A stretch of DNA of 64,000 bases, taken from the NCBI RefSeq assembly GCF_030815405.1, contig NZ_JAUSWX010000001.1, positions 1 to 64,000 on the forward strand. The letters run 5' to 3'. Source of the stretch: Agromyces albus (lineage in GTDB: Bacteria; Actinomycetota; Actinomycetes; Actinomycetales; Microbacteriaceae). The notes beneath the pieces are model-generated. The model had not been told where the DNA came from and made no database searches. It saw nothing but the letters and a program-made list of their open reading frames with translations. Within the stretch, counting starts at the first letter, position 1, and each line of letters opens with the position of its first letter. The translations under genes and the position numbers were made by a program. Below are positions 1 through 64,000 of this stretch, piece by piece.

Positions 1-83
1 TCGACCGGCTCGGTGCGCACGACGAGGCGGGCAGGAGCGGCGTGCCGCGGAGAGGCACGCGCCGAGGCATCCGTGTGGTTCAC
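1..83 (-). CDS. menF: Probable isochorismate synthase, 5' end only (partial)
   Basis: A minus-strand reading frame opens with GTG at 83 and runs off the start of the window after 27 codons. The visible residues include an Arg-Leu-Val-Val-Arg-Thr stretch (residues 20-25), which resembles the N terminus of actinobacterial isochorismate synthases. This enzyme converts chorismate to isochorismate, the first menaquinone step. The context agrees: menG is the next gene, divergently oriented. The identity is an inference from a very short segment plus synteny. Confidence 0.45.
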   Translation of the reverse strand, partial: MNHTDASARASPRHAAPARLVVRTEPV

Positions 84-140
84 CGCACCAGCCTACGCCG
101 GGGGCCATGCGCAGCCGCTTCCGGCACGAGCGCGCTGGAA

Positions 141-199
141 TGCAGGGGATTCCGCGTCATGCGCCCGCATACGAGCCCCATGATGGCGAATCTCCTGCA
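141..199. repeat. 59-bp palindromic repeat, copy 1
   Basis: An imperfect inverted repeat. The first 20 and last 20 bases pair at 16 of 20 positions around a 19-nt loop, and the outer ends are TGCAGG and CCTGCA. Two more elements of exactly 59 bp with the same ends occur at 27444-27502 and 28556-28614. It lies in the divergent menF/menG intergenic region. No protein is encoded; a REP-like mobile or structural element is the best description. Confidence 0.75.
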
Positions 200-247
200 C
201 TTTCGAGCCGACGGATGCCGCAGGGCCGGCGGTGGCGCCGGCGTGAT

Positions 248-300
248 CCCCGAGCCACGCGGCCCGGTGGGCCCGGCCGGGCGACCCCGAGCCACGCGGC
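248..300. repeat. 16-bp direct repeat pair upstream of menG
   Basis: The 16-bp sequence CCCCGAGCCACGCGGC occurs at 248-263 and again, identically, at 285-300. The two copies flank a GC-only segment that is itself palindromic (GGGCCCGGCCGGGC). It lies just ahead of the menG -10 element, so it could be a regulatory site or a local duplication. Confidence 0.5.
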
Positions 301-309
301 ATCCGACCG

Positions 310-315
310 TAGACT
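310..315 (+). promoter_or_regulatory. Leaderless-type -10 element of menG
   Basis: TAGACT ends 6 nt before the first ATG of menG at 322. This is the TANNNT spacing typical of actinobacterial promoters that give leaderless or nearly leaderless mRNA. A GAAGG word also lies just before the ATG, so a short leader with a Shine-Dalgarno site is not excluded. Confidence 0.5.
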
Positions 316-321
316 CGAAGG

Positions 322-1029
322 ATGATGCGCGCAGACCTCGGCAAGGAGCCCGAGCAGGTGTCGGCGATGTTCGATCGGGTCGCGGCCCGGTACGACCGCA
401 CGAACACGCTGCTCTCGGTCGGCAACGCACCGCTCTGGCGCGTCGCCACGACGCGGGCGGTCGCGCCGAAGGCGGGGGAGCGCATCCTCGACGTCGCGGC
501 GGGCACGGGCACGTCGAGCGCGAGCCTCGCGAAGTCCGGGGCATCCGTCGTCGCCGCCGACTTCTCGCCGGGCATGATCGAGGTCGGCCGACGGCGCCAG
601 TCGCACGTGCCGAATCTCGTCTTCGTCGAAGCGGATGCCACGAAGCTCCCGTTCGGCGACGACGAGTTCGACGCCGTCACGATCTCGTTCGGCCTGCGCA
701 ACGTCAACGACCCGAAGCAGGCGCTCGCCGAGTTCTTCCGCGTCACCAAGCCCGGCGGTCGCCTCGTCGTGTGCGAGTTCTCGCACCCGCCGGTCGGTGT
801 CGTGCGGGCCGGCTACCACGCCTACCAGCGCTACGTCATGCCCTCGCTCGTGAAGCTCTCGAGCTCGAACGACGACGCCTACGAGTACCTCAACGAGTCC
901 ATCAACGCGTGGCCCGACCAGCGCGCGCTCGCCGGCTGGATCCGCGAGGCAGGCTACACGGATGTCGCATGGCGCAACCTCACCCTCGGTGTCGTCGCGC
1001 TGCACCGCGGCCGCAAGCCCGCCGCCTGA
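322..1029 (+). CDS. menG: Demethylmenaquinone methyltransferase (MenG/UbiE)
   Basis: A class I SAM-dependent methyltransferase of 235 aa, the usual length for UbiE/MenG. It methylates demethylmenaquinone in the last step of menaquinone synthesis. SAM motif I is ILDVAAGTGT (residues 55-64), and the UbiE family signature FGLRNV is at 123-128, followed by a TKPGG segment. Two consecutive ATGs (322, 325) are possible starts; the first is used here. The neighbours agree: a probable isochorismate synthase diverges upstream and the gene for the isoprenoid side-chain synthase follows 44 nt downstream. Confidence 0.93.
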   Translation: MMRADLGKEPEQVSAMFDRVAARYDRTNTLLSVGNAPLWRVATTRAVAPKAGERILDVAAGTGTSSASLAKSGASVVAADFSPGMIEVGRRRQSHVPNLVFVEADATKLPFGDDEFDAVTISFGLRNVNDPKQALAEFFRVTKPGGRLVVCEFSHPPVGVVRAGYHAYQRYVMPSLVKLSSSNDDAYEYLNESINAWPDQRALAGWIREAGYTDVAWRNLTLGVVALHRGRKPAA

Positions 1030-1061
1030 CACCCCGCGACATCCGCTCGAAACCTCACCGG

Positions 1062-1067
1062 TAGGCT
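1062..1067 (+). promoter_or_regulatory. Leaderless-type -10 element of polyprenyl synthase gene
   Basis: TAGGCT ends 6 nt before the GTG at 1074, the same arrangement as upstream of menG. The polyprenyl synthase gene may therefore be transcribed from its own promoter without a 5' leader. Confidence 0.5.
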
Positions 1068-1073
1068 GGGGAC

Positions 1074-2195
1074 GTGAATTCGAGCCACCCGGTCGCCCGT
1101 CGAGGCTCTTCGCTCGCTGCGAACCTCGGCCTGAGCGAGCGCGTCTTCGCCACGTCAGCCGATCGCGCCATGGCGAAGGCGATCGACGACGGGCTCGATC
1201 GGGTCGAGTCGGGGCTCGAGCGCGAGGTGCGATTCGCCGATTCGATCGCCGACGTCTCGACGCGCTACCTGTTCGAGGCGGGCGGCAAGCGCGTTCGCCC
1301 GATGCTCACCCTGCTCACGGCGCAGCTCGGCGCGGGCGTCACCGACGACGTCGTCACCGCGGCCCAGGCGATCGAGATCACGCACCTCGCGAGCCTCTAT
1401 CACGACGACGTCATGGACGAGGCCGACCGCCGCCGGGGCGTGCCGAGCGCGCAGACCGTGTGGGGCAATTCGGTCGCGATCCTCACCGGCGATCTGCTGT
1501 TCGCGCGCGCCAGCCAGCTCATGGCGAGCCTCGGCGAGGGCGCGATCCGCCTGCAGGCCAACACGTTCGAGCGGCTCGTGCTCGGCCAGCTGCACGAGAC
1601 CGTGGGCCCGGCCGAGGGCGAAGACCCGATCACGCACTACATCCAGGTGCTCGCCGACAAGACCGGCTCCCTCATCGCCGCCGCCGCGCAGGCCGGCATC
1701 ATCTTCTCGGGCGCCGACCCGGCGTTCGAGGCCCCCATCATCGCCTTCGGTGAGAAGATCGGCGTCGCCTTCCAACTCGTCGACGACGTCATCGACCTCT
1801 CGCCGCAGCCCGCCGAGACCGGCAAGGTGCCCGGCACCGACCTGCGCGCGGGTGTGGTCACGTTGCCGCTGCTGAGGTTGTCAGAGCATGCGAAGTCGGA
1901 TGCCGCATCCGCCGCCCTGCTCGAACGCATCGAGCGAGACGTGGTCATCGTGACCGACCCGACCGCCCCCGAGGCGATCGACACCAACACCCAGGCGTCG
2001 CGCATCGTGCCGTCGCGAGAGACCGTCGACGCGATCGTCGCCGAGCTCCGCGAGCACGACGCCACCCGCGCTACGCTCGCTGAGGCGCACCGTTGGGCGC
2101 GCGAGGCCGTCGCGGCGCTCGCCCCGCTGCCCGAGGGCAGCGTGAAGAAGGCGCTCACGCGCTTTGCGGAAACGATCGTGGAGAGACAGAGCTAG
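1074..2195 (+). CDS. Polyprenyl diphosphate synthase
   Basis: A trans-prenyltransferase of 373 aa that condenses isopentenyl diphosphate units to make a long-chain polyprenyl diphosphate. The likely product is the side-chain precursor of menaquinone, judged from the adjacent menG. Family motifs are clear: GGKRVRP (70-76), first Asp-rich motif DDVMD (111-115) and second Asp-rich motif DDVID (237-241). The GTG start is supported by the TAGGCT element 6 nt upstream. The stop codon overlaps the GTG of the next gene by one base (TAGTG), so the two are probably translationally coupled. Chain length (C30-C45) cannot be told from sequence. Confidence 0.92.
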   Translation: MNSSHPVARRGSSLAANLGLSERVFATSADRAMAKAIDDGLDRVESGLEREVRFADSIADVSTRYLFEAGGKRVRPMLTLLTAQLGAGVTDDVVTAAQAIEITHLASLYHDDVMDEADRRRGVPSAQTVWGNSVAILTGDLLFARASQLMASLGEGAIRLQANTFERLVLGQLHETVGPAEGEDPITHYIQVLADKTGSLIAAAAQAGIIFSGADPAFEAPIIAFGEKIGVAFQLVDDVIDLSPQPAETGKVPGTDLRAGVVTLPLLRLSEHAKSDAASAALLERIERDVVIVTDPTAPEAIDTNTQASRIVPSRETVDAIVAELREHDATRATLAEAHRWAREAVAALAPLPEGSVKKALTRFAETIVERQS

Positions 2196-3571
2196 TGAAG
2201 AACAAGTTGAGACTGGCGATCGTCGGAGCCGGCCCCGCCGGCATCTACGCCGCCGACATCCTGCTGAAGGCCGAGCGCCACTTCGACGTCTCGATCGACC
2301 TGTTCGATCACCTTCCGGCGCCCTACGGGCTCGTGCGCTACGGCGTCGCCCCCGACCACCCGCGCATCAAGGGCATCATCACAGCGCTCCGCGAGGTGCT
2401 CGACCGTGGCGACATCCGCATCTTCGGAAATGTTCGCTTCGGCGAAGACATCACGCTCGAAGACCTGAAGAAGCACTACAACGCGGTGATCTTCGCCACG
2501 GGAGCGGTGCGCGACGCCTCGCTGCACATCCCGGGGCACGACCTCGACGGCTCGTACGGCGCGGCCGATTTCGTGAGCTGGTTCGACGGGCACCCCGACG
2601 TGCCGCGCACGTGGCCGCTCGAAGCCCGCCAGGCGGCCGTCATCGGCAACGGCAACGTCGCACTCGACGTGTCGCGCATCCTCGCGAAGCACGTCGAAGA
2701 CCTCATGCCGACCGAGATCCCGGCGAACGTCGCGGCCGGTCTCGCCGCCTCGCCCATCACCGACGTGCACGTGTTCGGCCGGCGCGGCCCCACCTCGGTG
2801 AAGTTCACGCCCCTCGAGCTGCGCGAACTCGGCGAGCTGCGCGACGTCGACATGATCCTCTACGACGAGGACTTCGACTACGACGATGCGGCGCGCGCTG
2901 CGGTCGCCGGAAACAAGCAGGTCTTCGTCATCGACAAGGTGCTGAACCAGTGGCGCCAGCGCGAGGTCGGCCAGGCCTCGCGTCGCCTGCACCTGCACTT
3001 CTTCGCGAAGCCCCTCGAGATCGTCGACGACGGCACCGGGCGGGTGGGCGCGTTCCGCTGGGAGCGCACCGCGCCCGACGGCGAGGGCGGCGTGGTCGGC
3101 ACCGGCGAGATCCGCGAGCTGCCCGTGCAGGCTGTCTACCGCGCGGTCGGGTACTTCGGCACGCAGCTGCCGGGCATCCCGTTCGACAAGGACTTCGGCG
3201 TCATCCCGAACCATGAGGGCCAGGTGCTCATCCATGACCAGGAGACGGGCGACAGCCGGCAGATGTACGGCGTCTACGCCACGGGGTGGATCAAGCGCGG
3301 GCCGGTGGGGCTCATCGGGCACACGAAGTCCGACGCCATGGAGACCATCCGCCACGTCATCAACGACCTCGGCAATTGGTGGCGGCCCGAGTCGCCCACA
3401 GAGGAGTCGGTGATCGAGATGCTCGAATCGCGCGGCATCCGCTATACCGATCTCGACGGCTGGCACCGCCTCGACGAGCACGAGAAGGCGCTCGGAACGG
3501 CCGAGGGTCGCATGCGCGTCAAGGTCGTTCCGCGCGATGAGATGGTCGACCTCTCGCGCGGCGAGGCGTAG
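2195..3571 (+). CDS. FAD-dependent ferredoxin/adrenodoxin-type NADP+ reductase (FprA-like)
   Basis: A 458-aa flavoprotein that passes electrons between NADPH and ferredoxin-type proteins. The FAD-binding GxGxxG is GAGPAG (11-16), followed by an APYGLVRYGVAPDHP segment (42-56) characteristic of the adrenodoxin-reductase/FprA group. A second nucleotide-binding motif, GNGNVA, is at 151-156, and a conserved GWIKRGPVGLIGHTK stretch lies in the C-terminal half. The reading frame is open further upstream, but the GTG at 2195, overlapping the previous stop, places the FAD motif at the expected N-terminal position. Confidence 0.9.
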   Translation: MKNKLRLAIVGAGPAGIYAADILLKAERHFDVSIDLFDHLPAPYGLVRYGVAPDHPRIKGIITALREVLDRGDIRIFGNVRFGEDITLEDLKKHYNAVIFATGAVRDASLHIPGHDLDGSYGAADFVSWFDGHPDVPRTWPLEARQAAVIGNGNVALDVSRILAKHVEDLMPTEIPANVAAGLAASPITDVHVFGRRGPTSVKFTPLELRELGELRDVDMILYDEDFDYDDAARAAVAGNKQVFVIDKVLNQWRQREVGQASRRLHLHFFAKPLEIVDDGTGRVGAFRWERTAPDGEGGVVGTGEIRELPVQAVYRAVGYFGTQLPGIPFDKDFGVIPNHEGQVLIHDQETGDSRQMYGVYATGWIKRGPVGLIGHTKSDAMETIRHVINDLGNWWRPESPTEESVIEMLESRGIRYTDLDGWHRLDEHEKALGTAEGRMRVKVVPRDEMVDLSRGEA

Positions 3572-3589
3572 CGCCGCCCCTGCTGCCCG

Positions 3590-3595
3590 CTACGC
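3590..3595 (+). promoter_or_regulatory. Leaderless-type -10 element of prepilin peptidase gene
   Basis: TACGCT ends 8 nt before the ATG at 3604. It may start transcription of the Tad locus independently of the upstream metabolic genes. Confidence 0.4.
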
Positions 3596-3603
3596 TGCAC
3601 TCC

Positions 3604-4257
3604 ATGCCGCTCGCGACCGAGATCACCGTCGTACTCGCGGTCGTCGCCGGCGCCGCCCTCGGCTGGTGGCCGCTCGCCGACTGGGCTCGCCGGTCGATGC
3701 TGGGCGAGCGGATGCCGCAGCAGCGCACGGTGCGCATCGTCGCCGCCGTGACGACCGCCGTGATCTTCGGCGCGCTCGCGTTGCGCTTCGGCCCCACGTT
3801 GACGCTCGCGCCCCTGCTCGCATTCGCCGCCGCGACGACGGTGCTCTCGATCGTGGATCTCGCTGAGAAACGCCTGCCCAACGCGGTCGTGTTCCCGGCC
3901 CTCCTGGCCGTCGGAGTGCTGCTCGTGGCCGCCACGGTCGCGACGGGCGACTGGCTGTCCCCCATCTTCGCTATTGCCGGGGCAGCCGCGATGTTCGCGG
4001 TCTACCTGCTGCTCGCGATCATCTCGCCGTCGTCGATGGGCATGGGCGACGTGAAGCTGGCACTGCCCATCGGGCTGCTGCTCGGCTGGTTCGGGCTCAC
4101 GGCGTGGCTCGTCGGCCTGCTCGCCGCGTTCGTGGTCGGCGGCGTGATCGCGCTGGTCGCGTTGGCCCTGCGCCGCGTCACGCTGCGCGGGTCGATCCCG
4201 TTCGGGCCGTCGATGCTCATGGGGGCGTTGCTGGCGGTGCTGTTCGTCGGGCCGTGA
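3604..4257 (+). CDS. Prepilin peptidase, A24 family (TadV/CpaA-like)
   Basis: An integral membrane aspartic protease of 217 aa that removes leader peptides from Flp-type prepilins. The protein is mostly hydrophobic, with about six membrane segments. The two catalytic aspartates are visible: D85 in a VDLAEKRLPN context and D149 in GMGDVK. It lacks the N-terminal methylation domain of longer PilD proteins, as usual for Tad systems. It is the first gene of the Tad locus, 197 nt ahead of the pilin gene. Confidence 0.9.
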   Translation: MPLATEITVVLAVVAGAALGWWPLADWARRSMLGERMPQQRTVRIVAAVTTAVIFGALALRFGPTLTLAPLLAFAAATTVLSIVDLAEKRLPNAVVFPALLAVGVLLVAATVATGDWLSPIFAIAGAAAMFAVYLLLAIISPSSMGMGDVKLALPIGLLLGWFGLTAWLVGLLAAFVVGGVIALVALALRRVTLRGSIPFGPSMLMGALLAVLFVGP

Positions 4258-4454
4258 GTGGCGAATATCGAAGAGCCCGGAAACGGATGCCGCGCCGCAG
4301 CCTCGGTCAAACATGAGGATCCCCCGAAATGGGGTGTGCGGCTCCGGATCGTTCATGGATACCGTCAGGTACCTGCTGCACCGACGCAGCGACTGCATTA
4401 TCTCCTGTTCCCGCAGGAACGGTGCGGTGTTCCTGCTACCCGAAGGAATTCAAG

Positions 4455-4649
4455 ATGCTCAAGGCATACACGCGTGCTATGGCGCGCATCAACTCCATCA
4501 CCTCCGACGAAGAGGGCGCGACCGCAACCGAATATGCGCTGATCATCGGCGTCGCGTCGATCGCGATCGTGGGTGCGCTGGCGCTGCTCGCCCCAGCCAT
4601 CACTCGATTCGTGAACGAGGTCATCATTCCAGCCCTCGGTCTCAGCTAA
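4455..4649 (+). CDS. flp: Flp/Fap pilin (type IVb prepilin)
   Basis: A 64-aa prepilin and probable main subunit of the Tad pilus. Residues 1-21 form the leader ending in EEG, with cleavage expected after G21. The mature N terminus reads ATATEYAL, with the conserved glutamate at +5 and the Glu-Tyr pair typical of Flp pilins, then a hydrophobic helix. The ATG at 4455 is chosen because GAAGGA (4442-4447) is well placed and the resulting leader length fits the family. The frame is open upstream, but nothing there resembles a pilin. Confidence 0.92.
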   Translation: MLKAYTRAMARINSITSDEEGATATEYALIIGVASIAIVGALALLAPAITRFVNEVIIPALGLS

Positions 4650-4722
4650 GACGCCTCGACTCACTAGTGTGTCCCGACGAGTCCAACAGGTCGTCGGGAC
4701 ACTCTGGGCTGCGGAGGTCCCC

Positions 4723-5088
4723 ATGACTAGCGTTCGATCAGAGCGCGGAGCGGCGGCTGTCGAATTCGCCCTGATCCTCCTGCCATTCCTGCTCATCGTG
4801 TCCCTAGTGGTGGACGTCGGGTGGGTGTTCAGCCAGCAACAAGCGGTGACAAACGCCGCTCGTATAGGTGCGCGCTACTACGCGATCCATCACCTCGAGC
4901 CGAGTGCGCAGGCGGATGCCGAGCAGCGAGCAAATGACGTCGCGACTGCGGCAAACGTCGCCGGACCGATTACGTTCTCCTACCCCTCAACCTGTGCGAG
5001 GCGGGCCGGACTCGACGCTCACGATGACTGTGATCGCACCGATGACGAACTTGACCGGCATGATTCCGGCGTTCGGTGGATCGAATAG
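4723..5088 (+). CDS. tadE: TadE-like minor pseudopilin, C terminus frameshifted
   Basis: TadE family pseudopilin. The N terminus is typical: RGAAAVEFALI with Glu at +5 of the processed form, then a membrane helix. The ATG at 4723 follows GGAG (4713-4716). After about residue 91 the frame yields a hydrophilic sequence unlike TadE, ending at 5088. The +1 frame over 5000-5125 instead encodes STLTMTVIAP and GRASMKCG, the beta-strand and closing segment expected of TadE. The intact protein would then run from 4723 to 5125 and overlap the next start by 13 nt. A one-base indel near 4995-5013, or a sequencing error, is inferred. Confidence 0.8.
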   Translation: MTSVRSERGAAAVEFALILLPFLLIVSLVVDVGWVFSQQQAVTNAARIGARYYAIHHLEPSAQADAEQRANDVATAANVAGPITFSYPSTCARRAGLDAHDDCDRTDDELDRHDSGVRWIE

Positions 5089-5112
5089 TGTGCAGGGAAG
5101 GGCGTCGATGAA

Positions 5113-6111
5113 ATGCGGTGGTTGAAGAGGAGCCGGGAGGAGCGAGGCGCCAGCGCGATGATGTTCGCCTTGGCGATCATCCCGCTGTTGGCGTGCGCTG
5201 CGCTTGCGGGTGACACCGGCCTCCTGTACTGGGAAAAGGCGCAGCTCCAGAACGGAGCTGACGCCGGCGCGATCGCCGTCGCTTCCGACTGTGCCAAGCA
5301 TCCCGGATTGTGCGAGGGGCGCGCCGAAACTCTCGCGACCAGCATCGCAGGTGAGAACGCAAATGATGGAACCAGCGTCGCTGCAATCGACGCGATAACG
5401 GTCAATGCAGGCAGCGGTAGCGTCAAGGTCGACGCCTCGTCACCGAGCGGCGACGGCGTCGAACATCCATTCGCATCCGTCTTCTTCCCGCAGGACGCGA
5501 CCACCCTCCAAGCGACGGCGACCGCCGCATGGGGCACACCCGTGAGAGGCACGACGAAGCTGGCACTGACGATTGCCCAGTGCGAGTTCGTCGATCTACC
5601 GCCACAGGATGCAGACGCACCGAATCCGACGAGGACATGGCTCCTCATCAACAACGGCGGCAGCGGGGAGCCTTGTGCGGATGGCTCACCAGGCGGCTTC
5701 GGTTGGCTCGATGGATCGGGATGTTCAGCCACCATCTCGATCAATTCGACTGTCGGCGGTGAGGTGGGCGTCCAGCCGAATCCGAACAAGAACGGATGCT
5801 CATCCGACGTGATCGAGCAGACGCTGTGTCAAACGGTGCTCATCCCGCTCTATGCATCGAGCGGGGGTTCTGGGTCGCACGCGACATTCACGATCTCGAG
5901 GTTTGCAGCCTTCAAATTGACGGGCGTGAAGACGGGGGGCGCGAACTCCGCCAGATACTGCGGCGGCTCGCCTCTCTCCCCGTCGCTTCCCAACGCGGGC
6001 AACTCGAAAGGCATCCAAGGCTACTTCGTGAGGTATGTCGAGCTGGGCGAAGACTTCGAGCTTGGCAACGGACCGAACGGAGGGCTGATCATCGTCCGGT
6101 TCTCCGGCTGA
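5113..6111 (+). CDS. TadG-related pilus assembly protein
   Basis: 332 aa with an N-terminal TadE/TadG-type hydrophobic segment (ERGASAMMFALAIIPLLA, about residues 9-26) and a periplasm/cell-wall-side domain. ALAGDTGLLYW and ADAGAIAVA match the start of the putative Flp pilus-assembly TadG domain. The usual Glu at +5 after the Gly is replaced by Met, so processing by the prepilin peptidase is uncertain. The remainder is rich in Gly, Ser and Asn and has several Cys. The start overlaps the corrected tadE frame, which suggests coupling. Confidence 0.8.
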   Translation: MRWLKRSREERGASAMMFALAIIPLLACAALAGDTGLLYWEKAQLQNGADAGAIAVASDCAKHPGLCEGRAETLATSIAGENANDGTSVAAIDAITVNAGSGSVKVDASSPSGDGVEHPFASVFFPQDATTLQATATAAWGTPVRGTTKLALTIAQCEFVDLPPQDADAPNPTRTWLLINNGGSGEPCADGSPGGFGWLDGSGCSATISINSTVGGEVGVQPNPNKNGCSSDVIEQTLCQTVLIPLYASSGGSGSHATFTISRFAAFKLTGVKTGGANSARYCGGSPLSPSLPNAGNSKGIQGYFVRYVELGEDFELGNGPNGGLIIVRFSG

Positions 6112-6140
6112 CCGTCTCATATCTTCCACCAAGTCTTTCC

Positions 6141-6164
6141 CTACGACCCTACGACCCTACGACC
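6141..6164 (+). repeat. Three tandem copies of an 8-bp unit
   Basis: CTACGACC is repeated three times without mismatch at 6141-6148, 6149-6156 and 6157-6164, directly upstream of the ribosome-binding region of cpaB (ATG 6179). Copy number could change by slippage and alter spacing between the upstream gene and cpaB. Confidence 0.6.
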
Positions 6165-6178
6165 CGACAGGAACCACA

Positions 6179-6937
6179 ATGAAGACCCGAGTCATCGGCG
6201 CAATCGTGGCGCTTTTGCTGGCCAGTGTCGGCGCATTCGTCCTCATCTTGTATGTGCGCGGCGCAGATGCCAGAGCCGCCGAGGGCGCGGAACTCGTCGA
6301 TACCTACATCGTGCAAGAGACCATTCCGAAGGGTACCCCTGGCGAGAGTGTTGCGGAGTTCATTACGGCGGACACCGTTCCCGAGCGCAACCTCGCTGAT
6401 GGGGCGGTCACCGATCTGGAGGAACTCATCGGGCTTGTCGCCGGTGCGGACATCCTGCCAGGAGAGCAGTTGCTCGAAGCGCGTTTCCTCGACCCGCTCG
6501 ACCTCGCTGCCAAGGGGGAGGTCACTGTTCCCGAGGGCATGCACCTGCTGTCATTTACGCTCCCGGCCGACCGCGTGGTTGGCGGAGAGGTCAAGGCCGG
6601 GGATTTCATCGGAATGGTTGGGACGGTTGACCCGGGCGAGCCGGAGGGCCAGGAGGAGGTCATCAACCCGACCACGCAGTTCACATTCAACCATGTCCTG
6701 GTCACGAAGGTTCAGGGCGTTGCCGTGCCGAGCGAAGGCTCTGACGAGGCCGCAGCCCAGGACCCCACCGGCGCAATCATGCTCACGATCGCGCTCTCGA
6801 CACATGACGTCGAACGCTGGGTCTGGTTCGCCGAGGGCGAGTCCAGCAACTATGCGAACATGTGGCTTACCCTGCAGACCGAGTCAACCGACACGAGCGG
6901 ATCAGTCCGCGTCGACTCAGGTAATGTCTGGCCGTGA
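6179..6937 (+). CDS. cpaB: Flp pilus assembly protein CpaB/RcpC
   Basis: 252 aa: one N-terminal membrane segment (about residues 5-26), then an SAF domain (about 40-105, with VDTYIVQETIPKGT and ADILPGEQLLEARF), then a RcpC/CpaB domain with VPEGMHLLSFTLPADRVVGG near 120-140. CpaB is an envelope component of Tad secretion, thought to stabilise the channel. No rcpA secretin gene accompanies it, as expected in a monoderm. The TGA overlaps the GTG of cpaE by 4 nt. Confidence 0.88.
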   Translation: MKTRVIGAIVALLLASVGAFVLILYVRGADARAAEGAELVDTYIVQETIPKGTPGESVAEFITADTVPERNLADGAVTDLEELIGLVAGADILPGEQLLEARFLDPLDLAAKGEVTVPEGMHLLSFTLPADRVVGGEVKAGDFIGMVGTVDPGEPEGQEEVINPTTQFTFNHVLVTKVQGVAVPSEGSDEAAAQDPTGAIMLTIALSTHDVERWVWFAEGESSNYANMWLTLQTESTDTSGSVRVDSGNVWP

Positions 6938-8259
6938 TCCCCTTCCTCTTGGTGAGCCGGTCCGCCGAATACGAGTCTCGTCTTCGGGCTCTTCTCGGCG
7001 CTCGCCTGGATGTGGTGACCGGCGAATTCCTGACATTCGGGGCAGATGCGGTGATGGATCGCGTTGAGGGAACGCCGAGGATCGCGTTGCTGGGACCGGT
7101 GCTGAACTACGAGGAGACCCACGGACTCGTGAACGCACTCGCCGCCAGGCATCCCGGCGTCGGGCTGATTGTCGTTCGCGAGCAGCGGTCCGACCTTGAA
7201 GACTGGGTCGACGAGTTGGAGCTCCACGCAATCTTGAGTCCTTCCGCGTCGGACGAGACGACTCTCGCGCTGTTCCGGCGACTCTCCGACTGGCTCGTCG
7301 AGAGCGGGAAGGCCGATGCTCACGATTTCGACGAGCCGGCGGCCACATTGGTGTTCGAGGACACCGAGGAAGAGATCACGGCTGAGAGCGATGGGGAAGA
7401 GTTCGATCCCGGAGAGTTCGATCAGCTCGTGCAGGCCCCTCCCATTGAGGTGTGGGAGTTCCCACCCCTGGAGGCAGGCATCGCAACCGAAGCCATCGCC
7501 GTGGTCGCGCCCAAAGGGGGACAGGGCAAGACGACCCTGGCTGTGAACCTCGCGACCGGTCTGGCAGAGGTGGCCCCCAACTCGGTGGTGCTCGTCGACG
7601 CGGACATGCAGTTCGGAGACATCGTCGCTGCGCTCGGGCTCGAACCGGAGCAGACTATCGTCGAGGCGGTCGCAGAGGCAGCTGCCGACGAGATCGTGTT
7701 CAAGACGTCGCTGACGCACCACAAAGACGGGTTTTTCGTCGTCGCGAGCGTACCATCGCCCGAGCTCGGCGACGCCGTCACGCCGGATGCAGTAGGTCGG
7801 CTCATCGACCGGCTGCGCGGCGCCTTTCGGTATGTCGTCGTCGATACGACACCGGGGCTCGGCGAGCACACTCTCGTCACCTTGGAACACGTCACCGACG
7901 TGGTGTTCGTTGCGAGCATGAGCGTGCCGAGCCTCCGCGCCATGCGCACTGAGTTCGAGCTCTTGAGGACCCTCGGGTTGATGCCGGGAAATCGGCATAT
8001 CGTGCTGAATCAGACCGACAAACTCAGTGGCATCACCGTTCGCGACGCCGAGCACATCATCGGCGCACAGATCGATGTGGACATTCCGCGGTCGTCTGCG
8101 GTGCTCCTCGCGAGCAACCGCGGTGTCCCGCTCATCCATGATGACGTTCGCGATCCCGCTGCGAAGGCGATTCGGTCGGTCGTGATGCGTATCGCCCCTG
8201 AGGCCCACCCGAAGCGGAGAAAGATCCAGAGAAGGCGGCGATCGAATGACACTGAATGA
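6934..8259 (+). CDS. cpaE: CpaE/TadZ-like ParA/MinD-family ATPase
   Basis: 441 aa. Residues 1 to about 180 form a diverged receiver-like domain plus an acidic linker. Residues from about 185 form a MinD/ParA ATPase with the deviant Walker A motif KGGQGKTT near 192-199 and a VVVDTTPGLG Walker B-like strand. TadZ/CpaE proteins position the Tad machine at a cell site. The start GTG overlaps the cpaB stop (GTGA). The basic C-terminal tail RRKIQRRRR may contact membrane or nucleic acid. Confidence 0.87.
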   Translation: MIPFLLVSRSAEYESRLRALLGARLDVVTGEFLTFGADAVMDRVEGTPRIALLGPVLNYEETHGLVNALAARHPGVGLIVVREQRSDLEDWVDELELHAILSPSASDETTLALFRRLSDWLVESGKADAHDFDEPAATLVFEDTEEEITAESDGEEFDPGEFDQLVQAPPIEVWEFPPLEAGIATEAIAVVAPKGGQGKTTLAVNLATGLAEVAPNSVVLVDADMQFGDIVAALGLEPEQTIVEAVAEAAADEIVFKTSLTHHKDGFFVVASVPSPELGDAVTPDAVGRLIDRLRGAFRYVVVDTTPGLGEHTLVTLEHVTDVVFVASMSVPSLRAMRTEFELLRTLGLMPGNRHIVLNQTDKLSGITVRDAEHIIGAQIDVDIPRSSAVLLASNRGVPLIHDDVRDPAAKAIRSVVMRIAPEAHPKRRKIQRRRRSNDTE

Positions 8260-9733
8260 TCGACTGAACACCGTCCGGGGCGCTCAGCAGGCCGCCACAC
8301 CGCCGCAGGAACCTGCAGCCGCGAGGACCGTCGAGCCGACGATGCTCGACTCGCCCAGCCTGCCTGTACTGCAGCGTGAGCCCGAGGCACCGATCTTCCA
8401 GCCGCCGGCAGCCCTGCGCATCAACGCGGCCCCCGCGGTCGACCCCCTTGCGACGGTCAAGGAGAAAGCCGCACAGGAGCTGTTCGTGAGGATCGGCTCG
8501 CGACTGAACGATTCAGCGCTGACCGAGGAGCAACTGCACCAACTCGCGCGCGCGGAGCTCGCTGACATCGTGGCGGGCGAGCAGCTTGCCCTCTCGACCA
8601 CCGAACGCAATCGTCTCATCGACGACATCGGTGCCGATGTGCTGGGCTACGGCCCACTCGAGCCGCTCCTCGAGGACCCATCGGTCAGCGAGATCATGGT
8701 GAACCGCTATGACCAGCTTTACGTCGAGCGAAACGGTCGCCTTGTGGAGACGTCGCACCGGTTCACTGGGGAACCGCAACTGCGCAGAGTCATCGAGCGA
8801 ATCGTGTCGCGAGTCGGCCGTCGCATCGACGAGTCCTCCCCGCTCGTCGACGCACGCCTCGAAGACGGGTCTCGCGTCAACGCGATCATCCCGCCGCTCG
8901 CAGTCAACGGTTCGTCGTTGACAATTCGTAAGTTCGCCGGCACGCCGTACACCAGTGAGGACCTGGTCAACTTCGGCACCCTGACGCGCGAAGCCGCAAC
9001 CGTGCTCGACGCCGCAGTGCGCGCGAAGATGAACATCCTCGTCTCGGGTGGTACGGGCACCGGCAAGACCACGCTACTCAACGTGCTCTCGGCTTTCATC
9101 CCCAGCGATGAGCGGATCATCACGATCGAGGATGCGGTTGAACTGCAGCTGCAACAGCAACACGTGGTTCGGCTCGAGTCCCGCCCCTCGAACATCGAAG
9201 GCCGTGGAGAGATCACCATTCGCGATCTCGTCAGGAACTCGCTGCGTATGCGTCCTGATCGCATTGTCGTCGGCGAGGTCCGTGGCGCCGAGAGCCTCGA
9301 CATGCTTCAGGCCATGAACACGGGTCATGAGGGATCGATCTCGACGCTCCACGCGAACTCGCCGCGCGATGCGATCTCCCGCATGGAGACGCTCGTGCTG
9401 ATGGCGGGGATGGATCTGCCGCTTCGCGCAATCCGTGAGCAGATCGCCTCGGCGATCGACATCATCGTGCAGATCTCCCGCCAGAAAGACGGCGTGCGTC
9501 GAGTGACGCACATCACCGAAGTACACGGCATGGAGGGAGAGATCATCACGATTCAGGACGCCTTCGCGTTCGACTACTCAGCGGGTTACGACGTTGATGG
9601 TCGCATCCTGGGTCGACTCGAACCGACCGGAGTCCGCCCGCGCTTCGCCGAGCGCATCGCCGACCTTGGCATCCTCCTTCCCGCATCGCTGTTCCAACCT
9701 GATCGTCGTTCATTGCTGGGGGAGATCCGATGA
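8246..9733 (+). CDS. cpaF: Tad secretion ATPase CpaF/TadA
   Basis: A 495-aa hexameric traffic ATPase powering pilus assembly. It has a long disordered Pro/Ala-rich N terminus (1 to about 70), then the CpaF core. Walker A is GGTGTGKTT near residues 268-276, the Asp box/Walker B region is RPDRIVVGEVRGAE, and the His box includes GHEGSISTLHANS. It overlaps cpaE by 14 nt and tadB by 4 nt, so the genes are tightly coupled. Confidence 0.93.
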   Translation: MTLNDRLNTVRGAQQAATPPQEPAAARTVEPTMLDSPSLPVLQREPEAPIFQPPAALRINAAPAVDPLATVKEKAAQELFVRIGSRLNDSALTEEQLHQLARAELADIVAGEQLALSTTERNRLIDDIGADVLGYGPLEPLLEDPSVSEIMVNRYDQLYVERNGRLVETSHRFTGEPQLRRVIERIVSRVGRRIDESSPLVDARLEDGSRVNAIIPPLAVNGSSLTIRKFAGTPYTSEDLVNFGTLTREAATVLDAAVRAKMNILVSGGTGTGKTTLLNVLSAFIPSDERIITIEDAVELQLQQQHVVRLESRPSNIEGRGEITIRDLVRNSLRMRPDRIVVGEVRGAESLDMLQAMNTGHEGSISTLHANSPRDAISRMETLVLMAGMDLPLRAIREQIASAIDIIVQISRQKDGVRRVTHITEVHGMEGEIITIQDAFAFDYSAGYDVDGRILGRLEPTGVRPRFAERIADLGILLPASLFQPDRRSLLGEIR

Positions 9734-10686
9734 ACCCCGGTGTGCTCGTCCTCGGAATCGCCGTATCCCTGCTCGGCGGTCTGACGCTGTTGTTCTTCGT
9801 GATCGCTCCACCTGCGCCCAGGATCGCGCGTGACCGCCGAGTCGCTCCAGGGGTCGATCAGGTCACACTGTTGGGGCGTGTCACCGCGCAGACGACGGCC
9901 GCGGTGGATTCCGCGCTCGCGGGTGAGCGAAGGCGTCTGTTCAGTGCTGAGAAGCTCGACCTGGCCGGGATCAGATCGACTCCATCGCAATTCCTCATCT
10001 TCGTCGCCTCTGCCGCGAGCGTGTTCGCGATGATCGGCGTCATGCTCGGTTTTGGAAACGGATCGTCCGCGCTCTGGGCGGTGTTCTTCGCCATACTCAC
10101 TCCGGTGGGCGCGAAACTCTTCGTCGGGATTCGCGCTTCTCGGCGGAGGGCGAAGTTCGCGGATCAGATCGACGACATGCTGCAACTGGTCGCCGGCTCC
10201 TTGCGCGCCGGCCACGGTCTCTCCACCGCGTTGGCTGCGATTGCCGCGGAGGCCGACGCGCCCATGGGCGAGGAACTCACGCGTGCCGTCAACGAATCCA
10301 GGCTCGGCAGGCCGCTGCCCGATGCCCTGGCGATCACGGCCCAGCGTATGCAGAGCAAGGACTTCGACTGGGTCGCTCAAGCGATCGCCATCAACGCGGA
10401 GACGGGTGGAAACCTGGCAGAGGTCCTGAATCAAGTGGCCTTTACGATCCGTGAGCGGAATGAGATCAGGCGTCAAGTGGCCGCGCTCAGCGCTGAAGGG
10501 CGGCTTTCCGGCATGATCCTCGTCATCCTCCCGATCGCGCTCTTCCTCTTCTTCTCGGTGATCCAGCCGACCTACACCGTGGTGTTCTTCCAGACCTTCA
10601 TCGGGATCATCGCCTTGATCGTCGCCGGGATCTTGCTCGTCCTCGGATCGGTTTGGGTGGCGTTCACAGTGAGAGTGAAGTTCTGA
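9730..10686 (+). CDS. tadB: TadB, type II secretion F-domain membrane protein
   Basis: 318 aa. Membrane segments lie near the N terminus (about 4-27) and around 90-130, a cytoplasmic T2SSF domain spans about 150-270 (LVAGSLRAGHGLSTAL, TGGNLAEVLNQVAFTIRER), and two C-terminal helices follow. TadB and TadC form the inner-membrane platform that couples the ATPase to the growing pilus. The ATG at 9730 overlaps the cpaF stop. Confidence 0.9.
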   Translation: MNPGVLVLGIAVSLLGGLTLLFFVIAPPAPRIARDRRVAPGVDQVTLLGRVTAQTTAAVDSALAGERRRLFSAEKLDLAGIRSTPSQFLIFVASAASVFAMIGVMLGFGNGSSALWAVFFAILTPVGAKLFVGIRASRRRAKFADQIDDMLQLVAGSLRAGHGLSTALAAIAAEADAPMGEELTRAVNESRLGRPLPDALAITAQRMQSKDFDWVAQAIAINAETGGNLAEVLNQVAFTIRERNEIRRQVAALSAEGRLSGMILVILPIALFLFFSVIQPTYTVVFFQTFIGIIALIVAGILLVLGSVWVAFTVRVKF

Positions 10687-10687
10687 G

Positions 10688-11563
10688 ATGGAGATGCAGC
10701 CAATTCTCGTGTCGGTGGTGGCCGTGCTGACGGCGATCTCGATTGGGGTGTTCGTATTCATGCTGTTTCCGGCTAGGAAGGCTGCTTCAGAGCCTGTGGT
10801 CGAAATGCAGCAGTCGGCCGTGCTGCAGCACCCCCGGTCTTCGGTTGGTACGACGCTCGCCGGTGCCGCGCCTCGTGGATACGTCGGTTGGCTCGAGAAG
10901 CAGATCATCTATGCCGGCCGGCCGGCCGGTTGGTCGGTGCCTAGGCTGATCACGTGGAAGATCCTCCTCACGGCGCTCGCGATTCTGATCGGCTTCCTCT
11001 TCGTCTCCGTCGGGGGTCCGCAACCCTTCAAGGTCTTCTTGGCGGTCGCCGCCACCGTGTTGCTGTTCTTCCTGCCCGACGTGCTGATCAACAGTCGTGC
11101 GCATGACCGGCAAGAGGCGATTCAGCGGGCCCTTCCTGACACGCTCGATCAGATGACCATCGCCGTCGAGGCAGGCTTGGGATTCGACTCGGCCATGGCC
11201 AAGGCGGCCCGAAACGGCGAGGGGCCGCTTGCGGAGGAGCTCGTTCGGGTGCTCCAGGACATGAGTATCGGTCGGACTCGACGCGACGCGTTCGGCGAGC
11301 TCCAGCATCGCACCAAGTCGGAGGATCTTCGGCGATTCGTGCGGGCGATCATCCAGGCTGATGCGTACGGCGTCGCGATCGGAGGCGTACTTCGCGTTCA
11401 AGCCGGCGAGATGCGCACGAAGCGACGCCAGCGAGCTGAGGAGCAGGCGCAGAAGGTGACCGTGAAGATCCTCTTCCCGCTGATCTTCTGCCTGCTCCCC
11501 GTCATGTTCATCGTGATCCTCACGCCGGCCGTGATTGGCATCATCAACCAGTTCTCAAGCTGA
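10688..11563 (+). CDS. tadC: TadC, type II secretion F-domain membrane protein
   Basis: 291 aa, paralogue of TadB and the second platform protein. It has an N-terminal helix (about 5-27), a helix pair near 92-135, the T2SSF domain (about 145-265 with LPDTLDQMTIAVEAGLGFDSA) and a C-terminal helix. It starts one base after the tadB stop and is the last gene of the pilus locus. The convergent YajQ gene follows 47 nt downstream, and no strong terminator is visible between them. Confidence 0.9.
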   Translation: MEMQPILVSVVAVLTAISIGVFVFMLFPARKAASEPVVEMQQSAVLQHPRSSVGTTLAGAAPRGYVGWLEKQIIYAGRPAGWSVPRLITWKILLTALAILIGFLFVSVGGPQPFKVFLAVAATVLLFFLPDVLINSRAHDRQEAIQRALPDTLDQMTIAVEAGLGFDSAMAKAARNGEGPLAEELVRVLQDMSIGRTRRDAFGELQHRTKSEDLRRFVRAIIQADAYGVAIGGVLRVQAGEMRTKRRQRAEEQAQKVTVKILFPLIFCLLPVMFIVILTPAVIGIINQFSS

Positions 11564-11610
11564 TCATTGGTGCCAGCCGCGGCATCCGTCTGCGAGTCGC
11601 CTTCACGCGG

Positions 11611-12099
11611 TCAGCGGAAGTTCACGAACTGCAGCGCGACGTCGAGGTCTTTGCCCTTCAGGAGCGCCATCGTCGCCTGCAGGTCGTCGCGGCTCTTCGA
11701 CGAGACGCGGAGCTCGTCGCCCTGGATCTGGCTCTTCACGCTCTTCGGCGCCTCGTCGCGGATGATCTTGTTGATCTTCTTCGCGTTCTCGGAGTCGATG
11801 CCGGCCTTCATCGTGGTCTCGATGCGGTACTCCTTGCCCGACGCGAAGGGCTCGCCGGCGTCGAGCGAACGCAGCGAGATGCCGCGCTTGATGAGCTTCG
11901 CCTCGTACACCTCGAGGATCGCCTTCGCGCGCTCTTCGCTGTTGGCCTTGATCAGCACCTTGTCGCCGGACTGCTCGATCGACGCGCCCACGTTCTTGAA
12001 GTCGTAGCGCTGCGCGACCTCTTTCTGCGCCTGGTGGAGCGCGTTGTCGGCCTCCATCTGGTCGACCTTGGAAACGATGTCGAACGTTGAATCTGCCAT
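11611..12099 (-). CDS. YajQ family nucleotide-binding protein
   Basis: 162 aa, the normal length for the UPF0234/YajQ family, starting [13 protein letters not shown] and ending VALQFVNFR as in most members. Some homologues bind cyclic di-GMP and act with transcription factors; whether this one does is unknown. It is transcribed on its own, convergent to the Tad locus. A dyad at 12118-12158 separates it from the upstream glycosidase operon. Confidence 0.92.
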
Positions 12100-12117
12100 G
12101 CCGCCAAGTGTAACGAG

Positions 12118-12158
12118 GAGCGGATGCCGCGCGCAGGGCGTGCTCGCGGCATCCGCTC
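12118..12158 (-). terminator. Hairpin downstream of the GH13 alpha-glucosidase gene
   Basis: GAGCGGATGCCGCG at 12118-12131 pairs perfectly with CGCGGCATCCGCTC at 12145-12158 around a 13-nt loop. It begins 11 nt past the stop of the minus-strand GH13 gene. There is no clear T tract, so it may slow or end transcription, or protect the 3' end of the operon mRNA. Confidence 0.5.
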
Positions 12159-12168
12159 GCCGCCCGCC

Positions 12169-13833
12169 TCAGCGCAACCAGACCGTGGTCGCGGGCGGCA
12201 GCACATCGCCGTCGATCGGGCTGCTCGCGAGCAGCACCTCGCCCTCGGGAAGCCGCGCCGGCTCCGAACCGAAGTTCGTGAACGAGCGCCATCCGCCGGG
12301 TCGCTCGAACGCGAGCACGGAGGCCGCGCCGCTGTCGAGCCACGTGAGCTCCTCGGAATCCTGGAGGTCGCGGCGCAGCCACAGCGCACGCCGGTAGAGG
12401 TTGAGCGTCGAGCCGGGATCGGCGTCCTCGGCCTCGACCGAGAAGTCGCCGAACCACACCGGCTGCGGCAAGTGCGCGCTGCCGTCGCCGAAGCCGAACG
12501 AGGAGCCCGATTTCGTCCACGGCAGTGGCACACGGCATCCGTCACGGCCGACCTCGACACCGGCGTTGCGGAAGAAGGTCGGGTCCTGCCGGTCGTGGTC
12601 GGGGATCTCGGCGACCTCGGGAAGACCGAGCTCCTCGCCCTGGTAGAGGTAGGCGCTGCCGGGGAGGGCGAGCATGAGCAGCGATGCGGCACGGGCGCGG
12701 CGGAGGCCGAGCACCGCGTCGAGCTGGGGGGCGATGCCGCCGGAGAGCAGCCACGCCGCCCCGACCTCGCCATCGGCGCCGCCGCCGGCGGGCAGTCCGT
12801 ACCGCGTCGCGTGCCGCACGACGTCGTGGTTCGAGAACACCCACGTGTTCGACGAACCCGTCTCGCGAACCGCGGCGAGGTTGTCGGCGATGATCGCCCG
12901 GAACGCGTCGGCGTCGAACTCCGCACGAAGCAGGTCGAAGTTGAAGGCCTGCCCGAGGCTGTCGGCCCGCGCGTACCGGTGGCGTCGGCTCGGCGCGACC
13001 CACGCTTCGGCGACGGCGATGCGCGGCGGGTCGTACTCGTCGAAGACGGCACGCCACTCGGCGTAGATCTCGCTGAGCTCCTCGCGGTCCCACAGCGGGT
13101 GCGTGCCGTCGGCGGCGAGCAGCCGGTCGGCGAGCTCGGCTCGCGACGGCAGCGGGTGGGTGAGATCCTTCGCGAGGCCGTGGGCGACATCGACGCGGAA
13201 GCCGTCGACGCCGCGGTCCGACCAGAACCTGAGCGTCTCGAGGAAGTCCTCGCGCACTTCGGGGTGGGCCCAGTTGAAGTCGGGCTGCTCGGACGCGAAC
13301 AGGTGCAGATAGAACTGTCCGTCGCCCACCGGATGCCACGCCGAGCCGCCGAACATCGACTCCCAATCGCTCGGCGGCTGGTCGCCGTCGGGGCCGATGC
13401 CGTCACGGAAGATATAGCGGTCGCGCGCGGCGGAGCCCGCCGGCGACGCGAGCGCCTCACGGAACCACTCGTGCCGGTCGGAGGAGTGGTTCGGCACGAT
13501 GTCGACGATGAGCCGGATGCCGGCGCCATGGAGCGCCGCGACCATCTCGTCGAAATCGGCGAGCGTGCCGAGCTTCGGATCGACGTCGCGGTAGTCGTCG
13601 ACGTCGTAGCCGCCGTCGGCAAGGGCCGACGGGTAGAACGGCGAGAGCCACACCGCGTCGATCCCGAGCGCGGCGAGGTACGGGATACGAGAGGTGATGC
13701 CCGGGAGGTCGCCGATGCCGTCGCCGTTCGCGTCCGCGAAGCTCCGCGGATAGATCTGGTAGACGGCGGCCTGGCGCCACCAGTCCGGATCCTTCGCGAG
13801 GATCGTCTCGGTCTCAGTTTGGGTGAACGTCAC
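12169..13833 (-). CDS. GH13 alpha-glucosidase
   Basis: 554 aa, alpha-amylase superfamily, oligo-1,6-glucosidase/alpha-glucosidase type, predicted cytoplasmic. YQIYPRSFADANGDGIGDL (25-43) is the usual N-terminal motif. Catalytic residues are D215 (GFRVDVAHG), E276 (VAEAW) and D337 (SNHDVVRH). The frame is open far upstream, but the GTG at 13833 has a good AAGGA 5 nt ahead and gives the normal N terminus. It is the last gene of a minus-strand ABC importer operon and probably hydrolyses the imported oligosaccharide. Substrate (sucrose, isomaltose or similar) cannot be fixed from sequence. Confidence 0.88.
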   Translation of the reverse strand: MTFTQTETETILAKDPDWWRQAAVYQIYPRSFADANGDGIGDLPGITSRIPYLAALGIDAVWLSPFYPSALADGGYDVDDYRDVDPKLGTLADFDEMVAALHGAGIRLIVDIVPNHSSDRHEWFREALASPAGSAARDRYIFRDGIGPDGDQPPSDWESMFGGSAWHPVGDGQFYLHLFASEQPDFNWAHPEVREDFLETLRFWSDRGVDGFRVDVAHGLAKDLTHPLPSRAELADRLLAADGTHPLWDREELSEIYAEWRAVFDEYDPPRIAVAEAWVAPSRRHRYARADSLGQAFNFDLLRAEFDADAFRAIIADNLAAVRETGSSNTWVFSNHDVVRHATRYGLPAGGGADGEVGAAWLLSGGIAPQLDAVLGLRRARAASLLMLALPGSAYLYQGEELGLPEVAEIPDHDRQDPTFFRNAGVEVGRDGCRVPLPWTKSGSSFGFGDGSAHLPQPVWFGDFSVEAEDADPGSTLNLYRRALWLRRDLQDSEELTWLDSGAASVLAFERPGGWRSFTNFGSEPARLPEGEVLLASSPIDGDVLPPATTVWLR

Positions 13834-13901
13834 AGGGTTCCTTTCTATGGGTCGGATGGCGCGGGCCGAGGGTCTCGGGGAAGGCCGGCCCGCGGCATCC
13901 G

Positions 13902-14831
13902 TCACTTGATCGAGCCTCGCATGACGCCGGAGATGACCCAGCGCTGCGCGAACACGTAGATGAGCAGCAGCGGAGCCATCGCCATGAGGTACGAGGCGAA
14001 CGCGACCGTGTAGTCGGTGTTGAACTGCCCCTGGAAGATGTACTGCGCCAGGGGCAGCGTGCGAGCAGCGGGGTCGGAGAGCACGACGAGCGGCAGGATG
14101 AAGTCGTTCCACGCCCACACGCACGTGAGGATGCCGACCGTCGCATTCATCGGGCCGAGCAGCGGGAAGATCACCGACCAGAAGACCCGCCAGGTCGATG
14201 CGCCGTCGACGCGGGCCGCCTCCTCGAGCTCGATCGGAATCGAGCGGATGAACGCCGTGTAGATGAAGACGTTCAGCGACAGTCCGAAGACCGTGTAGAG
14301 GATGATCAGCCCGACCTGGTTGTCGAGGCCGAGGAGCGCGGTCTGCTTCACGAGCGGCAGCATGATGATCGGGAACGGGATGAACAGCGCCGCGAGCAGG
14401 TAGAAGTACACGCCCTTGAAGAACCGCCGGTGGATGTTCCGTGCGATCGCGTACGCCACGATCGAGTTCGAGATGAGCGTGAACAGCACGGCGCCGACCG
14501 TGATGAAGCCGGTGTTCGCGAGCGCCTGCGGGAAGTTCGTGCGTTCCCACGCCTCGGCGAAGTTCGCCCAGTTCAACGAGGTCGGCAACTCGAAGCCCGT
14601 GCCGCTGAGCTGGTCGGGCGTCTTCAGCGAGACAACGATCGCGAGGTAGAGCGGAACGAGCACCGTGATGGAGCACACGGCGATGAGTGCGGTGGCCCAC
14701 CAGTTGATCTTGCGGGTGTCGAGGTTCTCGGCGCGCTCGCGCCGGCGCCGGGCGGGCCGGCCCTCGAGCTCGGCGTCGAGCTCGTCGAGATCGACGGTGG
14801 TCAGTGCGCGGGTCGTTGGTGCGGTGGACAT
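13902..14831 (-). CDS. Carbohydrate ABC transporter permease (MalG type)
   Basis: 309 aa with six predicted membrane helices. The EAA-type loop, LEEAARVDGASTWRVFWSVI, lies in the second half and contacts the ATPase. It is the second permease of a CUT1 importer and overlaps the first permease gene by one base. No ATPase gene lies in the operon, so a shared MsmK/UgpC-type ATPase encoded elsewhere is inferred. Confidence 0.9.
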   Translation of the reverse strand: MSTAPTTRALTTVDLDELDAELEGRPARRRRERAENLDTRKINWWATALIAVCSITVLVPLYLAIVVSLKTPDQLSGTGFELPTSLNWANFAEAWERTNFPQALANTGFITVGAVLFTLISNSIVAYAIARNIHRRFFKGVYFYLLAALFIPFPIIMLPLVKQTALLGLDNQVGLIILYTVFGLSLNVFIYTAFIRSIPIELEEAARVDGASTWRVFWSVIFPLLGPMNATVGILTCVWAWNDFILPLVVLSDPAARTLPLAQYIFQGQFNTDYTVAFASYLMAMAPLLLIYVFAQRWVISGVMRGSIK

Positions 14832-15820
14832 CAGAAGTCAACCTCTCTGCGCTGGAGCACGCGGAATTGCACGAGTGAGACGAGCATGATCACGATGACG
14901 AAGATCACGGCGTTCGCCGTCTGGTAGGCGAACTCGCCGCCCTGGAAGCCGCCCCGGTAGATGAGCAGTGTGATGGATTCGGTCGCCGTTCCCGGCCCGC
15001 CGTTGGTGAGGGCGACGATGTGGTCGAAGACCTGCAGGAAGCCCTTCAGGCTCAGCACCATGTTGATCGTGAAGAAGGCGCTGATGAGCGGGAACGTGAT
15101 GCGGGAGAACTGGCGCCACACGTTGGCGCCGTCGAGCGAGGCCGCCTCGTAGAGCTCGGCGGGGATCGTCTGCAGGCCCGCAAGGTAGATGATGATCGCG
15201 AAGGCGCTCGCCTGCCAGACGGCGAGCACGACGATCGCGACCCACGCCCAGTCGGGGCTTGAGAGGAGGTTGTCGCGCAGCACCGGGATGAACGGAACGA
15301 GTTTCGGCAGCGAGTTCGCGAAGAAGAACTGGAAGACGTAGCCGACCACGAGGATCGCGAGCACGTAGGGCACGAAGAAGACGCCGCGGAACGTGTTGCG
15401 TGCCGCGATCTTCGCGTTCAGCCCGAGGGCGATCGCGAGCGAGAACACGTTCGTCAGCACCGTCGCGACGAGGGCGAACCCGAAGCTGAACCCGTAGGCC
15501 TTCAGCACGCGGTCGTCTTGGAACAGGTTCAGGAAGTTCGAGAACCCCACGAACTCCCAGGCCCCGTAGCCCGCGTAGTTCGTGAAGCTGAAGAACACGC
15601 CGACGAGCACGGGAAGGGTGTGGAAGAAGGCGAACAGCAGGAGGGCCGGAACGACCATCCAGTAGAAGGCAGGAAGCGCCCGGCCGCTCGCCTTCCGGCG
15701 CTGGACCCCGGATGCCCCGTCGTAGACGCCGTCTCGCCGGCGGCCGCCCGTGACCGCCGGAACCGCCGTGGTGTCGGCCGGGTCGCCCGGCTTGTTCGAA
15801 CTGCCTGTTGTGATGGCCAT
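14831..15820 (-). CDS. Carbohydrate ABC transporter permease (MalF type)
   Basis: 329 aa: a disordered N terminus of about 45 aa, then six membrane helices. The EAA loop is AELYEAASLDGANVWRQFSR. It is the first permease of a CUT1 oligosaccharide importer, beginning one base after the stop of the solute-binding protein gene, with the second permease overlapping its end. All are transcribed leftward as one operon. Confidence 0.9.
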   Translation of the reverse strand: MAITTGSSNKPGDPADTTAVPAVTGGRRRDGVYDGASGVQRRKASGRALPAFYWMVVPALLLFAFFHTLPVLVGVFFSFTNYAGYGAWEFVGFSNFLNLFQDDRVLKAYGFSFGFALVATVLTNVFSLAIALGLNAKIAARNTFRGVFFVPYVLAILVVGYVFQFFFANSLPKLVPFIPVLRDNLLSSPDWAWVAIVVLAVWQASAFAIIIYLAGLQTIPAELYEAASLDGANVWRQFSRITFPLISAFFTINMVLSLKGFLQVFDHIVALTNGGPGTATESITLLIYRGGFQGGEFAYQTANAVIFVIVIMLVSLVQFRVLQRREVDF

Positions 15821-15821
15821 G

Positions 15822-17147
15822 TCAGCCTCCGCTCACGGTCGTGGTGCGGGCGGCGAACTTCCGCCACTCGTTGTCGAGGGTTGCGAGCGCACCGGATGCA
15901 TCGCCGTCGAAGACGAACTGCTGCAGCGTCGGCGCGAGCGGGACGCTCGCCGGGATCTGATGATCGATGAAGCCCGTGATCTTCGCGTCGTCGAAGTACG
16001 GCTGCAGCTCGAGGAGCGTCGGATCGTCGGTTCCCTCGGTGTCGGTGACCGCGGCGAACATGTTCTGGGATGCCGCGAACTCGTCGACGACCTCGCGTTG
16101 GAACATGAACTCGACGAATCGCCGGGCCTCATCGAAGTGCGGGGTGTCCTTGCCGATCGTGACCGTGATGTCGACGCCCGAGACGAGCAGCCGCTCGTCG
16201 GGATCGTCGTTCGGATACGGGAAGACGCCCGCATCGAAGTCGGGGTTCACGTCTTTCACGGGTGCCAGCGCCCATACGCCCTGCATGAGCATCGCCGACT
16301 CGCCCGCCGCGAACGCTGCGTTGCCGTCGTCATACGAACGCCCGCGGAAGCCCTCTTGCGCGTAGGAGTACAGCTGCTGCATCCGCTCGAGCACCGGGGC
16401 GAAGTCCTGCTCGAACGACACCTCGGAGTCCGGGCCCACGTCGGTGCCCTGTGCCCGGAGGTCATCGAAGAATCCGTCTTGCGCGAGGTACGCACCGATG
16501 CCGTTGAAGGCCGGCTGGGTCGTCCAGGCATCGGCGAGGGTGCCGTAGAAGGGCGTGATGCCCGCCGCCGAGAGCTGTTCGCAGACCTCGATGAGCTCGT
16601 CCCAGGTCGTGGGCGGCTCGAGTCCCTGCTCGGCGAAGATCTCGCGGTTGTAGAGGATCCCGTTGGCGTTCGAGACGTAGCCGAGCGAGTTCACCTCCCG
16701 CTCCTCGAAGGTGCCGAGGTCGGCGAGCACCTCCTGCACGGCCGGGTTGATGCGATCGAGCAACGGGTCGCCGGTGAAGTCGTGGAAGACGCCCGCCCTC
16801 GCGATCTGGCCGAACGGCGCGGCGCCGTTGAGCGTGATGACGTCGGGCGTCTTGTCCTTCACGAGCAGCGCGCGAATGGCGGTGTCGGGGTCTGGTGGAG
16901 CGTTCTGCACCACCCGGATGTCGGGGTTCTCGGCTTCGAACTCGGCGATGATCGCGTCGAAGTCCTCGATGGCCTCGCCCTTGAACTGGAAGAAGTCGAG
17001 CGTCACGACGTCTCCCTCGCCGGCGGGCGACGCGCAGCCCGCGAGCAGCAGCGCCGCGGCTGAGGCGATCGCCACGGTGCTCATCGCGCGTCGTCGTCGG
17101 GTGTGTCGCGAGCTGTGTGAGATGCCGCGTGGTGTGTCATCCGTCAT
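15822..17147 (-). CDS. Extracellular solute-binding lipoprotein of a CUT1 sugar importer
   Basis: 441 aa, family 1 solute-binding protein. A basic N-terminal region precedes the hydrophobic signal and the lipobox LLAGCAS (Cys near residue 38). The ATG at 17147 has an AAGGAGG site upstream; a later ATG just before the hydrophobic core would give a more standard signal length. The neighbouring GH36 alpha-galactosidase and GH13 alpha-glucosidase suggest raffinose-, melibiose- or isomaltose-type ligands (inference). Confidence 0.9.
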   Translation of the reverse strand: MTDDTPRGISHSSRHTRRRRAMSTVAIASAAALLLAGCASPAGEGDVVTLDFFQFKGEAIEDFDAIIAEFEAENPDIRVVQNAPPDPDTAIRALLVKDKTPDVITLNGAAPFGQIARAGVFHDFTGDPLLDRINPAVQEVLADLGTFEEREVNSLGYVSNANGILYNREIFAEQGLEPPTTWDELIEVCEQLSAAGITPFYGTLADAWTTQPAFNGIGAYLAQDGFFDDLRAQGTDVGPDSEVSFEQDFAPVLERMQQLYSYAQEGFRGRSYDDGNAAFAAGESAMLMQGVWALAPVKDVNPDFDAGVFPYPNDDPDERLLVSGVDITVTIGKDTPHFDEARRFVEFMFQREVVDEFAASQNMFAAVTDTEGTDDPTLLELQPYFDDAKITGFIDHQIPASVPLAPTLQQFVFDGDASGALATLDNEWRKFAARTTTVSGG

Positions 17148-17198
17148 AGTGCGCCTCCTTGCGCTTCGTGGTGCAGGTAGTGCGAGTGGAGCCGGTCG

Positions 17199-19334
17199 TC
17201 AGGGGGAGCTGAGTTCGAGCAGCACGAGCTGGGCCGGGAAGAGCACGGGCGCCTGCAGCCCCGCGGTCCCGAGCTGGCGGCCGGTGAGCGTGATCGGCTG
17301 CCCGGCCCACGCGAGCGGCGACTGGCCGGGTCCGGCGTCGACACTTCCGGCGACGATGCGCAGCGTGTAGCGGCGATCGGGGTCGAGCCCGGGGAGCGTG
17401 AAGCGGCCCGGCGGGTAGGTCACGCTCGTCGACACCTGGGTGAAGGTGAAGAGAGCGGATGTCCCGTCAGCAGCCACGACACCGCGCACGTCGCACGTGG
17501 CATCCGCGGTGTCGCCGTGCACGAGTGCGCCCGAGTGGATGAGCGCGCGGTGCCGCTTGTGCAGCTCCACCCAGCGGGAGATCGCCGCGAGGCCCTCGTC
17601 GTCGAGCCCGGTGAGATCCCACTCGATGCCGAGGTGGCCGAAGAATGCGATGCCGGCGCTGAAGTCGAGCGAGACCGAGCGCTGGGTCGAGTGCACGTCG
17701 GGGCTCGTGAGGTGCGCGCCCATGATCTCGGCCGGCACGAGGAGGCTCGTGTAGCGCTGGATCTGCAGGCGCTCGATCGGGTCGAGGGTATCGCTCGTCC
17801 AGACCCGGTCGGTGTGGTCGAGGATGCCGAGGTCGACGCGCGCGCCGCCCGAGGCGCACGACTCCACCTCGAGCCCGGGGTGGCGCTGCTTGAGCGCCGC
17901 GAGCAGCCGGTAGAGCGCCGTGACGTTGTCGTGAACGCGGGCACGGCCCGTGTCGGCGGCGCCGGCCTCGAGCAGGTCGCGGTTGTGATCCCACTTCAGG
18001 TAGGCGATGTCGTATTCACTCAGGAGCGCGTCGAGCCGCTCGAGCAGGTGGGACCACGCGTCGGGGTGCGCGAGGTCGAGCCCGTACTGCTGCCGGGCGG
18101 GGATCGGCAGCTCGTCGCGGCCGCGCAGGATCCAGTCGGGGTGCGCGCGCGCGAGCTCGCTGTCGAGGTTGATCATCTCGGGCTCGACCCACAGGCCGAA
18201 CTCCATGCCGAGTCCCTGCACCTTCTCGATGAGCGGACCGAGCCCGGCGGGCCAGACCGTCTCGTCGACGAACCAGTCGCCGAGGCCGGCGGTGTCGTCG
18301 CGTCGGCCGCGGAACCAGCCGTCATCGAGCACGAAGCGTTCGACCCCGACGGATGCCGCGAGCGCGGCGAGCTCGCCGAGCTTGTCGAGGTCGTGGTCGA
18401 AGTACACGGCCTCCCACGTGTTGAGGGTCACCGGGCGGGCGCGACGCGGATGCCGCGGGCGGGCACGCAACTCGTCGTGGAATCGCTTCGACAGCGCGTT
18501 GAGCCCGTCGCCCCACGAGCCGATCGCCCAAGGCGTCGTGTAGCTCTCGCCCTCGGCGAGCACGATCTCGCCGGGGCCGAGGAGCTCGCCGGCGCTGAAG
18601 AAGGACTCGGCGGTCGGCGTGCGCTCGGCGAGCAAGCGGTGGTTGCCGCTCCACGCGGTGTGCACCGCGTAGACGAGCCCGCGCTCGAATCCGAAGCCGG
18701 CGCGCCCGGCGGCGAGCAAGAGGCTCGCGTCGGAGCCCGGCCGGCCGCGCCGGCTCTCGCGCACGTGGCCGCCGATCGTGAAGGCGTGCCGCTGCGGCGA
18801 CCGCTCGCGAAGGTGCCGGCCCGTCGTGTCGAAGAGCTCGTCGAGGTCGTGCGGCAGCGGGAACGTCGGTGCGAGCGCGAGGAGTGAATAGGGCGCGGGT
18901 GAGCGGTTCGTGAGGGAGATCCGCTGGCGGAGGAGTCCGGCGGGGGTGACCTCGAGCGTGATCGTCGCCTCGAGGCCGGCTGCGGCATCCGTCGCGGTGA
19001 TCTCGGCGGTTCCGGATGCCTCGTCGACCTCGATCGCGGTCGTCTCGAGCTTGGTCGAGAATGAGCGGCCGTCGCGATGGCCGCTGAGCCCCGGGGTCGC
19101 GAGCCAGCCCGAGGACTCCTGCGGGATGAGCGTGAGCGGGGCCGGCTGGTCGAGCCCTCCCGAGACGCGTTGCGGCAGCGCAGCCACGCCGAGCGCCGCG
19201 AGTTCGGACTCGGCGAGATCGCCCTGGTCTTCACCCCAGTAGACGATCGCGGGGAGCGGGGAGTGCCGGTCGTCGATGATGACGCTCGTGCCTCCGTTGC
19301 GCAGGTGGAAGAGCCCGGGGGTGCTGCCTTGCAT
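17199..19334 (-). CDS. GH36 alpha-galactosidase
   Basis: 711 aa, normal length for bacterial GH36. It hydrolyses terminal alpha-1,6-galactose, and no signal peptide is seen, so it is cytoplasmic. The (beta/alpha)8 domain has the nucleophile D449 in KWDHNRD and the acid/base D515 in WTSDTLDP. CASGGARVDLGIL lies between them. The N-terminal beta-supersandwich and C-terminal domains are complete. It is the most upstream gene of the leftward cluster feeding into the ABC importer and GH13 genes, and divergent from a ROK regulator. Confidence 0.92.
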   Translation of the reverse strand: MQGSTPGLFHLRNGGTSVIIDDRHSPLPAIVYWGEDQGDLAESELAALGVAALPQRVSGGLDQPAPLTLIPQESSGWLATPGLSGHRDGRSFSTKLETTAIEVDEASGTAEITATDAAAGLEATITLEVTPAGLLRQRISLTNRSPAPYSLLALAPTFPLPHDLDELFDTTGRHLRERSPQRHAFTIGGHVRESRRGRPGSDASLLLAAGRAGFGFERGLVYAVHTAWSGNHRLLAERTPTAESFFSAGELLGPGEIVLAEGESYTTPWAIGSWGDGLNALSKRFHDELRARPRHPRRARPVTLNTWEAVYFDHDLDKLGELAALAASVGVERFVLDDGWFRGRRDDTAGLGDWFVDETVWPAGLGPLIEKVQGLGMEFGLWVEPEMINLDSELARAHPDWILRGRDELPIPARQQYGLDLAHPDAWSHLLERLDALLSEYDIAYLKWDHNRDLLEAGAADTGRARVHDNVTALYRLLAALKQRHPGLEVESCASGGARVDLGILDHTDRVWTSDTLDPIERLQIQRYTSLLVPAEIMGAHLTSPDVHSTQRSVSLDFSAGIAFFGHLGIEWDLTGLDDEGLAAISRWVELHKRHRALIHSGALVHGDTADATCDVRGVVAADGTSALFTFTQVSTSVTYPPGRFTLPGLDPDRRYTLRIVAGSVDAGPGQSPLAWAGQPITLTGRQLGTAGLQAPVLFPAQLVLLELSSP

Positions 19335-19340
19335 GAGTTC

Positions 19341-19437
19341 TTTCTACGGCAGAAATAACTGGGCTGTCAAGACAGTGTTCCCAGGCGTCCGCCGGGTGCG
19401 GACCGCCGTTCTGTCGCTCGCTTCATGTCACAATGAA
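19341..19437. promoter_or_regulatory. Candidate operators between GH36 and ROK genes
   Basis: Two short inverted repeats lie in the divergent intergenic region: TTTCT-N5-AGAAA at 19341-19355, directly before the GH36 start, and TTCAT-N6-ATGAA at 19422-19437, before the ROK gene. Both have TTC/GAA-type half-sites. They are candidates for binding by the ROK or the nearby LacI regulator. Confidence 0.35.
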
Positions 19438-19476
19438 ACGAAATAGGCCAACGATGACCCGCCGAAAGAGAACCCG

Positions 19477-20643
19477 ATGACGGATGCCACGACTACCGAG
19501 GCGAGCCGTTCCGCGCGCGAGCTCGCGCGTGAGGTGCTCATCCACGGCCCCATCTCGCGCTCCGAACTCGGACGACGACTCGGCCTCTCGCCCGCAAGCC
19601 TCACGCGGCTCAGCAAGCCGTTCCTCGACCTCGGGCTCTTCGTCGAGGGCGTCGAGGAGCAGAAGGGTGCGATCGGGCGCCCGGCGAAGCCGCTCGACGT
19701 GCGCGTCGACGCGCGACGGTTCATCGGCATCAAGGTCACGGGCGACGACGTCCTCGGCGTCGCCACCGACCTCAGGGCCACCGCGCAGGCGCGGGCCGCG
19801 CGCGCTCTCGGAGGGCACGACGTGGCCGCCGTCGTCGCGGCGATCGCCACAGTCGTGCGCGAGGTCGCCGCGGCATCCGGAGCCGGCGACCTGACCGATG
19901 TCGCGGGCGTCGGCCTGAGCATCGGCGGCAACGTGGCCGGGCGGCGCATCGTGAAGCGGGCGCCGTTCCTCGAGTGGCGCGACGTGCCGCTCGCCGACCT
20001 CCTCGAACGCGAGCTCGGCGGACTGCCGGTCACCGTCGAGAACGACGTCACGGCGCTCACCACCGCCGAGCAGTGGTTCGGCGCCGGCCGGGGCGTACCG
20101 AACTTCGCCGTCGTCACGATCGGTGCGGGCGTTGGCTATGGCCTCGTCATGTACGACCGCGTCGTCGTCACGCCCGACTCAGGGCTCGGTCTCGCCGGCC
20201 ACCTGCCACTCGACGCCAGCGGCCCGCTCTGCATCGAGGGGCACCGCGGATGCTCCACCGCGATGCTCTCCATTCCGGGCATCTGCGCGCAGCTCGGCAT
20301 CGCCCTCGGCCGTGAGGTCACGTACGACGAGGTGCTCGAGCTCGCGGAGGCGGGGCATCCGCTCGCCGTCTCGATCACGACGGCCGCCGCGCGGGCGCTC
20401 GGTCGCATGCTCGCGTACATCGCGAACCTCGCGATGGTCGACACGGTCGTGCTCTCGGGCGAGGGCATCGGCTTGTGGCGGGTGGCCGAGGGTGCTGCTC
20501 GCGAGGCGCTCGCCGCCGACCGTGACGCCGAGGCCTCACCGCTGCAGCTGCACGTCGACGACGCCGGGTTCGTGTCGTGGGCGCGCGGCGCCGCGGCGAT
20601 CGCGATCGAAGACGCATTCGCGCGCTTGCGACTGAGCGCCTGA
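19477..20643 (+). CDS. ROK family transcriptional regulator
   Basis: 388 aa: an N-terminal winged helix-turn-helix (about 10-60, GPISRSELGRRLGLSPASLTR) and a C-terminal ROK sugar-kinase-like domain. The canonical ROK zinc motif CxCGxxGC is altered to CIEGHRGC, with the second Cys replaced by Glu, so zinc binding may be lost or changed. It diverges from the alpha-galactosidase operon and probably regulates it in response to a sugar. Its stop is 3 nt from the stop of the convergent LacI gene. Confidence 0.86.
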   Translation: MTDATTTEASRSARELAREVLIHGPISRSELGRRLGLSPASLTRLSKPFLDLGLFVEGVEEQKGAIGRPAKPLDVRVDARRFIGIKVTGDDVLGVATDLRATAQARAARALGGHDVAAVVAAIATVVREVAAASGAGDLTDVAGVGLSIGGNVAGRRIVKRAPFLEWRDVPLADLLERELGGLPVTVENDVTALTTAEQWFGAGRGVPNFAVVTIGAGVGYGLVMYDRVVVTPDSGLGLAGHLPLDASGPLCIEGHRGCSTAMLSIPGICAQLGIALGREVTYDEVLELAEAGHPLAVSITTAAARALGRMLAYIANLAMVDTVVLSGEGIGLWRVAEGAAREALAADRDAEASPLQLHVDDAGFVSWARGAAAIAIEDAFARLRLSA

Positions 20644-20646
20644 CCG

Positions 20647-21663
20647 CTACGGCGTGGGCCGCGCGGTGCTCGAGCGCACGCGCAACTCGTAGGGCAGGGG
20701 AGTCGCGGCGGGCGCAGGGGCATCCGCTTCGGGCTCGAGCTGCTCCATGAGGATCTCGACGGCCTTCTCGCCCTGCAGGCGCGGGAACTGGGCGACGGTC
20801 GAGAGGCCGAAGAAGTCGGAGAGGTCGTGGTCGTCGATGCCGATGATCGAGACGTCGCGCGGCACCACGAGGCCGAGGTCGCGGGCCGCGAGGATCGAGC
20901 CGATGGCCATCTCGTCGGATGCCGCGAAGATCGCCGTCGGCCGGTCGCGCGGCACCCCGAGCAGTTGCTTGGCCGCGTGGTAGCCGCCGCGGATCGTGAA
21001 GTCGGCGGGGGCGAACAGTCGCTGGTCGACCTCGATGCCGGCGTCGCGCAGCGCCGCCTCGTATCCGATGCGCCGGTTCGTGGGCAGGTGGAAGTCGAGG
21101 TCGAACTCGAGGTCGCCGCCGATGTGTGCGATGCGCGAGTGGTCGAGGCCGATGAGGTGCTCGGTCGCGAGGCGGGCCACGGCCACGTCGTCGATGGTGA
21201 GCGTGCGCACGCCGGGGATCGGCCCGCCGACGCCGACGAGCGGCTTGCCCAGGTCGTGCAGGCGGGTGACCTCGCGCTCGGTGAGCTCGAGGGAGACGGC
21301 GATGACCGCGTCGACGCGCTGCCGCATGAGGAAGTGCTCGAACACGCTCGCGCGCTCGCGGCCGTCGCCCGAGAGGTTGTAGAGGGTGAGGTCGTAGCCG
21401 CTCCGAAGGAGCGACTGCTGCGCGCCCTCGAGCACGGATGAGAAGAACCAGCGATTGAGGAAGGGGATCACGACGCCGATGTTGCGCGTGCGACCCGACG
21501 CGAGGCTCGACGCATTCGACGACACCACGTAGCCGAGCCGGGCGGCGGCCTCCTCGACCTTCGCCTTCGCCGCGGGCGACACGTGTCCGCGGCCGCTGAG
21601 TGCACGCGAGACCGTCGCGGTCGACACGCCCGCGAGCTTCGCCACCTCTTCGATGCCGGCCAT
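20647..21663 (-). CDS. LacI family transcriptional regulator
   Basis: 338 aa. The N-terminal LacI helix-turn-helix (EEVAKLAGVSTATVSRALSG, residues 5-24) is followed by a hinge and a periplasmic-binding-like sensor domain. The frame is open to 21738, but the ATG at 21663, preceded by GAGGAG, gives the canonical start. A TAGGAT -10 element lies at 21716-21721. It probably controls the adjacent alpha-galactoside operon and/or the maltose locus at 30.5 kb, which has two perfect LacI-type operators (inference). Confidence 0.9.
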   Translation of the reverse strand: MAGIEEVAKLAGVSTATVSRALSGRGHVSPAAKAKVEEAAARLGYVVSSNASSLASGRTRNIGVVIPFLNRWFFSSVLEGAQQSLLRSGYDLTLYNLSGDGRERASVFEHFLMRQRVDAVIAVSLELTEREVTRLHDLGKPLVGVGGPIPGVRTLTIDDVAVARLATEHLIGLDHSRIAHIGGDLEFDLDFHLPTNRRIGYEAALRDAGIEVDQRLFAPADFTIRGGYHAAKQLLGVPRDRPTAIFAASDEMAIGSILAARDLGLVVPRDVSIIGIDDHDLSDFFGLSTVAQFPRLQGEKAVEILMEQLEPEADAPAPAATPLPYELRVRSSTARPTP

Positions 21664-21715
21664 GTGCTCCTCGCCCTCGGTTTCCCGCGCGATTGCGCGT
21701 TCGGGCCCCGCTCGA

Positions 21716-21721
21716 ATCCTA
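21716..21721 (-). promoter_or_regulatory. -10 element of the LacI regulator gene
   Basis: On the minus strand TAGGAT is a good actinobacterial -10 hexamer about 53 nt upstream of the ATG, giving a leader of about 45 nt with a GAGGAG ribosome site. No convincing -35 was identified. Confidence 0.4.
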
Positions 21722-21804
21722 GCGGCGGGGCGTCGCACTACTGGCCGATCTGGCCGCGGTGCTGGTCGGCGTCATGCGGCGACGCCGAAGCTGACAACTT
21801 CGGC

Positions 21805-21833
21805 ACGATTGCCGCGCCACGCGGAGCAATCGT
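21805..21833. promoter_or_regulatory. Large dyad in the LacI/small-protein divergent region
   Basis: ACGATTGC at 21805-21812 and GCAATCGT at 21826-21833 are perfect inverted repeats, and the interior continues with CGCG/CGCG arms. Because the flanking genes diverge it is not a terminator for either. It ends at the first base of the -35 element of the downstream gene, so an operator role is likely. Confidence 0.45.
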
Positions 21834-21862
21834 TGCCCAGCCGCGAATTCGTGCTGTAGAAA
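21833..21862 (+). promoter_or_regulatory. Promoter of the small protein/PH-domain operon
   Basis: TTGCCC at 21833-21838 and TAGAAA at 21857-21862 with an 18-bp spacer form a plausible housekeeping promoter about 65 nt ahead of the ATG at 21928. Confidence 0.4.
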
Positions 21863-21927
21863 GGCATGCGTCAGGGCTTGCACCGGGGGCGGCTTGCCCG
21901 CCGTTGCCGTCGAAGGGAAGCATCGTG

Positions 21928-22092
21928 ATGAAGTGGGTCAAGGGCATCGGCATCGCGCTCGTCGTGGTCTTCGCCCTGTTCTACATGATCTCCCGACCTG
22001 AGGATGCCGCGAACGCCGTGCAAGGCGCCGTCGGCGCGGTCGTGACGGCGACCGACGCGATGGGCCGGTTCTTCTCCTCGCTCGCGACATGA
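21928..22092 (+). CDS. Small single-pass membrane protein, function unknown
   Basis: 54 aa: a short basic N terminus (MKWVKG), a hydrophobic helix (about 7-20) and an Ala/Val-rich amphipathic tail. GAAGGGAAG precedes the start. The last four bases ATGA overlap the start of the PH-domain gene, so the two are translationally coupled and probably functionally linked. I do not recognise the family. Confidence 0.7.
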   Translation: MKWVKGIGIALVVVFALFYMISRPEDAANAVQGAVGAVVTATDAMGRFFSSLAT

Positions 22093-22676
22093 GCGTCTCG
22101 AGGTTGTTCGAATTCGACCCCCGGGTCGAGCGGCACCTCATCGCAGACGAGGGCGAAGTCATCATCGACGAGGTGCGCAAGCACTGGGCGGCGATCGTCG
22201 GTCCCATGCTCGAGCTCGCCGCCGCAGTCCCGTTCCTGCTGATCATCTTCTGGGTGCCCGCCGCGGCATGGTGGGTTCCGTTCGTCATCGCCATGTGTCT
22301 GGCCCTGCACGCGACGTGGCGGATCCTCCAGGCTCGAATGGACCGTTTCGTGATCACCAACATGCGGGTGTTCCGCGTGCACGGCATCCTGTCGCAACAC
22401 ATCGCCACCATGCCGATCGCTCGAATCCTCGACATCTCGGTGCGAAAGCCGATGATCGGCCGCGTCTTCGGCTACGGCCACTTCGTGTTCGAGTCCGCGG
22501 CCCAAGACCAGGGGCTTCGCGAGATCCGGTACGTCGGCTCGCCCGACGAGCGCGGCAGCTCCATCCAGCGGGTCATCCAGCGCTCGGGCCTCCGCGGGGC
22601 GGTTCGCCAGTCGAAGGCCGAACATGCCTGGCCACCCGACGGCACCTGGCGCCGTGCATCCGCTCGCTGGCGCTGA
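22089..22676 (+). CDS. PH domain-containing membrane protein (bacterial PH, DUF304-like)
   Basis: 195 aa. Two membrane helices (about 40-75) are followed by a bacterial pleckstrin-homology-like domain (about 80-165), with RFVITNMRVFRVHGIL and MPIARILDISVRKP segments typical of the family. The role of these proteins is poorly known; envelope stress or membrane binding has been suggested for relatives. It is coupled to the small membrane protein upstream. Confidence 0.8.
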   Translation: MSVSRLFEFDPRVERHLIADEGEVIIDEVRKHWAAIVGPMLELAAAVPFLLIIFWVPAAAWWVPFVIAMCLALHATWRILQARMDRFVITNMRVFRVHGILSQHIATMPIARILDISVRKPMIGRVFGYGHFVFESAAQDQGLREIRYVGSPDERGSSIQRVIQRSGLRGAVRQSKAEHAWPPDGTWRRASARWR

Positions 22677-22748
22677 TTTCTCGACACGCCTCTCGACGGG
22701 TATCCTTGACAGGCCCCCGGTTGTGTGCAGAACGTGGTCGGGTGCGAC

Positions 22749-22830
22749 GGCGAGTTACCCAAGCGGCCAAAGGGATCTGACTGTAAATCAGACTGCTCAG
22801 CATTCGGGGGTTCGAATCCCTCACTCGCCA
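22749..22830 (+). tRNA. tRNA-Tyr (anticodon GTA)
   Basis: An 82-nt class II tRNA with a long variable arm. The acceptor GGCGAGT pairs with ACTCGCC (22823-22829), the discriminator is A, the anticodon loop is CTGTAAA between TCTGA/TCAGA stems, and the T arm contains GTTCGAATC. The CCA end is not encoded. A TTGACA at 22706-22711 may be its -35 element. A terminator follows at once. Confidence 0.95.
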
Positions 22831-22837
22831 CGTGAAC

Positions 22838-22868
22838 AGCCCCGGTCGCGACCGGGGCTTTCGTGTTT
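22838..22868 (+). terminator. Rho-independent terminator after tRNA-Tyr
   Basis: AGCCCCGGT (22838-22846) pairs perfectly with ACCGGGGCT (22851-22859) around a CGCG loop, followed by TTCGTGTTT. It lies 8 nt past the tRNA, so it ends the tRNA transcript. Confidence 0.8.
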
Positions 22869-22932
22869 CCGGCGCTTTCGGCCGCGCCGTTGGAGCCTGC
22901 CGATCAGGCAGTCGGGCCGTCGTCGGCGGCCG

Positions 22933-23637
22933 TCACGCGGCGGGCCGCGTCGGGTGCGGCACCGCACGATAGGTGTGAATGGATGCCGCGGCGAGCCAGG
23001 CCCATCCGACGAGCACGGTGAGCCACAGCGATGCGACGCCGGCAGGCCCTGCCGACAGCGCCGCGCCGCCGAAGAACCCGAGGATGATCACGGCGCCGGC
23101 CACGCGGCATCCGATCGCCCACCCTCGTTCGCTCAGGCGAGCGCTGCGGCTGCCGTACGCGATCGCCGCGATGGCGAGCGTGACGAATCCCAAGGCGCCG
23201 AACGCGAAGTGCAGCAGCCCCGAGACGCCGAGCGTGGTCGCCATCTCCGAGCCGACCGGGAAGCCGGCCATCGGGTCGGGCGGGAAGATGCCGCTGCCCA
23301 CAAGGCACACGCCGTAGAAGGCTACGAGCCATCCGGTGACGCGGGCCCGGTCGGGCGCCCGCAGGAATCCGATGGCGGCGGCGATCACCATGAGCCCCGA
23401 GAGGATCAGGTTCGTCATCTGGATCCAGCCCGCGTCGCCGAGCATGAGCAGGCTGAGCGGATGCTGCGCCAGGTCGAAGCCTGGAGTGAAGGGCACCTGC
23501 ACGAGGCTCACGATGAGGTAGAACGGGCCGACGACGACACCCCAGCCGAGGAGTGAGCGCGTGACGGCTGCTGCGCCGTCGAAGCCCGCCGGGCGATTGG
23601 CGCGGGTGGCGCGAGCTGCGCCGGGTGTTGTGGACAT
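22933..23637 (-). CDS. DUF998 domain-containing membrane protein
   Basis: 234 aa with six predicted membrane helices. GVVVGPFYLIVSLVQ, HPLSLLMLGDAGWIQ and GSGIFPPDPMAGFP match the DUF998 family, whose function is unknown. It diverges from a TetR regulator gene; the 94-nt gap holds clear palindromes, so TetR control of this gene is likely. Confidence 0.85.
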   Translation of the reverse strand: MSTTPGAARATRANRPAGFDGAAAVTRSLLGWGVVVGPFYLIVSLVQVPFTPGFDLAQHPLSLLMLGDAGWIQMTNLILSGLMVIAAAIGFLRAPDRARVTGWLVAFYGVCLVGSGIFPPDPMAGFPVGSEMATTLGVSGLLHFAFGALGFVTLAIAAIAYGSRSARLSERGWAIGCRVAGAVIILGFFGGAALSAGPAGVASLWLTVLVGWAWLAAASIHTYRAVPHPTRPAA

Positions 23638-23666
23638 GGCCGACCTCCGATCGTGAACTACACTGA

Positions 23667-23706
23667 TGCGTGCAGTATTGCACGCACGAGTGCATTAGTA
23701 CACTGG
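23667..23706. promoter_or_regulatory. Palindromic operators between DUF998 and TetR genes
   Basis: A 20-bp palindrome at 23667-23686 has 8-bp perfect arms (TGCGTGCA and TGCACGCA) around GTAT. Immediately after, AGTGCATTAGTACACT (about 23689-23704) is a second, imperfect palindrome. This is a typical setting for a TetR autoregulator controlling itself and a divergent membrane protein. Confidence 0.6.
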
Positions 23707-23731
23707 TGAGTAAAAGAAATCGAGGAACGCA

Positions 23732-24379
23732 ATGCAGGTGCCGGTCTCCACCGACCCGCGTGTCGAGCGATCGCGCGCCGTGATCCTCGAGGCGGCCGCG
23801 GCGCACTTCCTCCGGCACGGGTTCATCGCCGCGAATGTCGACGAGATCGCCGCCGAGGCGAGGGTCTCCAAGCGCACCGTCTACAACATCTTCGGCGGCA
23901 AGGAGCAGCTCTTCCGAGAGATCCTCGGCAACGCGATCGACACGGCCGAGCGCTTCTCGACCGACATCGCCGGGGAGCTCGCCGAGGCGGCCGATCCCGA
24001 GAGCGCGCTTCGCGAGACCGGCATGCGGCTCGCCCGCATCGTGTTCGGCGGTCGTGTCGTGGCCCTTCGGCGGCTGCTCATCGGCGAGACCGCGCGATTC
24101 CCGGAGCTCGCGGCGGACTACTACGACCGCGCCCCGGGGCGGGTCATGCGCACCATCGCCGAGGCGCTCGAGCGATTCCGTGAGCGCGGTGTGCTCGACT
24201 TCGACGACGCCGCCGAGGCAGCCGAGCACTTCGCATTCCTCGTCATGGGAGCACCGCTCGATCGGGCCATGTTCATCCTCGACGGGCAGCCCGACCCGCC
24301 GGCGATCGAGCGCCGAGCCGAGCGCGGCGTTGCCGTGTTCCTCCGCGCGTATGTCGGTGGGAGACGCGCGCGCGCGTGA
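23732..24379 (+). CDS. TetR/AcrR family transcriptional regulator
   Basis: 215 aa. The N-terminal TetR helix-turn-helix (about 14-60, with VDEIAAEARVSKRTVYNIFG) is followed by an all-helical ligand domain with an AefR-like arrangement. It diverges from the DUF998 gene and probably binds the palindromes at 23667-23706. The stop overlaps the frame of the following IMPase-like gene, whose own start is 30 nt further on. Confidence 0.9.
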   Translation: MQVPVSTDPRVERSRAVILEAAAAHFLRHGFIAANVDEIAAEARVSKRTVYNIFGGKEQLFREILGNAIDTAERFSTDIAGELAEAADPESALRETGMRLARIVFGGRVVALRRLLIGETARFPELAADYYDRAPGRVMRTIAEALERFRERGVLDFDDAAEAAEHFAFLVMGAPLDRAMFILDGQPDPPAIERRAERGVAVFLRAYVGGRRARA

Positions 24380-24408
24380 GGGTTGTGCGTGCCGCGTACC
24401 GTGAGGGG

Positions 24409-25242
24409 ATGACCCAGCACGAGACATCCGACGCATCCGCTCCCGCTGCCCTGCTCGAGCTCGCTCGCAGCATCGCGTTGCGGGCGGCCGAGTTCGCGCT
24501 CGACGCGCGAACCGCCGGCGTGAGTGTGGCGGCCACGAAGTCGACGCCGACCGACATCGTCACGGCGGTCGACCGCGACACCGAGGCCCTGATCCGCTCG
24601 CTCGTGCTCGAAGCCCGGCCCGACGACGGCATCCTCGGCGAGGAGGGCGTGACCCACGTCGGCACGAGCGGCCTGAACTGGGTGGTCGATCCGATCGACG
24701 GCACGGTCAACTTCCTCTACGACATCCCCGCGTGGTCGGTGAGCATCGCGGTCGTCGACGGGCCGGCCGATCCCGGCGCCTGGAGCGCGCTCGCCGGGGT
24801 CGTGGTGAACCCCGTCTCGGGCGAGGTCTTCGAGGCGAGCGCCGGCGGGGGAGCGCGACTCGACGGACGAACCCTTCAGGTGAACACGGATGTCTCGCTC
24901 GGCCAGTCCCTCGTCGGCACCGGGTTCTCCTACGCCGCCGAGCGCCGGCGCGCCCAAGCCGAGGTGATGCTCGAGCTGCTCCCGCGAGTGCGCGACATCC
25001 GCCGCTTCGGATCAGCGGCCCTCGACCTCTGCGGGGTTGCCGCCAGCCGGCTCGACGCCTTCTACGAGAGCGGCCTGAACCCGTGGGATCACGCGGCCGG
25101 CGCCCTCGTCGCGCGCGAAGCCGGCGCTCGCATCGGCGGCCCGCGGGGCAGTGCCGAGAGCATCGAACTCCTCATCGCAGCGCCGCCCGGGCTCTACGCC
25201 GAGCTCGCGTCCGCGCTCATCGACGCGGGTCTCGACGCGTGA
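24409..25242 (+). CDS. Inositol monophosphatase family protein
   Basis: 277 aa, Mg-dependent phosphatase fold. Motifs: GEEG (77-80), DPIDGT (94-99) and WDHAAG near 222, which together bind metals and phosphate. Candidates are inositol-1-phosphate or histidinol-phosphate phosphatase; sequence alone does not decide. The ATG at 24409 follows GAGGGG and a TACCGT -10-like word. An earlier in-frame start at 24376 would overlap tetR but adds a sequence without family similarity. Confidence 0.88.
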   Translation: MTQHETSDASAPAALLELARSIALRAAEFALDARTAGVSVAATKSTPTDIVTAVDRDTEALIRSLVLEARPDDGILGEEGVTHVGTSGLNWVVDPIDGTVNFLYDIPAWSVSIAVVDGPADPGAWSALAGVVVNPVSGEVFEASAGGGARLDGRTLQVNTDVSLGQSLVGTGFSYAAERRRAQAEVMLELLPRVRDIRRFGSAALDLCGVAASRLDAFYESGLNPWDHAAGALVAREAGARIGGPRGSAESIELLIAAPPGLYAELASALIDAGLDA

Positions 25243-25319
25243 TTCAGCGGCGGATTCCCCGCCGTCATGCGGATGGCCCCGCTCTCAGTCCGCGCGGCTT
25301 CCGGAAATCTCCGTTCGCC

Positions 25320-25348
25320 TTGGCAAGGTGGTGGTCAGCAGGTAGTCT
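25320..25348 (+). promoter_or_regulatory. Promoter of the M23 peptidase gene
   Basis: TTGGCA at 25320-25325 and TAGTCT at 25343-25348 are separated by exactly 17 bp. The leader to the GTG at 25434 is about 80 nt. Confidence 0.5.
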
Positions 25349-25433
25349 TTACCAATCCGTTATCTCGACGTGATGTCGCGATGAACACCTCCGAGATCCC
25401 CCGCTCACCCCCAATGCCGAAGGTCCTTCACAC

Positions 25434-27344
25434 GTGCTCGAGTCCCCCCTCGTGCCCGACGGTTCAACGCCAGGCACTCAGGCTTCATTGCGGCCCGAGC
25501 GACCCCTGACGCGACGTGAATTACGTGAGCGCGAGGCGGCTGAGGCTCGGCAGGCCGAGGGGCACGGCATCGAGGCGGTCGTCGAATCGGCTGCTCAGTC
25601 TTCGGCTGGTGCGGATCGCAACGCCGATCTTCCGGTAGGGCAGCCGGGCTTCGACGCCGCTGCAGGGGCAGCACCGCAGCCGAGCTTCGACGAGCTCTTC
25701 GGCATCTCGGCCGGCGCTCCGGCCGAAGCCGCCCCGACACCGCGGTCCGACCGTCGAGCGGATGCCGCGAGCCATCCGAGCTCCGAGCTCCGGTCCCGCC
25801 GCACAACTGCTCCCACCCCTGCACGGTTCTCCCAGGCCGAGCCGGCCGACTCTCGAGTCGACCCGGACTCGGCCTTCGCTGTTTCCCGCTCCGAGGGCTC
25901 CGCGTCCTCAGAGACGAACGCCTTCGACTCGCTGTTCGGCGGGCTCGGCGACCAGGCCCTCGACGACGTCGATGCGGCGAACGTCACGGCGCGCAGCGGC
26001 CGCAAAGCGCGCGCGTCCAAGCCGACGCGAGCGGAACGCAAGGCCCAGAAGGCTGCTCGAGCGGCTGGACCGCGACGCGTCGGTGCGGCGGCCACGCCGG
26101 CCAAACCTCCGACCTCTGCGGTGCCTGGCGTGCCGACGCCCGTGCCGATGCCAGCCCAGTCGGCCGTACCGAAGCCCGCCCCGCCGGCCGTACCGAGGCC
26201 GGCAACGCAGGAGGTCGCCGCGAATGCAGCGGCTGCGGCATCCGTCGCCGTCACCGCAACCATCGCCACCTCGGCCGGTGCGAAGGCGCCCGGCCCGGCG
26301 TCATCCGACAGCTTCGACGCGCTCGACATCTTCGCCAGGAATTCGCCGGCGCCTTCGCCGACGTCGGCCGCCGCGTTGCCGTCGGCAGCATTGATGCCGA
26401 CGGTCGACGAGGGGCGCGCTTCGCGTCGCGACGTGGCGACCTTGGTCGAGGCCGAATCGCGCCGCCGCTCGACGTCGTCATCCTCGTCGTCGGGCTGCGG
26501 GCGCCGAACCAACGACCACGCCGCCCGCGGTCAGGCGCCGCGAGACCCCCGCTCGAACCACACCGGCATCCCGGCGATCCGCAACACCCGCCCGACGCGT
26601 CCCACGACGGCGTCCGTTGCGGCCACGCCGCGCAAGCGCCGCGGAGGCGCTCGTGTTGCGACTGTCGTCGCGATGAGCTTCGCTGCGCTGCTCGCCGTCG
26701 CGACATCCGTGCCGTCGCTCTCGTTGCTCACCCCCGCCGACGTGCAGGCCATGGCCCTCGAGAGCGTGGCGACCGACGAGCCCGACGCCCAGCGCGTCGA
26801 GATCACGGGCGGCGCGCTCGCGCAGAGCGTCGAGCGCGAGGGCTACAAGGCCCAGTCGATCGAGGAGTACGCCAAGGCGGCCGGCATTCGCGCCGAGGCG
26901 ACGTTCACGAACAACCCGGCGGGCACGATCCAGTGGCCGTTCGCCGTCGGCGTGCACATCGGCGACCGCTTCGGCTATCGCGACTGCTACGGCTGTTCGA
27001 CCAACCACGGCGGCCAGGACTTCAACCCGGGCCTCGGCGCCGAGATCCAGTCGATCGCCGACGGCACCGTGGTCGTGGCCGAGAACGGCGGCGGGTCACT
27101 CGGCGTCGTCATGATGATCGATCACGAGATCGACGGCCAGAAGGTCACGAGCGTCTACGCGCACATGGAGTACGACTCGATGCGCTTCGCGGTCGGCGAC
27201 CAGGTGGGCGTCGGCGACGTCATCGGCACCACGGGCGACACCGGCATGTCCACCGGTCCTCACCTGCACTTCGAAATCCGCCTCGGCGGCGTCGACGGCA
27301 TGAAGGTCGACCCGCTCGTCTGGCTCTACGAGAACACGAACTAG
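25434..27344 (+). CDS. M23 family metallopeptidase (cell-wall endopeptidase)
   Basis: 636 aa. The N-terminal half is low-complexity, rich in Ala, Pro, Ser and Arg (1 to about 405), with repeated PKPA/PRPA stretches near 240-260. One membrane helix follows (about 408-428), then an extracytoplasmic region with a LytM/M23 domain (about 500-630). Zinc ligands are visible in NHGGQDFNPG (near 524) and HLHFE (near 610). It probably cuts peptidoglycan cross-bridges or regulates an amidase. The stretch 26460-26640 reads as Ser/Arg-rich sequence unlike its surroundings. The GTG start lacks a strong ribosome site. Confidence 0.85.
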   Translation: MLESPLVPDGSTPGTQASLRPERPLTRRELREREAAEARQAEGHGIEAVVESAAQSSAGADRNADLPVGQPGFDAAAGAAPQPSFDELFGISAGAPAEAAPTPRSDRRADAASHPSSELRSRRTTAPTPARFSQAEPADSRVDPDSAFAVSRSEGSASSETNAFDSLFGGLGDQALDDVDAANVTARSGRKARASKPTRAERKAQKAARAAGPRRVGAAATPAKPPTSAVPGVPTPVPMPAQSAVPKPAPPAVPRPATQEVAANAAAAASVAVTATIATSAGAKAPGPASSDSFDALDIFARNSPAPSPTSAAALPSAALMPTVDEGRASRRDVATLVEAESRRRSTSSSSSSGCGRRTNDHAARGQAPRDPRSNHTGIPAIRNTRPTRPTTASVAATPRKRRGGARVATVVAMSFAALLAVATSVPSLSLLTPADVQAMALESVATDEPDAQRVEITGGALAQSVEREGYKAQSIEEYAKAAGIRAEATFTNNPAGTIQWPFAVGVHIGDRFGYRDCYGCSTNHGGQDFNPGLGAEIQSIADGTVVVAENGGGSLGVVMMIDHEIDGQKVTSVYAHMEYDSMRFAVGDQVGVGDVIGTTGDTGMSTGPHLHFEIRLGGVDGMKVDPLVWLYENTN

Positions 27345-27443
27345 CGTCGCCCTCGCCCTCGCCCGCTCGTCAACGCCACGTCGGGCTCGGATCGCGAGAC
27401 CTGCTCGCGCTCGTGTCGCATCCATTGGCCGCGACATCCCGGA

Positions 27444-27502
27444 TGCAGGCGAATCACGATCATCCCGACGCTGCGGCGAGGCATGATCGCGTTTCCCCTG
27501 CA
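27444..27502. repeat. 59-bp palindromic repeat, copy 2
   Basis: The same class of element as at 141-199. The outer ends are TGCAGG and CCTGCA, 17 of 20 terminal positions pair, and the loop is a 19-nt sequence unlike the other copies. The arms end in ATCAT/ATGAT. It lies in the gap between the M23 peptidase and the DUF559 gene. Confidence 0.75.
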
Positions 27503-27612
27503 GCACTCCACGGGCGTTCGGACGAGCCCTCCACAGGCGATCGGTGGGGGCCGTTCTCCACAGCGCGTTCGGCGCGCGGTCACCAGGCCTCGAACGCGTC
27601 AAGACTCACGGG

Positions 27613-28524
27613 ATGACTCCCTCGGCCATGGAACCAGCGCGACTCATCCGTGCCAATGGAGGTGTGCTGCCTCGCCGCGCTCTCGAGCAGGCGGGTGTGA
27701 GTCGTGGCGTACTCCAGCGGGGAGTCGCAAGCGGCGCAGTCTTCGCAGTGCGCCGCGGCTGGTACGGCGTACCGGATGCTCCGTCCGCGGTCGTGGGGGC
27801 GGTGCGCGTCGGGGGCACGTTGACGGCGGCATCCGTCGCTCGACTCCACGGACTCTGGACGCTCGACGATCCCATGCTCCATGTGCGCGTGGCGGGTGGC
27901 GCGTCGCGGCTCCGCTCGCCTCTCGACCGAGCTGTTCCGCTGGAGAAGTCGCATGGCGTCTGTGTCCACTACCGCGAGCGACCGAGTGGGCCGAACGACG
28001 TGCCGGCCCGCGACTCATTGCCACGCGCCCTCGCCGAGATGTTCACGTGCGCTGGCTCCCTGGCTGCGATGATCGCCGTGGACTCCGCGCTGAACCTGCG
28101 TGAGCTCTCGGGCGCCGGGCGAGCCGAGCTCCGCGCGCTCGTGCCCGCGTCGAAGCGTCGACTCATCGACCACGCCGACCCCCACTGCGACTCGGGGCTC
28201 GAGACGATCGCGCGGATGCTCCCGCGCGGCAAGCGTCTGTCGCACCGCACGCAGGCGTACATTCCCGGCGTCGGGCGCGTCGACCTGCTCATCGGAGATC
28301 GGCTCGTCATCGAACTCGACGGCGCCGGCTTCCACATGGACACGAAGGACTTCGCCGAGGATCGCCGTCGCGGGTTCGAACTCGTGATGCGTGGCTATCT
28401 CGTCGTGCGCCTGACGTACGACATGGTCGTGCACGACTGGGAGCGTACGCAAGGCGACCTGCTGGCGCTCATCGAGCGCGGCGAGCACCGCTGGGGTGCT
28501 CGGGCGCAGGCCTGGGAGCGCTGA
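27613..28524 (+). CDS. DUF559 endonuclease-like protein with AbiEi-type N-terminal domain
   Basis: 303 aa. The N-terminal winged-helix part (about 1-60, GGVLPRRALEQAGVSRGVLQRGVASG then an RRGWYGVP strand) resembles the antitoxin-type domain of AbiEi proteins. The C-terminal 100 aa have a PD-(D/E)XK/Vsr-like fold of DUF559: DLLIGDRLVIELDGAGFH, then a RGYLVVRLTY strand. Such proteins are common in Microbacteriaceae and uncharacterised. No partner toxin gene is adjacent. The gene is flanked on both sides by the 59-bp palindromic repeats. Confidence 0.75.
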   Translation: MTPSAMEPARLIRANGGVLPRRALEQAGVSRGVLQRGVASGAVFAVRRGWYGVPDAPSAVVGAVRVGGTLTAASVARLHGLWTLDDPMLHVRVAGGASRLRSPLDRAVPLEKSHGVCVHYRERPSGPNDVPARDSLPRALAEMFTCAGSLAAMIAVDSALNLRELSGAGRAELRALVPASKRRLIDHADPHCDSGLETIARMLPRGKRLSHRTQAYIPGVGRVDLLIGDRLVIELDGAGFHMDTKDFAEDRRRGFELVMRGYLVVRLTYDMVVHDWERTQGDLLALIERGEHRWGARAQAWER

Positions 28525-28555
28525 CTGGTTGGCGCGCCCTACATCCGCATCCGGA

Positions 28556-28614
28556 TGCAGGGGATTCCAAGTCATGGCTGGCGTGGGCAGGGGTATGACG
28601 CAGTATCCCCTGCA
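28556..28614. repeat. 59-bp palindromic repeat, copy 3
   Basis: Outer ends TGCAGGGGAT and ATCCCCTGCA are a perfect 10-bp inverted pair; 16 of 20 terminal positions pair overall around a 19-nt loop. Like the other copies it is exactly 59 bp and intergenic, here 31 nt after the DUF559 stop. It could serve as a bidirectional attenuator between convergent genes. Confidence 0.75.
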
Positions 28615-28730
28615 GAGCGGATGCCGCACGTGCACCGGGTTTCAGTTGACGGATGCTGCGGACGGAAGTGGCGACCCGCGGAGCGAGTCAGGCGGCCTAG
28701 CCGCCCGCGACATGCGCAGACCAGGCGGCC

Positions 28731-28817
28731 GCGCCGCTCGCGGCTACGCGCGGCGTTAGCCGCGCCGCCCGCGGTTACGCCTGGCGTTAGCCGCGCCGCC
28801 CGCGACTACGCGCGGAG
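28731..28817. repeat. 31-bp tandem repeat at the 3' end of the GH13 gene
   Basis: Units start at 28731, 28762 and 28793. The first two are 31 bp and differ at four positions; the third is partial and runs through the stop codon of the minus-strand GH13 gene. Each begins GCGCCGC and the full units contain GGCGTTAGCC. It appears to be an expansion seeded from the gene's 3' end. Confidence 0.65.
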
Positions 28818-30506
28818 CCAGGCCGTGGTGTCGCCCGGCAGGGTGCGGCCGGTGAGCGCCTCGCTCGCGAGCAGCACGTCGCCGGAGGGCAGCTCCACGG
28901 GCGACGTGCCCGTGTTCGCCACGGCGATGACGTCGCCGTTGCGGAATGCGAGCACCTCGCCGTCGAACCCGGGCAGCCACTCGACCGCGCCAGAGCCGAG
29001 GTCGTGCTCTCGCCGCAAGCGGAGGAGCGACCGGTAGAGCTCGAGCGTCGAACCGTCGGTGCCGCGCTGGCGGTCGCGGGCGAGTTCGCGCCATTGCGCG
29101 GGCTGCGGGAGCCAGGATGCCTCGCTCGGCCCGAAGCCGTAGGACGGCGCGTCGGCCTCCCAAGGGATCGGCACGCGGCATCCGTCTCGCCCATAGCGCT
29201 CGCCGTTCGTGCGGAACCAGGTGGGGTCTTCGCGCGCGTCGTCGGGGAGGTCGATGACCTCGGGCAGGCCGAGCTCCTCGCCCTGGTAGAGGTAGGCCGA
29301 GCCGGGGAGCGCGAGCATGAGGGTGGTCGCTGCCCGGGCGCGGCGCAGGCCGGCTTCGTACTCGGGCAGGCCCTTCGAGCGGGATCCGAGACCGTGACCC
29401 TGGGGGTTCGCCTCGGTGACCGAGAGGCGTGTCGCGTGGCGCACGACGTCGTGGTTCGAGAGCACCCACGTGCTCGGCGCACCGACCGAGCCGAAGGCGT
29501 CGAGTGAGGCGTCGATCACGTGACGGAGGGCCGCGGCATCCCACGGCGTCTCGAGGTAGGCGAAGTTGAAGGCCTGGTGCATCTCGTCGGGGCGCACCCA
29601 ATTGGCCACGCGGGGGAGCGGGTCGACCCACGCCTCGGCGGCGAGGATGCGTTCGCCCGGGTACTCGTCGAGGAGCTTGCGCCAGTCGCGGTAGATCTCG
29701 TGTACACCGTCTTGGCCCCAGTACGGCGCGAGGTCGCCGGGCTCCGAGCTGATCGCGGGCTCGAGGGGGACGCCGGAGGTCACGGCCGCGCCGCCGCCCA
29801 TGCTGCCCCCGTCGGCGGGCGGGGTGTAGTCGGGCAGGCCGTCGGCCTTGATCATGCCGTGCGCCACGTCGACGCGGAAGCCGTCGACGCCGCGGTCGAG
29901 CCAGAAGCGCAGGATGTCGCGGAACTCCTCGCGCACTTCGTCGTTCGTCCAGTCGAAGTCGGGCTGCGAACTGTCGAAGAGGTGCAGGTACCACTGGCCG
30001 GGAGTGCCATCGGCCTCGACGACGCGGGTCCACGCGGGGCCGCCGAAGACGGACTCCCAGTTGTTCGGCGGCTCGTCGCCGGCCGGCCCGCGGCCGTCGC
30101 GGAAGAGGTAGCGCGCGCGCTCGGCACTGCCCGGCCCCGCCGCGAGCGCCGCTTGGAACCACTCGTGCTCGTCGGACGAGTGGTTCGGCACGAGGTCGAT
30201 GATGACGCGGATGCCGCGGGCATGGGCCTCGGCGAGCATCGCATCGAAATCGGCGAGCGTGCCGAAGCGCGGGTCGACGTCGCAGTAGTCGGCGACGTCG
30301 TAGCCGGCATCGCGCTGCGGGGACGTGAAGAACGGCGAGAGCCAGATGGCGTCGATGCCGAGTTCGTGCAGGTCGTCGAGGCGCGAGGTGATGCCGGCGA
30401 GGTCGCCCATGCCATCGCCGTTCGCGTCGGCGAACGACCGGGGGTAGATCTGGTAGATCGCGGCGGTGCGCCACCAATCGGAGGTCATCTGCAAACTGTA
30501 CGACAT
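28806..30506 (-). CDS. GH13 alpha-glucosidase (maltose locus)
   Basis: 566 aa, paralogue of the enzyme at 12.2-13.8 kb. It has YQIYPRSFADANGDGMGDL near the N terminus, the catalytic Asp in GFRVDVAHGM, the Glu in LAAEAW and the Asp in SNHDVVRHATR. An insert rich in Gly after the catalytic Asp (PPADGGSMGGGAAVTSG) is absent from the first paralogue. The ATG at 30506 is chosen because GAGGTG lies upstream; an internal ATG at 30488 lacks a ribosome site. It diverges from malE across a region with two LacI-type operators. Confidence 0.87.
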   Translation of the reverse strand: MSYSLQMTSDWWRTAAIYQIYPRSFADANGDGMGDLAGITSRLDDLHELGIDAIWLSPFFTSPQRDAGYDVADYCDVDPRFGTLADFDAMLAEAHARGIRVIIDLVPNHSSDEHEWFQAALAAGPGSAERARYLFRDGRGPAGDEPPNNWESVFGGPAWTRVVEADGTPGQWYLHLFDSSQPDFDWTNDEVREEFRDILRFWLDRGVDGFRVDVAHGMIKADGLPDYTPPADGGSMGGGAAVTSGVPLEPAISSEPGDLAPYWGQDGVHEIYRDWRKLLDEYPGERILAAEAWVDPLPRVANWVRPDEMHQAFNFAYLETPWDAAALRHVIDASLDAFGSVGAPSTWVLSNHDVVRHATRLSVTEANPQGHGLGSRSKGLPEYEAGLRRARAATTLMLALPGSAYLYQGEELGLPEVIDLPDDAREDPTWFRTNGERYGRDGCRVPIPWEADAPSYGFGPSEASWLPQPAQWRELARDRQRGTDGSTLELYRSLLRLRREHDLGSGAVEWLPGFDGEVLAFRNGDVIAVANTGTSPVELPSGDVLLASEALTGRTLPGDTTAWLRA

Positions 30507-30518
30507 CCGGACACCTCG

Positions 30519-30532
30519 TGGAAACGCTTGCA
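30519..30532 (-). promoter_or_regulatory. LacI-type operator 1 (GH13 side)
   Basis: On the minus strand the sequence TGCAAGCGTTTCCA fits the LacI/MalR consensus TGNAANCGNTTNCA at every fixed position. It lies 12 nt upstream of the GH13 start codon, next to the ribosome-binding site, so binding would block transcription of the glucosidase gene. Confidence 0.75.
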
Positions 30533-30586
30533 GCATCGCGGCGTAACCTGATGGTCACGAACCTGTATCGATGCCGCACTCTTGGT

Positions 30587-30615
30587 TTGAGGATAGCGGC
30601 CGCGCAAGGTATACC
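30587..30615 (+). promoter_or_regulatory. Promoter of the malEFG operon
   Basis: TTGAGG at 30587-30592 and TATACC at 30610-30615 with a 17-bp spacer. The second LacI-type operator begins at the next base, covering the probable transcription start. Confidence 0.55.
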
Positions 30616-30629
30616 TGTAATCGCTTGCA
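30616..30629 (+). promoter_or_regulatory. LacI-type operator 2 (malE side)
   Basis: TGTAATCGCTTGCA matches TGNAANCGNTTNCA at every fixed position. It directly follows the -10 hexamer of the malE promoter, a classic repressor position. Operator centres are 97 bp apart, so one regulator could control both divergent transcripts. Confidence 0.75.
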
Positions 30630-30761
30630 TAACGCGAGTACTCCATGGAAGAACGGCCTTTCGGGCACGGTGCACGGTTCCACGGGAACCGGAACGGGGA
30701 ACACAGCTCCGTCACCAGGCGAAGGCGCCGGACTCATGCACACTGAGAAGGGCACACACCA

Positions 30762-31988
30762 ATGAGGGTGAACACGAAGAGCCTCCTCGCTGCCGGGGCC
30801 GTCGCGGTCGTCGCGACGCTCGGTCTCGCGAGCTGCGCCGCCGGCGACGCCGGCTCCGAAGGCGATGCCGCAAGCAGCACGCTCACGGTCTGGGTCGACG
30901 CCGAGCGCGTCGACGCGCTGCAGGGGGCAGCTGACGCATACTCCGAGAAGAACGGCGTCAAGGTCGACCTCGTCGGCAAGGACAACGCCGACATCAAGGA
31001 TGACTTCATCCAGCAGGTTCCGACCGGCAAGGGCCCCGACATCACGATGGGCGCCCACGACTGGCTCGGCGAGCTTTCGACGAACGGTGTCGTTGCACCG
31101 ATCGAGCTCGGCGACTCGGCGGGCGACTACCTGCCCGTCGCGATCGATGCCTCCACCTACGAGGGAACGGTCTACATGCTTCCCTACGCGGTGGAGAACA
31201 TCGCCGTGATCCGCAACGCCGACCTCGTTCCCGAGGCCGCCACGAGCTTCGACGACATGATCGCGAAGGGCCAGGCCGCGGGCCTCACCCAGCCGTTCGT
31301 CGTCGAGCAGGGCGCAGAGGGCAACCCTTACCACCTCTACCCGTTCCAGACCGCGTTCGGCGCTCCCGTCTTCGGCAGCAACGACCAGGGCTACGACCCC
31401 ACCGACCTCCAGCTCGGCAACGCGGGCGGCGAGCAGTTCGCCACGTGGCTCGCGAGCCAGGGCAAGAACGGCACCGGCGTCTTCAACACCGACGTCGACG
31501 GCGACATCGCCAAGCAGGCCTTCCTCGACGGCACCGCGGCCTTCTGGCTGACCGGCCCGTGGAACGTGGGCTCGGCCGTCGACGCGGGCCTGAACGTCGC
31601 GATCGACAGCGTGCCGAGCCCGACCGCCGAGGTCGCCTCGCCGTTCGCCGGCGTGAAGGGATTCTTCGTCTCCTCCGAGTCGAAGAACAAGGTCGCCGCG
31701 AACGACTTCCTCGTCAACTACCTCGGCACCGAAGACGTGCAGCTCGAGCTCTTCGAGGCGGGCAACGTGCTTCCGGCGCTCTCGGCCGCCGCTGAGACCG
31801 CGTCGAGCGACCCGATCATCGAGGGCTTCGCCGCCGTCGGCGCCGAGGCTGTTCCGATGCCGGCGATCCCGGCCATGGGTTCGGTTTGGCAGTACTGGGG
31901 CATCGCCGAGGCCGACGTCATCAACGGCGCCGACCCCGTCGCGACGTGGCAGAAGCTGACGGCCGACGTGCAGGCTGCGATCCAGTAA
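30762..31988 (+). CDS. malE: Maltose/maltodextrin-binding lipoprotein (MalE-like)
   Basis: 408 aa. The signal has a lipobox LASCAAG (Cys near 25). The mature part is a family 1 solute-binding protein with TLTVWVDAERVDALQ, KGPDITMGAHDWLGEL and a tryptophan-rich AFWLTGPWN segment typical of maltodextrin-binding proteins. GAAGGGC precedes the ATG. It is followed by two permease genes and a GH13 amylase. A strong hairpin separates it from malF. Confidence 0.9.
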   Translation: MRVNTKSLLAAGAVAVVATLGLASCAAGDAGSEGDAASSTLTVWVDAERVDALQGAADAYSEKNGVKVDLVGKDNADIKDDFIQQVPTGKGPDITMGAHDWLGELSTNGVVAPIELGDSAGDYLPVAIDASTYEGTVYMLPYAVENIAVIRNADLVPEAATSFDDMIAKGQAAGLTQPFVVEQGAEGNPYHLYPFQTAFGAPVFGSNDQGYDPTDLQLGNAGGEQFATWLASQGKNGTGVFNTDVDGDIAKQAFLDGTAAFWLTGPWNVGSAVDAGLNVAIDSVPSPTAEVASPFAGVKGFFVSSESKNKVAANDFLVNYLGTEDVQLELFEAGNVLPALSAAAETASSDPIIEGFAAVGAEAVPMPAIPAMGSVWQYWGIAEADVINGADPVATWQKLTADVQAAIQ

Positions 31989-31998
31989 CACATCGATT

Positions 31999-32038
31999 GC
32001 TCCGGGCCGGATGCCGCACGAGGCATCCGACCCGGAGC
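31999..32038 (+). promoter_or_regulatory. Intercistronic hairpin between malE and malF
   Basis: A 17-bp stem with one mismatch: left arm 31999-32015 (GCTCCGGG...GGATGCC), right arm 32022-32038 (GGCATCC...CCCGGAGC), 6-nt loop. No T tract follows. Such structures between malE and malF are known in other bacteria to protect the malE mRNA, giving more binding protein than permease. That role is inferred here. Confidence 0.6.
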
Positions 32039-32067
32039 ACTCACGTTCGACGGGAAGAGCGAGCAGG

Positions 32068-33686
<1,619 letters not shown>

Positions 33687-33687
<1 letters not shown>

Positions 33688-34676
33688 TGGCCGCGCAGCA
33701 ACCCGTTTCCGGAACGCCGATCGGCCTCGTCGCCGGTGAGATCGACGAGTTCGCGGATGCCTCGACCCGGGCGAGTGCCGCCATCGGCGACGCTCCCCGG
33801 CGCATCCAGCCGCGGCGGCCGTTCAACTTCGGCCGCTGGTTCGCGGCGACCGGCTGGCGCCACGTCGTGGGCGTCGTGATGGTGGCGTTCTCGCTGTTCC
33901 CGATCATCTTCGTGATCTCGTCGTCGCTCAATCCGCGCGGCACGCTCACCGGATCGAACGCACTGTTCTCGAAGATCGGCCTCGACAGCTACGTGCGGAT
34001 CCTCACCGACCCGCAAGTGCCGTTCACGACGTGGTTCGGCAACACCCTCCTCATCTCGGGCATCACGGCGGTCGCCACGGTCTTCCTCGGGGCGCTCGCG
34101 GCGTATTCCTTCTCGCGCATGCGCTTCACGGGGCGTCGCTTCGGGCTCATCTCGATCGTCGTCGTGCAGATGTTCCCGCAACTGCTCGCCGTCGTCGCGA
34201 TCTTCCTGCTCATGAGCGCGATCGGCGACTGGTTCCCGGCGATCGGCCTCAACACGCACGTCGGCCTGATCATGGTCTACCTCGGCGGCGCGCTCGGCGT
34301 GAATACCTACCTGATGTACGGCTTCTTCAACACCGTGCCCGCGTCGATCGACGAAGCCGCGAAGATCGACGGCGCCGGTCATGCGCGCATCTTCTTCACG
34401 ATCATCCTGCGGCTCGTCGCGCCGATCCTCGCGGTCGTGGCGCTGCTGTCGTTCATCGCGTCGGTGAACGAGTTCGTCGTGGCATCCGTGCTCCTGATCG
34501 ACACCGAGCAGCAGACACTCGCCGTCGGCCTCACGAAGCTCGTCTCGAACCCGCGCTACGCCGACTGGAGCGCCTTCTCGGCGGGCGCGGTCATCGCCGC
34601 GCTGCCCGTGGTCGCGCTGTTCCTCTTCCTGCAGAAGTACATCGTCGGCGGCCTCACGGCCGGCGCCGTCAAGTAG
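33687..34676 (+). CDS. malG: Maltose ABC transporter permease MalG
   Basis: 329 aa, six helices after a 50-aa cytoplasmic N terminus. The EAA loop is ASIDEAAKIDGAGHARIFFT. It begins inside the malF stop. No ATPase gene is present, so a shared ATPase elsewhere is inferred. The following GH13 gene starts 70 nt downstream and is probably co-transcribed. Confidence 0.9.
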
Positions 34677-34746
34677 GCATCGCGAAACGGATGCCGCAGC
34701 ACCGCCGGTTCTCCCGCCCGAAACCTGCGCGTGGAAGGGTGGGGGA

Positions 34747-36606
34747 ATGCCTTCGCGACTGACGCCGCACCACGACGGATCCCCACTGCACGTCTCGACG
34801 CAGACCCCGGCGCTCGGGGAGGTCGTTCGCGTGCGACTGCGCGTGCCGGCATCGTTCGGGCCGCTCACGTGGGTGGGCACGCGATCGAACCCGAACCGCG
34901 AGCCGCAGTTCTCCCCGGCCGTCGTCATCGACTGGGCCGGTGGCTGGCAGTGGTGGGAAGCGGCCGTCCAAGTCGCGAACCCCCTGCACGGCTACCGATG
35001 GCTGCTCGTCGGCGCCGACGGCCGGCAGCACTGGCTGAACCAGGTCGGGCTCTTCACGACCGAGACGCGCGACCACGACGACTTCCGCCTCGTCGCGCAC
35101 GAACCGCCGCCCGAGTGGGCTGCGTCGAGCGTGCTGTACCAGGTGTTCCCCGACCGGTTTGCGAGGTCGGATGGCGCAGCCGCACGTGAGCTGCCCGAGT
35201 GGGCGATCCCTGCGGACTGGAGCGACCCCGTCGACGCCGACCCGCCGGGCCGCTCGCAGCAGCTCTACGGCGGCGACCTCGACGGCGTACGCGAGCACCT
35301 CGATCACCTCGAGCAGCTCGGCGTGAACCTGCTCTACCTCACGCCGGTGTTCCCGGCCCGATCGAATCATCGCTACGACGCGTCGACGTTCGAAGAGGTC
35401 GACCCGCTGCTCGGCGGCGACGACGCGCTCGTACGGCTCGTCGAGGAGGCGCACCGCCGCGGCATCCGTGTCATCGGGGACCTCACGAGCAATCACTCGG
35501 GCGACGCGCACGAGTGGTTCACGGCGGCGCAGGCCGACCCGGCGGCCCCCGAGCGTTCCTTCTATCACTTCCGCGACGAGGCCGACGGCGGCGGCTACGA
35601 GTCGTGGCTCGGCGTGCCGAGCCTGCCGAAGTTCGACTGGAGCTCGACCGAGCTGCGGCGCCGGTTCATCGAGGGGCCCGACTCGGTGGTCGCTCGCTAC
35701 CTGAAGGCGCCGTTCAGCCTCGACGGATGGCGCATCGACGTCGCGAACATGACGGGCCGGCTCGGCGCTGAAGACCTGAACGCAGAGGTGCGCCAGACCA
35801 TCCGCCGCACGATGCTCGAGGTGAACCCCGACACGATCCTGCTCGGCGAGTCGACGAACGACGCGGCGAGCGACTTCCAGGGCGATGCGTGGCACGGCGC
35901 GATGACGTACACGCCGTTCACGCGGCCGCTGTGGAGCTGGCTGCTCGAGCCGGGCAGCGCGGGCGGCGGCGGCATCGGGTTCGCCAACGCCGCGGTGCCG
36001 TCGTACACCGGCGGCGACTTCTTCGAGGCGCATGTGCGGTTCAGCGCCGGGTTCCCGTGGCGAACGCGGCTCGCGACCATGAACGCGCTCGACACTCACG
36101 ACACGCCGCGCTTCCGCACGTCGGCTCGGCCCGGCACCGTGCCCGTCGCGCTCGGACTCGCGGTGACGCTGCCCGGCATCCCGGTCGTGTGGGCCGGCGA
36201 CGAGTTCGGGCTCACGGGTGTCGACGGCGAGGAGTCGCGCACGCCGATCCCGTGGGGGAGTGAGGCGTCGCACGAGGTCGCGCCCGTGCTCGAGACGTAC
36301 CGGTCGCTCCTGCGCCTACGTCGCGACCACCGGGTGCTCGCGACCGGCGGCATCCGCTGGGTCGCGGTCGGCGAGGACGCGGTGGCGTTCGTGCGCGAAT
36401 CTGCCGACGAGCGGTTGCTCGTCTTCGCTGCGCGAGGCGCTGCGACGCTCGAGCTCGCAGCCGAGTCGGTCGAGGTGACGGATGCCGCGGCGCCGCTGTT
36501 CGGCGATGCCCGGCTCGAGGCATCCGCTGGTCTCCTGGCTCTCTCGGCCGATGGGCCGACGTTCGCGGTCTGGCAGCTCGCCGGCGTCGCCGCGCCTGGC
36601 TGGTGA
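34747..36606 (+). CDS. GH13 cyclomaltodextrinase/neopullulanase-like amylase
   Basis: 619 aa. The N-terminal domain of about 125 aa resembles the CBM34/N-domain of maltogenic amylases. The catalytic domain follows with VLYQVFPDRFARS. Catalytic residues are seen in GWRIDVANM (Asp), LLGES (Glu) and LDTHDTPRF (Asp). There is no signal peptide, so it acts in the cytoplasm on imported maltodextrins. It closes the maltose locus. Cyclomaltodextrinase, neopullulanase and maltogenic amylase cannot be separated by sequence alone. Confidence 0.87.
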   Translation: MPSRLTPHHDGSPLHVSTQTPALGEVVRVRLRVPASFGPLTWVGTRSNPNREPQFSPAVVIDWAGGWQWWEAAVQVANPLHGYRWLLVGADGRQHWLNQVGLFTTETRDHDDFRLVAHEPPPEWAASSVLYQVFPDRFARSDGAAARELPEWAIPADWSDPVDADPPGRSQQLYGGDLDGVREHLDHLEQLGVNLLYLTPVFPARSNHRYDASTFEEVDPLLGGDDALVRLVEEAHRRGIRVIGDLTSNHSGDAHEWFTAAQADPAAPERSFYHFRDEADGGGYESWLGVPSLPKFDWSSTELRRRFIEGPDSVVARYLKAPFSLDGWRIDVANMTGRLGAEDLNAEVRQTIRRTMLEVNPDTILLGESTNDAASDFQGDAWHGAMTYTPFTRPLWSWLLEPGSAGGGGIGFANAAVPSYTGGDFFEAHVRFSAGFPWRTRLATMNALDTHDTPRFRTSARPGTVPVALGLAVTLPGIPVVWAGDEFGLTGVDGEESRTPIPWGSEASHEVAPVLETYRSLLRLRRDHRVLATGGIRWVAVGEDAVAFVRESADERLLVFAARGAATLELAAESVEVTDAAAPLFGDARLEASAGLLALSADGPTFAVWQLAGVAAPGW

Positions 36607-36653
36607 CGGAAGCGGCTGGGGACGACGTGCACCGCCCCGACTCTGCGCACCGA

Positions 36654-36659
36654 TAGCAT
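36654..36659 (+). promoter_or_regulatory. -10 element of the DUF4190 gene
   Basis: TAGCAT is a good -10 hexamer. It contains part of an in-frame ATG (36658), which is therefore unlikely to be the start codon. The ATG at 36700 with AGGAGA upstream is preferred. Confidence 0.4.
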
Positions 36660-36699
36660 GGCGCTCGCCGCCCCTCGACGACCACAGGAGAACCAGCGC

Positions 36700-37029
36700 A
36701 TGGATGCCACCACGACGACTCCGACCGCCACCTACGTCGTGCCGGCGCCAGTGCCGGCCGACCCGCCCCACAACGTGCTCGCGTGGGTGAGCCTCGGCCT
36801 CGCAGTGGCGTTCGTGTTCTTCGGCCCGCTCACGTCGATCCCAGCGATCATCACGGGTCATATCGCGCGGAGCCAGATCCGGGCGAAGGGGGAACTCGGG
36901 GATGCCGCCGCGCTCACGGGCCTCGTGTTGGGCTACGTCTTCACCGCGCTCAGCATTCTGGGAGTGGTCGCCTTCGTCGTCTTCTTCCTCGGCGTCGCCG
37001 CCGTCGCGGCCAACCCCTACATGTGGTGA
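36700..37029 (+). CDS. DUF4190 domain-containing membrane protein
   Basis: 109 aa. A Thr/Pro-rich N terminus (1-25) precedes two membrane helices. The DUF4190 core includes LAWVSLGLAVAFVFFGPLTS and ITGHIARSQIRAKGE, which resembles the conserved GHxAxxQI motif. Function unknown. The start is set by AGGAGA at 36686-36691. It stands alone before the tRNA pair. Confidence 0.8.
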   Translation: MDATTTTPTATYVVPAPVPADPPHNVLAWVSLGLAVAFVFFGPLTSIPAIITGHIARSQIRAKGELGDAAALTGLVLGYVFTALSILGVVAFVVFFLGVAAVAANPYMW

Positions 37030-37035
37030 CACCGG

Positions 37036-37065
37036 TTCGGAGGAGCATCGGCGAGGTGATATCCT
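37036..37065 (+). promoter_or_regulatory. Promoter of the tRNA-Thr/tRNA-Met pair
   Basis: TATCCT at 37060-37065 is a good -10 element 26 nt upstream of tRNA-Thr; TTCGGA at 37036-37041 could be its -35 with an 18-bp spacer. Confidence 0.4.
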
Positions 37066-37091
37066 CGTACGGTTGCCGGTTGCGGCAGCGC

Positions 37092-37163
<72 letters not shown>

Positions 37164-37197
37164 CTGGTTCTCTCGGCTCGCGCCGTGAAACCTGCCC

Positions 37198-37271
37198 GGC
37201 GGGGTAGCTCAGGTGGTTAGAGCACACGGCTCATAATCGTGGTGTCGCGGGTTCGAGTCCCGCCCTCGCTA
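37198..37271 (+). tRNA. tRNA-Met, elongator type (anticodon CAT)
   Basis: 74 nt. The acceptor GGCGGGG pairs with CCTCGCT including two G-T wobbles, the anticodon loop CTCATAA lies in stem CACGG/TCGTG, and the T arm is GCGGG-TTCGAGT-CCCGC. It lacks the initiator's GGG/CCC anticodon-stem pairs, so it is elongator Met. A CAT tRNA modified to read AUA (Ile) is less likely but not excluded. In many actinobacteria rpmG follows this tRNA pair; here it does not. Confidence 0.92.
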
Positions 37272-37635
37272 CTTCAAAGCTTCGGTTGACCAGGGTTTCT
37301 TGTCCTCATGAAAGGGCAGGAACTCGATGAGTTCAACACTTCTGCGAGGTCGAATCCGGCCGCAAGCGTCTGCGCTGCGGAGGAAATCCATGTGGGATGC
37401 CGCTATCACGTCTCTGAGTGGTTCGTCGACTGTCGAGAACGAACCTTCGAGAGCCGGGGGGGGGGGAGTCGGTCGGCGTCGTGCACCTCGGAGTGCTGTC
37501 GCGCGGGAACTGCTGTGTCAGGGCGAATGGGAGCTGCAACCGAGTCGCGCCGTAGAGGGCGGTCGCTGTGGTGGCGGCGGGACCCTCGCGTGTCGAAGAG
37601 GATGGGTCGCGTTCTGACGCTTCGCATGGTTTGGG
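37272..37635. other. Gene-free segment after tRNA-Met, with an 11-base G tract
   Basis: No supported gene lies in this segment. Two short overlapping plus-strand frames exist, but neither has family-like sequence. Position 37456-37466 is an uninterrupted run of 11 G. The segment separates the tRNA pair from the glycan-utilisation block and could be a junction left by insertion or deletion. Confidence 0.5.
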
Positions 37636-37664
37636 TTGCGTTTACTCGGTGACATGTTTATATT
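37636..37664 (+). promoter_or_regulatory. Promoter of the lplB-type importer operon
   Basis: TTGCGT at 37636-37641 and TATATT at 37659-37664 with a 17-bp spacer. The -10 is AT-rich in an otherwise GC-rich region. An inverted repeat (37661-37680) overlaps the -10. Confidence 0.65.
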
Positions 37665-37680
37665 ACGACGTAAAGTAATA
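37661..37680. promoter_or_regulatory. Candidate ROK operator at the importer promoter
   Basis: TATTAC and GTAATA form a perfect 6-bp inverted repeat with an 8-nt spacer, overlapping the -10 hexamer and reaching to 17 nt before the start codon. A related repeat TAATTAC-N9-GTAATTA lies before the GH36 gene at 47263. Both share ATTAC/GTAAT half-sites and may bind the local ROK repressor. Confidence 0.55.
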
Positions 37681-37696
37681 GTCCGAGAGGCCAGCC

Positions 37697-38671
37697 ATGA
37701 CGCTCAGTGTTGAGCAAGATGTCCACGTCGAGGTGCCAGCGACGAATCCTCGCCGTCTGACGCTTCGCGCGCAGCTCGTTCGAAGTCTGCGCAGGTACTG
37801 GCAGCTGTACCTGTTGCTGCTGCTGCCGGTCGTGTGGTTCATGGTGTTCAGATACATCCCGATGGCCAACGCGATCATCGCCTTCAAGAACTACAACCCG
37901 ATCGACGGTGTGTGGGGGAGTCCCTGGGTGGGGTTCGACAACTTCGCGAACCTGTTCCGCAACCCCGTCTTCCCCCGTCTGGTCGGGAACACCTTCCTCC
38001 TCGCGGCGTACACGCTGATCGCGAGCTTCCCGCTTCCGATCATCCTCGCGCTCGCACTGAACGAGGTGCGGTTGCGCTTCTTCAAGCGCACGGTCCAGCT
38101 GGTGACCTACGCGCCGTACTTCATCTCGACGGTCGTCGTCGTGTCGATGACGATCCTCCTGCTGTCGCCACGGGTCGGCATCCTCGGCCGCACCCTCAGC
38201 TTCTTCGGCGCGGGGCAGGTCGACCTGCTGGCGGATGCCGACTTCTTCCGTCATATCTACGTCGCGACCGACATCTGGACCACGACCGGCTACTCGGCGG
38301 TCATCTATCTCGCTGCGCTCGCATCGGTCGACACCTCGCTCTACGAGGCGGCCAAGGTCGACGGCGCGACCAGGCTGCAGAAGATCTGGAACGTCGACAT
38401 CCCCGCGCTCATGCCGACGGCCACGATCATCCTGATCCTCGGTGTTGGCAACATCATGGCGATCGGGTTCGAGAAGGCGTTCCTGCTGCAGAACGCGCTG
38501 AACCTCTCGACCTCCGAGATCATCCCCACGTACGTGTACAAGACGGGCATCCTGAACGCGAACTTCAGCCTGGGAGCCACGATCGGGCTCTTCAACGCCG
38601 TGATCAGTCTCGTGCTGCTGCTCGTCGTCAACGGCGTATCCAAGCGAGTGACGGGAAACGGACTGTGGTGA
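37697..38671 (+). CDS. Polysaccharide/oligosaccharide ABC permease, LplB type
   Basis: 324 aa with six membrane helices. YWQLYLLLLLPVVWFMVFRY and AIIAFKNYNPIDGVWGSPWV are hallmarks of the LplB family, which imports complex plant oligosaccharides in Firmicutes and Actinobacteria. The EAA loop is LYEAAKVDGATRLQKIWNVD. The stop overlaps the next GTG by 4 nt. It is the first gene of the island's importer operon. Confidence 0.9.
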   Translation: MTLSVEQDVHVEVPATNPRRLTLRAQLVRSLRRYWQLYLLLLLPVVWFMVFRYIPMANAIIAFKNYNPIDGVWGSPWVGFDNFANLFRNPVFPRLVGNTFLLAAYTLIASFPLPIILALALNEVRLRFFKRTVQLVTYAPYFISTVVVVSMTILLLSPRVGILGRTLSFFGAGQVDLLADADFFRHIYVATDIWTTTGYSAVIYLAALASVDTSLYEAAKVDGATRLQKIWNVDIPALMPTATIILILGVGNIMAIGFEKAFLLQNALNLSTSEIIPTYVYKTGILNANFSLGATIGLFNAVISLVLLLVVNGVSKRVTGNGLW

Positions 38672-39645
38672 CCACGATCAACACCGAGGCGCTCCTCACC
38701 GAGGAGATCGTCGTCGCGAAAAGCAAGAACCGCGGGCGGCGCCGCGACCCCCTGTCCCGCGGCGTGAAGGTGAAGGAGACGCGCGCCGATCGGACGTTCA
38801 TCATCGCGGCTTACCTGCTGCTGGCGGTGTTCCTCCTGGTGGTGGTGCTGCCGCTGCTCAACATCGTCGCGAGCTCCCTGTCGAGTCCGCAGGCGGTCTC
38901 CTCCGGACGGGTGCTGTTCTGGCCGGTGGACATCACGCTGCGCGGATACACGGAAGCGCTCGGCAATCCGGCGATCGTCAGCGGCTTCGCCAACTCGATC
39001 TTCTACACGGTCGTCGGGACCGTGATCAGCGTTTTCGGCACAGTCGCGATCGCTTACCCCCTCTCGCGGACGCAGCTTTTCGGACGTAAGGTCATCACCG
39101 GCGGCGTCGTGTTCACGATGCTGTTCAGCGGCGGTGTGATCCCGATGTACCTCGTGGTCCAGTCGCTCGGTCTACTCGACACCCGGTGGTCGATGCTGCT
39201 GCCGAACGCGATCGGCGTCTGGCAGGTCATCATCGCGATCGTCTTCTTCCGCAACTCGATCCCCGACGAGGTATACGAGGCGGCGCAGCTCGATGGTGCG
39301 AGCGAACTGCGGATCCTGTGGACGGTGGTGCTCCCACTGGCGAAGCCGCTGCTCGCAGTCATCGCGCTGATGTACGCGATCATGCAGTGGAACTCGTACT
39401 TCGATGCACTCCTCTACCTCCGCAGCGCCGACCTCCAGCCACTCCAGCTCGTGCTGCGAGGCCTCCTCGTGCTGAACGACATCGGCGGCGGCGGCAACGT
39501 CGCAGAGCAGCTCCGCCGCCGCGAGCTCGCCGATCTGCTCAAGTACTCGACAGTCGTCATCGCGACGGTGCCGATGCTCATCGCGTATCCGTTCGTCGCG
39601 AAGTACTTCACCAAGGGCATCATGATCGGCGCCGTCAAGGGCTGA
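38668..39645 (+). CDS. Carbohydrate ABC permease, LplC/YtcP type
   Basis: 325 aa. The GTG at 38668 overlaps the previous stop (GTGA). After a basic N terminus (about 45 aa) come six helices; the EAA loop is EVYEAAQLDGASELRILWTV. The C terminus KYFTKGIMIGAVKG is typical of LplC/YtcP permeases. A much longer open frame upstream is only the shadow of the preceding gene. Confidence 0.9.
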   Translation: MTTINTEALLTEEIVVAKSKNRGRRRDPLSRGVKVKETRADRTFIIAAYLLLAVFLLVVVLPLLNIVASSLSSPQAVSSGRVLFWPVDITLRGYTEALGNPAIVSGFANSIFYTVVGTVISVFGTVAIAYPLSRTQLFGRKVITGGVVFTMLFSGGVIPMYLVVQSLGLLDTRWSMLLPNAIGVWQVIIAIVFFRNSIPDEVYEAAQLDGASELRILWTVVLPLAKPLLAVIALMYAIMQWNSYFDALLYLRSADLQPLQLVLRGLLVLNDIGGGGNVAEQLRRRELADLLKYSTVVIATVPMLIAYPFVAKYFTKGIMIGAVKG

Positions 39646-39703
39646 AGCTCTGCCACACAGACCCACCACAACACCCATGAAACGGTCAAAGGAGATTCCG
39701 GCA

Positions 39704-41332
39704 ATGAGACACAGCATCATCCGAGGCGCTGTCGCCGCGACGACGGTCGTAGCGACCGCACTCGCGCTGTCCGCCTGCACGCCGCCGAGTGACGACAACG
39801 GACAACTCGTCGCGTTCGGCCCGCAGGGCGACAACGGCTCGCTCAAGGACAATTCGTTCACCCAAGAGGTCGAGAAGAAGTTCGACATCGACTTCGACTG
39901 GCAGACGACCACCTACGACGGCAGCGTCGCCGGCGAGAAGCGTCAGGTGTCCCTCGCCAGCGGAGACTACCCTGACGCGTACTTCCTCGTGCCGTGGGTC
40001 GACGCCTTCTCTCGCAGCGAGATCCTCAAGTACGGCCAGCAGGGCGTTCTGGTGCCGCTGGAGGACCTCATCGACGAGTACGCCCCGAACCTCACGGAGC
40101 GCTTCGAGGAGAAGCCGGACTGGAAGGAGTCCGTCACTGCTCCCGACGGTCACATCTACGCGATCACGCAGTGGAGCGAGTGCTTCCACTGCAGCTTCCC
40201 CTCGAAGCTGTGGATCAACTCGAGCTGGCTGGAGAACCTCGGTCTCGAGCAGCCGACTACCACTGAAGAGCTGCGCGACGTGCTGCGAGCGTTCAAGGAC
40301 GACGACCCCAACGGCAACGGACAACAGGACGAGGTGGCCCTGAGTGCATCGGCCGCGGAGCCGATCATCAACTACTTCATGAACGCGTTCGCCTACGCGC
40401 CGGTGGGAGGCCCCTCCAGCCCGCCGCCGCTGGTGATGGACGGTGGCAAGGTCACGGTCGCCGCCACGTCGGACGGATGGCGGGCGGGACTGCAGTATGT
40501 TGCCTCCCTCGCCGATGAGGGTTTGCTCGACACCGCCGCGTTCACCCAGAACGGCGACGCGCTCAAGGCGCTCGGCGATAACGCGGGCGGCGAGATCCTG
40601 GGGGCTGCGGCCGTGCTGCACCCGTATGAGTTCGTGACGGCGGACTCGCCTGACGGCCGTGACAAGAACTACGACGCGATCGCGCCGGTCGCCGGCCCAG
40701 ACGGCACACAGCTCGCGACGTGGCGGTCTCCGGTCAACCCGCTCGGCATGTTCGCGCTCACGAACAAGTCGACCGAGGAGGAGAGGATGAAGGCGATCAA
40801 GCTCATCGACTACCTGGTGACCGACGAAGGCGATAAGCGCGGTGCGATGGGTCCGGAGGGCGAGGCATGGGTTCCCGCCGTCGAGGGCGACGTCGCGCTC
40901 GACCCCGAGCTGGAGCCAACCTTCAAGCCGCTCACCTACGACGAGACATCGAACGCCGCTTGGCGCTCGATGGGGCAGTACTGGGACTCGCTCGAGTACC
41001 GCAACTCCCAGGTCGTGCCGGAGGACATCTACTCGCCGGACGGCTACGAGCGGCGCCTGCTCTACGCGACCCAGGAGTATGAGCCCTATCAGCCTGACGA
41101 GAGCATCCTGTTCCCGGCCGAGAAGCTGTGGCCCGACCCGGAGACCTCTGCCGAGCTCGCCGATCTGCAGACGAACATCGCCAACTACATCACGCAGGCG
41201 CAGGCCGAGTTCGTCACGGGGCAACGCGACATCGACGATGACGGTGCCTGGCAGGCATATGTCGACGACCTGAACGGTCTCGGAATCGAGCGCTATCTGG
41301 AGCTGCAGCAGGCGCTGTATGACGCGCTGTGA
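39704..41332 (+). CDS. Extracellular solute-binding lipoprotein, LplA-like
   Basis: 542 aa, large-type binding protein as used with LplB/LplC permeases. The lipobox is ALSACTP (Cys near 26). An EF-hand-like loop DDDPNGNGQQDE around residues 205-216 probably binds calcium, as in related oligosaccharide-binding proteins. AAAGGAG (39688-39694) sets the ATG at 39704 rather than an in-frame ATG at 39677. The neighbouring enzymes suggest a galactose- or fucose-containing oligosaccharide ligand (inference). Confidence 0.9.
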   Translation: MRHSIIRGAVAATTVVATALALSACTPPSDDNGQLVAFGPQGDNGSLKDNSFTQEVEKKFDIDFDWQTTTYDGSVAGEKRQVSLASGDYPDAYFLVPWVDAFSRSEILKYGQQGVLVPLEDLIDEYAPNLTERFEEKPDWKESVTAPDGHIYAITQWSECFHCSFPSKLWINSSWLENLGLEQPTTTEELRDVLRAFKDDDPNGNGQQDEVALSASAAEPIINYFMNAFAYAPVGGPSSPPPLVMDGGKVTVAATSDGWRAGLQYVASLADEGLLDTAAFTQNGDALKALGDNAGGEILGAAAVLHPYEFVTADSPDGRDKNYDAIAPVAGPDGTQLATWRSPVNPLGMFALTNKSTEEERMKAIKLIDYLVTDEGDKRGAMGPEGEAWVPAVEGDVALDPELEPTFKPLTYDETSNAAWRSMGQYWDSLEYRNSQVVPEDIYSPDGYERRLLYATQEYEPYQPDESILFPAEKLWPDPETSAELADLQTNIANYITQAQAEFVTGQRDIDDDGAWQAYVDDLNGLGIERYLELQQALYDAL

Positions 41333-41350
41333 TGAGCTGAGAACCTAGCG

Positions 41351-41385
41351 TTCTGCCCGGTGGTCGATCAGACCATCGGGCAGAA
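41351..41385. terminator. Bidirectional hairpin between convergent genes
   Basis: Arms 41351-41365 and 41371-41385 (TTCTGCCC...GGTC with GACC...GGGCAGAA) pair over 15 bp with one mismatch and a 5-nt loop. It lies midway between the solute-binding gene and the convergent enolase gene, so it can end both transcripts, although T tracts are short. Confidence 0.7.
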
Positions 41386-41411
41386 TCGCGTTCCGGTTCG
41401 AATGCCGCGGT

Positions 41412-42500
41412 TCAGAGTACGCGCAGATCGTCGAGGGCATCCTCGTCCCAACTGATGCCGAGGCCGGGCTCATCCGGTGCGGTGGTGCGGCCGTGGGCCA
41501 CCGTCAGGTCGGCGGTCGTGACTGCCCGCAGCTGCGGGATGTATTCCACGATCCGGCCGTTCGGGACAGCGGCGACGAGGCTCACATGCAGCTCCATCAG
41601 GAAGTGTGGGCAGACCGGCACGTTGAACGCCTCCGCGAGGTGGGCGATCTTCAGCCACGGGGTGATTCCGCCGACGCGCGCCACGTCCGGTTGCACGATA
41701 GTCGCGGCGTCCCGCGCAAGGTACTCCTTGAACTGACCGACGGAGTACAGGGACTCGCCGACCGCGATCGGGATGCTCGTCGATTCGACTAGACGAGCGT
41801 GCGCGGACACGTCGTCGGCGGGCATCGGCTCCTCGAGCCAGGCAATGCTGGAGGACTCGAGTGCCTGGGCCAGTGCCCGTGCGTCGGCGAGAGTGAGGCC
41901 CTGGTTCGCGTCGACCATCAGCGGGTAGCCAGGGCCGACGGCAGCGCGCACGGAGGCGAGACGGTCGATGTCTCGTCGAGGGTCGGGCGATCCGACCTTG
42001 AGCTTCGATCCCTGCCAGCCGTCATTGCGGGCTGAGACAGTGTTCTCGACGAGCCTCACAGTGTCGATGTGCAGCCAGCCGCCCTCCGTGTCGTACAGCG
42101 GCACATCAGGTCGGCTGCCACCGGCCATGCGCCACAGCGGCTCGCCAGCGCGGCGGCATCGTGCGTCCCAAATGGCGGTGTCGATCGCCGCGAGGGCGAG
42201 CGACGTGATCGCGCCGACGGTCGTCGCGCGTGTCTGGGAGTAGAGATGCCGCCAAGCAGCCTCGGGGCGGCGAACGTCCTGGCCGATGACGGCGGGCAGG
42301 AGGTGATCACGCAGCATTGACAGCACGGCGCGGCCGCCGGTGCCGATTGTGTACGCGTAGCCGCGGCCGGGTGTGGCATCGTCCGTGGTGAGGTCGACGA
42401 TGATCGTCTCCTGTTTCAGGAACGACTGCATGGCATCGGTGCGGACGGTCTCGACGGGGATGTCGACAAGCATCGCGCTGGCGCTGGTGATGACGGGCAC
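41412..42500 (-). CDS. Enolase-superfamily enzyme, mandelate racemase group (probable sugar-acid dehydratase)
   Basis: 362 aa. The N-terminal capping domain is followed by a TIM barrel with the group's motifs: K166/K168 in SKLKVG, metal ligands D197 (VDANQ), E223 (LEEP) and E249 (GES), and H299 in PHFLMELH. Such enzymes dehydrate or epimerise acid sugars. The surrounding galactosidases and fucosidase-family enzyme point to a galactonate-, fuconate- or similar acid substrate, which is not provable from sequence. It is transcribed leftward, after the ROK gene. Confidence 0.85.
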   Translation of the reverse strand: MPVITSASAMLVDIPVETVRTDAMQSFLKQETIIVDLTTDDATPGRGYAYTIGTGGRAVLSMLRDHLLPAVIGQDVRRPEAAWRHLYSQTRATTVGAITSLALAAIDTAIWDARCRRAGEPLWRMAGGSRPDVPLYDTEGGWLHIDTVRLVENTVSARNDGWQGSKLKVGSPDPRRDIDRLASVRAAVGPGYPLMVDANQGLTLADARALAQALESSSIAWLEEPMPADDVSAHARLVESTSIPIAVGESLYSVGQFKEYLARDAATIVQPDVARVGGITPWLKIAHLAEAFNVPVCPHFLMELHVSLVAAVPNGRIVEYIPQLRAVTTADLTVAHGRTTAPDEPGLGISWDEDALDDLRVL

Positions 42501-42543
42501 TACTTCTCCGAAACGGTAGGACGGGATGCCGCGGCGCGCGGCC

Positions 42544-43710
42544 TCAGCGGACCAGCGACTGGATCGCCGCGGCGGCGGCGCCGCGGGCCCAGTCCTGGAA
42601 AGTGTGGGGGCGGGTCACGATCGGGCAGCGTGCGGCGGCGCCGAACGCATGCGCGTTGAATGAGTTGCGCAGGGTCTGTTCGAAGAGGTCGAAGTTCGTC
42701 ACGCCCTCGCCGCCGATGATGACCAGTTCCGGGCCGGCGAGGTTCACGAGCGTCGCGATCGCGGTGCCGATGACTGCGGCGGCTTCACGGAACGCGGCCT
42801 CGGCCGCCGGATCGCCCTGGTGCGCGAGTCTCACTGCCTCATCGATGATGACGTCTCGACCGTGCGCCGCAGAGACCGCAGCCTCGATCGCGCCCGTGGA
42901 GGCGACGGCCTCGACACAACCTCGGCGCCCGCACGCGCAGATGCGCTCCGGGTCCGCGAGAGGAAGGTGGCCGATCTCGCCCGAAACTCCATACGCTCCA
43001 GTCACGACCTGGCCGTTCAGATGAAGGCCGCTGCCGATACCGCGTCCGATGGTGACGATGGCGAACGACGCTGTCCCGAGACCGACTCCGAACCAGTGCT
43101 CGCCGATGGTGAGGGCGTGCACGTCGTTCTCGAGTGTCACTGGGCGACCCAGCCGCTCCTGCAGCCTTCCGCCGAAGTCCTCATCGATCCACCCCATGAT
43201 CGCCGATTCGCGGACGACGCCGGTCTCGGTGTCGACATCGCCCGACACGGAGACTCCGAGGCCGGCGATGGCAGCCGACCTGTCACCGAGCCTGCTCTCC
43301 AGCGCGCTGACGACGTCGACGATCGCTTCGAGGACAACCTGCGGGTCGTGGACGGCGAGAGCTCGCTGCTCGCTCGCGAGCACGGCGGTGCCGAGATCGG
43401 TGGCGACGGCGATCACCTCGTCGACGTTGACCTTGACGCCGAGCATGATCAGCGCCTCCGGGATGATCGAGACCGGTGCGACCGGACGCCCTCGATTTCC
43501 GTCACGGTGTGCGGCGGGTGGGGCATCCACGAGCCCGGCGGCGACGAGCGGAGAGACGGCCTTCGTGACCGCCGCCTGCGACAGCCCGGTGTGCCGGGCG
43601 ATGTCGATGCGGCTGATCGGACTGCGGGTGAGGATCGTCGCGAACACCTTCGATCCGGCATCCGATGCCGATCTGATGAGGCTGGTGCGTGCGGCGATCT
43701 TGTGATCCAT
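42544..43710 (-). CDS. ROK family transcriptional regulator
   Basis: 388 aa: N-terminal winged helix (about 20-70, SPISRIDIARHTGLSQAAVTKAV) and a ROK domain with the complete zinc motif CACGRRGC. The ATG at 43710 is preceded by GAGGAAA. It is embedded in the island between the enolase and esterase genes and is the natural candidate for binding the ATTAC/GTAAT repeats at 37661 and 47263. Confidence 0.88.
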   Translation of the reverse strand: MDHKIAARTSLIRSASDAGSKVFATILTRSPISRIDIARHTGLSQAAVTKAVSPLVAAGLVDAPPAAHRDGNRGRPVAPVSIIPEALIMLGVKVNVDEVIAVATDLGTAVLASEQRALAVHDPQVVLEAIVDVVSALESRLGDRSAAIAGLGVSVSGDVDTETGVVRESAIMGWIDEDFGGRLQERLGRPVTLENDVHALTIGEHWFGVGLGTASFAIVTIGRGIGSGLHLNGQVVTGAYGVSGEIGHLPLADPERICACGRRGCVEAVASTGAIEAAVSAAHGRDVIIDEAVRLAHQGDPAAEAAFREAAAVIGTAIATLVNLAGPELVIIGGEGVTNFDLFEQTLRNSFNAHAFGAAARCPIVTRPHTFQDWARGAAAAAIQSLVR

Positions 43711-43747
43711 CGTTTCCTCGGTCGTTGTCGAATACGGTAGCCAATGA

Positions 43748-44713
43748 TCAGGGTCGCGGCCGGGAGGCCGGGGCAAGATGGGTCGCGGCGAATTCCAGGG
43801 CGTTCTCCTCGTCGAGGTCGCCGCCGGCTTCGTGCCCGTTGTATGGCCAGAGCACGATCTGCTTCTCGCCGGCATACGCGGTGAACGCGGGCAGGACGGT
43901 TGCCGGCGGCGTGATGCCGTCGCGCATGCCGGTGCTGAGGAGAGCCGGGGCGGTCGCGCGCTTCGCGTGATTCACGCCGTCGAAATAGCGCAGCGTGTCG
44001 AGCGCAGTCGCGGTGTCGAGGCGACGATCGGCGAAGTGCTGTGTGAGCAGTGCGTACGGGAACTCGGTGCTGAGCTCGGCGGCTCGGTCGAGCTCGCACA
44101 GGAACGGCGCCTGGATGATCGCGACCGCGATGTCGGGGACGAGTCCGGCGATCGCGAGCGAGATGCCGCCGCCCTGGCTCGCCCCCACGGTCCCCACGCG
44201 GGATGCGTCGACCAGGTCGAAAGACCGGAGCGCTTCGACGGCTCTGACCGCGTCGGCGTAGACCCGGCGGTAGAAGTACTCGTGCGGTGAGCGAAGCCCG
44301 CGTGTGAGGAATCCGCCGGCCGACGGTCCGCCATCCGGATGATCGTCTTCGGTGTCGCCGTGGCCCTGACCGCGCACGTCGACCACGAGGTGGGCGTAGC
44401 CCGCAGCGGCCCAGCGCAGATCGCGCAATGCGTGCCCTCGCCCGTTGCCGTAGCCGAAGAACTGCACGAGACCGGGGAGCGGCCATGCCACACCGCGGGG
44501 CACGCGCAACCAGGCTTTGATCCTCGTGCCGCCGAACCCGCTGAAGGTCACCTCGAAGACGTCGACCATCGTCAGTCGCGTCTCGCGCGGTTCGACCGTG
44601 ACGTCGAGCGGGTGTCGACGGGTCTCTTCGAGCGTCTGGGCCCAGAAGTTGTCGAAGTCGGCCGGTTCGATCTGAGTGGTGGGAGCGTCGACGACCGTGA
44701 CGTCACCGCGCAT
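43748..44713 (-). CDS. Acetyl xylan esterase-like hydrolase (CE7/AXE1 family)
   Basis: 321 aa alpha/beta hydrolase. The CE7 signature RGQG (114-117) is present, with triad S179 (GASQGGG), D265 (GMRDGITPP) and H294 (NGHEAGG). Members remove acetyl groups from short oligosaccharides inside the cell. GGAGGA precedes the ATG at 44713. The start overlaps the end of the GH95 gene by 11 nt, so both are made from one transcript. Confidence 0.88.
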   Translation of the reverse strand: MRGDVTVVDAPTTQIEPADFDNFWAQTLEETRRHPLDVTVEPRETRLTMVDVFEVTFSGFGGTRIKAWLRVPRGVAWPLPGLVQFFGYGNGRGHALRDLRWAAAGYAHLVVDVRGQGHGDTEDDHPDGGPSAGGFLTRGLRSPHEYFYRRVYADAVRAVEALRSFDLVDASRVGTVGASQGGGISLAIAGLVPDIAVAIIQAPFLCELDRAAELSTEFPYALLTQHFADRRLDTATALDTLRYFDGVNHAKRATAPALLSTGMRDGITPPATVLPAFTAYAGEKQIVLWPYNGHEAGGDLDEENALEFAATHLAPASRPRP

Positions 44714-47162
44714 GACGTCCTCCAGCCGCGGAGGGTACGGATTCGGTGAGTTCCTGCACCGGCACCTCGACGCTCTCTCCGCCGGGGACGCGCAGGGTGA
44801 TCCGGCGCTCGGCGTACGCAACGACGGCGATGCGGTCCTCGTTGGAATCGTTGTGCAGCCGCGCCTCGATGAGGAGGCCGTCTCGCCAGGCCAGGTCGGC
44901 GATGAGGCCGGTGCGCACGCCGATGCCCTGCACATCGCCTTCGCTCCACGTCGAGGGGAGGGCGGGCAGCAGGCGGATGACGCCGGCATGGCTCTGCACG
45001 AGCATCTCGGCGATGCTCGCCGGGAACCCGAGGTTCGCATCGATCTGGAAGGGCGGGTGGGTGCTGAAGAGGTTCGGTAGCAGCCCTCCCCATTCCGAAC
45101 CGTCGACGGGCCCGTGCCTAGCGGCGTCGCCGTCGAACGGCGTCAGCGCCTCGTCGAGCAGCGACGCGGCCGTGTCGCCGTCTCCGATGCGAGCGCGCAG
45201 CGCGATCTTCCACGCCCACGACCAGCCCATCGCGCCGGGACCGCGGGCATCGAGCAAGCGCACGCCCGCGTCGAAGAGCTCGGGCGCGCGCTCGCGGGTG
45301 ATCGTGTCGAGCGGGTACACGCCGACCATCGGCGTCATATGGCGGTGCAGGGGCTCGACCTCGATGACGTCGGCTGACCACTCTCGCAGCCTGCCGTCGG
45401 CGGCGACGCCGACGGAGGCGAGTGCGATGAGGGCGCCTTCGATCTCGGCGACGAGCTCATCCTCGTCGACCCTCAGGACCGCGATCGCAGCCAGCGCCCG
45501 TTCGAAGAGCGCCTGGATCAGCAGCAGATCGGATGCGGAGGTGAGGCCGAGAGCGGTGGACTCGCCGTCCGCCGCGAAGAATGAGTTCTCCGGCGAGGTC
45601 GACGGCGAGGTGCGAAGTCGGCCGTCGGCGTCGGGCGTCAGCCAGTCGAGGCTGAACTCGACCGCCCCGCGCATGAGCGGCCAGATGCGGGACCGGAGAA
45701 GTCCGAGGTCCCCGCCGAACTCGTACGCGTCCCAGAGGTTGTGGGTCAGCCACACGCCGCCCATCATCCAGATGGCCCAGCTCGCAGCGCCGTGCCCACC
45801 GCCGACAGGGAGGCTCCACCCCCAGAGATCGCTGTTGTGGTGAGCCACCCAGCCACGTGCGCCGTACAGTTCACGGGCGGTGGCGGTGCCGTTACGGGCG
45901 AGGTGTTCAGTGAGGGCGAGCAGCGGCTCGAACGGATCATCCATGCCGAGGACCGGAGCCGCCCAGTAGTTCATCTGCGTGTTGATGTTGATCGTGTAGT
46001 TCGATGACCAGGCAGGGCGCAGCTGGTCGTTCCAGATGCCCTGCAGATTCGCTGGCGGGTTCCCGGAGCGCGAGCACGAGGCGAGCAGATAGGCGCCGAA
46101 CTCGGCGATCACCGTCGCCTTGAGCATCGGATCGGCACCGTGAAGGATGTCGCGGTCGACGTCCCAGATACCATCTCGGCGACCGCCGATCGCGAACCGC
46201 GCCCTGGACACACGCCGACGGTCGGCGATGTGCTCGGAGAGCAGGACGGACGGGTCGCGGTGAGCCGCGGCATCCGCCTGTGCTGTTGCGAGGTCCCGGA
46301 TCGCCTCACGGGAGGCGTTCCGCCACTCCTCGTCCGCGCCGGCCCACCACGACGCGGCGCGGGACGATGTGGAGAGGGCGATCAGCAGCCGGCGAGCTCC
46401 GCGGACCGTCGCGCCCTCGGGCGTGACCTCCACGAAACCATCGGTGCTCCATGCGACCGCGACCGCGGCGAACGCGTCGAAGCCGGTGTCATCATCGGCA
46501 TACCGCAGGGGCGTCGCGATCGACGACTCGTGCAGTGGGGCTCCGTCGATGGGCGCGACGACATCGAGCGTCATGCCGCCCGATCCATGCCGTGGCGAGA
46601 GACCGCCCCGCAGCGGCGTCGTGAGCGAGACGGATGCCGTGAACTCGATGTCGGCGGTGAGTTCGATGATCAGGGCCTGAGCCGGCGCGGAGATCCAAGA
46701 GCGCCGGCAGACGGCACCGCCAGGCACCTGCAGGGTCTCAATCAGGACGGCCTCGTCGAGGTCGAGCAAGCGTGCTGGGCAGGCCGCGGCGTCTGCAAGC
46801 CGCACCTCGAGATCGGCCAACGGAAGGAACTCCTGGGAGTAGGGGCCTTCGAACGTCATCAGGAGTTCTTCCGCGGTGCGGACATCGCCGGCGTCGAGCG
46901 CCCTGCGAACGTGGGTCAGTCGTTCCGGGCCCGCGCCACCAGCGAGGACGTCTCGAAGCGCATCCGCCGGCCCGTCGGGCGTTCCCGACCACACCGTGGC
47001 ATCGTTGAGCGCATATCGGCCCTGTGGCCCGCCGAACGCCATGGCCCCGATACGGCCGTTGCCGAGTGGCGCGGCTTCATCCCACCGGTCGGCGGGCGAT
47101 CGCCACGACAGGCGGAGAGTCTGAGGCGGATTCTGTGGTGCGTCGGCTGCTGAAGACGACAT
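44703..47162 (-). CDS. GH95 family alpha-L-fucosidase or alpha-L-galactosidase
   Basis: 819 aa without a signal peptide. The N-terminal beta domain begins LRLSWRSPADRWDEAAPLGN, a GH95 hallmark. The (alpha/alpha)6 catalytic region has NYTININTQMNYW, with the Asn pair of the family, TSPSTSPEN, and FQIDANLGFPASIAEML carrying the activating Asp. The ATG at 47162 has AGGAAG upstream; an ATG at 47189 is possible but lacks a spaced ribosome site. Fucose versus L-galactose specificity cannot be read from sequence. It is co-transcribed with the esterase. Confidence 0.88.
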   Translation of the reverse strand: MSSSAADAPQNPPQTLRLSWRSPADRWDEAAPLGNGRIGAMAFGGPQGRYALNDATVWSGTPDGPADALRDVLAGGAGPERLTHVRRALDAGDVRTAEELLMTFEGPYSQEFLPLADLEVRLADAAACPARLLDLDEAVLIETLQVPGGAVCRRSWISAPAQALIIELTADIEFTASVSLTTPLRGGLSPRHGSGGMTLDVVAPIDGAPLHESSIATPLRYADDDTGFDAFAAVAVAWSTDGFVEVTPEGATVRGARRLLIALSTSSRAASWWAGADEEWRNASREAIRDLATAQADAAAHRDPSVLLSEHIADRRRVSRARFAIGGRRDGIWDVDRDILHGADPMLKATVIAEFGAYLLASCSRSGNPPANLQGIWNDQLRPAWSSNYTININTQMNYWAAPVLGMDDPFEPLLALTEHLARNGTATARELYGARGWVAHHNSDLWGWSLPVGGGHGAASWAIWMMGGVWLTHNLWDAYEFGGDLGLLRSRIWPLMRGAVEFSLDWLTPDADGRLRTSPSTSPENSFFAADGESTALGLTSASDLLLIQALFERALAAIAVLRVDEDELVAEIEGALIALASVGVAADGRLREWSADVIEVEPLHRHMTPMVGVYPLDTITRERAPELFDAGVRLLDARGPGAMGWSWAWKIALRARIGDGDTAASLLDEALTPFDGDAARHGPVDGSEWGGLLPNLFSTHPPFQIDANLGFPASIAEMLVQSHAGVIRLLPALPSTWSEGDVQGIGVRTGLIADLAWRDGLLIEARLHNDSNEDRIAVVAYAERRITLRVPGGESVEVPVQELTESVPSAAGGRHAR

Positions 47163-47262
47163 CGGCTTCCTGTCGGGGATCGGCGACATCCTGGTGATCA
47201 GGGCCTCGGGCCTCAGATCGCAAACCTCGGATCCTTGCTTGCAATGCCAGCGTAAACATGAT

Positions 47263-47285
47263 TAATTACCGCTGTCAAGTAATTA
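47263..47285. promoter_or_regulatory. Candidate ROK operator before the GH36 gene
   Basis: TAATTAC and GTAATTA form a perfect 7-bp inverted repeat with a 9-nt spacer. The repeat ends 3 nt before the GGAGG ribosome site of the GH36 gene, in the divergent region shared with the GH95 gene. It resembles the repeat at 37661-37680 in half-site sequence, with spacing one base longer. Confidence 0.55.
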
Positions 47286-47298
47286 GATGGAGGAGCCG

Positions 47299-49485
47299 AT
47301 GGTCAGCGACGACACATCGATGCACGTGCTTCGAGCGGCGGGAGTCGCACTCGTCATCGACCTGGCCGGCCGCGTCCCTCGTGTTCTGCACTGGGGCGCG
47401 GACATCGGCCCGATCGATCGCGCCGCGGCTGCGGCGCTGCGTGCGAGTTCCGTGCAGGCCGTGCTCAACAACTCTCCCGACGTCGCCCGCACGTTCACCG
47501 TCTGGCCGACCGAGCAGGATGGGTGGGTCGGGACGCCGGCACAGAGCGGCAACCGCGCAGGCAGCGCGACGACCCCCCGCCCGCGCCTCGCCGACGCCGT
47601 CACGGAGCTCTCGGATGCCGGCGGGGGAGTCATCCGCATGGACCTTGCCGATGACGTCACAGAGACCCGCTCCCACCTGGAGTGTCGACTGGATGCCAGC
47701 GGCGTGCTCTCGATCGACATGTCGATCGAGAGCACGGCCCACACCGGAGCCGGCTACGTCCTGGACGGGCTGCGTGTACTGCTTCCGCTCCCCGACCGGG
47801 CGAACGAACTGCTCGACTTCACGGGGAAGTGGTGTCGCGAGCGCTCGCCGCAACGGCAGCCGTTCTCCTTCGGCACGCACGCGCGACGTGCGCGCCGCGG
47901 CAAGCCCGGCCACGACGCTCCCTACCTGCTGACGGCCGGCACAGAGGGCTTCGGGTTCTCCCGCGGCGAGGTGTGGAGCGTACACCTGGCCTGGAGCGGC
48001 GATGGCGAGTATGTCGCCGAGCGGCTGCCGGAAGGGGCGGGTGAGTTCTCCGGCGTCATCGGGGCGGGGGAACTGCTGCGCTCGGGGGAGGTGATCCTCG
48101 GAGCAGGGGAGCGCTATGACGCCCCGACGGTCCTGTTCACCTGGTCCGATCGCGGACTGGACGGAATCGCCGCGCGACTGCACAACCGGCTCAGGGCGCG
48201 GCCCCAGCATCCTTCGTCGCCTCGCCCGCTCGTGCTCAACACCTGGGAGGCGGTGTACTTCGATCACGATCTCGATCGTCTCGTCGAACTCGCCGACCGG
48301 GCCGCAGAGGTCGGCGTCGAGCGCATCGTTCTCGATGACGGCTGGTTCCGCGGCAGACGGGATGCGAGCGCCGGACTCGGCGACTGGCTCGTCGACGAGC
48401 AGATCTGGCCGGACGGGCTCGGTCCGCTGGTCGACGCGGTGCGCTCGCGCGGGATGCAGTTCGGGTTGTGGTTCGAGCCTGAGATGATCAACCCCGATTC
48501 GGATCTGGCTCGCGAGCATCCCGACTGGGTGCTCGCGCCGAGGAGCGGCGCCGGGGCGACCTCACGTCAGCAGCAGGTGCTGGATCTCGCGAATCCCGAC
48601 GCCTATGCAGTCGTCCTCGAGCGCATCAGCGCCCTCGTGACGAAGCACGACCTCGACTACATCAAGTGGGATCACAATCGCGACCTGATGGAGCCCGTCG
48701 CCACCCGTGACGGCGTCGACCGGCCGCAGGTCCGGGCCCAGACCCTCGCGCTGTACCGCATGCTCGACGAACTGCGGACGAACCATCCGCGGCTGGAGAT
48801 CGAGACCTGCTCGGGAGGTGGCGGGCGCGTCGATCTGGGAATCCTGGAACGCACCGACCGCCTCTGGGCGTCGGACTGCAACGACCCGGTGGAGAGAGCG
48901 CGGATCGAACGGTGGACGAGGATGCTCGTCCCGCCCGAGCTCATCGGCTCGCACCTCGGCGCGCAGCAGTCGCACACGACGCTCCGCGAGACCGACCTCT
49001 CGTTCCGGCTCGCGATCGCGCTGACCGCGCACGCAGGCATCGAGGCCGATCTGACGGTCGCGACGCCTGAGGAACTGCGCACGATCACGGCGTGGACGGC
49101 GATGTACCGCGAGCTGCGCGGGCTCATCCACTCCGGCGAAGTGGTCAACGCCGATCTCGCCGACGAGGCCACCATGTTCACGGGCATCGTGGCGCCCGAT
49201 GGCGCGCGGGCGCTCTACACCTGGGCGCGGCTGGCCACCTCGGATGCCGGGCAGAGCGGCCGGGTGGTCTTCCCCGGCCTCGACCAGCGGGTGCGCTATC
49301 GCGTGCGGCTGCGTACAGAGCTCGGTGTCGCGCAGCGGCACGAGGGCGTGGATCCCGTCTGGCTCGACTCGGCTGCCGAGAGCGGATTCGAGGTGCCGGG
49401 TGCCGTTCTCACCATCGCGGGCCTGCCCATGCCGACGCTCAATCCGCAGCAGGCGCTGCTGTTCGATGTCGAACGGCTCGCGTGA
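47299..49485 (+). CDS. GH36 alpha-galactosidase (island copy)
   Basis: 728 aa, cytoplasmic, paralogue of the enzyme at 17.2-19.3 kb. Nucleophile D458 in KWDHNRD and acid/base D526 in ASDCNDP. CSGGGGRVDLGILERTDRLW lies between. The ATG at 47299 has GGAGGA 4 nt upstream; an ATG at 47287 would lie ahead of that site. It diverges from the GH95 operon, and the secreted GH27 enzyme follows 81 nt downstream. It probably cleaves galactosides after import. Confidence 0.92.
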   Translation: MVSDDTSMHVLRAAGVALVIDLAGRVPRVLHWGADIGPIDRAAAAALRASSVQAVLNNSPDVARTFTVWPTEQDGWVGTPAQSGNRAGSATTPRPRLADAVTELSDAGGGVIRMDLADDVTETRSHLECRLDASGVLSIDMSIESTAHTGAGYVLDGLRVLLPLPDRANELLDFTGKWCRERSPQRQPFSFGTHARRARRGKPGHDAPYLLTAGTEGFGFSRGEVWSVHLAWSGDGEYVAERLPEGAGEFSGVIGAGELLRSGEVILGAGERYDAPTVLFTWSDRGLDGIAARLHNRLRARPQHPSSPRPLVLNTWEAVYFDHDLDRLVELADRAAEVGVERIVLDDGWFRGRRDASAGLGDWLVDEQIWPDGLGPLVDAVRSRGMQFGLWFEPEMINPDSDLAREHPDWVLAPRSGAGATSRQQQVLDLANPDAYAVVLERISALVTKHDLDYIKWDHNRDLMEPVATRDGVDRPQVRAQTLALYRMLDELRTNHPRLEIETCSGGGGRVDLGILERTDRLWASDCNDPVERARIERWTRMLVPPELIGSHLGAQQSHTTLRETDLSFRLAIALTAHAGIEADLTVATPEELRTITAWTAMYRELRGLIHSGEVVNADLADEATMFTGIVAPDGARALYTWARLATSDAGQSGRVVFPGLDQRVRYRVRLRTELGVAQRHEGVDPVWLDSAAESGFEVPGAVLTIAGLPMPTLNPQQALLFDVERLA

Positions 49486-49566
49486 GTCGTTCGCGTCCTG
49501 AGTTCCCCGAGAGCCGCGCGACGAAGCGCGGGGTTCACCGTCGAACCCCATGAAGAGAGGAAGAGC

Positions 49567-52029
49567 ATGAAGAACATGAACCGTGCAGTCGTGAGGCTGC
49601 GATGGCTGGCGGCAGCAGCCGCAGGTGCGCTCGCACTCGGCGCCGGCACCGCTACGGCCTACGCTGCGGCTCCGCCCGAGATCTCAGCGGCGCCGTCGAC
49701 CCTGCGGCCGGCGACATCGCAGGCGACGACGAGCGAAGCGGAGGAACTCGGTGCACGTCCCTATATGGGCTGGAGCAGCTACAGCATGCAGGTGTACGCG
49801 GGGAACGGGCAACAGTGGATCATTGCTGATCAGATCATCGCCCAGTCCGACGCCATGCACGAAAAGCTGCAGGATTTCGGCTACGAGTACATCAACATCG
49901 ACGCCGGGTGGAACGGCGGTGTCGACGAGTATGCGCGCCCTGTTCCCAGCGAGACCCTCTATCCGGACGGCCTGCAGGAGGTCATCGACCACATCCACGC
50001 CAACGGTCAGAAGGTCGGTCTCTACTTCATTCCCGGGATCTCGCCGGAGGTCTACGGAGCGGACCTGCCGATCTTCGGCGCACCTGACTGCTCGACGGGA
50101 GACATCGTCAAGCGCCCCCTGCAGCAGGGCGACTACTGGGCCATCGGGCACCGGATCGACTTTTCGAACCCCTGCGCGCAGGCTTACATCGACTCCATCG
50201 CCGCATTGCTCGGCGAGTGGGGTGTCGACTTCGTCAAGTTCGACAGCGTGACTCCAGGGTCAGGCATCGGCGACCTGTCGCTCGACGCACGTGACGATGT
50301 CGCGGCGTGGTCTGCAGCACTGCAGCCATACGACATCTGGTTCGAGCTGTCCTGGGCGCTCGACATCCGGTACGTGGACTTCTGGAAGGAGCACGCGCAG
50401 GGGTGGCGGGTCGACTGGGACGTCGAGTGCTACTGCGAGAACGAGGCGCTGACCACCTGGGACAACATCGCACGACTGTTCCCCAAGGCGGCCGACTGGT
50501 GGCGGCACGCAGGGCCAGAGGGATGGAACGACTTCGATTCGCTCAACGTCGGCAACGGCCAGATGGACGGCCTGACGAAGGACGAGCGGCGCACAGCGGC
50601 GACGCTCTGGGCGGTGTCGGCTGCTCCGATGTACATCGGCAACGACATGACGAACCTCGACGAGTACGGACTCGAGCTCCTCACGAACTCTGAGGTGATC
50701 GCCGTCAACCAGACGGGTCGCCCAGCGCACCCGGTGTCCACGGCGACGCCGCGGCAGACCTGGTACTCCACGAACCCCGACGGATCGGTGACCGTGGCGG
50801 TCTTCAACCTCGGTCGCACCGACGCCGACATCACGGTGTCGCTCGCCGACCTGGGCATCGATGGCTCCGTGAAGGTGCGGGACCTCTGGCGGAAGAAAGA
50901 TCTCGGCAGCGTCAGCGGCGAGTTCGTGGCCGAGGACGTGCCGGTTCACGGCACGGAGTTGTTCACATTCACGCCCGCGAAGAACAGCCACATCGGGCTC
51001 AACGACGACGACGCGCGCCTCGACTACGAGGGCGACTGGACCCGCAACGGCGGCAAGGAGGTCGCGGCGCGTTCGCAGGCGCTGACCGTTTCCGTCTTCG
51101 ACTCGTCGCAGGGGGGTGAGGCTCCCGAAACCGGGGAGTCGAACGTGCGCAGCGTGAATAATAACGGGCCGGGGATCGTCTACAGCGGCACCTGGAGCCA
51201 GAGCGGCGGTCGCGGTTTGGGTGACTATCAGGACGACGTCCAGTACAGCGAAGCCAACGGCTCGGCCTTCGAGTACTCCTTCGTGGGGACGGGCATCGAC
51301 TGGGTGACCGAGACCCATTCCTCGCAAGGCGAAGCGGAGGTCTACCTCGACGGCGTGCTCGTCGACACGGTCGACACCTACCAGGCTGAGGGTCGCGGCG
51401 TGCAGCAGGTCGTTTTCAGTGCTAGGGATCTCCCGAACGGCACCCACACGCTGCGCGTGGTGAAGAAGTCCGGTCAGTTCATGCTGCTCGACAAGCTCGA
51501 CGTCGTGGAGGAGGGCGTCATCGACGTCGATCACGTGGCGTTCGACCGAGCCAACCCGGCGGATGCCATGGTGACGCTGCTGCGGGATCCGAGCGAACTC
51601 GTCGGGGTGTACCGCGACGGCACCGCGCTGGACAGCGGCACCGACTATACGATCGACGGATCCGTCGTGACTTTCGGGTCGGCCTTCCTGGTCTCTCTGG
51701 CAGACGGCGACTCGGCGCTGGAGTTCCGCTTCCGCGGAGACATCCGCGACGACGTGCACTGGGCAGGCGCTGACGGCGCCTCGGTGTCGCTGACGTTCAG
51801 CGGATCGAAGGTGACACTCACAGGACCGGTCGGGCCCGACCAGGGCACGGCCGAGGTCTACATCGACGACAAGCTGGTCGACACCGTCGACCTGCACGGC
51901 GATGTGCGGCTCACCCAGCAGGAGCTCTTCACGAGCGGCGATCTGCGAAAGGGCGAGCACACCATCCGGATCGTCAAGGCATCCGGCGACATGCTGCGGA
52001 TCGACGGGCTGTCGTATGTAGTGCGTTGA
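49567..52029 (+). CDS. Secreted GH27 alpha-galactosidase, multidomain
   Basis: 820 aa. The signal peptide is about residues 1-36 (ending ATAYAAA). The GH27 catalytic domain (about 55-430) has PYMGWSSYSMQ, nucleophile D226 (VKFDSV) and acid/base D322 (GWNDFDSLNVG); a C-terminal beta domain extends to about 470. Two related beta-sandwich modules follow (about 535-650 and 735-820), sharing EVYLDGVLVDTVD and EVYIDDKLVDTVD, separated by an X2/Ig-like module. beta-L-arabinopyranosidase activity is an alternative. A hairpin follows the stop. Confidence 0.9.
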   Translation: MKNMNRAVVRLRWLAAAAAGALALGAGTATAYAAAPPEISAAPSTLRPATSQATTSEAEELGARPYMGWSSYSMQVYAGNGQQWIIADQIIAQSDAMHEKLQDFGYEYINIDAGWNGGVDEYARPVPSETLYPDGLQEVIDHIHANGQKVGLYFIPGISPEVYGADLPIFGAPDCSTGDIVKRPLQQGDYWAIGHRIDFSNPCAQAYIDSIAALLGEWGVDFVKFDSVTPGSGIGDLSLDARDDVAAWSAALQPYDIWFELSWALDIRYVDFWKEHAQGWRVDWDVECYCENEALTTWDNIARLFPKAADWWRHAGPEGWNDFDSLNVGNGQMDGLTKDERRTAATLWAVSAAPMYIGNDMTNLDEYGLELLTNSEVIAVNQTGRPAHPVSTATPRQTWYSTNPDGSVTVAVFNLGRTDADITVSLADLGIDGSVKVRDLWRKKDLGSVSGEFVAEDVPVHGTELFTFTPAKNSHIGLNDDDARLDYEGDWTRNGGKEVAARSQALTVSVFDSSQGGEAPETGESNVRSVNNNGPGIVYSGTWSQSGGRGLGDYQDDVQYSEANGSAFEYSFVGTGIDWVTETHSSQGEAEVYLDGVLVDTVDTYQAEGRGVQQVVFSARDLPNGTHTLRVVKKSGQFMLLDKLDVVEEGVIDVDHVAFDRANPADAMVTLLRDPSELVGVYRDGTALDSGTDYTIDGSVVTFGSAFLVSLADGDSALEFRFRGDIRDDVHWAGADGASVSLTFSGSKVTLTGPVGPDQGTAEVYIDDKLVDTVDLHGDVRLTQQELFTSGDLRKGEHTIRIVKASGDMLRIDGLSYVVR

Positions 52030-52033
52030 GTAC

Positions 52034-52071
52034 CAGGTGCGGGCGGCGGCGCGTGCCGTCGCTCGCACCTG
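52034..52071 (+). terminator. Hairpin after the GH27 gene
   Basis: CAGGTGCG (52034-52041) pairs with CGCACCTG (52064-52071) just after the stop at 52029. A second dyad, GGGGCTC/GAGCCCC, follows about 10 nt later. T tracts are absent. Confidence 0.5.
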
Positions 52072-52161
52072 CGCGCGGGGCTCTGCCGTAGGACCGATGG
52101 GGTGAGCCCCGGAAGGGGGAGCCAGGGCGGGGAGGGGGCTCTGCCCTCAATCCAGGCCTGA

Positions 52162-52626
52162 ACTATCTCTCCCTCGGCCTGGAGACCTCGTACAGAGCGA
52201 AACACCGCCCGGGCTCACTGGGTGAACAACATCGAGAAGGAACGGAGCCTGCTCTGGCCGCTCCACCATTTCGACATCGTCGACAAACACAAGGGCCTCG
52301 TCTCCGGCGACATCCATATGCGGTCAGTCAACCTCGCAGGATTCGAACCGAATCTGCAACCAGCGGAGACTGCGGCCGACTCCGACCTGCGCGTTGAAAC
52401 CAAGGACCCGGTCCGCGCCTCCCAGACTGGCGTTCCGCAAGCGGGTATCGCTCGTGGAGGTCGCGTGCACGACGCGGGATGCACGCCAACGCGGCGTTCA
52501 CGTCCCGAGCGACACGTCAGCTTCCGTGGTCCAGGGATCGTCGCGGTTGTTCCGGAGCCGCCGAGCGAAGGGGGCACCAGGAAGTGCTCGCGCTATGGCG
52601 GTAGTCCAGGGCCCGATTGCCCCTGA
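52162..52626 (+). pseudogene. Probable gene remnant (HEPN-like or unknown 'IDKHK' family)
   Basis: The frame from 52162 has no good start. It carries a conserved-looking core, LLWPLHHFDIVDKHKGLVSG (near 52246-52305), which resembles the Asp-Lys-His motif seen in a widespread family of uncharacterised bacterial proteins. A segment resembling the expected upstream part (LNYLSLGLE, from 52157) lies in another frame. The 3' part degenerates into Arg/Pro-rich sequence. This looks like decay of a transferred gene; the identity is uncertain. Confidence 0.3.
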
Positions 52627-52748
52627 GCGAGCGGGGGTGGCGGCGAAACGCGGTGTGACCGTTTTACAACGTTGTCACTAGGGAGTTAGCATCCCAACCT
52701 CCGACGAAGCAGCCCGTTCCTGTCCAAACTCACTTGGAGGCCGAAGCC

Positions 52749-52904
52749 ATGACAACGGACCCCAAAGACATCTGCTTGCACTGCGGCCACGAGAGCGCTG
52801 AGCACCTCGGCCAGTGCTACACCGACCTCTTCAGCAGCGGCTCGTGGCGGAAGTGTGCCTGCGAGCTCTTCGCCGACGATCCAGGCTTGGTGCAAGTCGG
52901 CTAG
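52749..52904 (+). CDS. Small Cys/His-rich (zinc-ribbon-like) protein
   Basis: 51 aa: CLHCGH near the N terminus, then a His, a Cys-Tyr pair, and a CAC pair near residue 36. Spacing C9-x2-C12-G-H14, H19, C23, C36-x-C38 suggests binding of one or two zinc ions. A perfect GGAGG at 52736-52740 lies 8 nt before the ATG, and a 10-bp palindrome ACAACGTTGT (52666-52675) lies in the upstream region. I do not recognise the family. It is isolated, between a decayed segment and a broken aminotransferase gene. Confidence 0.7.
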   Translation: MTTDPKDICLHCGHESAEHLGQCYTDLFSSGSWRKCACELFADDPGLVQVG

Positions 52905-52957
52905 AAGGCATCCATGCCGGGAGGTGTTCAGCTCATGATGCGTGAGGTGTCGGGTTC

Positions 52958-54161
52958 CTAATGGGATCGTGACCGTGTCGGCAGGTGCTGGTGCGCCGTC
53001 GGGGCTCGCGCGGAGGGCGGTTCCTGGAGCGCATGTGCCATTCGGACTACGGCGTGCTCGAGCATTCCAGCCTCGAGCGCGAAATTGAAACGCACGAATC
53101 CGTCGCCACCCGTTCCGCACGCAGCGCCGTCGGATGCCGCGATTCCGGCGGCGTCGAGCAGGAAGCTCGCTGGTGCGACCTTGAGCCCTGCCGAGGTGAA
53201 GTCGAGCCACGCGAGATACGTCGCATCCGGCATCCGCATGCCGATCTCCGGCGTATGCCGGGAGAGGAGGCCTGCAAGGAGGTGCCGGTTCGCGTCGAAC
53301 CGCGCGACCGCCGAGTCCAGCCAGTCGACGCCGTCGAGATAGGCGGCGGCGGCCGCGACGGCTCCGAGGATGCTGCCGGTCTGGCTCGGCACCAGGTCGC
53401 GGTCGTGCCAGGTCGCTTGGTCCTCGTCGTTGGTCAGAATGAGCTGTGCTGTCTTGAGGCCGGGGATGTTCCAGCCCTTCGAGGTCGCGATCGCGGTGAT
53501 GGTGTGGCGCGCTGTCGCGTCGGACAGAGCGGCGTAGGGAAGATGGGTGGCACCGGGATAGATGATCGGCGCGTGGATCTCGTCGGAGAAGACACGGCCC
53601 CCGTGTCGTTCGACGACCTGCGAGAGAGCTGACTGCTCCACCGACGTCATCACTTGGCCGAGCGGGTTATGCGGGTTGCACAGCACGAGCAAGCCGGCGC
53701 CGGCTGCGAACGCCCGATCGATTCCGTCGAGGTCCATGGCCCAGCGACCGTCGACGACATGGGATGGCACCTGGATGATCTCGCGACCGGCTCTGGCTGG
53801 CACGTCGAGGAACGGCATGTACGCAGGTGTCGGCACGATGACGGCTGCGCCGGGCGGCGTGAAGTGCTTGATCGTGATCCTGAGTCCGGCAAGCACGTCG
53901 GGTACGAGATGCACCAGCTCGGCGGGAATGTCCCAACCGAACCGGGTCGCGAGGAAGCTGGCGCACGCCGACTCGGCCCGCCGTGCCGTCGACGTTGGGA
54001 AGGTAGGTGAGGAAGCCTGCTTCGACCGCGCGATGCAGCGCCGCCGTGACGGCGGGGGCCGTGCCGAAGTCGGACTCGGCGATCCAGGCGCCGATCTTGC
54101 CGGGGTGCGCGTCCCACTTCAGGGCTCGGAGCGTGTCGGCGTGTGCGGGAGGGCGGGTCAT
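52958..54161 (-). pseudogene. PLP-dependent aminotransferase (MalY/PatB type), frameshifted
   Basis: Two frames together give one full-length class I/II aminotransferase or cystathionine beta-lyase-like protein. The N-terminal part (ATG 54161, ALKWDAHPGKIGAWIAESDF...GFLTYLP) breaks near 53980-54005. The rest continues in another frame (ESACASFLATRFGWDIPAE, then VLCNPHNPLG, FSDEIHAPI and the PLP lysine in ATSKGWNIPG) to 52958. A single one-base indel explains it. The ATG overlaps the SDR stop, so the pair form an operon. Confidence 0.75.
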
Positions 54162-54856
54162 GCGATCTCCCGGCGGGGACGCACGGCGAGGTCGGTGAGC
54201 TGAACGTCGGGCGTGGCATCGACGACGAATCGCACCGCCCGAGCGACGGTCTCTGGCCGGATATAGCGCTCGGGTTCGTAGGGGCGCTCCAGCGCGTCGT
54301 GCTGGTGACGCAGCATCGGCGTGTCGGTCTGGCCGGGTGCGATGGTCGTCACCCGCACGCGGTTCGGTGCCTCGTCGATGCGGAGCACGTCGGCGAGGCC
54401 CTTGAGCGCGTGCTTCGTGGCCGTGTAGACGGCGTTCCCGGGCACGGGGCGAGTGCTCGCGCCCGAGCCGATGAACATCACGGTTCCCTGGCGCTTGCGG
54501 AGCATCGGCAGTGCCAGGCGTGTGAGCTCCGCCGGGGCGACGACGTTGGTGCGTAGGTGCGACTCCCAGTCAGCGACGGATGCCTCGTCGACGCGGAGCG
54601 CATCGGCGATCGCCGCGGCGTGCACGAGCACGTCGAGTCGTTCAAGACCCTCGAGCCCAGCGCGGAGGCTGTCGAGATCCCCGAGGTCGACGAGCACCGT
54701 CCGACATCCGGTCGATTCCTGCAGTTCGCGAAGCCGGCTTGCAGATCGGCCGACCGCGACGACGTCATGCGTCGTCGTGAGTTCGGCGACGATCTCGGCT
54801 CCCATGCCTCCGGTTGCGCCGGTGACGAGGGCGACAGGTCGATGGGTGGGGGTCAC
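54158..54856 (-). CDS. SDR family oxidoreductase
   Basis: 232 aa, classical short-chain dehydrogenase. The NAD(P) motif is TGATGGMG (12-19), the catalytic Ser lies near 131, and YTATK gives Y144 and K148. The C-terminal region PERYIRPETVARAVRFVVDA is common in this group. Substrate unknown. It overlaps the aminotransferase gene by 4 nt and lies 26 nt after the FAD/NAD(P)-binding gene; all run leftward. Confidence 0.88.
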   Translation of the reverse strand: MTPTHRPVALVTGATGGMGAEIVAELTTTHDVVAVGRSASRLRELQESTGCRTVLVDLGDLDSLRAGLEGLERLDVLVHAAAIADALRVDEASVADWESHLRTNVVAPAELTRLALPMLRKRQGTVMFIGSGASTRPVPGNAVYTATKHALKGLADVLRIDEAPNRVRVTTIAPGQTDTPMLRHQHDALERPYEPERYIRPETVARAVRFVVDATPDVQLTDLAVRPRREIA

Positions 54857-54882
54857 GGTGCTCCTCGAGGTGGTTCGGCGAG

Positions 54883-56869
54883 TCAGGCGGCCGCGCGTCG
54901 CCGCGCTTCGGTCAGTGTCTCGTAGGCCGCGGCGACTGCGCGGTCGGTCTCCCGCAGCATCGTCGAGTTCGCCCCCGGCATCGGGCTGATGATGGTGTCG
55001 CCGCGACTCTCATCGAGCGGAATGCCGATGACGATCACGGCAGGGTCGATGCTGCCGTCGGCGGCGATGAGCCGCGAGGTCTCGGGATCGACGTCGATCG
55101 CGGCGGTCGGATGAGGGGTGCCGTCGGATGCGTGACGCACGTGCGGGCGCATCCGGCCCTGCTCGCGCAGCCCGACGACGACCTCATCGGCCGCGCGGCC
55201 GAGATCGGGCAGGTGCATCCAGGCATCGATGAGCACGGATGCCGCGACGGCCGAATCTGCGACGATCGGCGAATCGGCGACGAAGGGTCTCTCGGATTCG
55301 TCGAAGCGCAGGCGCGCGCCCGGGCCGATGAAGTGCACGAGGCCGGCGTCGGCCAGCGCGAGGAGTTGACGGGTCCGGAAGGCCGGGGGTCCGCTGCCGA
55401 TCATGCCGCCGAACGAGACGAAGTCCCGGTAGCCACCGCGGAACGACTCGGCGAGCACGCCGTCGAAGGCGATGAGCTCGGCGACGGCTTTGCGTGCGGC
55501 ACCGATCGACCAGAGACCCGCCTTGAGCGGGCTGCGGGTTCCGGCATCGGCCTCGTCCAGGTCGCGCTCGAGGTAGTCGTGCACCCATGCGTCGAAGGCC
55601 GCAGGGTGTGCGAATGGACCCGCGGCGGCGGCCGGGTGGATCAGGTCGGCGAGCTCGAACCGGTCGTCGGTCGCAGTCACGAACGGCGCGATGGCGGCGT
55701 CGAGCGCGCCCGGCGCGCCGTCCCACTCGTCGATGGCCGACGTGATCGGTTCGAGTCCATGGGGTAGCGCCTCCGGTCGTACCTCTGCGAGGGTGCGGTA
55801 GTACGCGTCGTAGCCGTCTCGAACGATGACCGGCCAGACGTCGCGGTCGAAATCGAGCGGGCGCGGCATCCGCGACCAGTCCACGCTGCGGAAGCGCCGG
55901 TGAGCCGCCGCCGGGGGTAACGAGCGATAGACCGACTTCGAGCGGAACGGCACGCCGCGATTCGACGTGACGTGCACGATCGGCTCTCGCCCAGTCGCGA
56001 GGGTAGCGCAGCCGACCGGGACGTGATTCCTCGAAGCGGCCGCCGCGCCCGATCGTGAGGAGCGCCAGCGAGTCGAAGAAACCCATCCCGAGCCCGCGGA
56101 CGATGACGGGCTCGCTCGCGGGTACGCCGCTGAGGTCCTGCTCGACGGGAGAACCCTGGCGGATCCACGTGGCGCGGCCCGCGACCGCGAGCTCGAGCTC
56201 CCGGTCGGCTGCGGAGGGCAGACGCGGAATCCATCCGCCGGCCATGATCACGGCGTCGCAGTCGATCGTGCGACCGCTCGCGAGCGTGATGCGTTCTCGT
56301 CCGCCGGTGCGCTCGATGCGCACCGCGCGCTCGTGATGCTCGTGCACCGTCGCGCCGTCGGGAAGTGACGCGACGGCTCGGTCGAAGCACCAGACGAGGT
56401 ACTCGCCGTAGAGCGCCCGGCTCGGGTGCGACTCGGGACGGAGCCCGCGCAGCTCGTCGAGGAACCGGGCTCCGACGCGTTCGCGCACGGGTTGCTCCGC
56501 GAAGCGCTCGCGTCGGGCCGGCGGAATCCGCTCGACCTCGCAACGCGAACGCTCGCTCGGCGCGAGTGCGTCGAGCACGAGCATGCACCATTCGAACATT
56601 GTCGGTCCCTCCACGATCGGGCCGACCGTGTCGACGCTCGTGTCGGTGAAGAGCGTGACCGCACCGGCGAACGTGTTCATGCAGAGCTCACGCGTCTGGT
56701 CGGTGCGCCACACGCGCCCCGCTCCGAACTCGGCGGCGTCGACGAGGTGGAGCTCCCACGCCTCGGCCGCCGCCCAAGCGGGCGCTTCGGCGCGCAAGCG
56801 CTCGAGCACCGAGGTGCCTCGAGGGCCGACGCCGATGACGCAGAGGGAAGCGGGTCGTGAAGATGGCAT
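54883..56869 (-). pseudogene. FAD/NAD(P)-binding protein, frameshifted
   Basis: A large flavoprotein-like gene in two frames. The upstream frame (ATG 56869) has the Rossmann motif VIGVGPRGTSVLERL and runs to LLTIGRGGRFEES. The downstream frame carries HVTSNRGVPFRSKSVYRSLPP and ends in SPMPGANSTMLRETDRA. Removing one C from the CCC at 56001-56003 (plus-strand GGG) joins them as RLRYLATGREPIVHVTSN, which fits the family. The intact protein would be about 660 aa, near the family's usual length. A real mutation or a base-calling error could explain it. Confidence 0.75.
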
Positions 56870-57102
56870 GCCTTCAGGTATACGACGGATTACTCCGACG
56901 CACCCAGTCGGATAACCCCGGCTTATGACGACGATCCCGTCATGCACATCGATTTCTTTCGGGCGAAACATTCGATCGGTCAAGCTCGAATGCATGGCGA
57001 CGGAGCCCGACTCGACCTCGGGCCGACTCCCATCCCGGTTCCGAGGCATTCCCCACCCACCGGAGGGCACGCGAGTGCTTTCCCCTCCACCGAGGATGAA
57101 CA

Positions 57103-58254
57103 ATGACCAAGACACAGCGTCTCGCGGCGATCGCCGCGGCATCCGTCTCGATCCTGGCGCTCGCCGGCTGCGCAGATGGCGCGTCGGGCTCCGGCAGCGA
57201 CGACAGCCCGATCGTGTTCGGCGTTTCCGGCCCACTGACCGGCAACCAGGCCGAGTACGGGAAGAACTGGCAGGACGGGTTCGAGCTCGCCCTCGAGGAG
57301 ATCAACGAGGACGGCGGGATCGACGGCCGTCCGGTCGAGATCGACTTCCAGGACAGCCAGGGCGAGGCGAGCCAGGCCACGACCATCGCGCAACGATTCG
57401 TGAGCGACGAGAACATCCTCGCCGTCATGGGCGACTTCTCGTCGGCCACTTCGATGGTCGCCAGTCCGCTCTACCAGCGCGGCAGGCTCCTCCAGCTCGG
57501 CATCACGAACTCCCACCCCGACTTCACCACGACCGGCGACTTCATCTTCAGCCCCTCCGTCACGCAAGAGGTGGAGGGCCGGTTCATCGAGAACGGTGCC
57601 GCGAAGTTCGGCGACAAGCTCGCCGTGTTCTACCTCAACACCGACTGGGGCAACGCGGCGTTCGACGTCTTCCGGGACGAGGCGGAGACCAACGGCCACG
57701 AGATCGTCTACTCGACCCCGGTCGAGGAGGCGTCGACGGACTTCAAGCCGCAGCTCGTTCAGGCACGCGACGCCGGCGCCGACGCGGTCGTGTTCTACAC
57801 GTACTACTCCTCGACCGCCCTGCTCGTGCAGCAGGCGGAGCAGGTCGGCCTCACCGACGTGCCGTTCGTCGCCGTGGGCTCGAACTATTCGCCGGAGTTC
57901 CTCAACCTGGCCGGAGCTTCGGCCGACGGCGTCTACACGGAGACCTCCTTCTACCCTGAGACGGACGACCCCGCGGTGGACGAGTTCGTCGCCGCATTCA
58001 CCGAGAAGTTCGACACCGAGCCGAACCTGTTCGCCGCCTTCGCGTACGACGGCCTCAAGCAGCTCGCCTGGGCTGCCGAGCAGGCTGAGACGCTCGACCG
58101 AACGGGCATTCGCGATGCGCTGCGCGATGGCAAGGACATCCCGAGCATCATCTACGGCGACGCCGAATACAACGACGAGCGTCGTATCGACGACCCGAAG
58201 TTCACGTGGCTCGTGGTCGAGGACGGCGCGTTCGTCCAGACCGACGACCTGTAG
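57103..58254 (+). CDS. Branched-chain-type ABC transporter substrate-binding lipoprotein
   Basis: 383 aa, LivK-like (type I periplasmic-binding fold). The lipobox is ALAGCAD (Cys near 23). IVFGVSGPLTGNQAEYG and GGIDGRPVEIDFQDSQGEASQA are typical of the family. GAGGA precedes the ATG. It starts an operon with fused permeases, two ATPases, a CMD-domain protein and a peroxidase, so the ligand may be something the last two enzymes act on rather than an amino acid (inference). Confidence 0.9.
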   Translation: MTKTQRLAAIAAASVSILALAGCADGASGSGSDDSPIVFGVSGPLTGNQAEYGKNWQDGFELALEEINEDGGIDGRPVEIDFQDSQGEASQATTIAQRFVSDENILAVMGDFSSATSMVASPLYQRGRLLQLGITNSHPDFTTTGDFIFSPSVTQEVEGRFIENGAAKFGDKLAVFYLNTDWGNAAFDVFRDEAETNGHEIVYSTPVEEASTDFKPQLVQARDAGADAVVFYTYYSSTALLVQQAEQVGLTDVPFVAVGSNYSPEFLNLAGASADGVYTETSFYPETDDPAVDEFVAAFTEKFDTEPNLFAAFAYDGLKQLAWAAEQAETLDRTGIRDALRDGKDIPSIIYGDAEYNDERRIDDPKFTWLVVEDGAFVQTDDL

Positions 58255-58329
58255 TCAGCCCTCGCGGGCGGGGGTGCCCGACGCGCTCCCGCCCGCCCAC
58301 CGATCCACTCGCCACAGGAAGGACATCCA

Positions 58330-60333
58330 GTGCTCGATCTGTTGTTCGCCGGGCTCGTCAACGGCAACGCGTACGCACTCGTCGCCCTCGGCCTCTCCCT
58401 CGTCATCGGCGTCGCAAACGTCGTCAACTTCGCTCACGGCTCGCTCTTCGCGGTCGGAGCGATGACCGGATGGTTCGTGACCTCGAACCTCGGGCTGCCG
58501 CTCTGGGCGGGCGCGCTCGCCGCGATCGTGGTGACCGCCCTGCTCGGCTATCTCATCAACCTCGTCGCCGTGCGACCGTTCGCCGGACGCGCGCCGATCG
58601 CTGCGGTGCTCTCGACGATCGCGGTCATGATCATCCTCGACAACCTCACGCAGATGGTGTTCGGGCCGCAGGTGCGACGCTTCGACTCCGGTCTGCCCGA
58701 CGCGACGTTCCAGGTCGGCGGACTCAGCGTCGGCCTCATCGACCTCATCATCCTCACCACCGGCGTGACCCTCATGGTCGTGCTCGCGCTCGGCCTGCGA
58801 TTCACGAAGATCGGTCGTGCCATCCGGGCCACGTCGCAGGACCGCGAGGCGGCCGAGCAGATGGGCGTGCCCACGGCCCGCGTGCAGTCGATCGCGTTCA
58901 TGGTCGCGTCCGGTCTCGGAGGTCTCGCAGGCGTGCTCGTCGCGGCGTACTTCACGACCATCGCTCCGACGCAGGGGTTCCAGATCGGCCTCGCCGGCAT
59001 CGCGGCGGCCACCCTGGGCGGGCTCGGATCGCTCCTCGGCGCCGTCGTCGGCGGCCTCGTCCTCGGCGTGGTCGAAGCGTTCGGCGTCGGCCTGTGGGGT
59101 GACTCCGTACGGCAACTCATCACGTTCGGCGTGCTCCTCGCAGTGCTGTGGATCCGCCCCGAGGGTCTGTTCGGCAAGAAGGCGATCAAGCGCGAGCCGC
59201 TGAGCGGCACGTTCTTCTCGCAAGCGCGGCCCATCATCATGAAGCGCTGGCAGGTCGCGGTACTGATCGCGCTCGCGATCGTGCCGGCGATCCCCGGGCT
59301 CTTCAACGGCTACACCGTGCAGATCGGCATCCAGGTGCTCTCCTTCGCGATGATCGCCCTGTCGATGACCATCATCGGCGGCGCCGCGGGCCAGCTCTCG
59401 CTCGGCCAAGCGGGTCCGGTGGCGATCGGTGCCTACACGGCCGCACTGCTCACGCGGGACCTCGCGATCCCGTTCACAGCCGCGCTCCTCATCGCGGGAC
59501 TGGTCTCGGCGGTCATCGTGACGCTGCTCGCCGCCCCGAGCTGGAAGCTGTCCGGCCACTACCCGGCGATCGCCACGCTCGCGACCGGCGCAGCGATCTC
59601 CGCCGTGATCCTCGTCGCCGAACCGCTCACCGGCGGCGGAAGCGGACTGTCGCTCATTCCGCTGCCCGAGATCCTGGGATTCCAGTTCAACTCGACCACC
59701 TCGCTCTACGCGCTCGGGCTCGGCATCCTGCTCGCGATCATCCTCGTCGTGCACCGACTCGGGACGTCGCACCTCGGCCTCTACTGGCGTGCGACCCGCG
59801 ACGACGAGATCGCCGCCCGATCCGCGGGCATCGCGACGCCGCAGTACAAGTCGCTCGCCTTCGGCATCGGCGGCTTCATCGCGGGCGTCGGCGGCGCGTT
59901 CTGGGCAGCGCAGTTCGGGTACGTCGACCCTAAGATATTCAGTCCCAACCTCTCGTTCCAGATCGTCATCATCGCCGTGCTCGGCAGCATGCTGCGCCCC
60001 TTCGGCGCAGTACTCGGGGCGATCGTGCTCGTCGGCGGACTCGAGCTCTTCCGTGCCGCGGCCGAGACTCGTCTGCTCGTGTACGGGCTCGTGCTCCTGC
60101 TGCTCGTGCGCTTCCGGCCGCAGGGCCTCTGGACCCTTCCCCTGCCGCTCGCGGGCCTCGTCCGCCGGATCACCGGGCGCACTCCGAGACCGGACGCGCC
60201 GAGCGCGATCGTCCCGTCCGTCAAGCTCGCCGGCTCGCTCGCCCCGACCACCTCCGCCGACACGCCGAGCCCCATGCCCGACGGCGACGGCGCGGCATCC
60301 GCCCCCACCACACCCAAGGAGGTGCACGCATGA
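58330..60333 (+). CDS. Branched-chain-type ABC permease, LivH-LivM fusion
   Basis: 667 aa. Residues 1 to about 290 are LivH (LLFAGLVNGNAYALVALGLS, VVNFAHGSLFAVGAM) and about 305-630 are LivM (GGAAGQLSLGQAGPVAIGAY, WRATRDDEIAARSAGI). LivH and LivM are normally separate proteins. The linker is FGKKAIKREPLSGTFFSQAR. The GTG at 58330 has AGGAAGGA upstream. A Pro/Ser/Thr-rich tail (about 630-667) follows. It overlaps the livG start by 4 nt. Confidence 0.9.
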   Translation: MLDLLFAGLVNGNAYALVALGLSLVIGVANVVNFAHGSLFAVGAMTGWFVTSNLGLPLWAGALAAIVVTALLGYLINLVAVRPFAGRAPIAAVLSTIAVMIILDNLTQMVFGPQVRRFDSGLPDATFQVGGLSVGLIDLIILTTGVTLMVVLALGLRFTKIGRAIRATSQDREAAEQMGVPTARVQSIAFMVASGLGGLAGVLVAAYFTTIAPTQGFQIGLAGIAAATLGGLGSLLGAVVGGLVLGVVEAFGVGLWGDSVRQLITFGVLLAVLWIRPEGLFGKKAIKREPLSGTFFSQARPIIMKRWQVAVLIALAIVPAIPGLFNGYTVQIGIQVLSFAMIALSMTIIGGAAGQLSLGQAGPVAIGAYTAALLTRDLAIPFTAALLIAGLVSAVIVTLLAAPSWKLSGHYPAIATLATGAAISAVILVAEPLTGGGSGLSLIPLPEILGFQFNSTTSLYALGLGILLAIILVVHRLGTSHLGLYWRATRDDEIAARSAGIATPQYKSLAFGIGGFIAGVGGAFWAAQFGYVDPKIFSPNLSFQIVIIAVLGSMLRPFGAVLGAIVLVGGLELFRAAAETRLLVYGLVLLLLVRFRPQGLWTLPLPLAGLVRRITGRTPRPDAPSAIVPSVKLAGSLAPTTSADTPSPMPDGDGAASAPTTPKEVHA

Positions 60334-61223
60334 CCCGGCTCCTCGACGTCACCCGGCTCACCCGCTCGTTCGGCGCGCTCGTCGCGGTCGACGCCACGAC
60401 CTTCCACGTCGACGACGGCGAGGTCGTGAGCATCATCGGCCCCAACGGCTCGGGCAAGACGACGACGATCAACCTCTTGAGCGGTGAACTGAAGCCGGAT
60501 GCCGGTCGCGTCATGTTCGGCGGTGAGGACATCGCCGGGCGCGTCCCCGACCGCATCGCGCGCAGCGGCATCCGCCGGACGTTCCAGAACGGTCGAGTGT
60601 TCGGCAACTGCACCGTCGAGGAGAACGTGCTGGTCGGCCAAGTCCCGCTCGCGACCGCCTCGGCTCCGCTGCCCGTACTGCGCCGGCTTCCCTTCGCACG
60701 GTGGGTGGCGCTCATCACCGAGACCGTGCTTGCGATCACCGGCACGCCCGCCCTCCGGCGCGAACATGCCGCCCTCGAGGAGGGCGTGACCGAGCAGATC
60801 TCCCGGTTCTCATCGCGACTGGCCACCCGGCGCGACCACTTCGCCTGGACGCTTTCGTACGCAAACCGGCGCCGTACCGAGATCGCCCGCGCGCTCGCGT
60901 CCGCGCCGACGCTCCTCCTGCTCGACGAGCCGACGGCCGGCATGAACACCTCGGAGACGAACGAGGTCATGCAGCAACTGCTCGAACTCAAGGCGCAAGG
61001 ACAGACGATGCTCATCGTCGAGCACAAGCTCGACCTCGTCATGACCGTCTCCGACCGGGTGATCGTGATGGACCACGGCGCCATCATCGCGAACGGAACC
61101 CCCGCCGAGGTGCAGAACGACGAACGCGTCATCGAGGCCTATCTCGGCAAGCGCCGCGGCCGCATCGCCGCACAGACTCACGATCTCGAGTCCGCCGTGC
61201 TCGGAACGGAGAAGACCGCATGA
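60330..61223 (+). CDS. ABC transporter ATP-binding protein, LivG type
   Basis: 297 aa. Walker A is GPNGSGKT (37-44) and Walker B LLLLDEPTAGM. The signature region is LSYANRRRTEIARAL instead of the usual LSYGxQRxLEIARAL, so the Gly is replaced by Ala. AAGGAGG precedes the ATG. Its ATGA overlaps both neighbours, so the whole operon is tightly coupled. Confidence 0.92.
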   Translation: MTRLLDVTRLTRSFGALVAVDATTFHVDDGEVVSIIGPNGSGKTTTINLLSGELKPDAGRVMFGGEDIAGRVPDRIARSGIRRTFQNGRVFGNCTVEENVLVGQVPLATASAPLPVLRRLPFARWVALITETVLAITGTPALRREHAALEEGVTEQISRFSSRLATRRDHFAWTLSYANRRRTEIARALASAPTLLLLDEPTAGMNTSETNEVMQQLLELKAQGQTMLIVEHKLDLVMTVSDRVIVMDHGAIIANGTPAEVQNDERVIEAYLGKRRGRIAAQTHDLESAVLGTEKTA

Positions 61224-62038
61224 ACCAGCTCGCGAACGTCGCCGAGCCGCTGCTCGACTTCCGCGACGTCAATGTCTACTACGGGCACTTCCACGCGCTC
61301 CGCGATGTCTCGTACACAATCGGTCGCGGCGAAATCGTGTCGCTCCTGGGGGGAAATGCGTGCGGCAAGTCCACCACGATGAAGACGATCCTCCGGCTCG
61401 TGAAGCCGAAGAGCGGCGACATCCGCTTCAAGGGCGAGAGCACGCTCAAGGCCTCCACGGCCGAGATCGTGCGACGGGGCATCGCATCGGTGCCCGAAGC
61501 GCGGCGCGTGTTCCCCGAGATGACGATCGAGGAGAACCTCCTCGTCGGGGCGTACACCCGCGGTGACGGCCGAGCGAAGATCAAGCAGAGCCTCGCGCAG
61601 CAGTACGAGCTGTTCCCTCGCCTCGCGGAGCGGCGTTCGCAGCAGGCGGGGACGATGTCCGGCGGCGAGCAGCAGATGCTCGCCTTCGCACGGGCACTCA
61701 TGTCGGGGCCGGAGCTCATCTGCATGGACGAGCCGACGATGGGCCTCGCGCCGATCGTCGTCGAGCAGGTGCTCGAGACGATCCAGCGCATCAACCACGA
61801 GCTCGGCATCGCCGTCTTCATCGTCGAGCAGAGCGCCGAGCTCGCGCTGTCGATCGCACATCGCGGCTATGTGCTCGTGAACGGCGTCGTGCGGCTCTCC
61901 GGGCCGGCCGCCGAGCTGCTCGCCAACCCCGAGATCCGAGAGGCGTATCTCGGTCACGCGAACGCCCCCGCGGATTCCGCCGCCGCGGCATCCGCCAGCC
62001 CCGCCTCCAACGAAAGGATTGCCCGTGCCGGCCACTGA
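61220..62038 (+). CDS. ABC transporter ATP-binding protein, LivF type
   Basis: 272 aa. Walker A is GGNACGKS (44-51): the usual GPNGAGKS with Pro, Gly and Ala replaced by Gly, Ala and Cys. Signature MSGGEQQMLAFARAL and Walker B LICMDEPTMGL are standard. An Ala/Ser-rich tail follows (about 248-272). The ATG at 61220 overlaps the livG stop; a long open frame further upstream is a shadow. The gene end overlaps the next start region by 14 nt. Confidence 0.92.
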   Translation: MNQLANVAEPLLDFRDVNVYYGHFHALRDVSYTIGRGEIVSLLGGNACGKSTTMKTILRLVKPKSGDIRFKGESTLKASTAEIVRRGIASVPEARRVFPEMTIEENLLVGAYTRGDGRAKIKQSLAQQYELFPRLAERRSQQAGTMSGGEQQMLAFARALMSGPELICMDEPTMGLAPIVVEQVLETIQRINHELGIAVFIVEQSAELALSIAHRGYVLVNGVVRLSGPAAELLANPEIREAYLGHANAPADSAAAASASPASNERIARAGH

Positions 62039-62657
62039 CACCCTCTTGCCCGCCGACGTCATCGACCACCTCGTCGGCATCGCCCCCGGCGACCCGCTCG
62101 ACGCGGTGCGCGACAACCGCCCCGAGGCGCGCGAACACGTACAGGGCAGCTTCCTCGCCCTGTTCGCGCCCGCTGACGCCTCGGCCGTCACACTTCAGGA
62201 GCGCTACGCTATCGGCGCGTTCGTCGCGGCACTGCACGGCGTGGACGCGGCGGTCGAGTTCTACAGCGAGCTCCTGCTCGCCGGTGAGCCGGCAGGCTCG
62301 GCGGCGCTCGACGTGATCCTCGCCGAGGCCGCCCACGCGAAGGCGTTCGGCCCGTACGGGGCGTTCCGCGGTCCGCTCGCCGCCGAGACGGTGGTCGGGC
62401 CCGAGTACGCGGTCGACGATCTCGCCGGCGTGTACGTGCTCGGCGACCGGCTCGCATCGGCGATGGAGTTCGCGCACTTCCTCGTGTTTCACCCTCGCGA
62501 CGCGTCGCGTGAGCGGTTGCAGCAGCTGCTCGACGGCGGCTGGAGCGTCGACGCGATCGTCACCCTCTCCCAGCTCGTGGCCTTCCTGACCTTTCAGATC
62601 AGGGTGGTCGCCGGCCTCAACGCATTGAAGATCGACCTGGAAGGACGCCGCCCGTGA
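62025..62657 (+). CDS. CMD domain protein (Avi_7170-like)
   Basis: 210 aa, carboxymuconolactone-decarboxylase/AhpD-like helical fold. AVTLQERYAIGAFVAALHG is the fold's core, but the reactive CxxC pair is absent. The length and its pairing with the next gene match the CMD domain family first named from Agrobacterium vitis Avi_7170. GTG at 62025 with AAAGGA upstream is preferred over a TTG at 62019. Function unknown; pairing with the peroxidase suggests a complex. Confidence 0.75.
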   Translation: MPATDTLLPADVIDHLVGIAPGDPLDAVRDNRPEAREHVQGSFLALFAPADASAVTLQERYAIGAFVAALHGVDAAVEFYSELLLAGEPAGSAALDVILAEAAHAKAFGPYGAFRGPLAAETVVGPEYAVDDLAGVYVLGDRLASAMEFAHFLVFHPRDASRERLQQLLDGGWSVDAIVTLSQLVAFLTFQIRVVAGLNALKIDLEGRRP

Positions 62658-63250
62658 ACGAGCGCCTCGCCCCATCCGCCACCATCACCGAGCCCGAGCG
62701 ATTCACGCAGGACATGCTGAACTGGCGCACCTGGCTGCCGCCGCTCGACGAGGAGGACCTCACCGAGGAGCACTACGAGGCCCTCGTGCAGCGCAGCCGC
62801 GCGAAGAACGAGTACTTTCGGCTGCTCGCGAGGGATGCGGCGATCCTGCGCGAGCGCACGAAGACTGACAACGACATCTTCTACAACACGAAGCAGGGTC
62901 TTCCGCGCGCCGATCGAGAGATCGCTGCGACCGCGGCGAGCCGGTACAACGGATGCATCTACTGCGCCTCGGTGCATTCGGGTTTCGCGTCGCATCACTC
63001 GAAGCGACGCGACGACGTGCAGCGCCTCCTCGACGAGGGCGTGAGCGTCCAACTCGATCCGAGATGGACGGCGATCATCCGCGCCGCGGCCGCGCTCACG
63101 GCGACACCCCCGCGTTTCGGTCAGGCGACCCTCGACGAGGTTCGCGCGGCGGGCCTCGACGAGCTCGAGATCCTCGACGCGATCATGTCGGGCGCGTTTT
63201 TCAGCTGGGCGAATCGGCTGATGCTCGCGTTGGGGGAGCCGACGTACTGA
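62654..63250 (+). CDS. Alkylhydroperoxidase-domain protein (Avi_7169-like)
   Basis: 198 aa, peroxidase-related AhpD fold. The redox motif is C101-I-Y-C104 with H108 (CIYCASVH), as in active AhpD-like enzymes. The N-terminal region ERFTQDMLNWRTWLPPLDEEDL fits the Avi_7169-type family that accompanies the CMD protein. The GTG start overlaps the previous gene by 4 nt. Its 3' end overlaps the convergent LysR gene by 50 nt. Confidence 0.82.
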   Translation: MNERLAPSATITEPERFTQDMLNWRTWLPPLDEEDLTEEHYEALVQRSRAKNEYFRLLARDAAILRERTKTDNDIFYNTKQGLPRADREIAATAASRYNGCIYCASVHSGFASHHSKRRDDVQRLLDEGVSVQLDPRWTAIIRAAAALTATPPRFGQATLDEVRAAGLDELEILDAIMSGAFFSWANRLMLALGEPTY

Positions 63251-64000
63251 ACACGCGCGCTCGGCGCGCGACGTGCGACGGGCGGAGCATCTTCCACGCT
63301 GCGCCGTCGAGCGCGGCGAGGGTCGCGAGCGTCGCGCGGACGGCTCCCGTCGAGACCGCGGACTCTGGCGCGATCACGTGGATCTCGCGGTTTGCGTGCG
63401 GATTCAGCCGCCGCACCACTGCGCCCTTCGGGATCGCCGCGGTGCCGAGTGACAAGCGCGGCAGCACGGCGATCCCGAGGCCCCGCGAGACCATCCCGAG
63501 CGCGGCGATGAAGTTGTCGGTCTCGAGCGTGATGTTCGGTTCGTAGCCGACCGCCGCACACACGTCGACGACGTGCCCGCGGCACCGGGGGCATCCGGCG
63601 ATCCACTCATCGTCCTGGAGTGCGATGAGGTCGACGATGCGCTCGTCGGCGAGCGGATGGCCCTCGGGGAGGATCAGCAGCATCTGGTCGAGGAACAGGG
63701 TCTTCACCCAGAGGCCCTGGCGGTGCAGCGCGTCGAGGTCGAGCGGCTCGCTCGGGTACGAGGCGATGATCGCGACGTCGCACTGTCCGTCGAGCACGAG
63801 CTGGGTGGCATCCGGCGGTTCGGCCTCGGTGTAGCTCATGGAGATGCCCGGCCGGGACTCGCGCATCGTGCTGAGGAGCGTCGGCACGATGGTCGACGAC
63901 GCCGACGGGAAGCCGGCGAGCGAGACGCGGCCGGCGTTGAGCGACGCGAGCCCCGTGATCTGCGTCGACGCGTGGTCGAGCGCGTCGGAGATCTGCGGGG
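63201..64000 (-). CDS. LysR family regulator, effector domain (5' end beyond window)
   Basis: The frame is open from the window end to 63201. It shows a LysR substrate-binding domain: LAGFPSASSTIVPTLL, GQCDVAII, LLILPEGHPLA, and MVSRGLGIAVLPRLSLG. The DNA-binding N terminus lies outside the window. It overlaps the peroxidase gene tail-to-tail by 50 nt and is likely the regulator of the transporter/peroxidase operon. Confidence 0.85.
   Translation of the reverse strand, partial: PQISDALDHASTQITGLASLNAGRVSLAGFPSASSTIVPTLLSTMRESRPGISMSYTEAEPPDATQLVLDGQCDVAIIASYPSEPLDLDALHRQGLWVKTLFLDQMLLILPEGHPLADERIVDLIALQDDEWIAGCPRCRGHVVDVCAAVGYEPNITLETDNFIAALGMVSRGLGIAVLPRLSLGTAAIPKGAVVRRLNPHANREIHVIAPESAVSTGAVRATLATLAALDGAAWKMLRPSHVARRARVFSTSAPPTRASADSPS

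Follow-up and report, generated by a model that had tools for sequence, protein, structure and literature searches.

DUF559 nuclease genes between gene-specific palindromes in Agromyces: a possible selfish or mobile DNA system of small size, apparently not described before

Introduction

The closest described counterpart of the DNA treated here is the REPIN/RAYT system. In the accessible text of two papers on it, each gene has one repeat class and is flanked by repeats, several unrelated classes can be present in a genome, and the GTAG repeats are placed in Proteobacteria, Cyanobacteria, Chloroflexi and PVC bacteria (PMC3116915, PMC3733652). A second point of reference is VsrA of Caulobacter, a Vsr-like DUF559 protein for which the accessible part of its description proposes a role in mismatch repair, connected with a cytosine methyltransferase (PMC12907096). 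The DUF559 domain itself is still listed as of 'unknown function', yet it is widespread in the bacterial family studied here. The open-licence literature searched (titles and starts of abstracts) gave no link of DUF559 genes with palindromic repeats.

This work describes DUF559 genes that lie between palindromes with gene-specific arms. The starting point is a window of 64,000 bases, i.e. bases 1-64000 of a single contig of 4,268,800 bases (a 4.27-Mb Agromyces chromosome, hereafter the own genome). It was compared with a sample of 60 genomes (the own genome, 36 of the same genus and 23 others) and with family-wide and phylum-wide samples of DUF559 loci.

Results

Three palindromes in the window

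The first-pass annotation of the window had reported three 59-bp palindromes, two of them flanking a DUF559 gene. The features concerned are the following.

141..199, no strand: solo palindrome of family A (L001), upstream of a ubiE/menG-type gene (ORF 322-1029, plus strand, Pfam-based)
25434..27344, plus strand: M23 peptidase gene, the neighbour on one side of the cassette, conserved in most carriers
27444..27502, no strand: upstream bracket palindrome of the DUF559 gene, family A
27613..28524, plus strand: DUF559 gene A, 303 aa (ATG start chosen by eye; the ORF is listed from GTG 27544)
28556..28614, no strand: downstream bracket palindrome of the DUF559 gene, family A
28806..30536, minus strand: alpha-amylase family gene, the neighbour on the other side of the cassette

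The description of these elements was confirmed. Each is 59 bp long, starts with TGCAGG and ends with CCTGCA, and a count by eye gives 16, 17 and 16 matching positions in the 20-nt arms, against a claimed 16-17 of 20. The flanked gene matches PF04480 (E 1e-4). The pattern TGCAGG-N40-54-CCTGCA has exactly three matches in the window, with a mean of 0.03 expected and three reached in 0 of 100 shuffles; the three palindromes are real and not a product of chance. The supposedly fixed length is approximate: 38 elements, own and other, span 54 to 59 bp apart from one doubtful 51-bp candidate, with 58 bp the commonest length in relatives. The idea that structure and not sequence is conserved fails inside the genome, where the arm sequence is conserved as approximately TGCAGGnGAwTC....TCATG. 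The annotation had also noted the flanking of the DUF559 gene by two elements, but missed the pairing as the key point, and it had suggested a check for a REP-associated tyrosine transposase as partner, where the gene between the repeats is a DUF559 nuclease.

An Rfam search of the window at the gathering threshold returned three tRNAs only and left the palindromes unmatched, and an RNA family identity was therefore rejected. Separately, a 31-nt GC-rich repeat stands in three tandem copies at 28728-28820, between the downstream bracket and the end of the amylase gene.

Family A across the genome and the genus

A covariance model built from seven own copies found at least 13 family A copies in the own genome (E below 0.001), a lower bound because 150 of 2896 first-look candidates were scored; the doubtful 51-bp candidate, at 184633 (E 0.04), was left out of the count. 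This bears out a dispersed, mostly intergenic, REPIN-like family with matches in relatives, of about a dozen copies per family and not many dozens. The suggested search of relatives with such a model gave matches at E 0.001 in 16 of the 36 same-genus genomes (17 of the 60 with the own genome) and in none of the 23 genomes from other families of the order.

Over the seven own copies, pairing covariation did not exceed that of shuffles; within this genome the arms have their sequence in common except for 4-nt stretches that vary, as does the centre. Across the genus the dyad does covary: among 45 elements (44 distinct), 128 both-sided changes were counted, compared with a mean of 68 in shuffles, and 79.2% of dyad cells were paired, compared with 69.5%, neither value being reached in 500 shuffles. 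The symmetry has thus been retained while the arm sequence drifted between species.

An exact-pattern scan of genome contigs matched two stretches, from Agromyces albus and Thalassolituus maritimus. In the former the bracketed gene recurs at 94% identity, and among the named close homologues of its protein several also belong to Agromyces. In the latter, a gammaproteobacterium, one stretch (L049, 3484-3541) fits the arm pattern, perhaps by chance.

Four DUF559 genes, each with its own palindromes

A PF04480 search found four DUF559 genes in the own genome, and a palindrome scan showed all four to be bracketed by one long palindrome per side. The arms of each bracket pair match each other and not those of the other pairs, starting with TGCAGG in A, CGAGAGTGCGC in B, TGACGCnnATCGAC in C and GGATTCGGGGATT in D. 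With arm patterns used for B to D, the families comprise 13 (A), 5 (B), 9 (C) and 4 (D) copies including two brackets each, so that 11, 3, 7 and 2 of them are solo; with the patterns reversed as a control, B, C and D gave 2, 0 and 0. Of the 23 solo copies, 21 were examined, and 17 of these overlap no ORF with a coding-like base pattern while four do.

Some observations concern the placement of these copies. The 31 copies of all four families, at 26 loci, crowd into one half of the chromosome; a 2.13-Mb arc (about 0.90-3.03 Mb) holds a single locus (2452505), which 0 of 20000 random placements matched, a figure that rests on family A counts that are a lower bound. GC skew over 20 sampled stretches was uninformative on a link with origin or terminus. 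Two solo family B palindromes (L078 and L079, 400850-401349) lie about 450 bp apart with no recognisable DUF559 piece between them, and are possibly the remains of a bracketed unit.

Bracketing beyond the own genome

Bracketing was scored as the number of agreeing arm positions among the four arms of the upstream and downstream palindromes. The own genes score 10 (A), 12 (B), 13 (C) and 14 (D), the window's A pair being the weakest and lying under the 10.5 line even though its ends match exactly; one of 84 ordinary own genes reaches 10.5.

DUF559 matches occur in 37 of 60 genomes of the window's family, the own genome included. For 29 of the 36 other DUF559 genomes, one per genus, the best locus was scored: 13 of these 29 loci reach 11, versus 1 of 400 mismatched flank pairs, and 14 reach 10.5, versus 3 of 400, which leaves 16 below 11. 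Among Agromyces loci, 21 of 30 reach 11 versus 9 of 300 mismatched pairs, where one of the 21 (L129) resembles GC-rich chance and some of the mismatched pairs have an arm type in common across species. In a phylum-wide sample, 3 of 28 scored loci reach 11 (one further locus at a contig edge, L165, was left unscored) and none of 300 mismatched pairs does. Bracketing is thus common in the window's family (13/29) and sparse in the wider sample (3/28).

At two loci (L149 in G020 and L150 in G018) a further DUF559 type is flanked on either side by the same AT-richer arms, GGATATACGATCCG; each locus scores 14. In G015 (L048/L068), a third palindrome lies about 50 bp beyond one of the DUF559 bracket palindromes.

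Association of palindrome arms with the gene

On our reading of the matches, 20 of the 36 Agromyces relatives have a DUF559 gene of the A type, at an identity of about 50% or higher, and in four of these it is fragmented. Both this gene and A-like palindromes are found in 13 relatives, palindromes only in 3, the gene only in 7 and neither in 13 (one-sided Fisher p 0.007 over the 36), where gene-only means without palindromes detectable by the own-type covariance model. All 13 relatives with both have at least one palindrome away from the bracket.

Solo arms resemble the bracket arms of their own genome: in 10 genomes, 24 of 32 are best matched or tied by these, a result reached in 1 of 5000 permutations, with the qualifications that related genomes are non-independent, that the model used to find the solo copies was one of own-type arms, and that L037, L039 and L042, for whose genomes no bracket arms were entered, are left out. 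In the DUF559 tree the four genomes with the CATGAGA arm type (G010, G026, G011 and G035) make up a single clade with 100/100 support; in the tree of the neighbouring amylase gene they are ungrouped. Six arm states over 15 genomes, assigned by eye after inspection of the trees and with G029 left out as unclear, need five changes on the DUF559 tree, the minimum, versus seven on the amylase tree. The palindrome arms follow the DUF559 gene tree better than the tree of the neighbour.

The DUF559 protein

Protein A (303 aa) combines a weak AbiEi-like winged-helix N-terminus with a C-terminal Vsr/EDxHD-like nuclease domain. The DUF559 domain was found, C-terminally, in all 55 aligned homologues, and AbiEi_4 matched 18 of the 55 at E 0.01. 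The AbiEi domain lies below the Pfam cut-offs, and the PADLOC AbiEi model matches A (E 5e-5) and gives no match for C. In the homologue alignment E197, D224, D236, H241 and D250 are invariant and E234 is nearly so, and these conserved acidic and histidine residues are consistent with an active nuclease. The PADLOC HEase model also matches (E 4e-4), and the family profile matches PDB entry 3r3p, 'Mobile intron protein' (E 3e-4), which we take to be the catalytic domain of I-Bth0305I.

Replacement of cassettes at fixed loci

The A-type gene adjoins the amylase gene in 18 of the 20 carrier relatives, 16 of these with an M23 protein match on the opposite side. In G015 and G025 an A-type gene, still bracketed, stands at a second locus beside a gene common to both species (86% DNA identity; IclR-type, a by-eye reading, as are the kinase-like, VOC-type and hydrolase neighbour names). 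This puts one cassette type at a second locus in each of the two species. At the M23/amylase place G015 retains a fragmented A-type copy, next to which one palindrome with different arms was found. Broken homologues are present in G009, G025 and G028.

At the A locus, the own genome and G007 are 95% identical in the amylase gene and 59% in the DUF559 gene. The amylase tree groups the own genome, G031 and G007 at 100/100, a clade that the DUF559 data reject (p-AU 0.00026). At the D locus, identity between the own genome and G031 is 96-99% as far as the ends of both neighbour genes, and the middle of roughly 1.3 kb holds different bracketed DUF559 genes with different arms (46 and 50% protein identity over two matches); in G031 this locus is found on two contigs, and its gene is probably broken because it lies in two frames. 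Beside the same right-hand neighbour, G028 carries a third DUF559 gene, 50% identical to the own D. Cassettes have been replaced as whole units at fixed loci and not by gradual change.

Occupancy of solo sites

Four own solo sites (L013, L017, L018 and L022) are occupied in G007. The L001 site (141..199) is empty in G007, which has about 155 bp less there, and is empty in G031 too; at L025 it is G031 that has an empty site, its DNA being about 171 bp shorter there. G031 does have the L020 element; in G007 the matching DNA begins just past this element on one side, and no element was found. When 22 orthologous stretches were searched with the model, elements were found only at the L016 and L020 stretches of G031. 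Since sites are filled in some relatives and empty in others, the occupancy of solo sites changes.

As a side observation, the kinase-like gene at L016 has the element on one side in the own genome and on the other in the closely related G031 (L197). A clean solo insertion with target duplication was sought and not found: the indels at the two absent sites that were aligned measure about 155-171 bp, with neither a clean empty site nor a target-site duplication.

Discussion

A DUF559 gene and its palindrome family probably form one cognate unit, a cassette, that works like REPIN/RAYT with a homing-endonuclease-like enzyme. Its observable parts are bracketing by palindromes of about 45-75 bp, gene-specific arms, scattered and mostly intergenic solo copies, the association of arms with the gene, and replacement of whole units. 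The position of the genes between gene-specific palindromes predicts these palindromes as their DNA substrate. In the mechanism that we propose, the winged-helix and nuclease protein would bind and cut its own palindrome, either as duplex or as extruded hairpin. The break would be repaired from another palindrome-bearing copy, and such repair-driven copying could spread solo palindromes, keep the arms alike within a genome and drive cassette replacement. Both the cleavage of palindromes by the DUF559 protein and the movement of the elements are inferred from comparative data, and against the mechanism it can be said that plain homologous recombination could equally swap a cassette. The score of the window's A pair under 10.5, the loci of the family and phylum samples that stay below 11, the relatives with only the gene or only the palindromes, and the broken homologues count against it as well. 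With slightly less than even confidence, we further suggest a separate mobile class of Actinobacteria, in which palindrome-specific DUF559 nucleases would maintain their solo copies and replace one another at fixed loci, an HUH-free reinvention of REPIN/RAYT.

An unlikely alternative, though the strongest of those considered, is that the palindromes are regulatory sites: the AbiEi-like N-terminus would bind them and control its own gene, the solo copies would be its regulon, and cassettes would change by ordinary recombination. The weak AbiEi-type winged helix of protein A fits this, as do the dyad symmetry with conserved arms and a variable centre, and the four solo sites common to the own genome and G007. 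A regulator leaves the second full palindrome downstream of the gene unaccounted for, and the solo sites often follow genes or sit between gene ends and not before promoters, while whole cassettes are replaced together with new arms.

It is still less probable that the unit is a homing cassette only, whose palindromes are the nuclease target, whose gene spreads by break repair and whose solo copies are remnants or pre-existing targets. Such an account would draw on the relationship of the catalytic domain to the EDxHD-type entry 3r3p, on the PADLOC HEase match and on replacement at fixed loci. It is at odds with a gene flanked by two complete palindromes and not by one split site, and with the solo loci, none of 22 of which holds a recognisable piece of proteins A to D at E 0.01; moreover, the intact targets of the own genome would be cut unless protected. 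That the elements are bystander hairpins (terminators, structural repeats where convergent genes end, or miniature elements that belong to an unrelated transposase) with incidental DUF559 adjacency is very improbable. Their hairpin potential and the position of some copies between convergent genes, e.g. L020, speak for it; against it are the matched gene-specific arms at all four own DUF559 genes and in many other genera, compared with one in 84 ordinary genes, and the arms that follow the DUF559 tree.

If the separate mobile class suggested above is real, it would help to explain the abundance of 'very-short-patch-repair endonuclease' genes in Microbacteriaceae. The large number of gene-arm pairs also provides a natural series from which the DNA specificity of a nuclease can be read in its sequence.

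Comparison with known systems

Like MITEs and other insertion-sequence derivatives, the elements are short and dispersed and have inverted ends; unlike in them, the arms stand in one short palindrome and not at the ends of a longer element. No clean target-site duplication was found at the two aligned absent sites, which show larger indels. The protein resembles AbiEi, the antitoxin of the AbiE type IV toxin-antitoxin system, in weak N-terminal similarity, but its C-terminus is a nuclease and the neighbours at the A locus, where this was compared, are an M23 peptidase and an amylase gene with no AbiEii toxin. With VsrA of Caulobacter it has the DUF559 domain in common, and the accessible part of the VsrA paper does not mention palindromes (PMC12907096). 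As in EDxHD-type (Vsr-like) homing endonucleases, the catalytic domain is related, as judged from profiles, and alleles are replaced at fixed loci, whereas here a free-standing gene lies between two complete palindromes, solo copies occur elsewhere and there is an additional, weakly AbiEi-like domain.

The likeness to REPIN/RAYT, or 'REPtron', as far as the accessible text of its descriptions goes, extends to inverted conserved arms, a variable centre and a dispersed, mostly intergenic distribution (PMC3116915, PMC3733652), and to one palindrome class per DUF559 gene with repeats beside the gene, in all four own cases. Copies are fewer than in typical REPINs, about 4-13 per family. In the bracketed genes a DUF559 nuclease takes the place of the Y1 (HUH) tyrosine transposase, and inspection of 38 elements by eye showed no GTAG tag; for these two reasons we do not regard the system as a member of REPIN/RAYT. 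If our reading is true, REPIN-like populations have had two or more origins, with enzymes unrelated to each other, a point of relevance to the question of why such populations persist.
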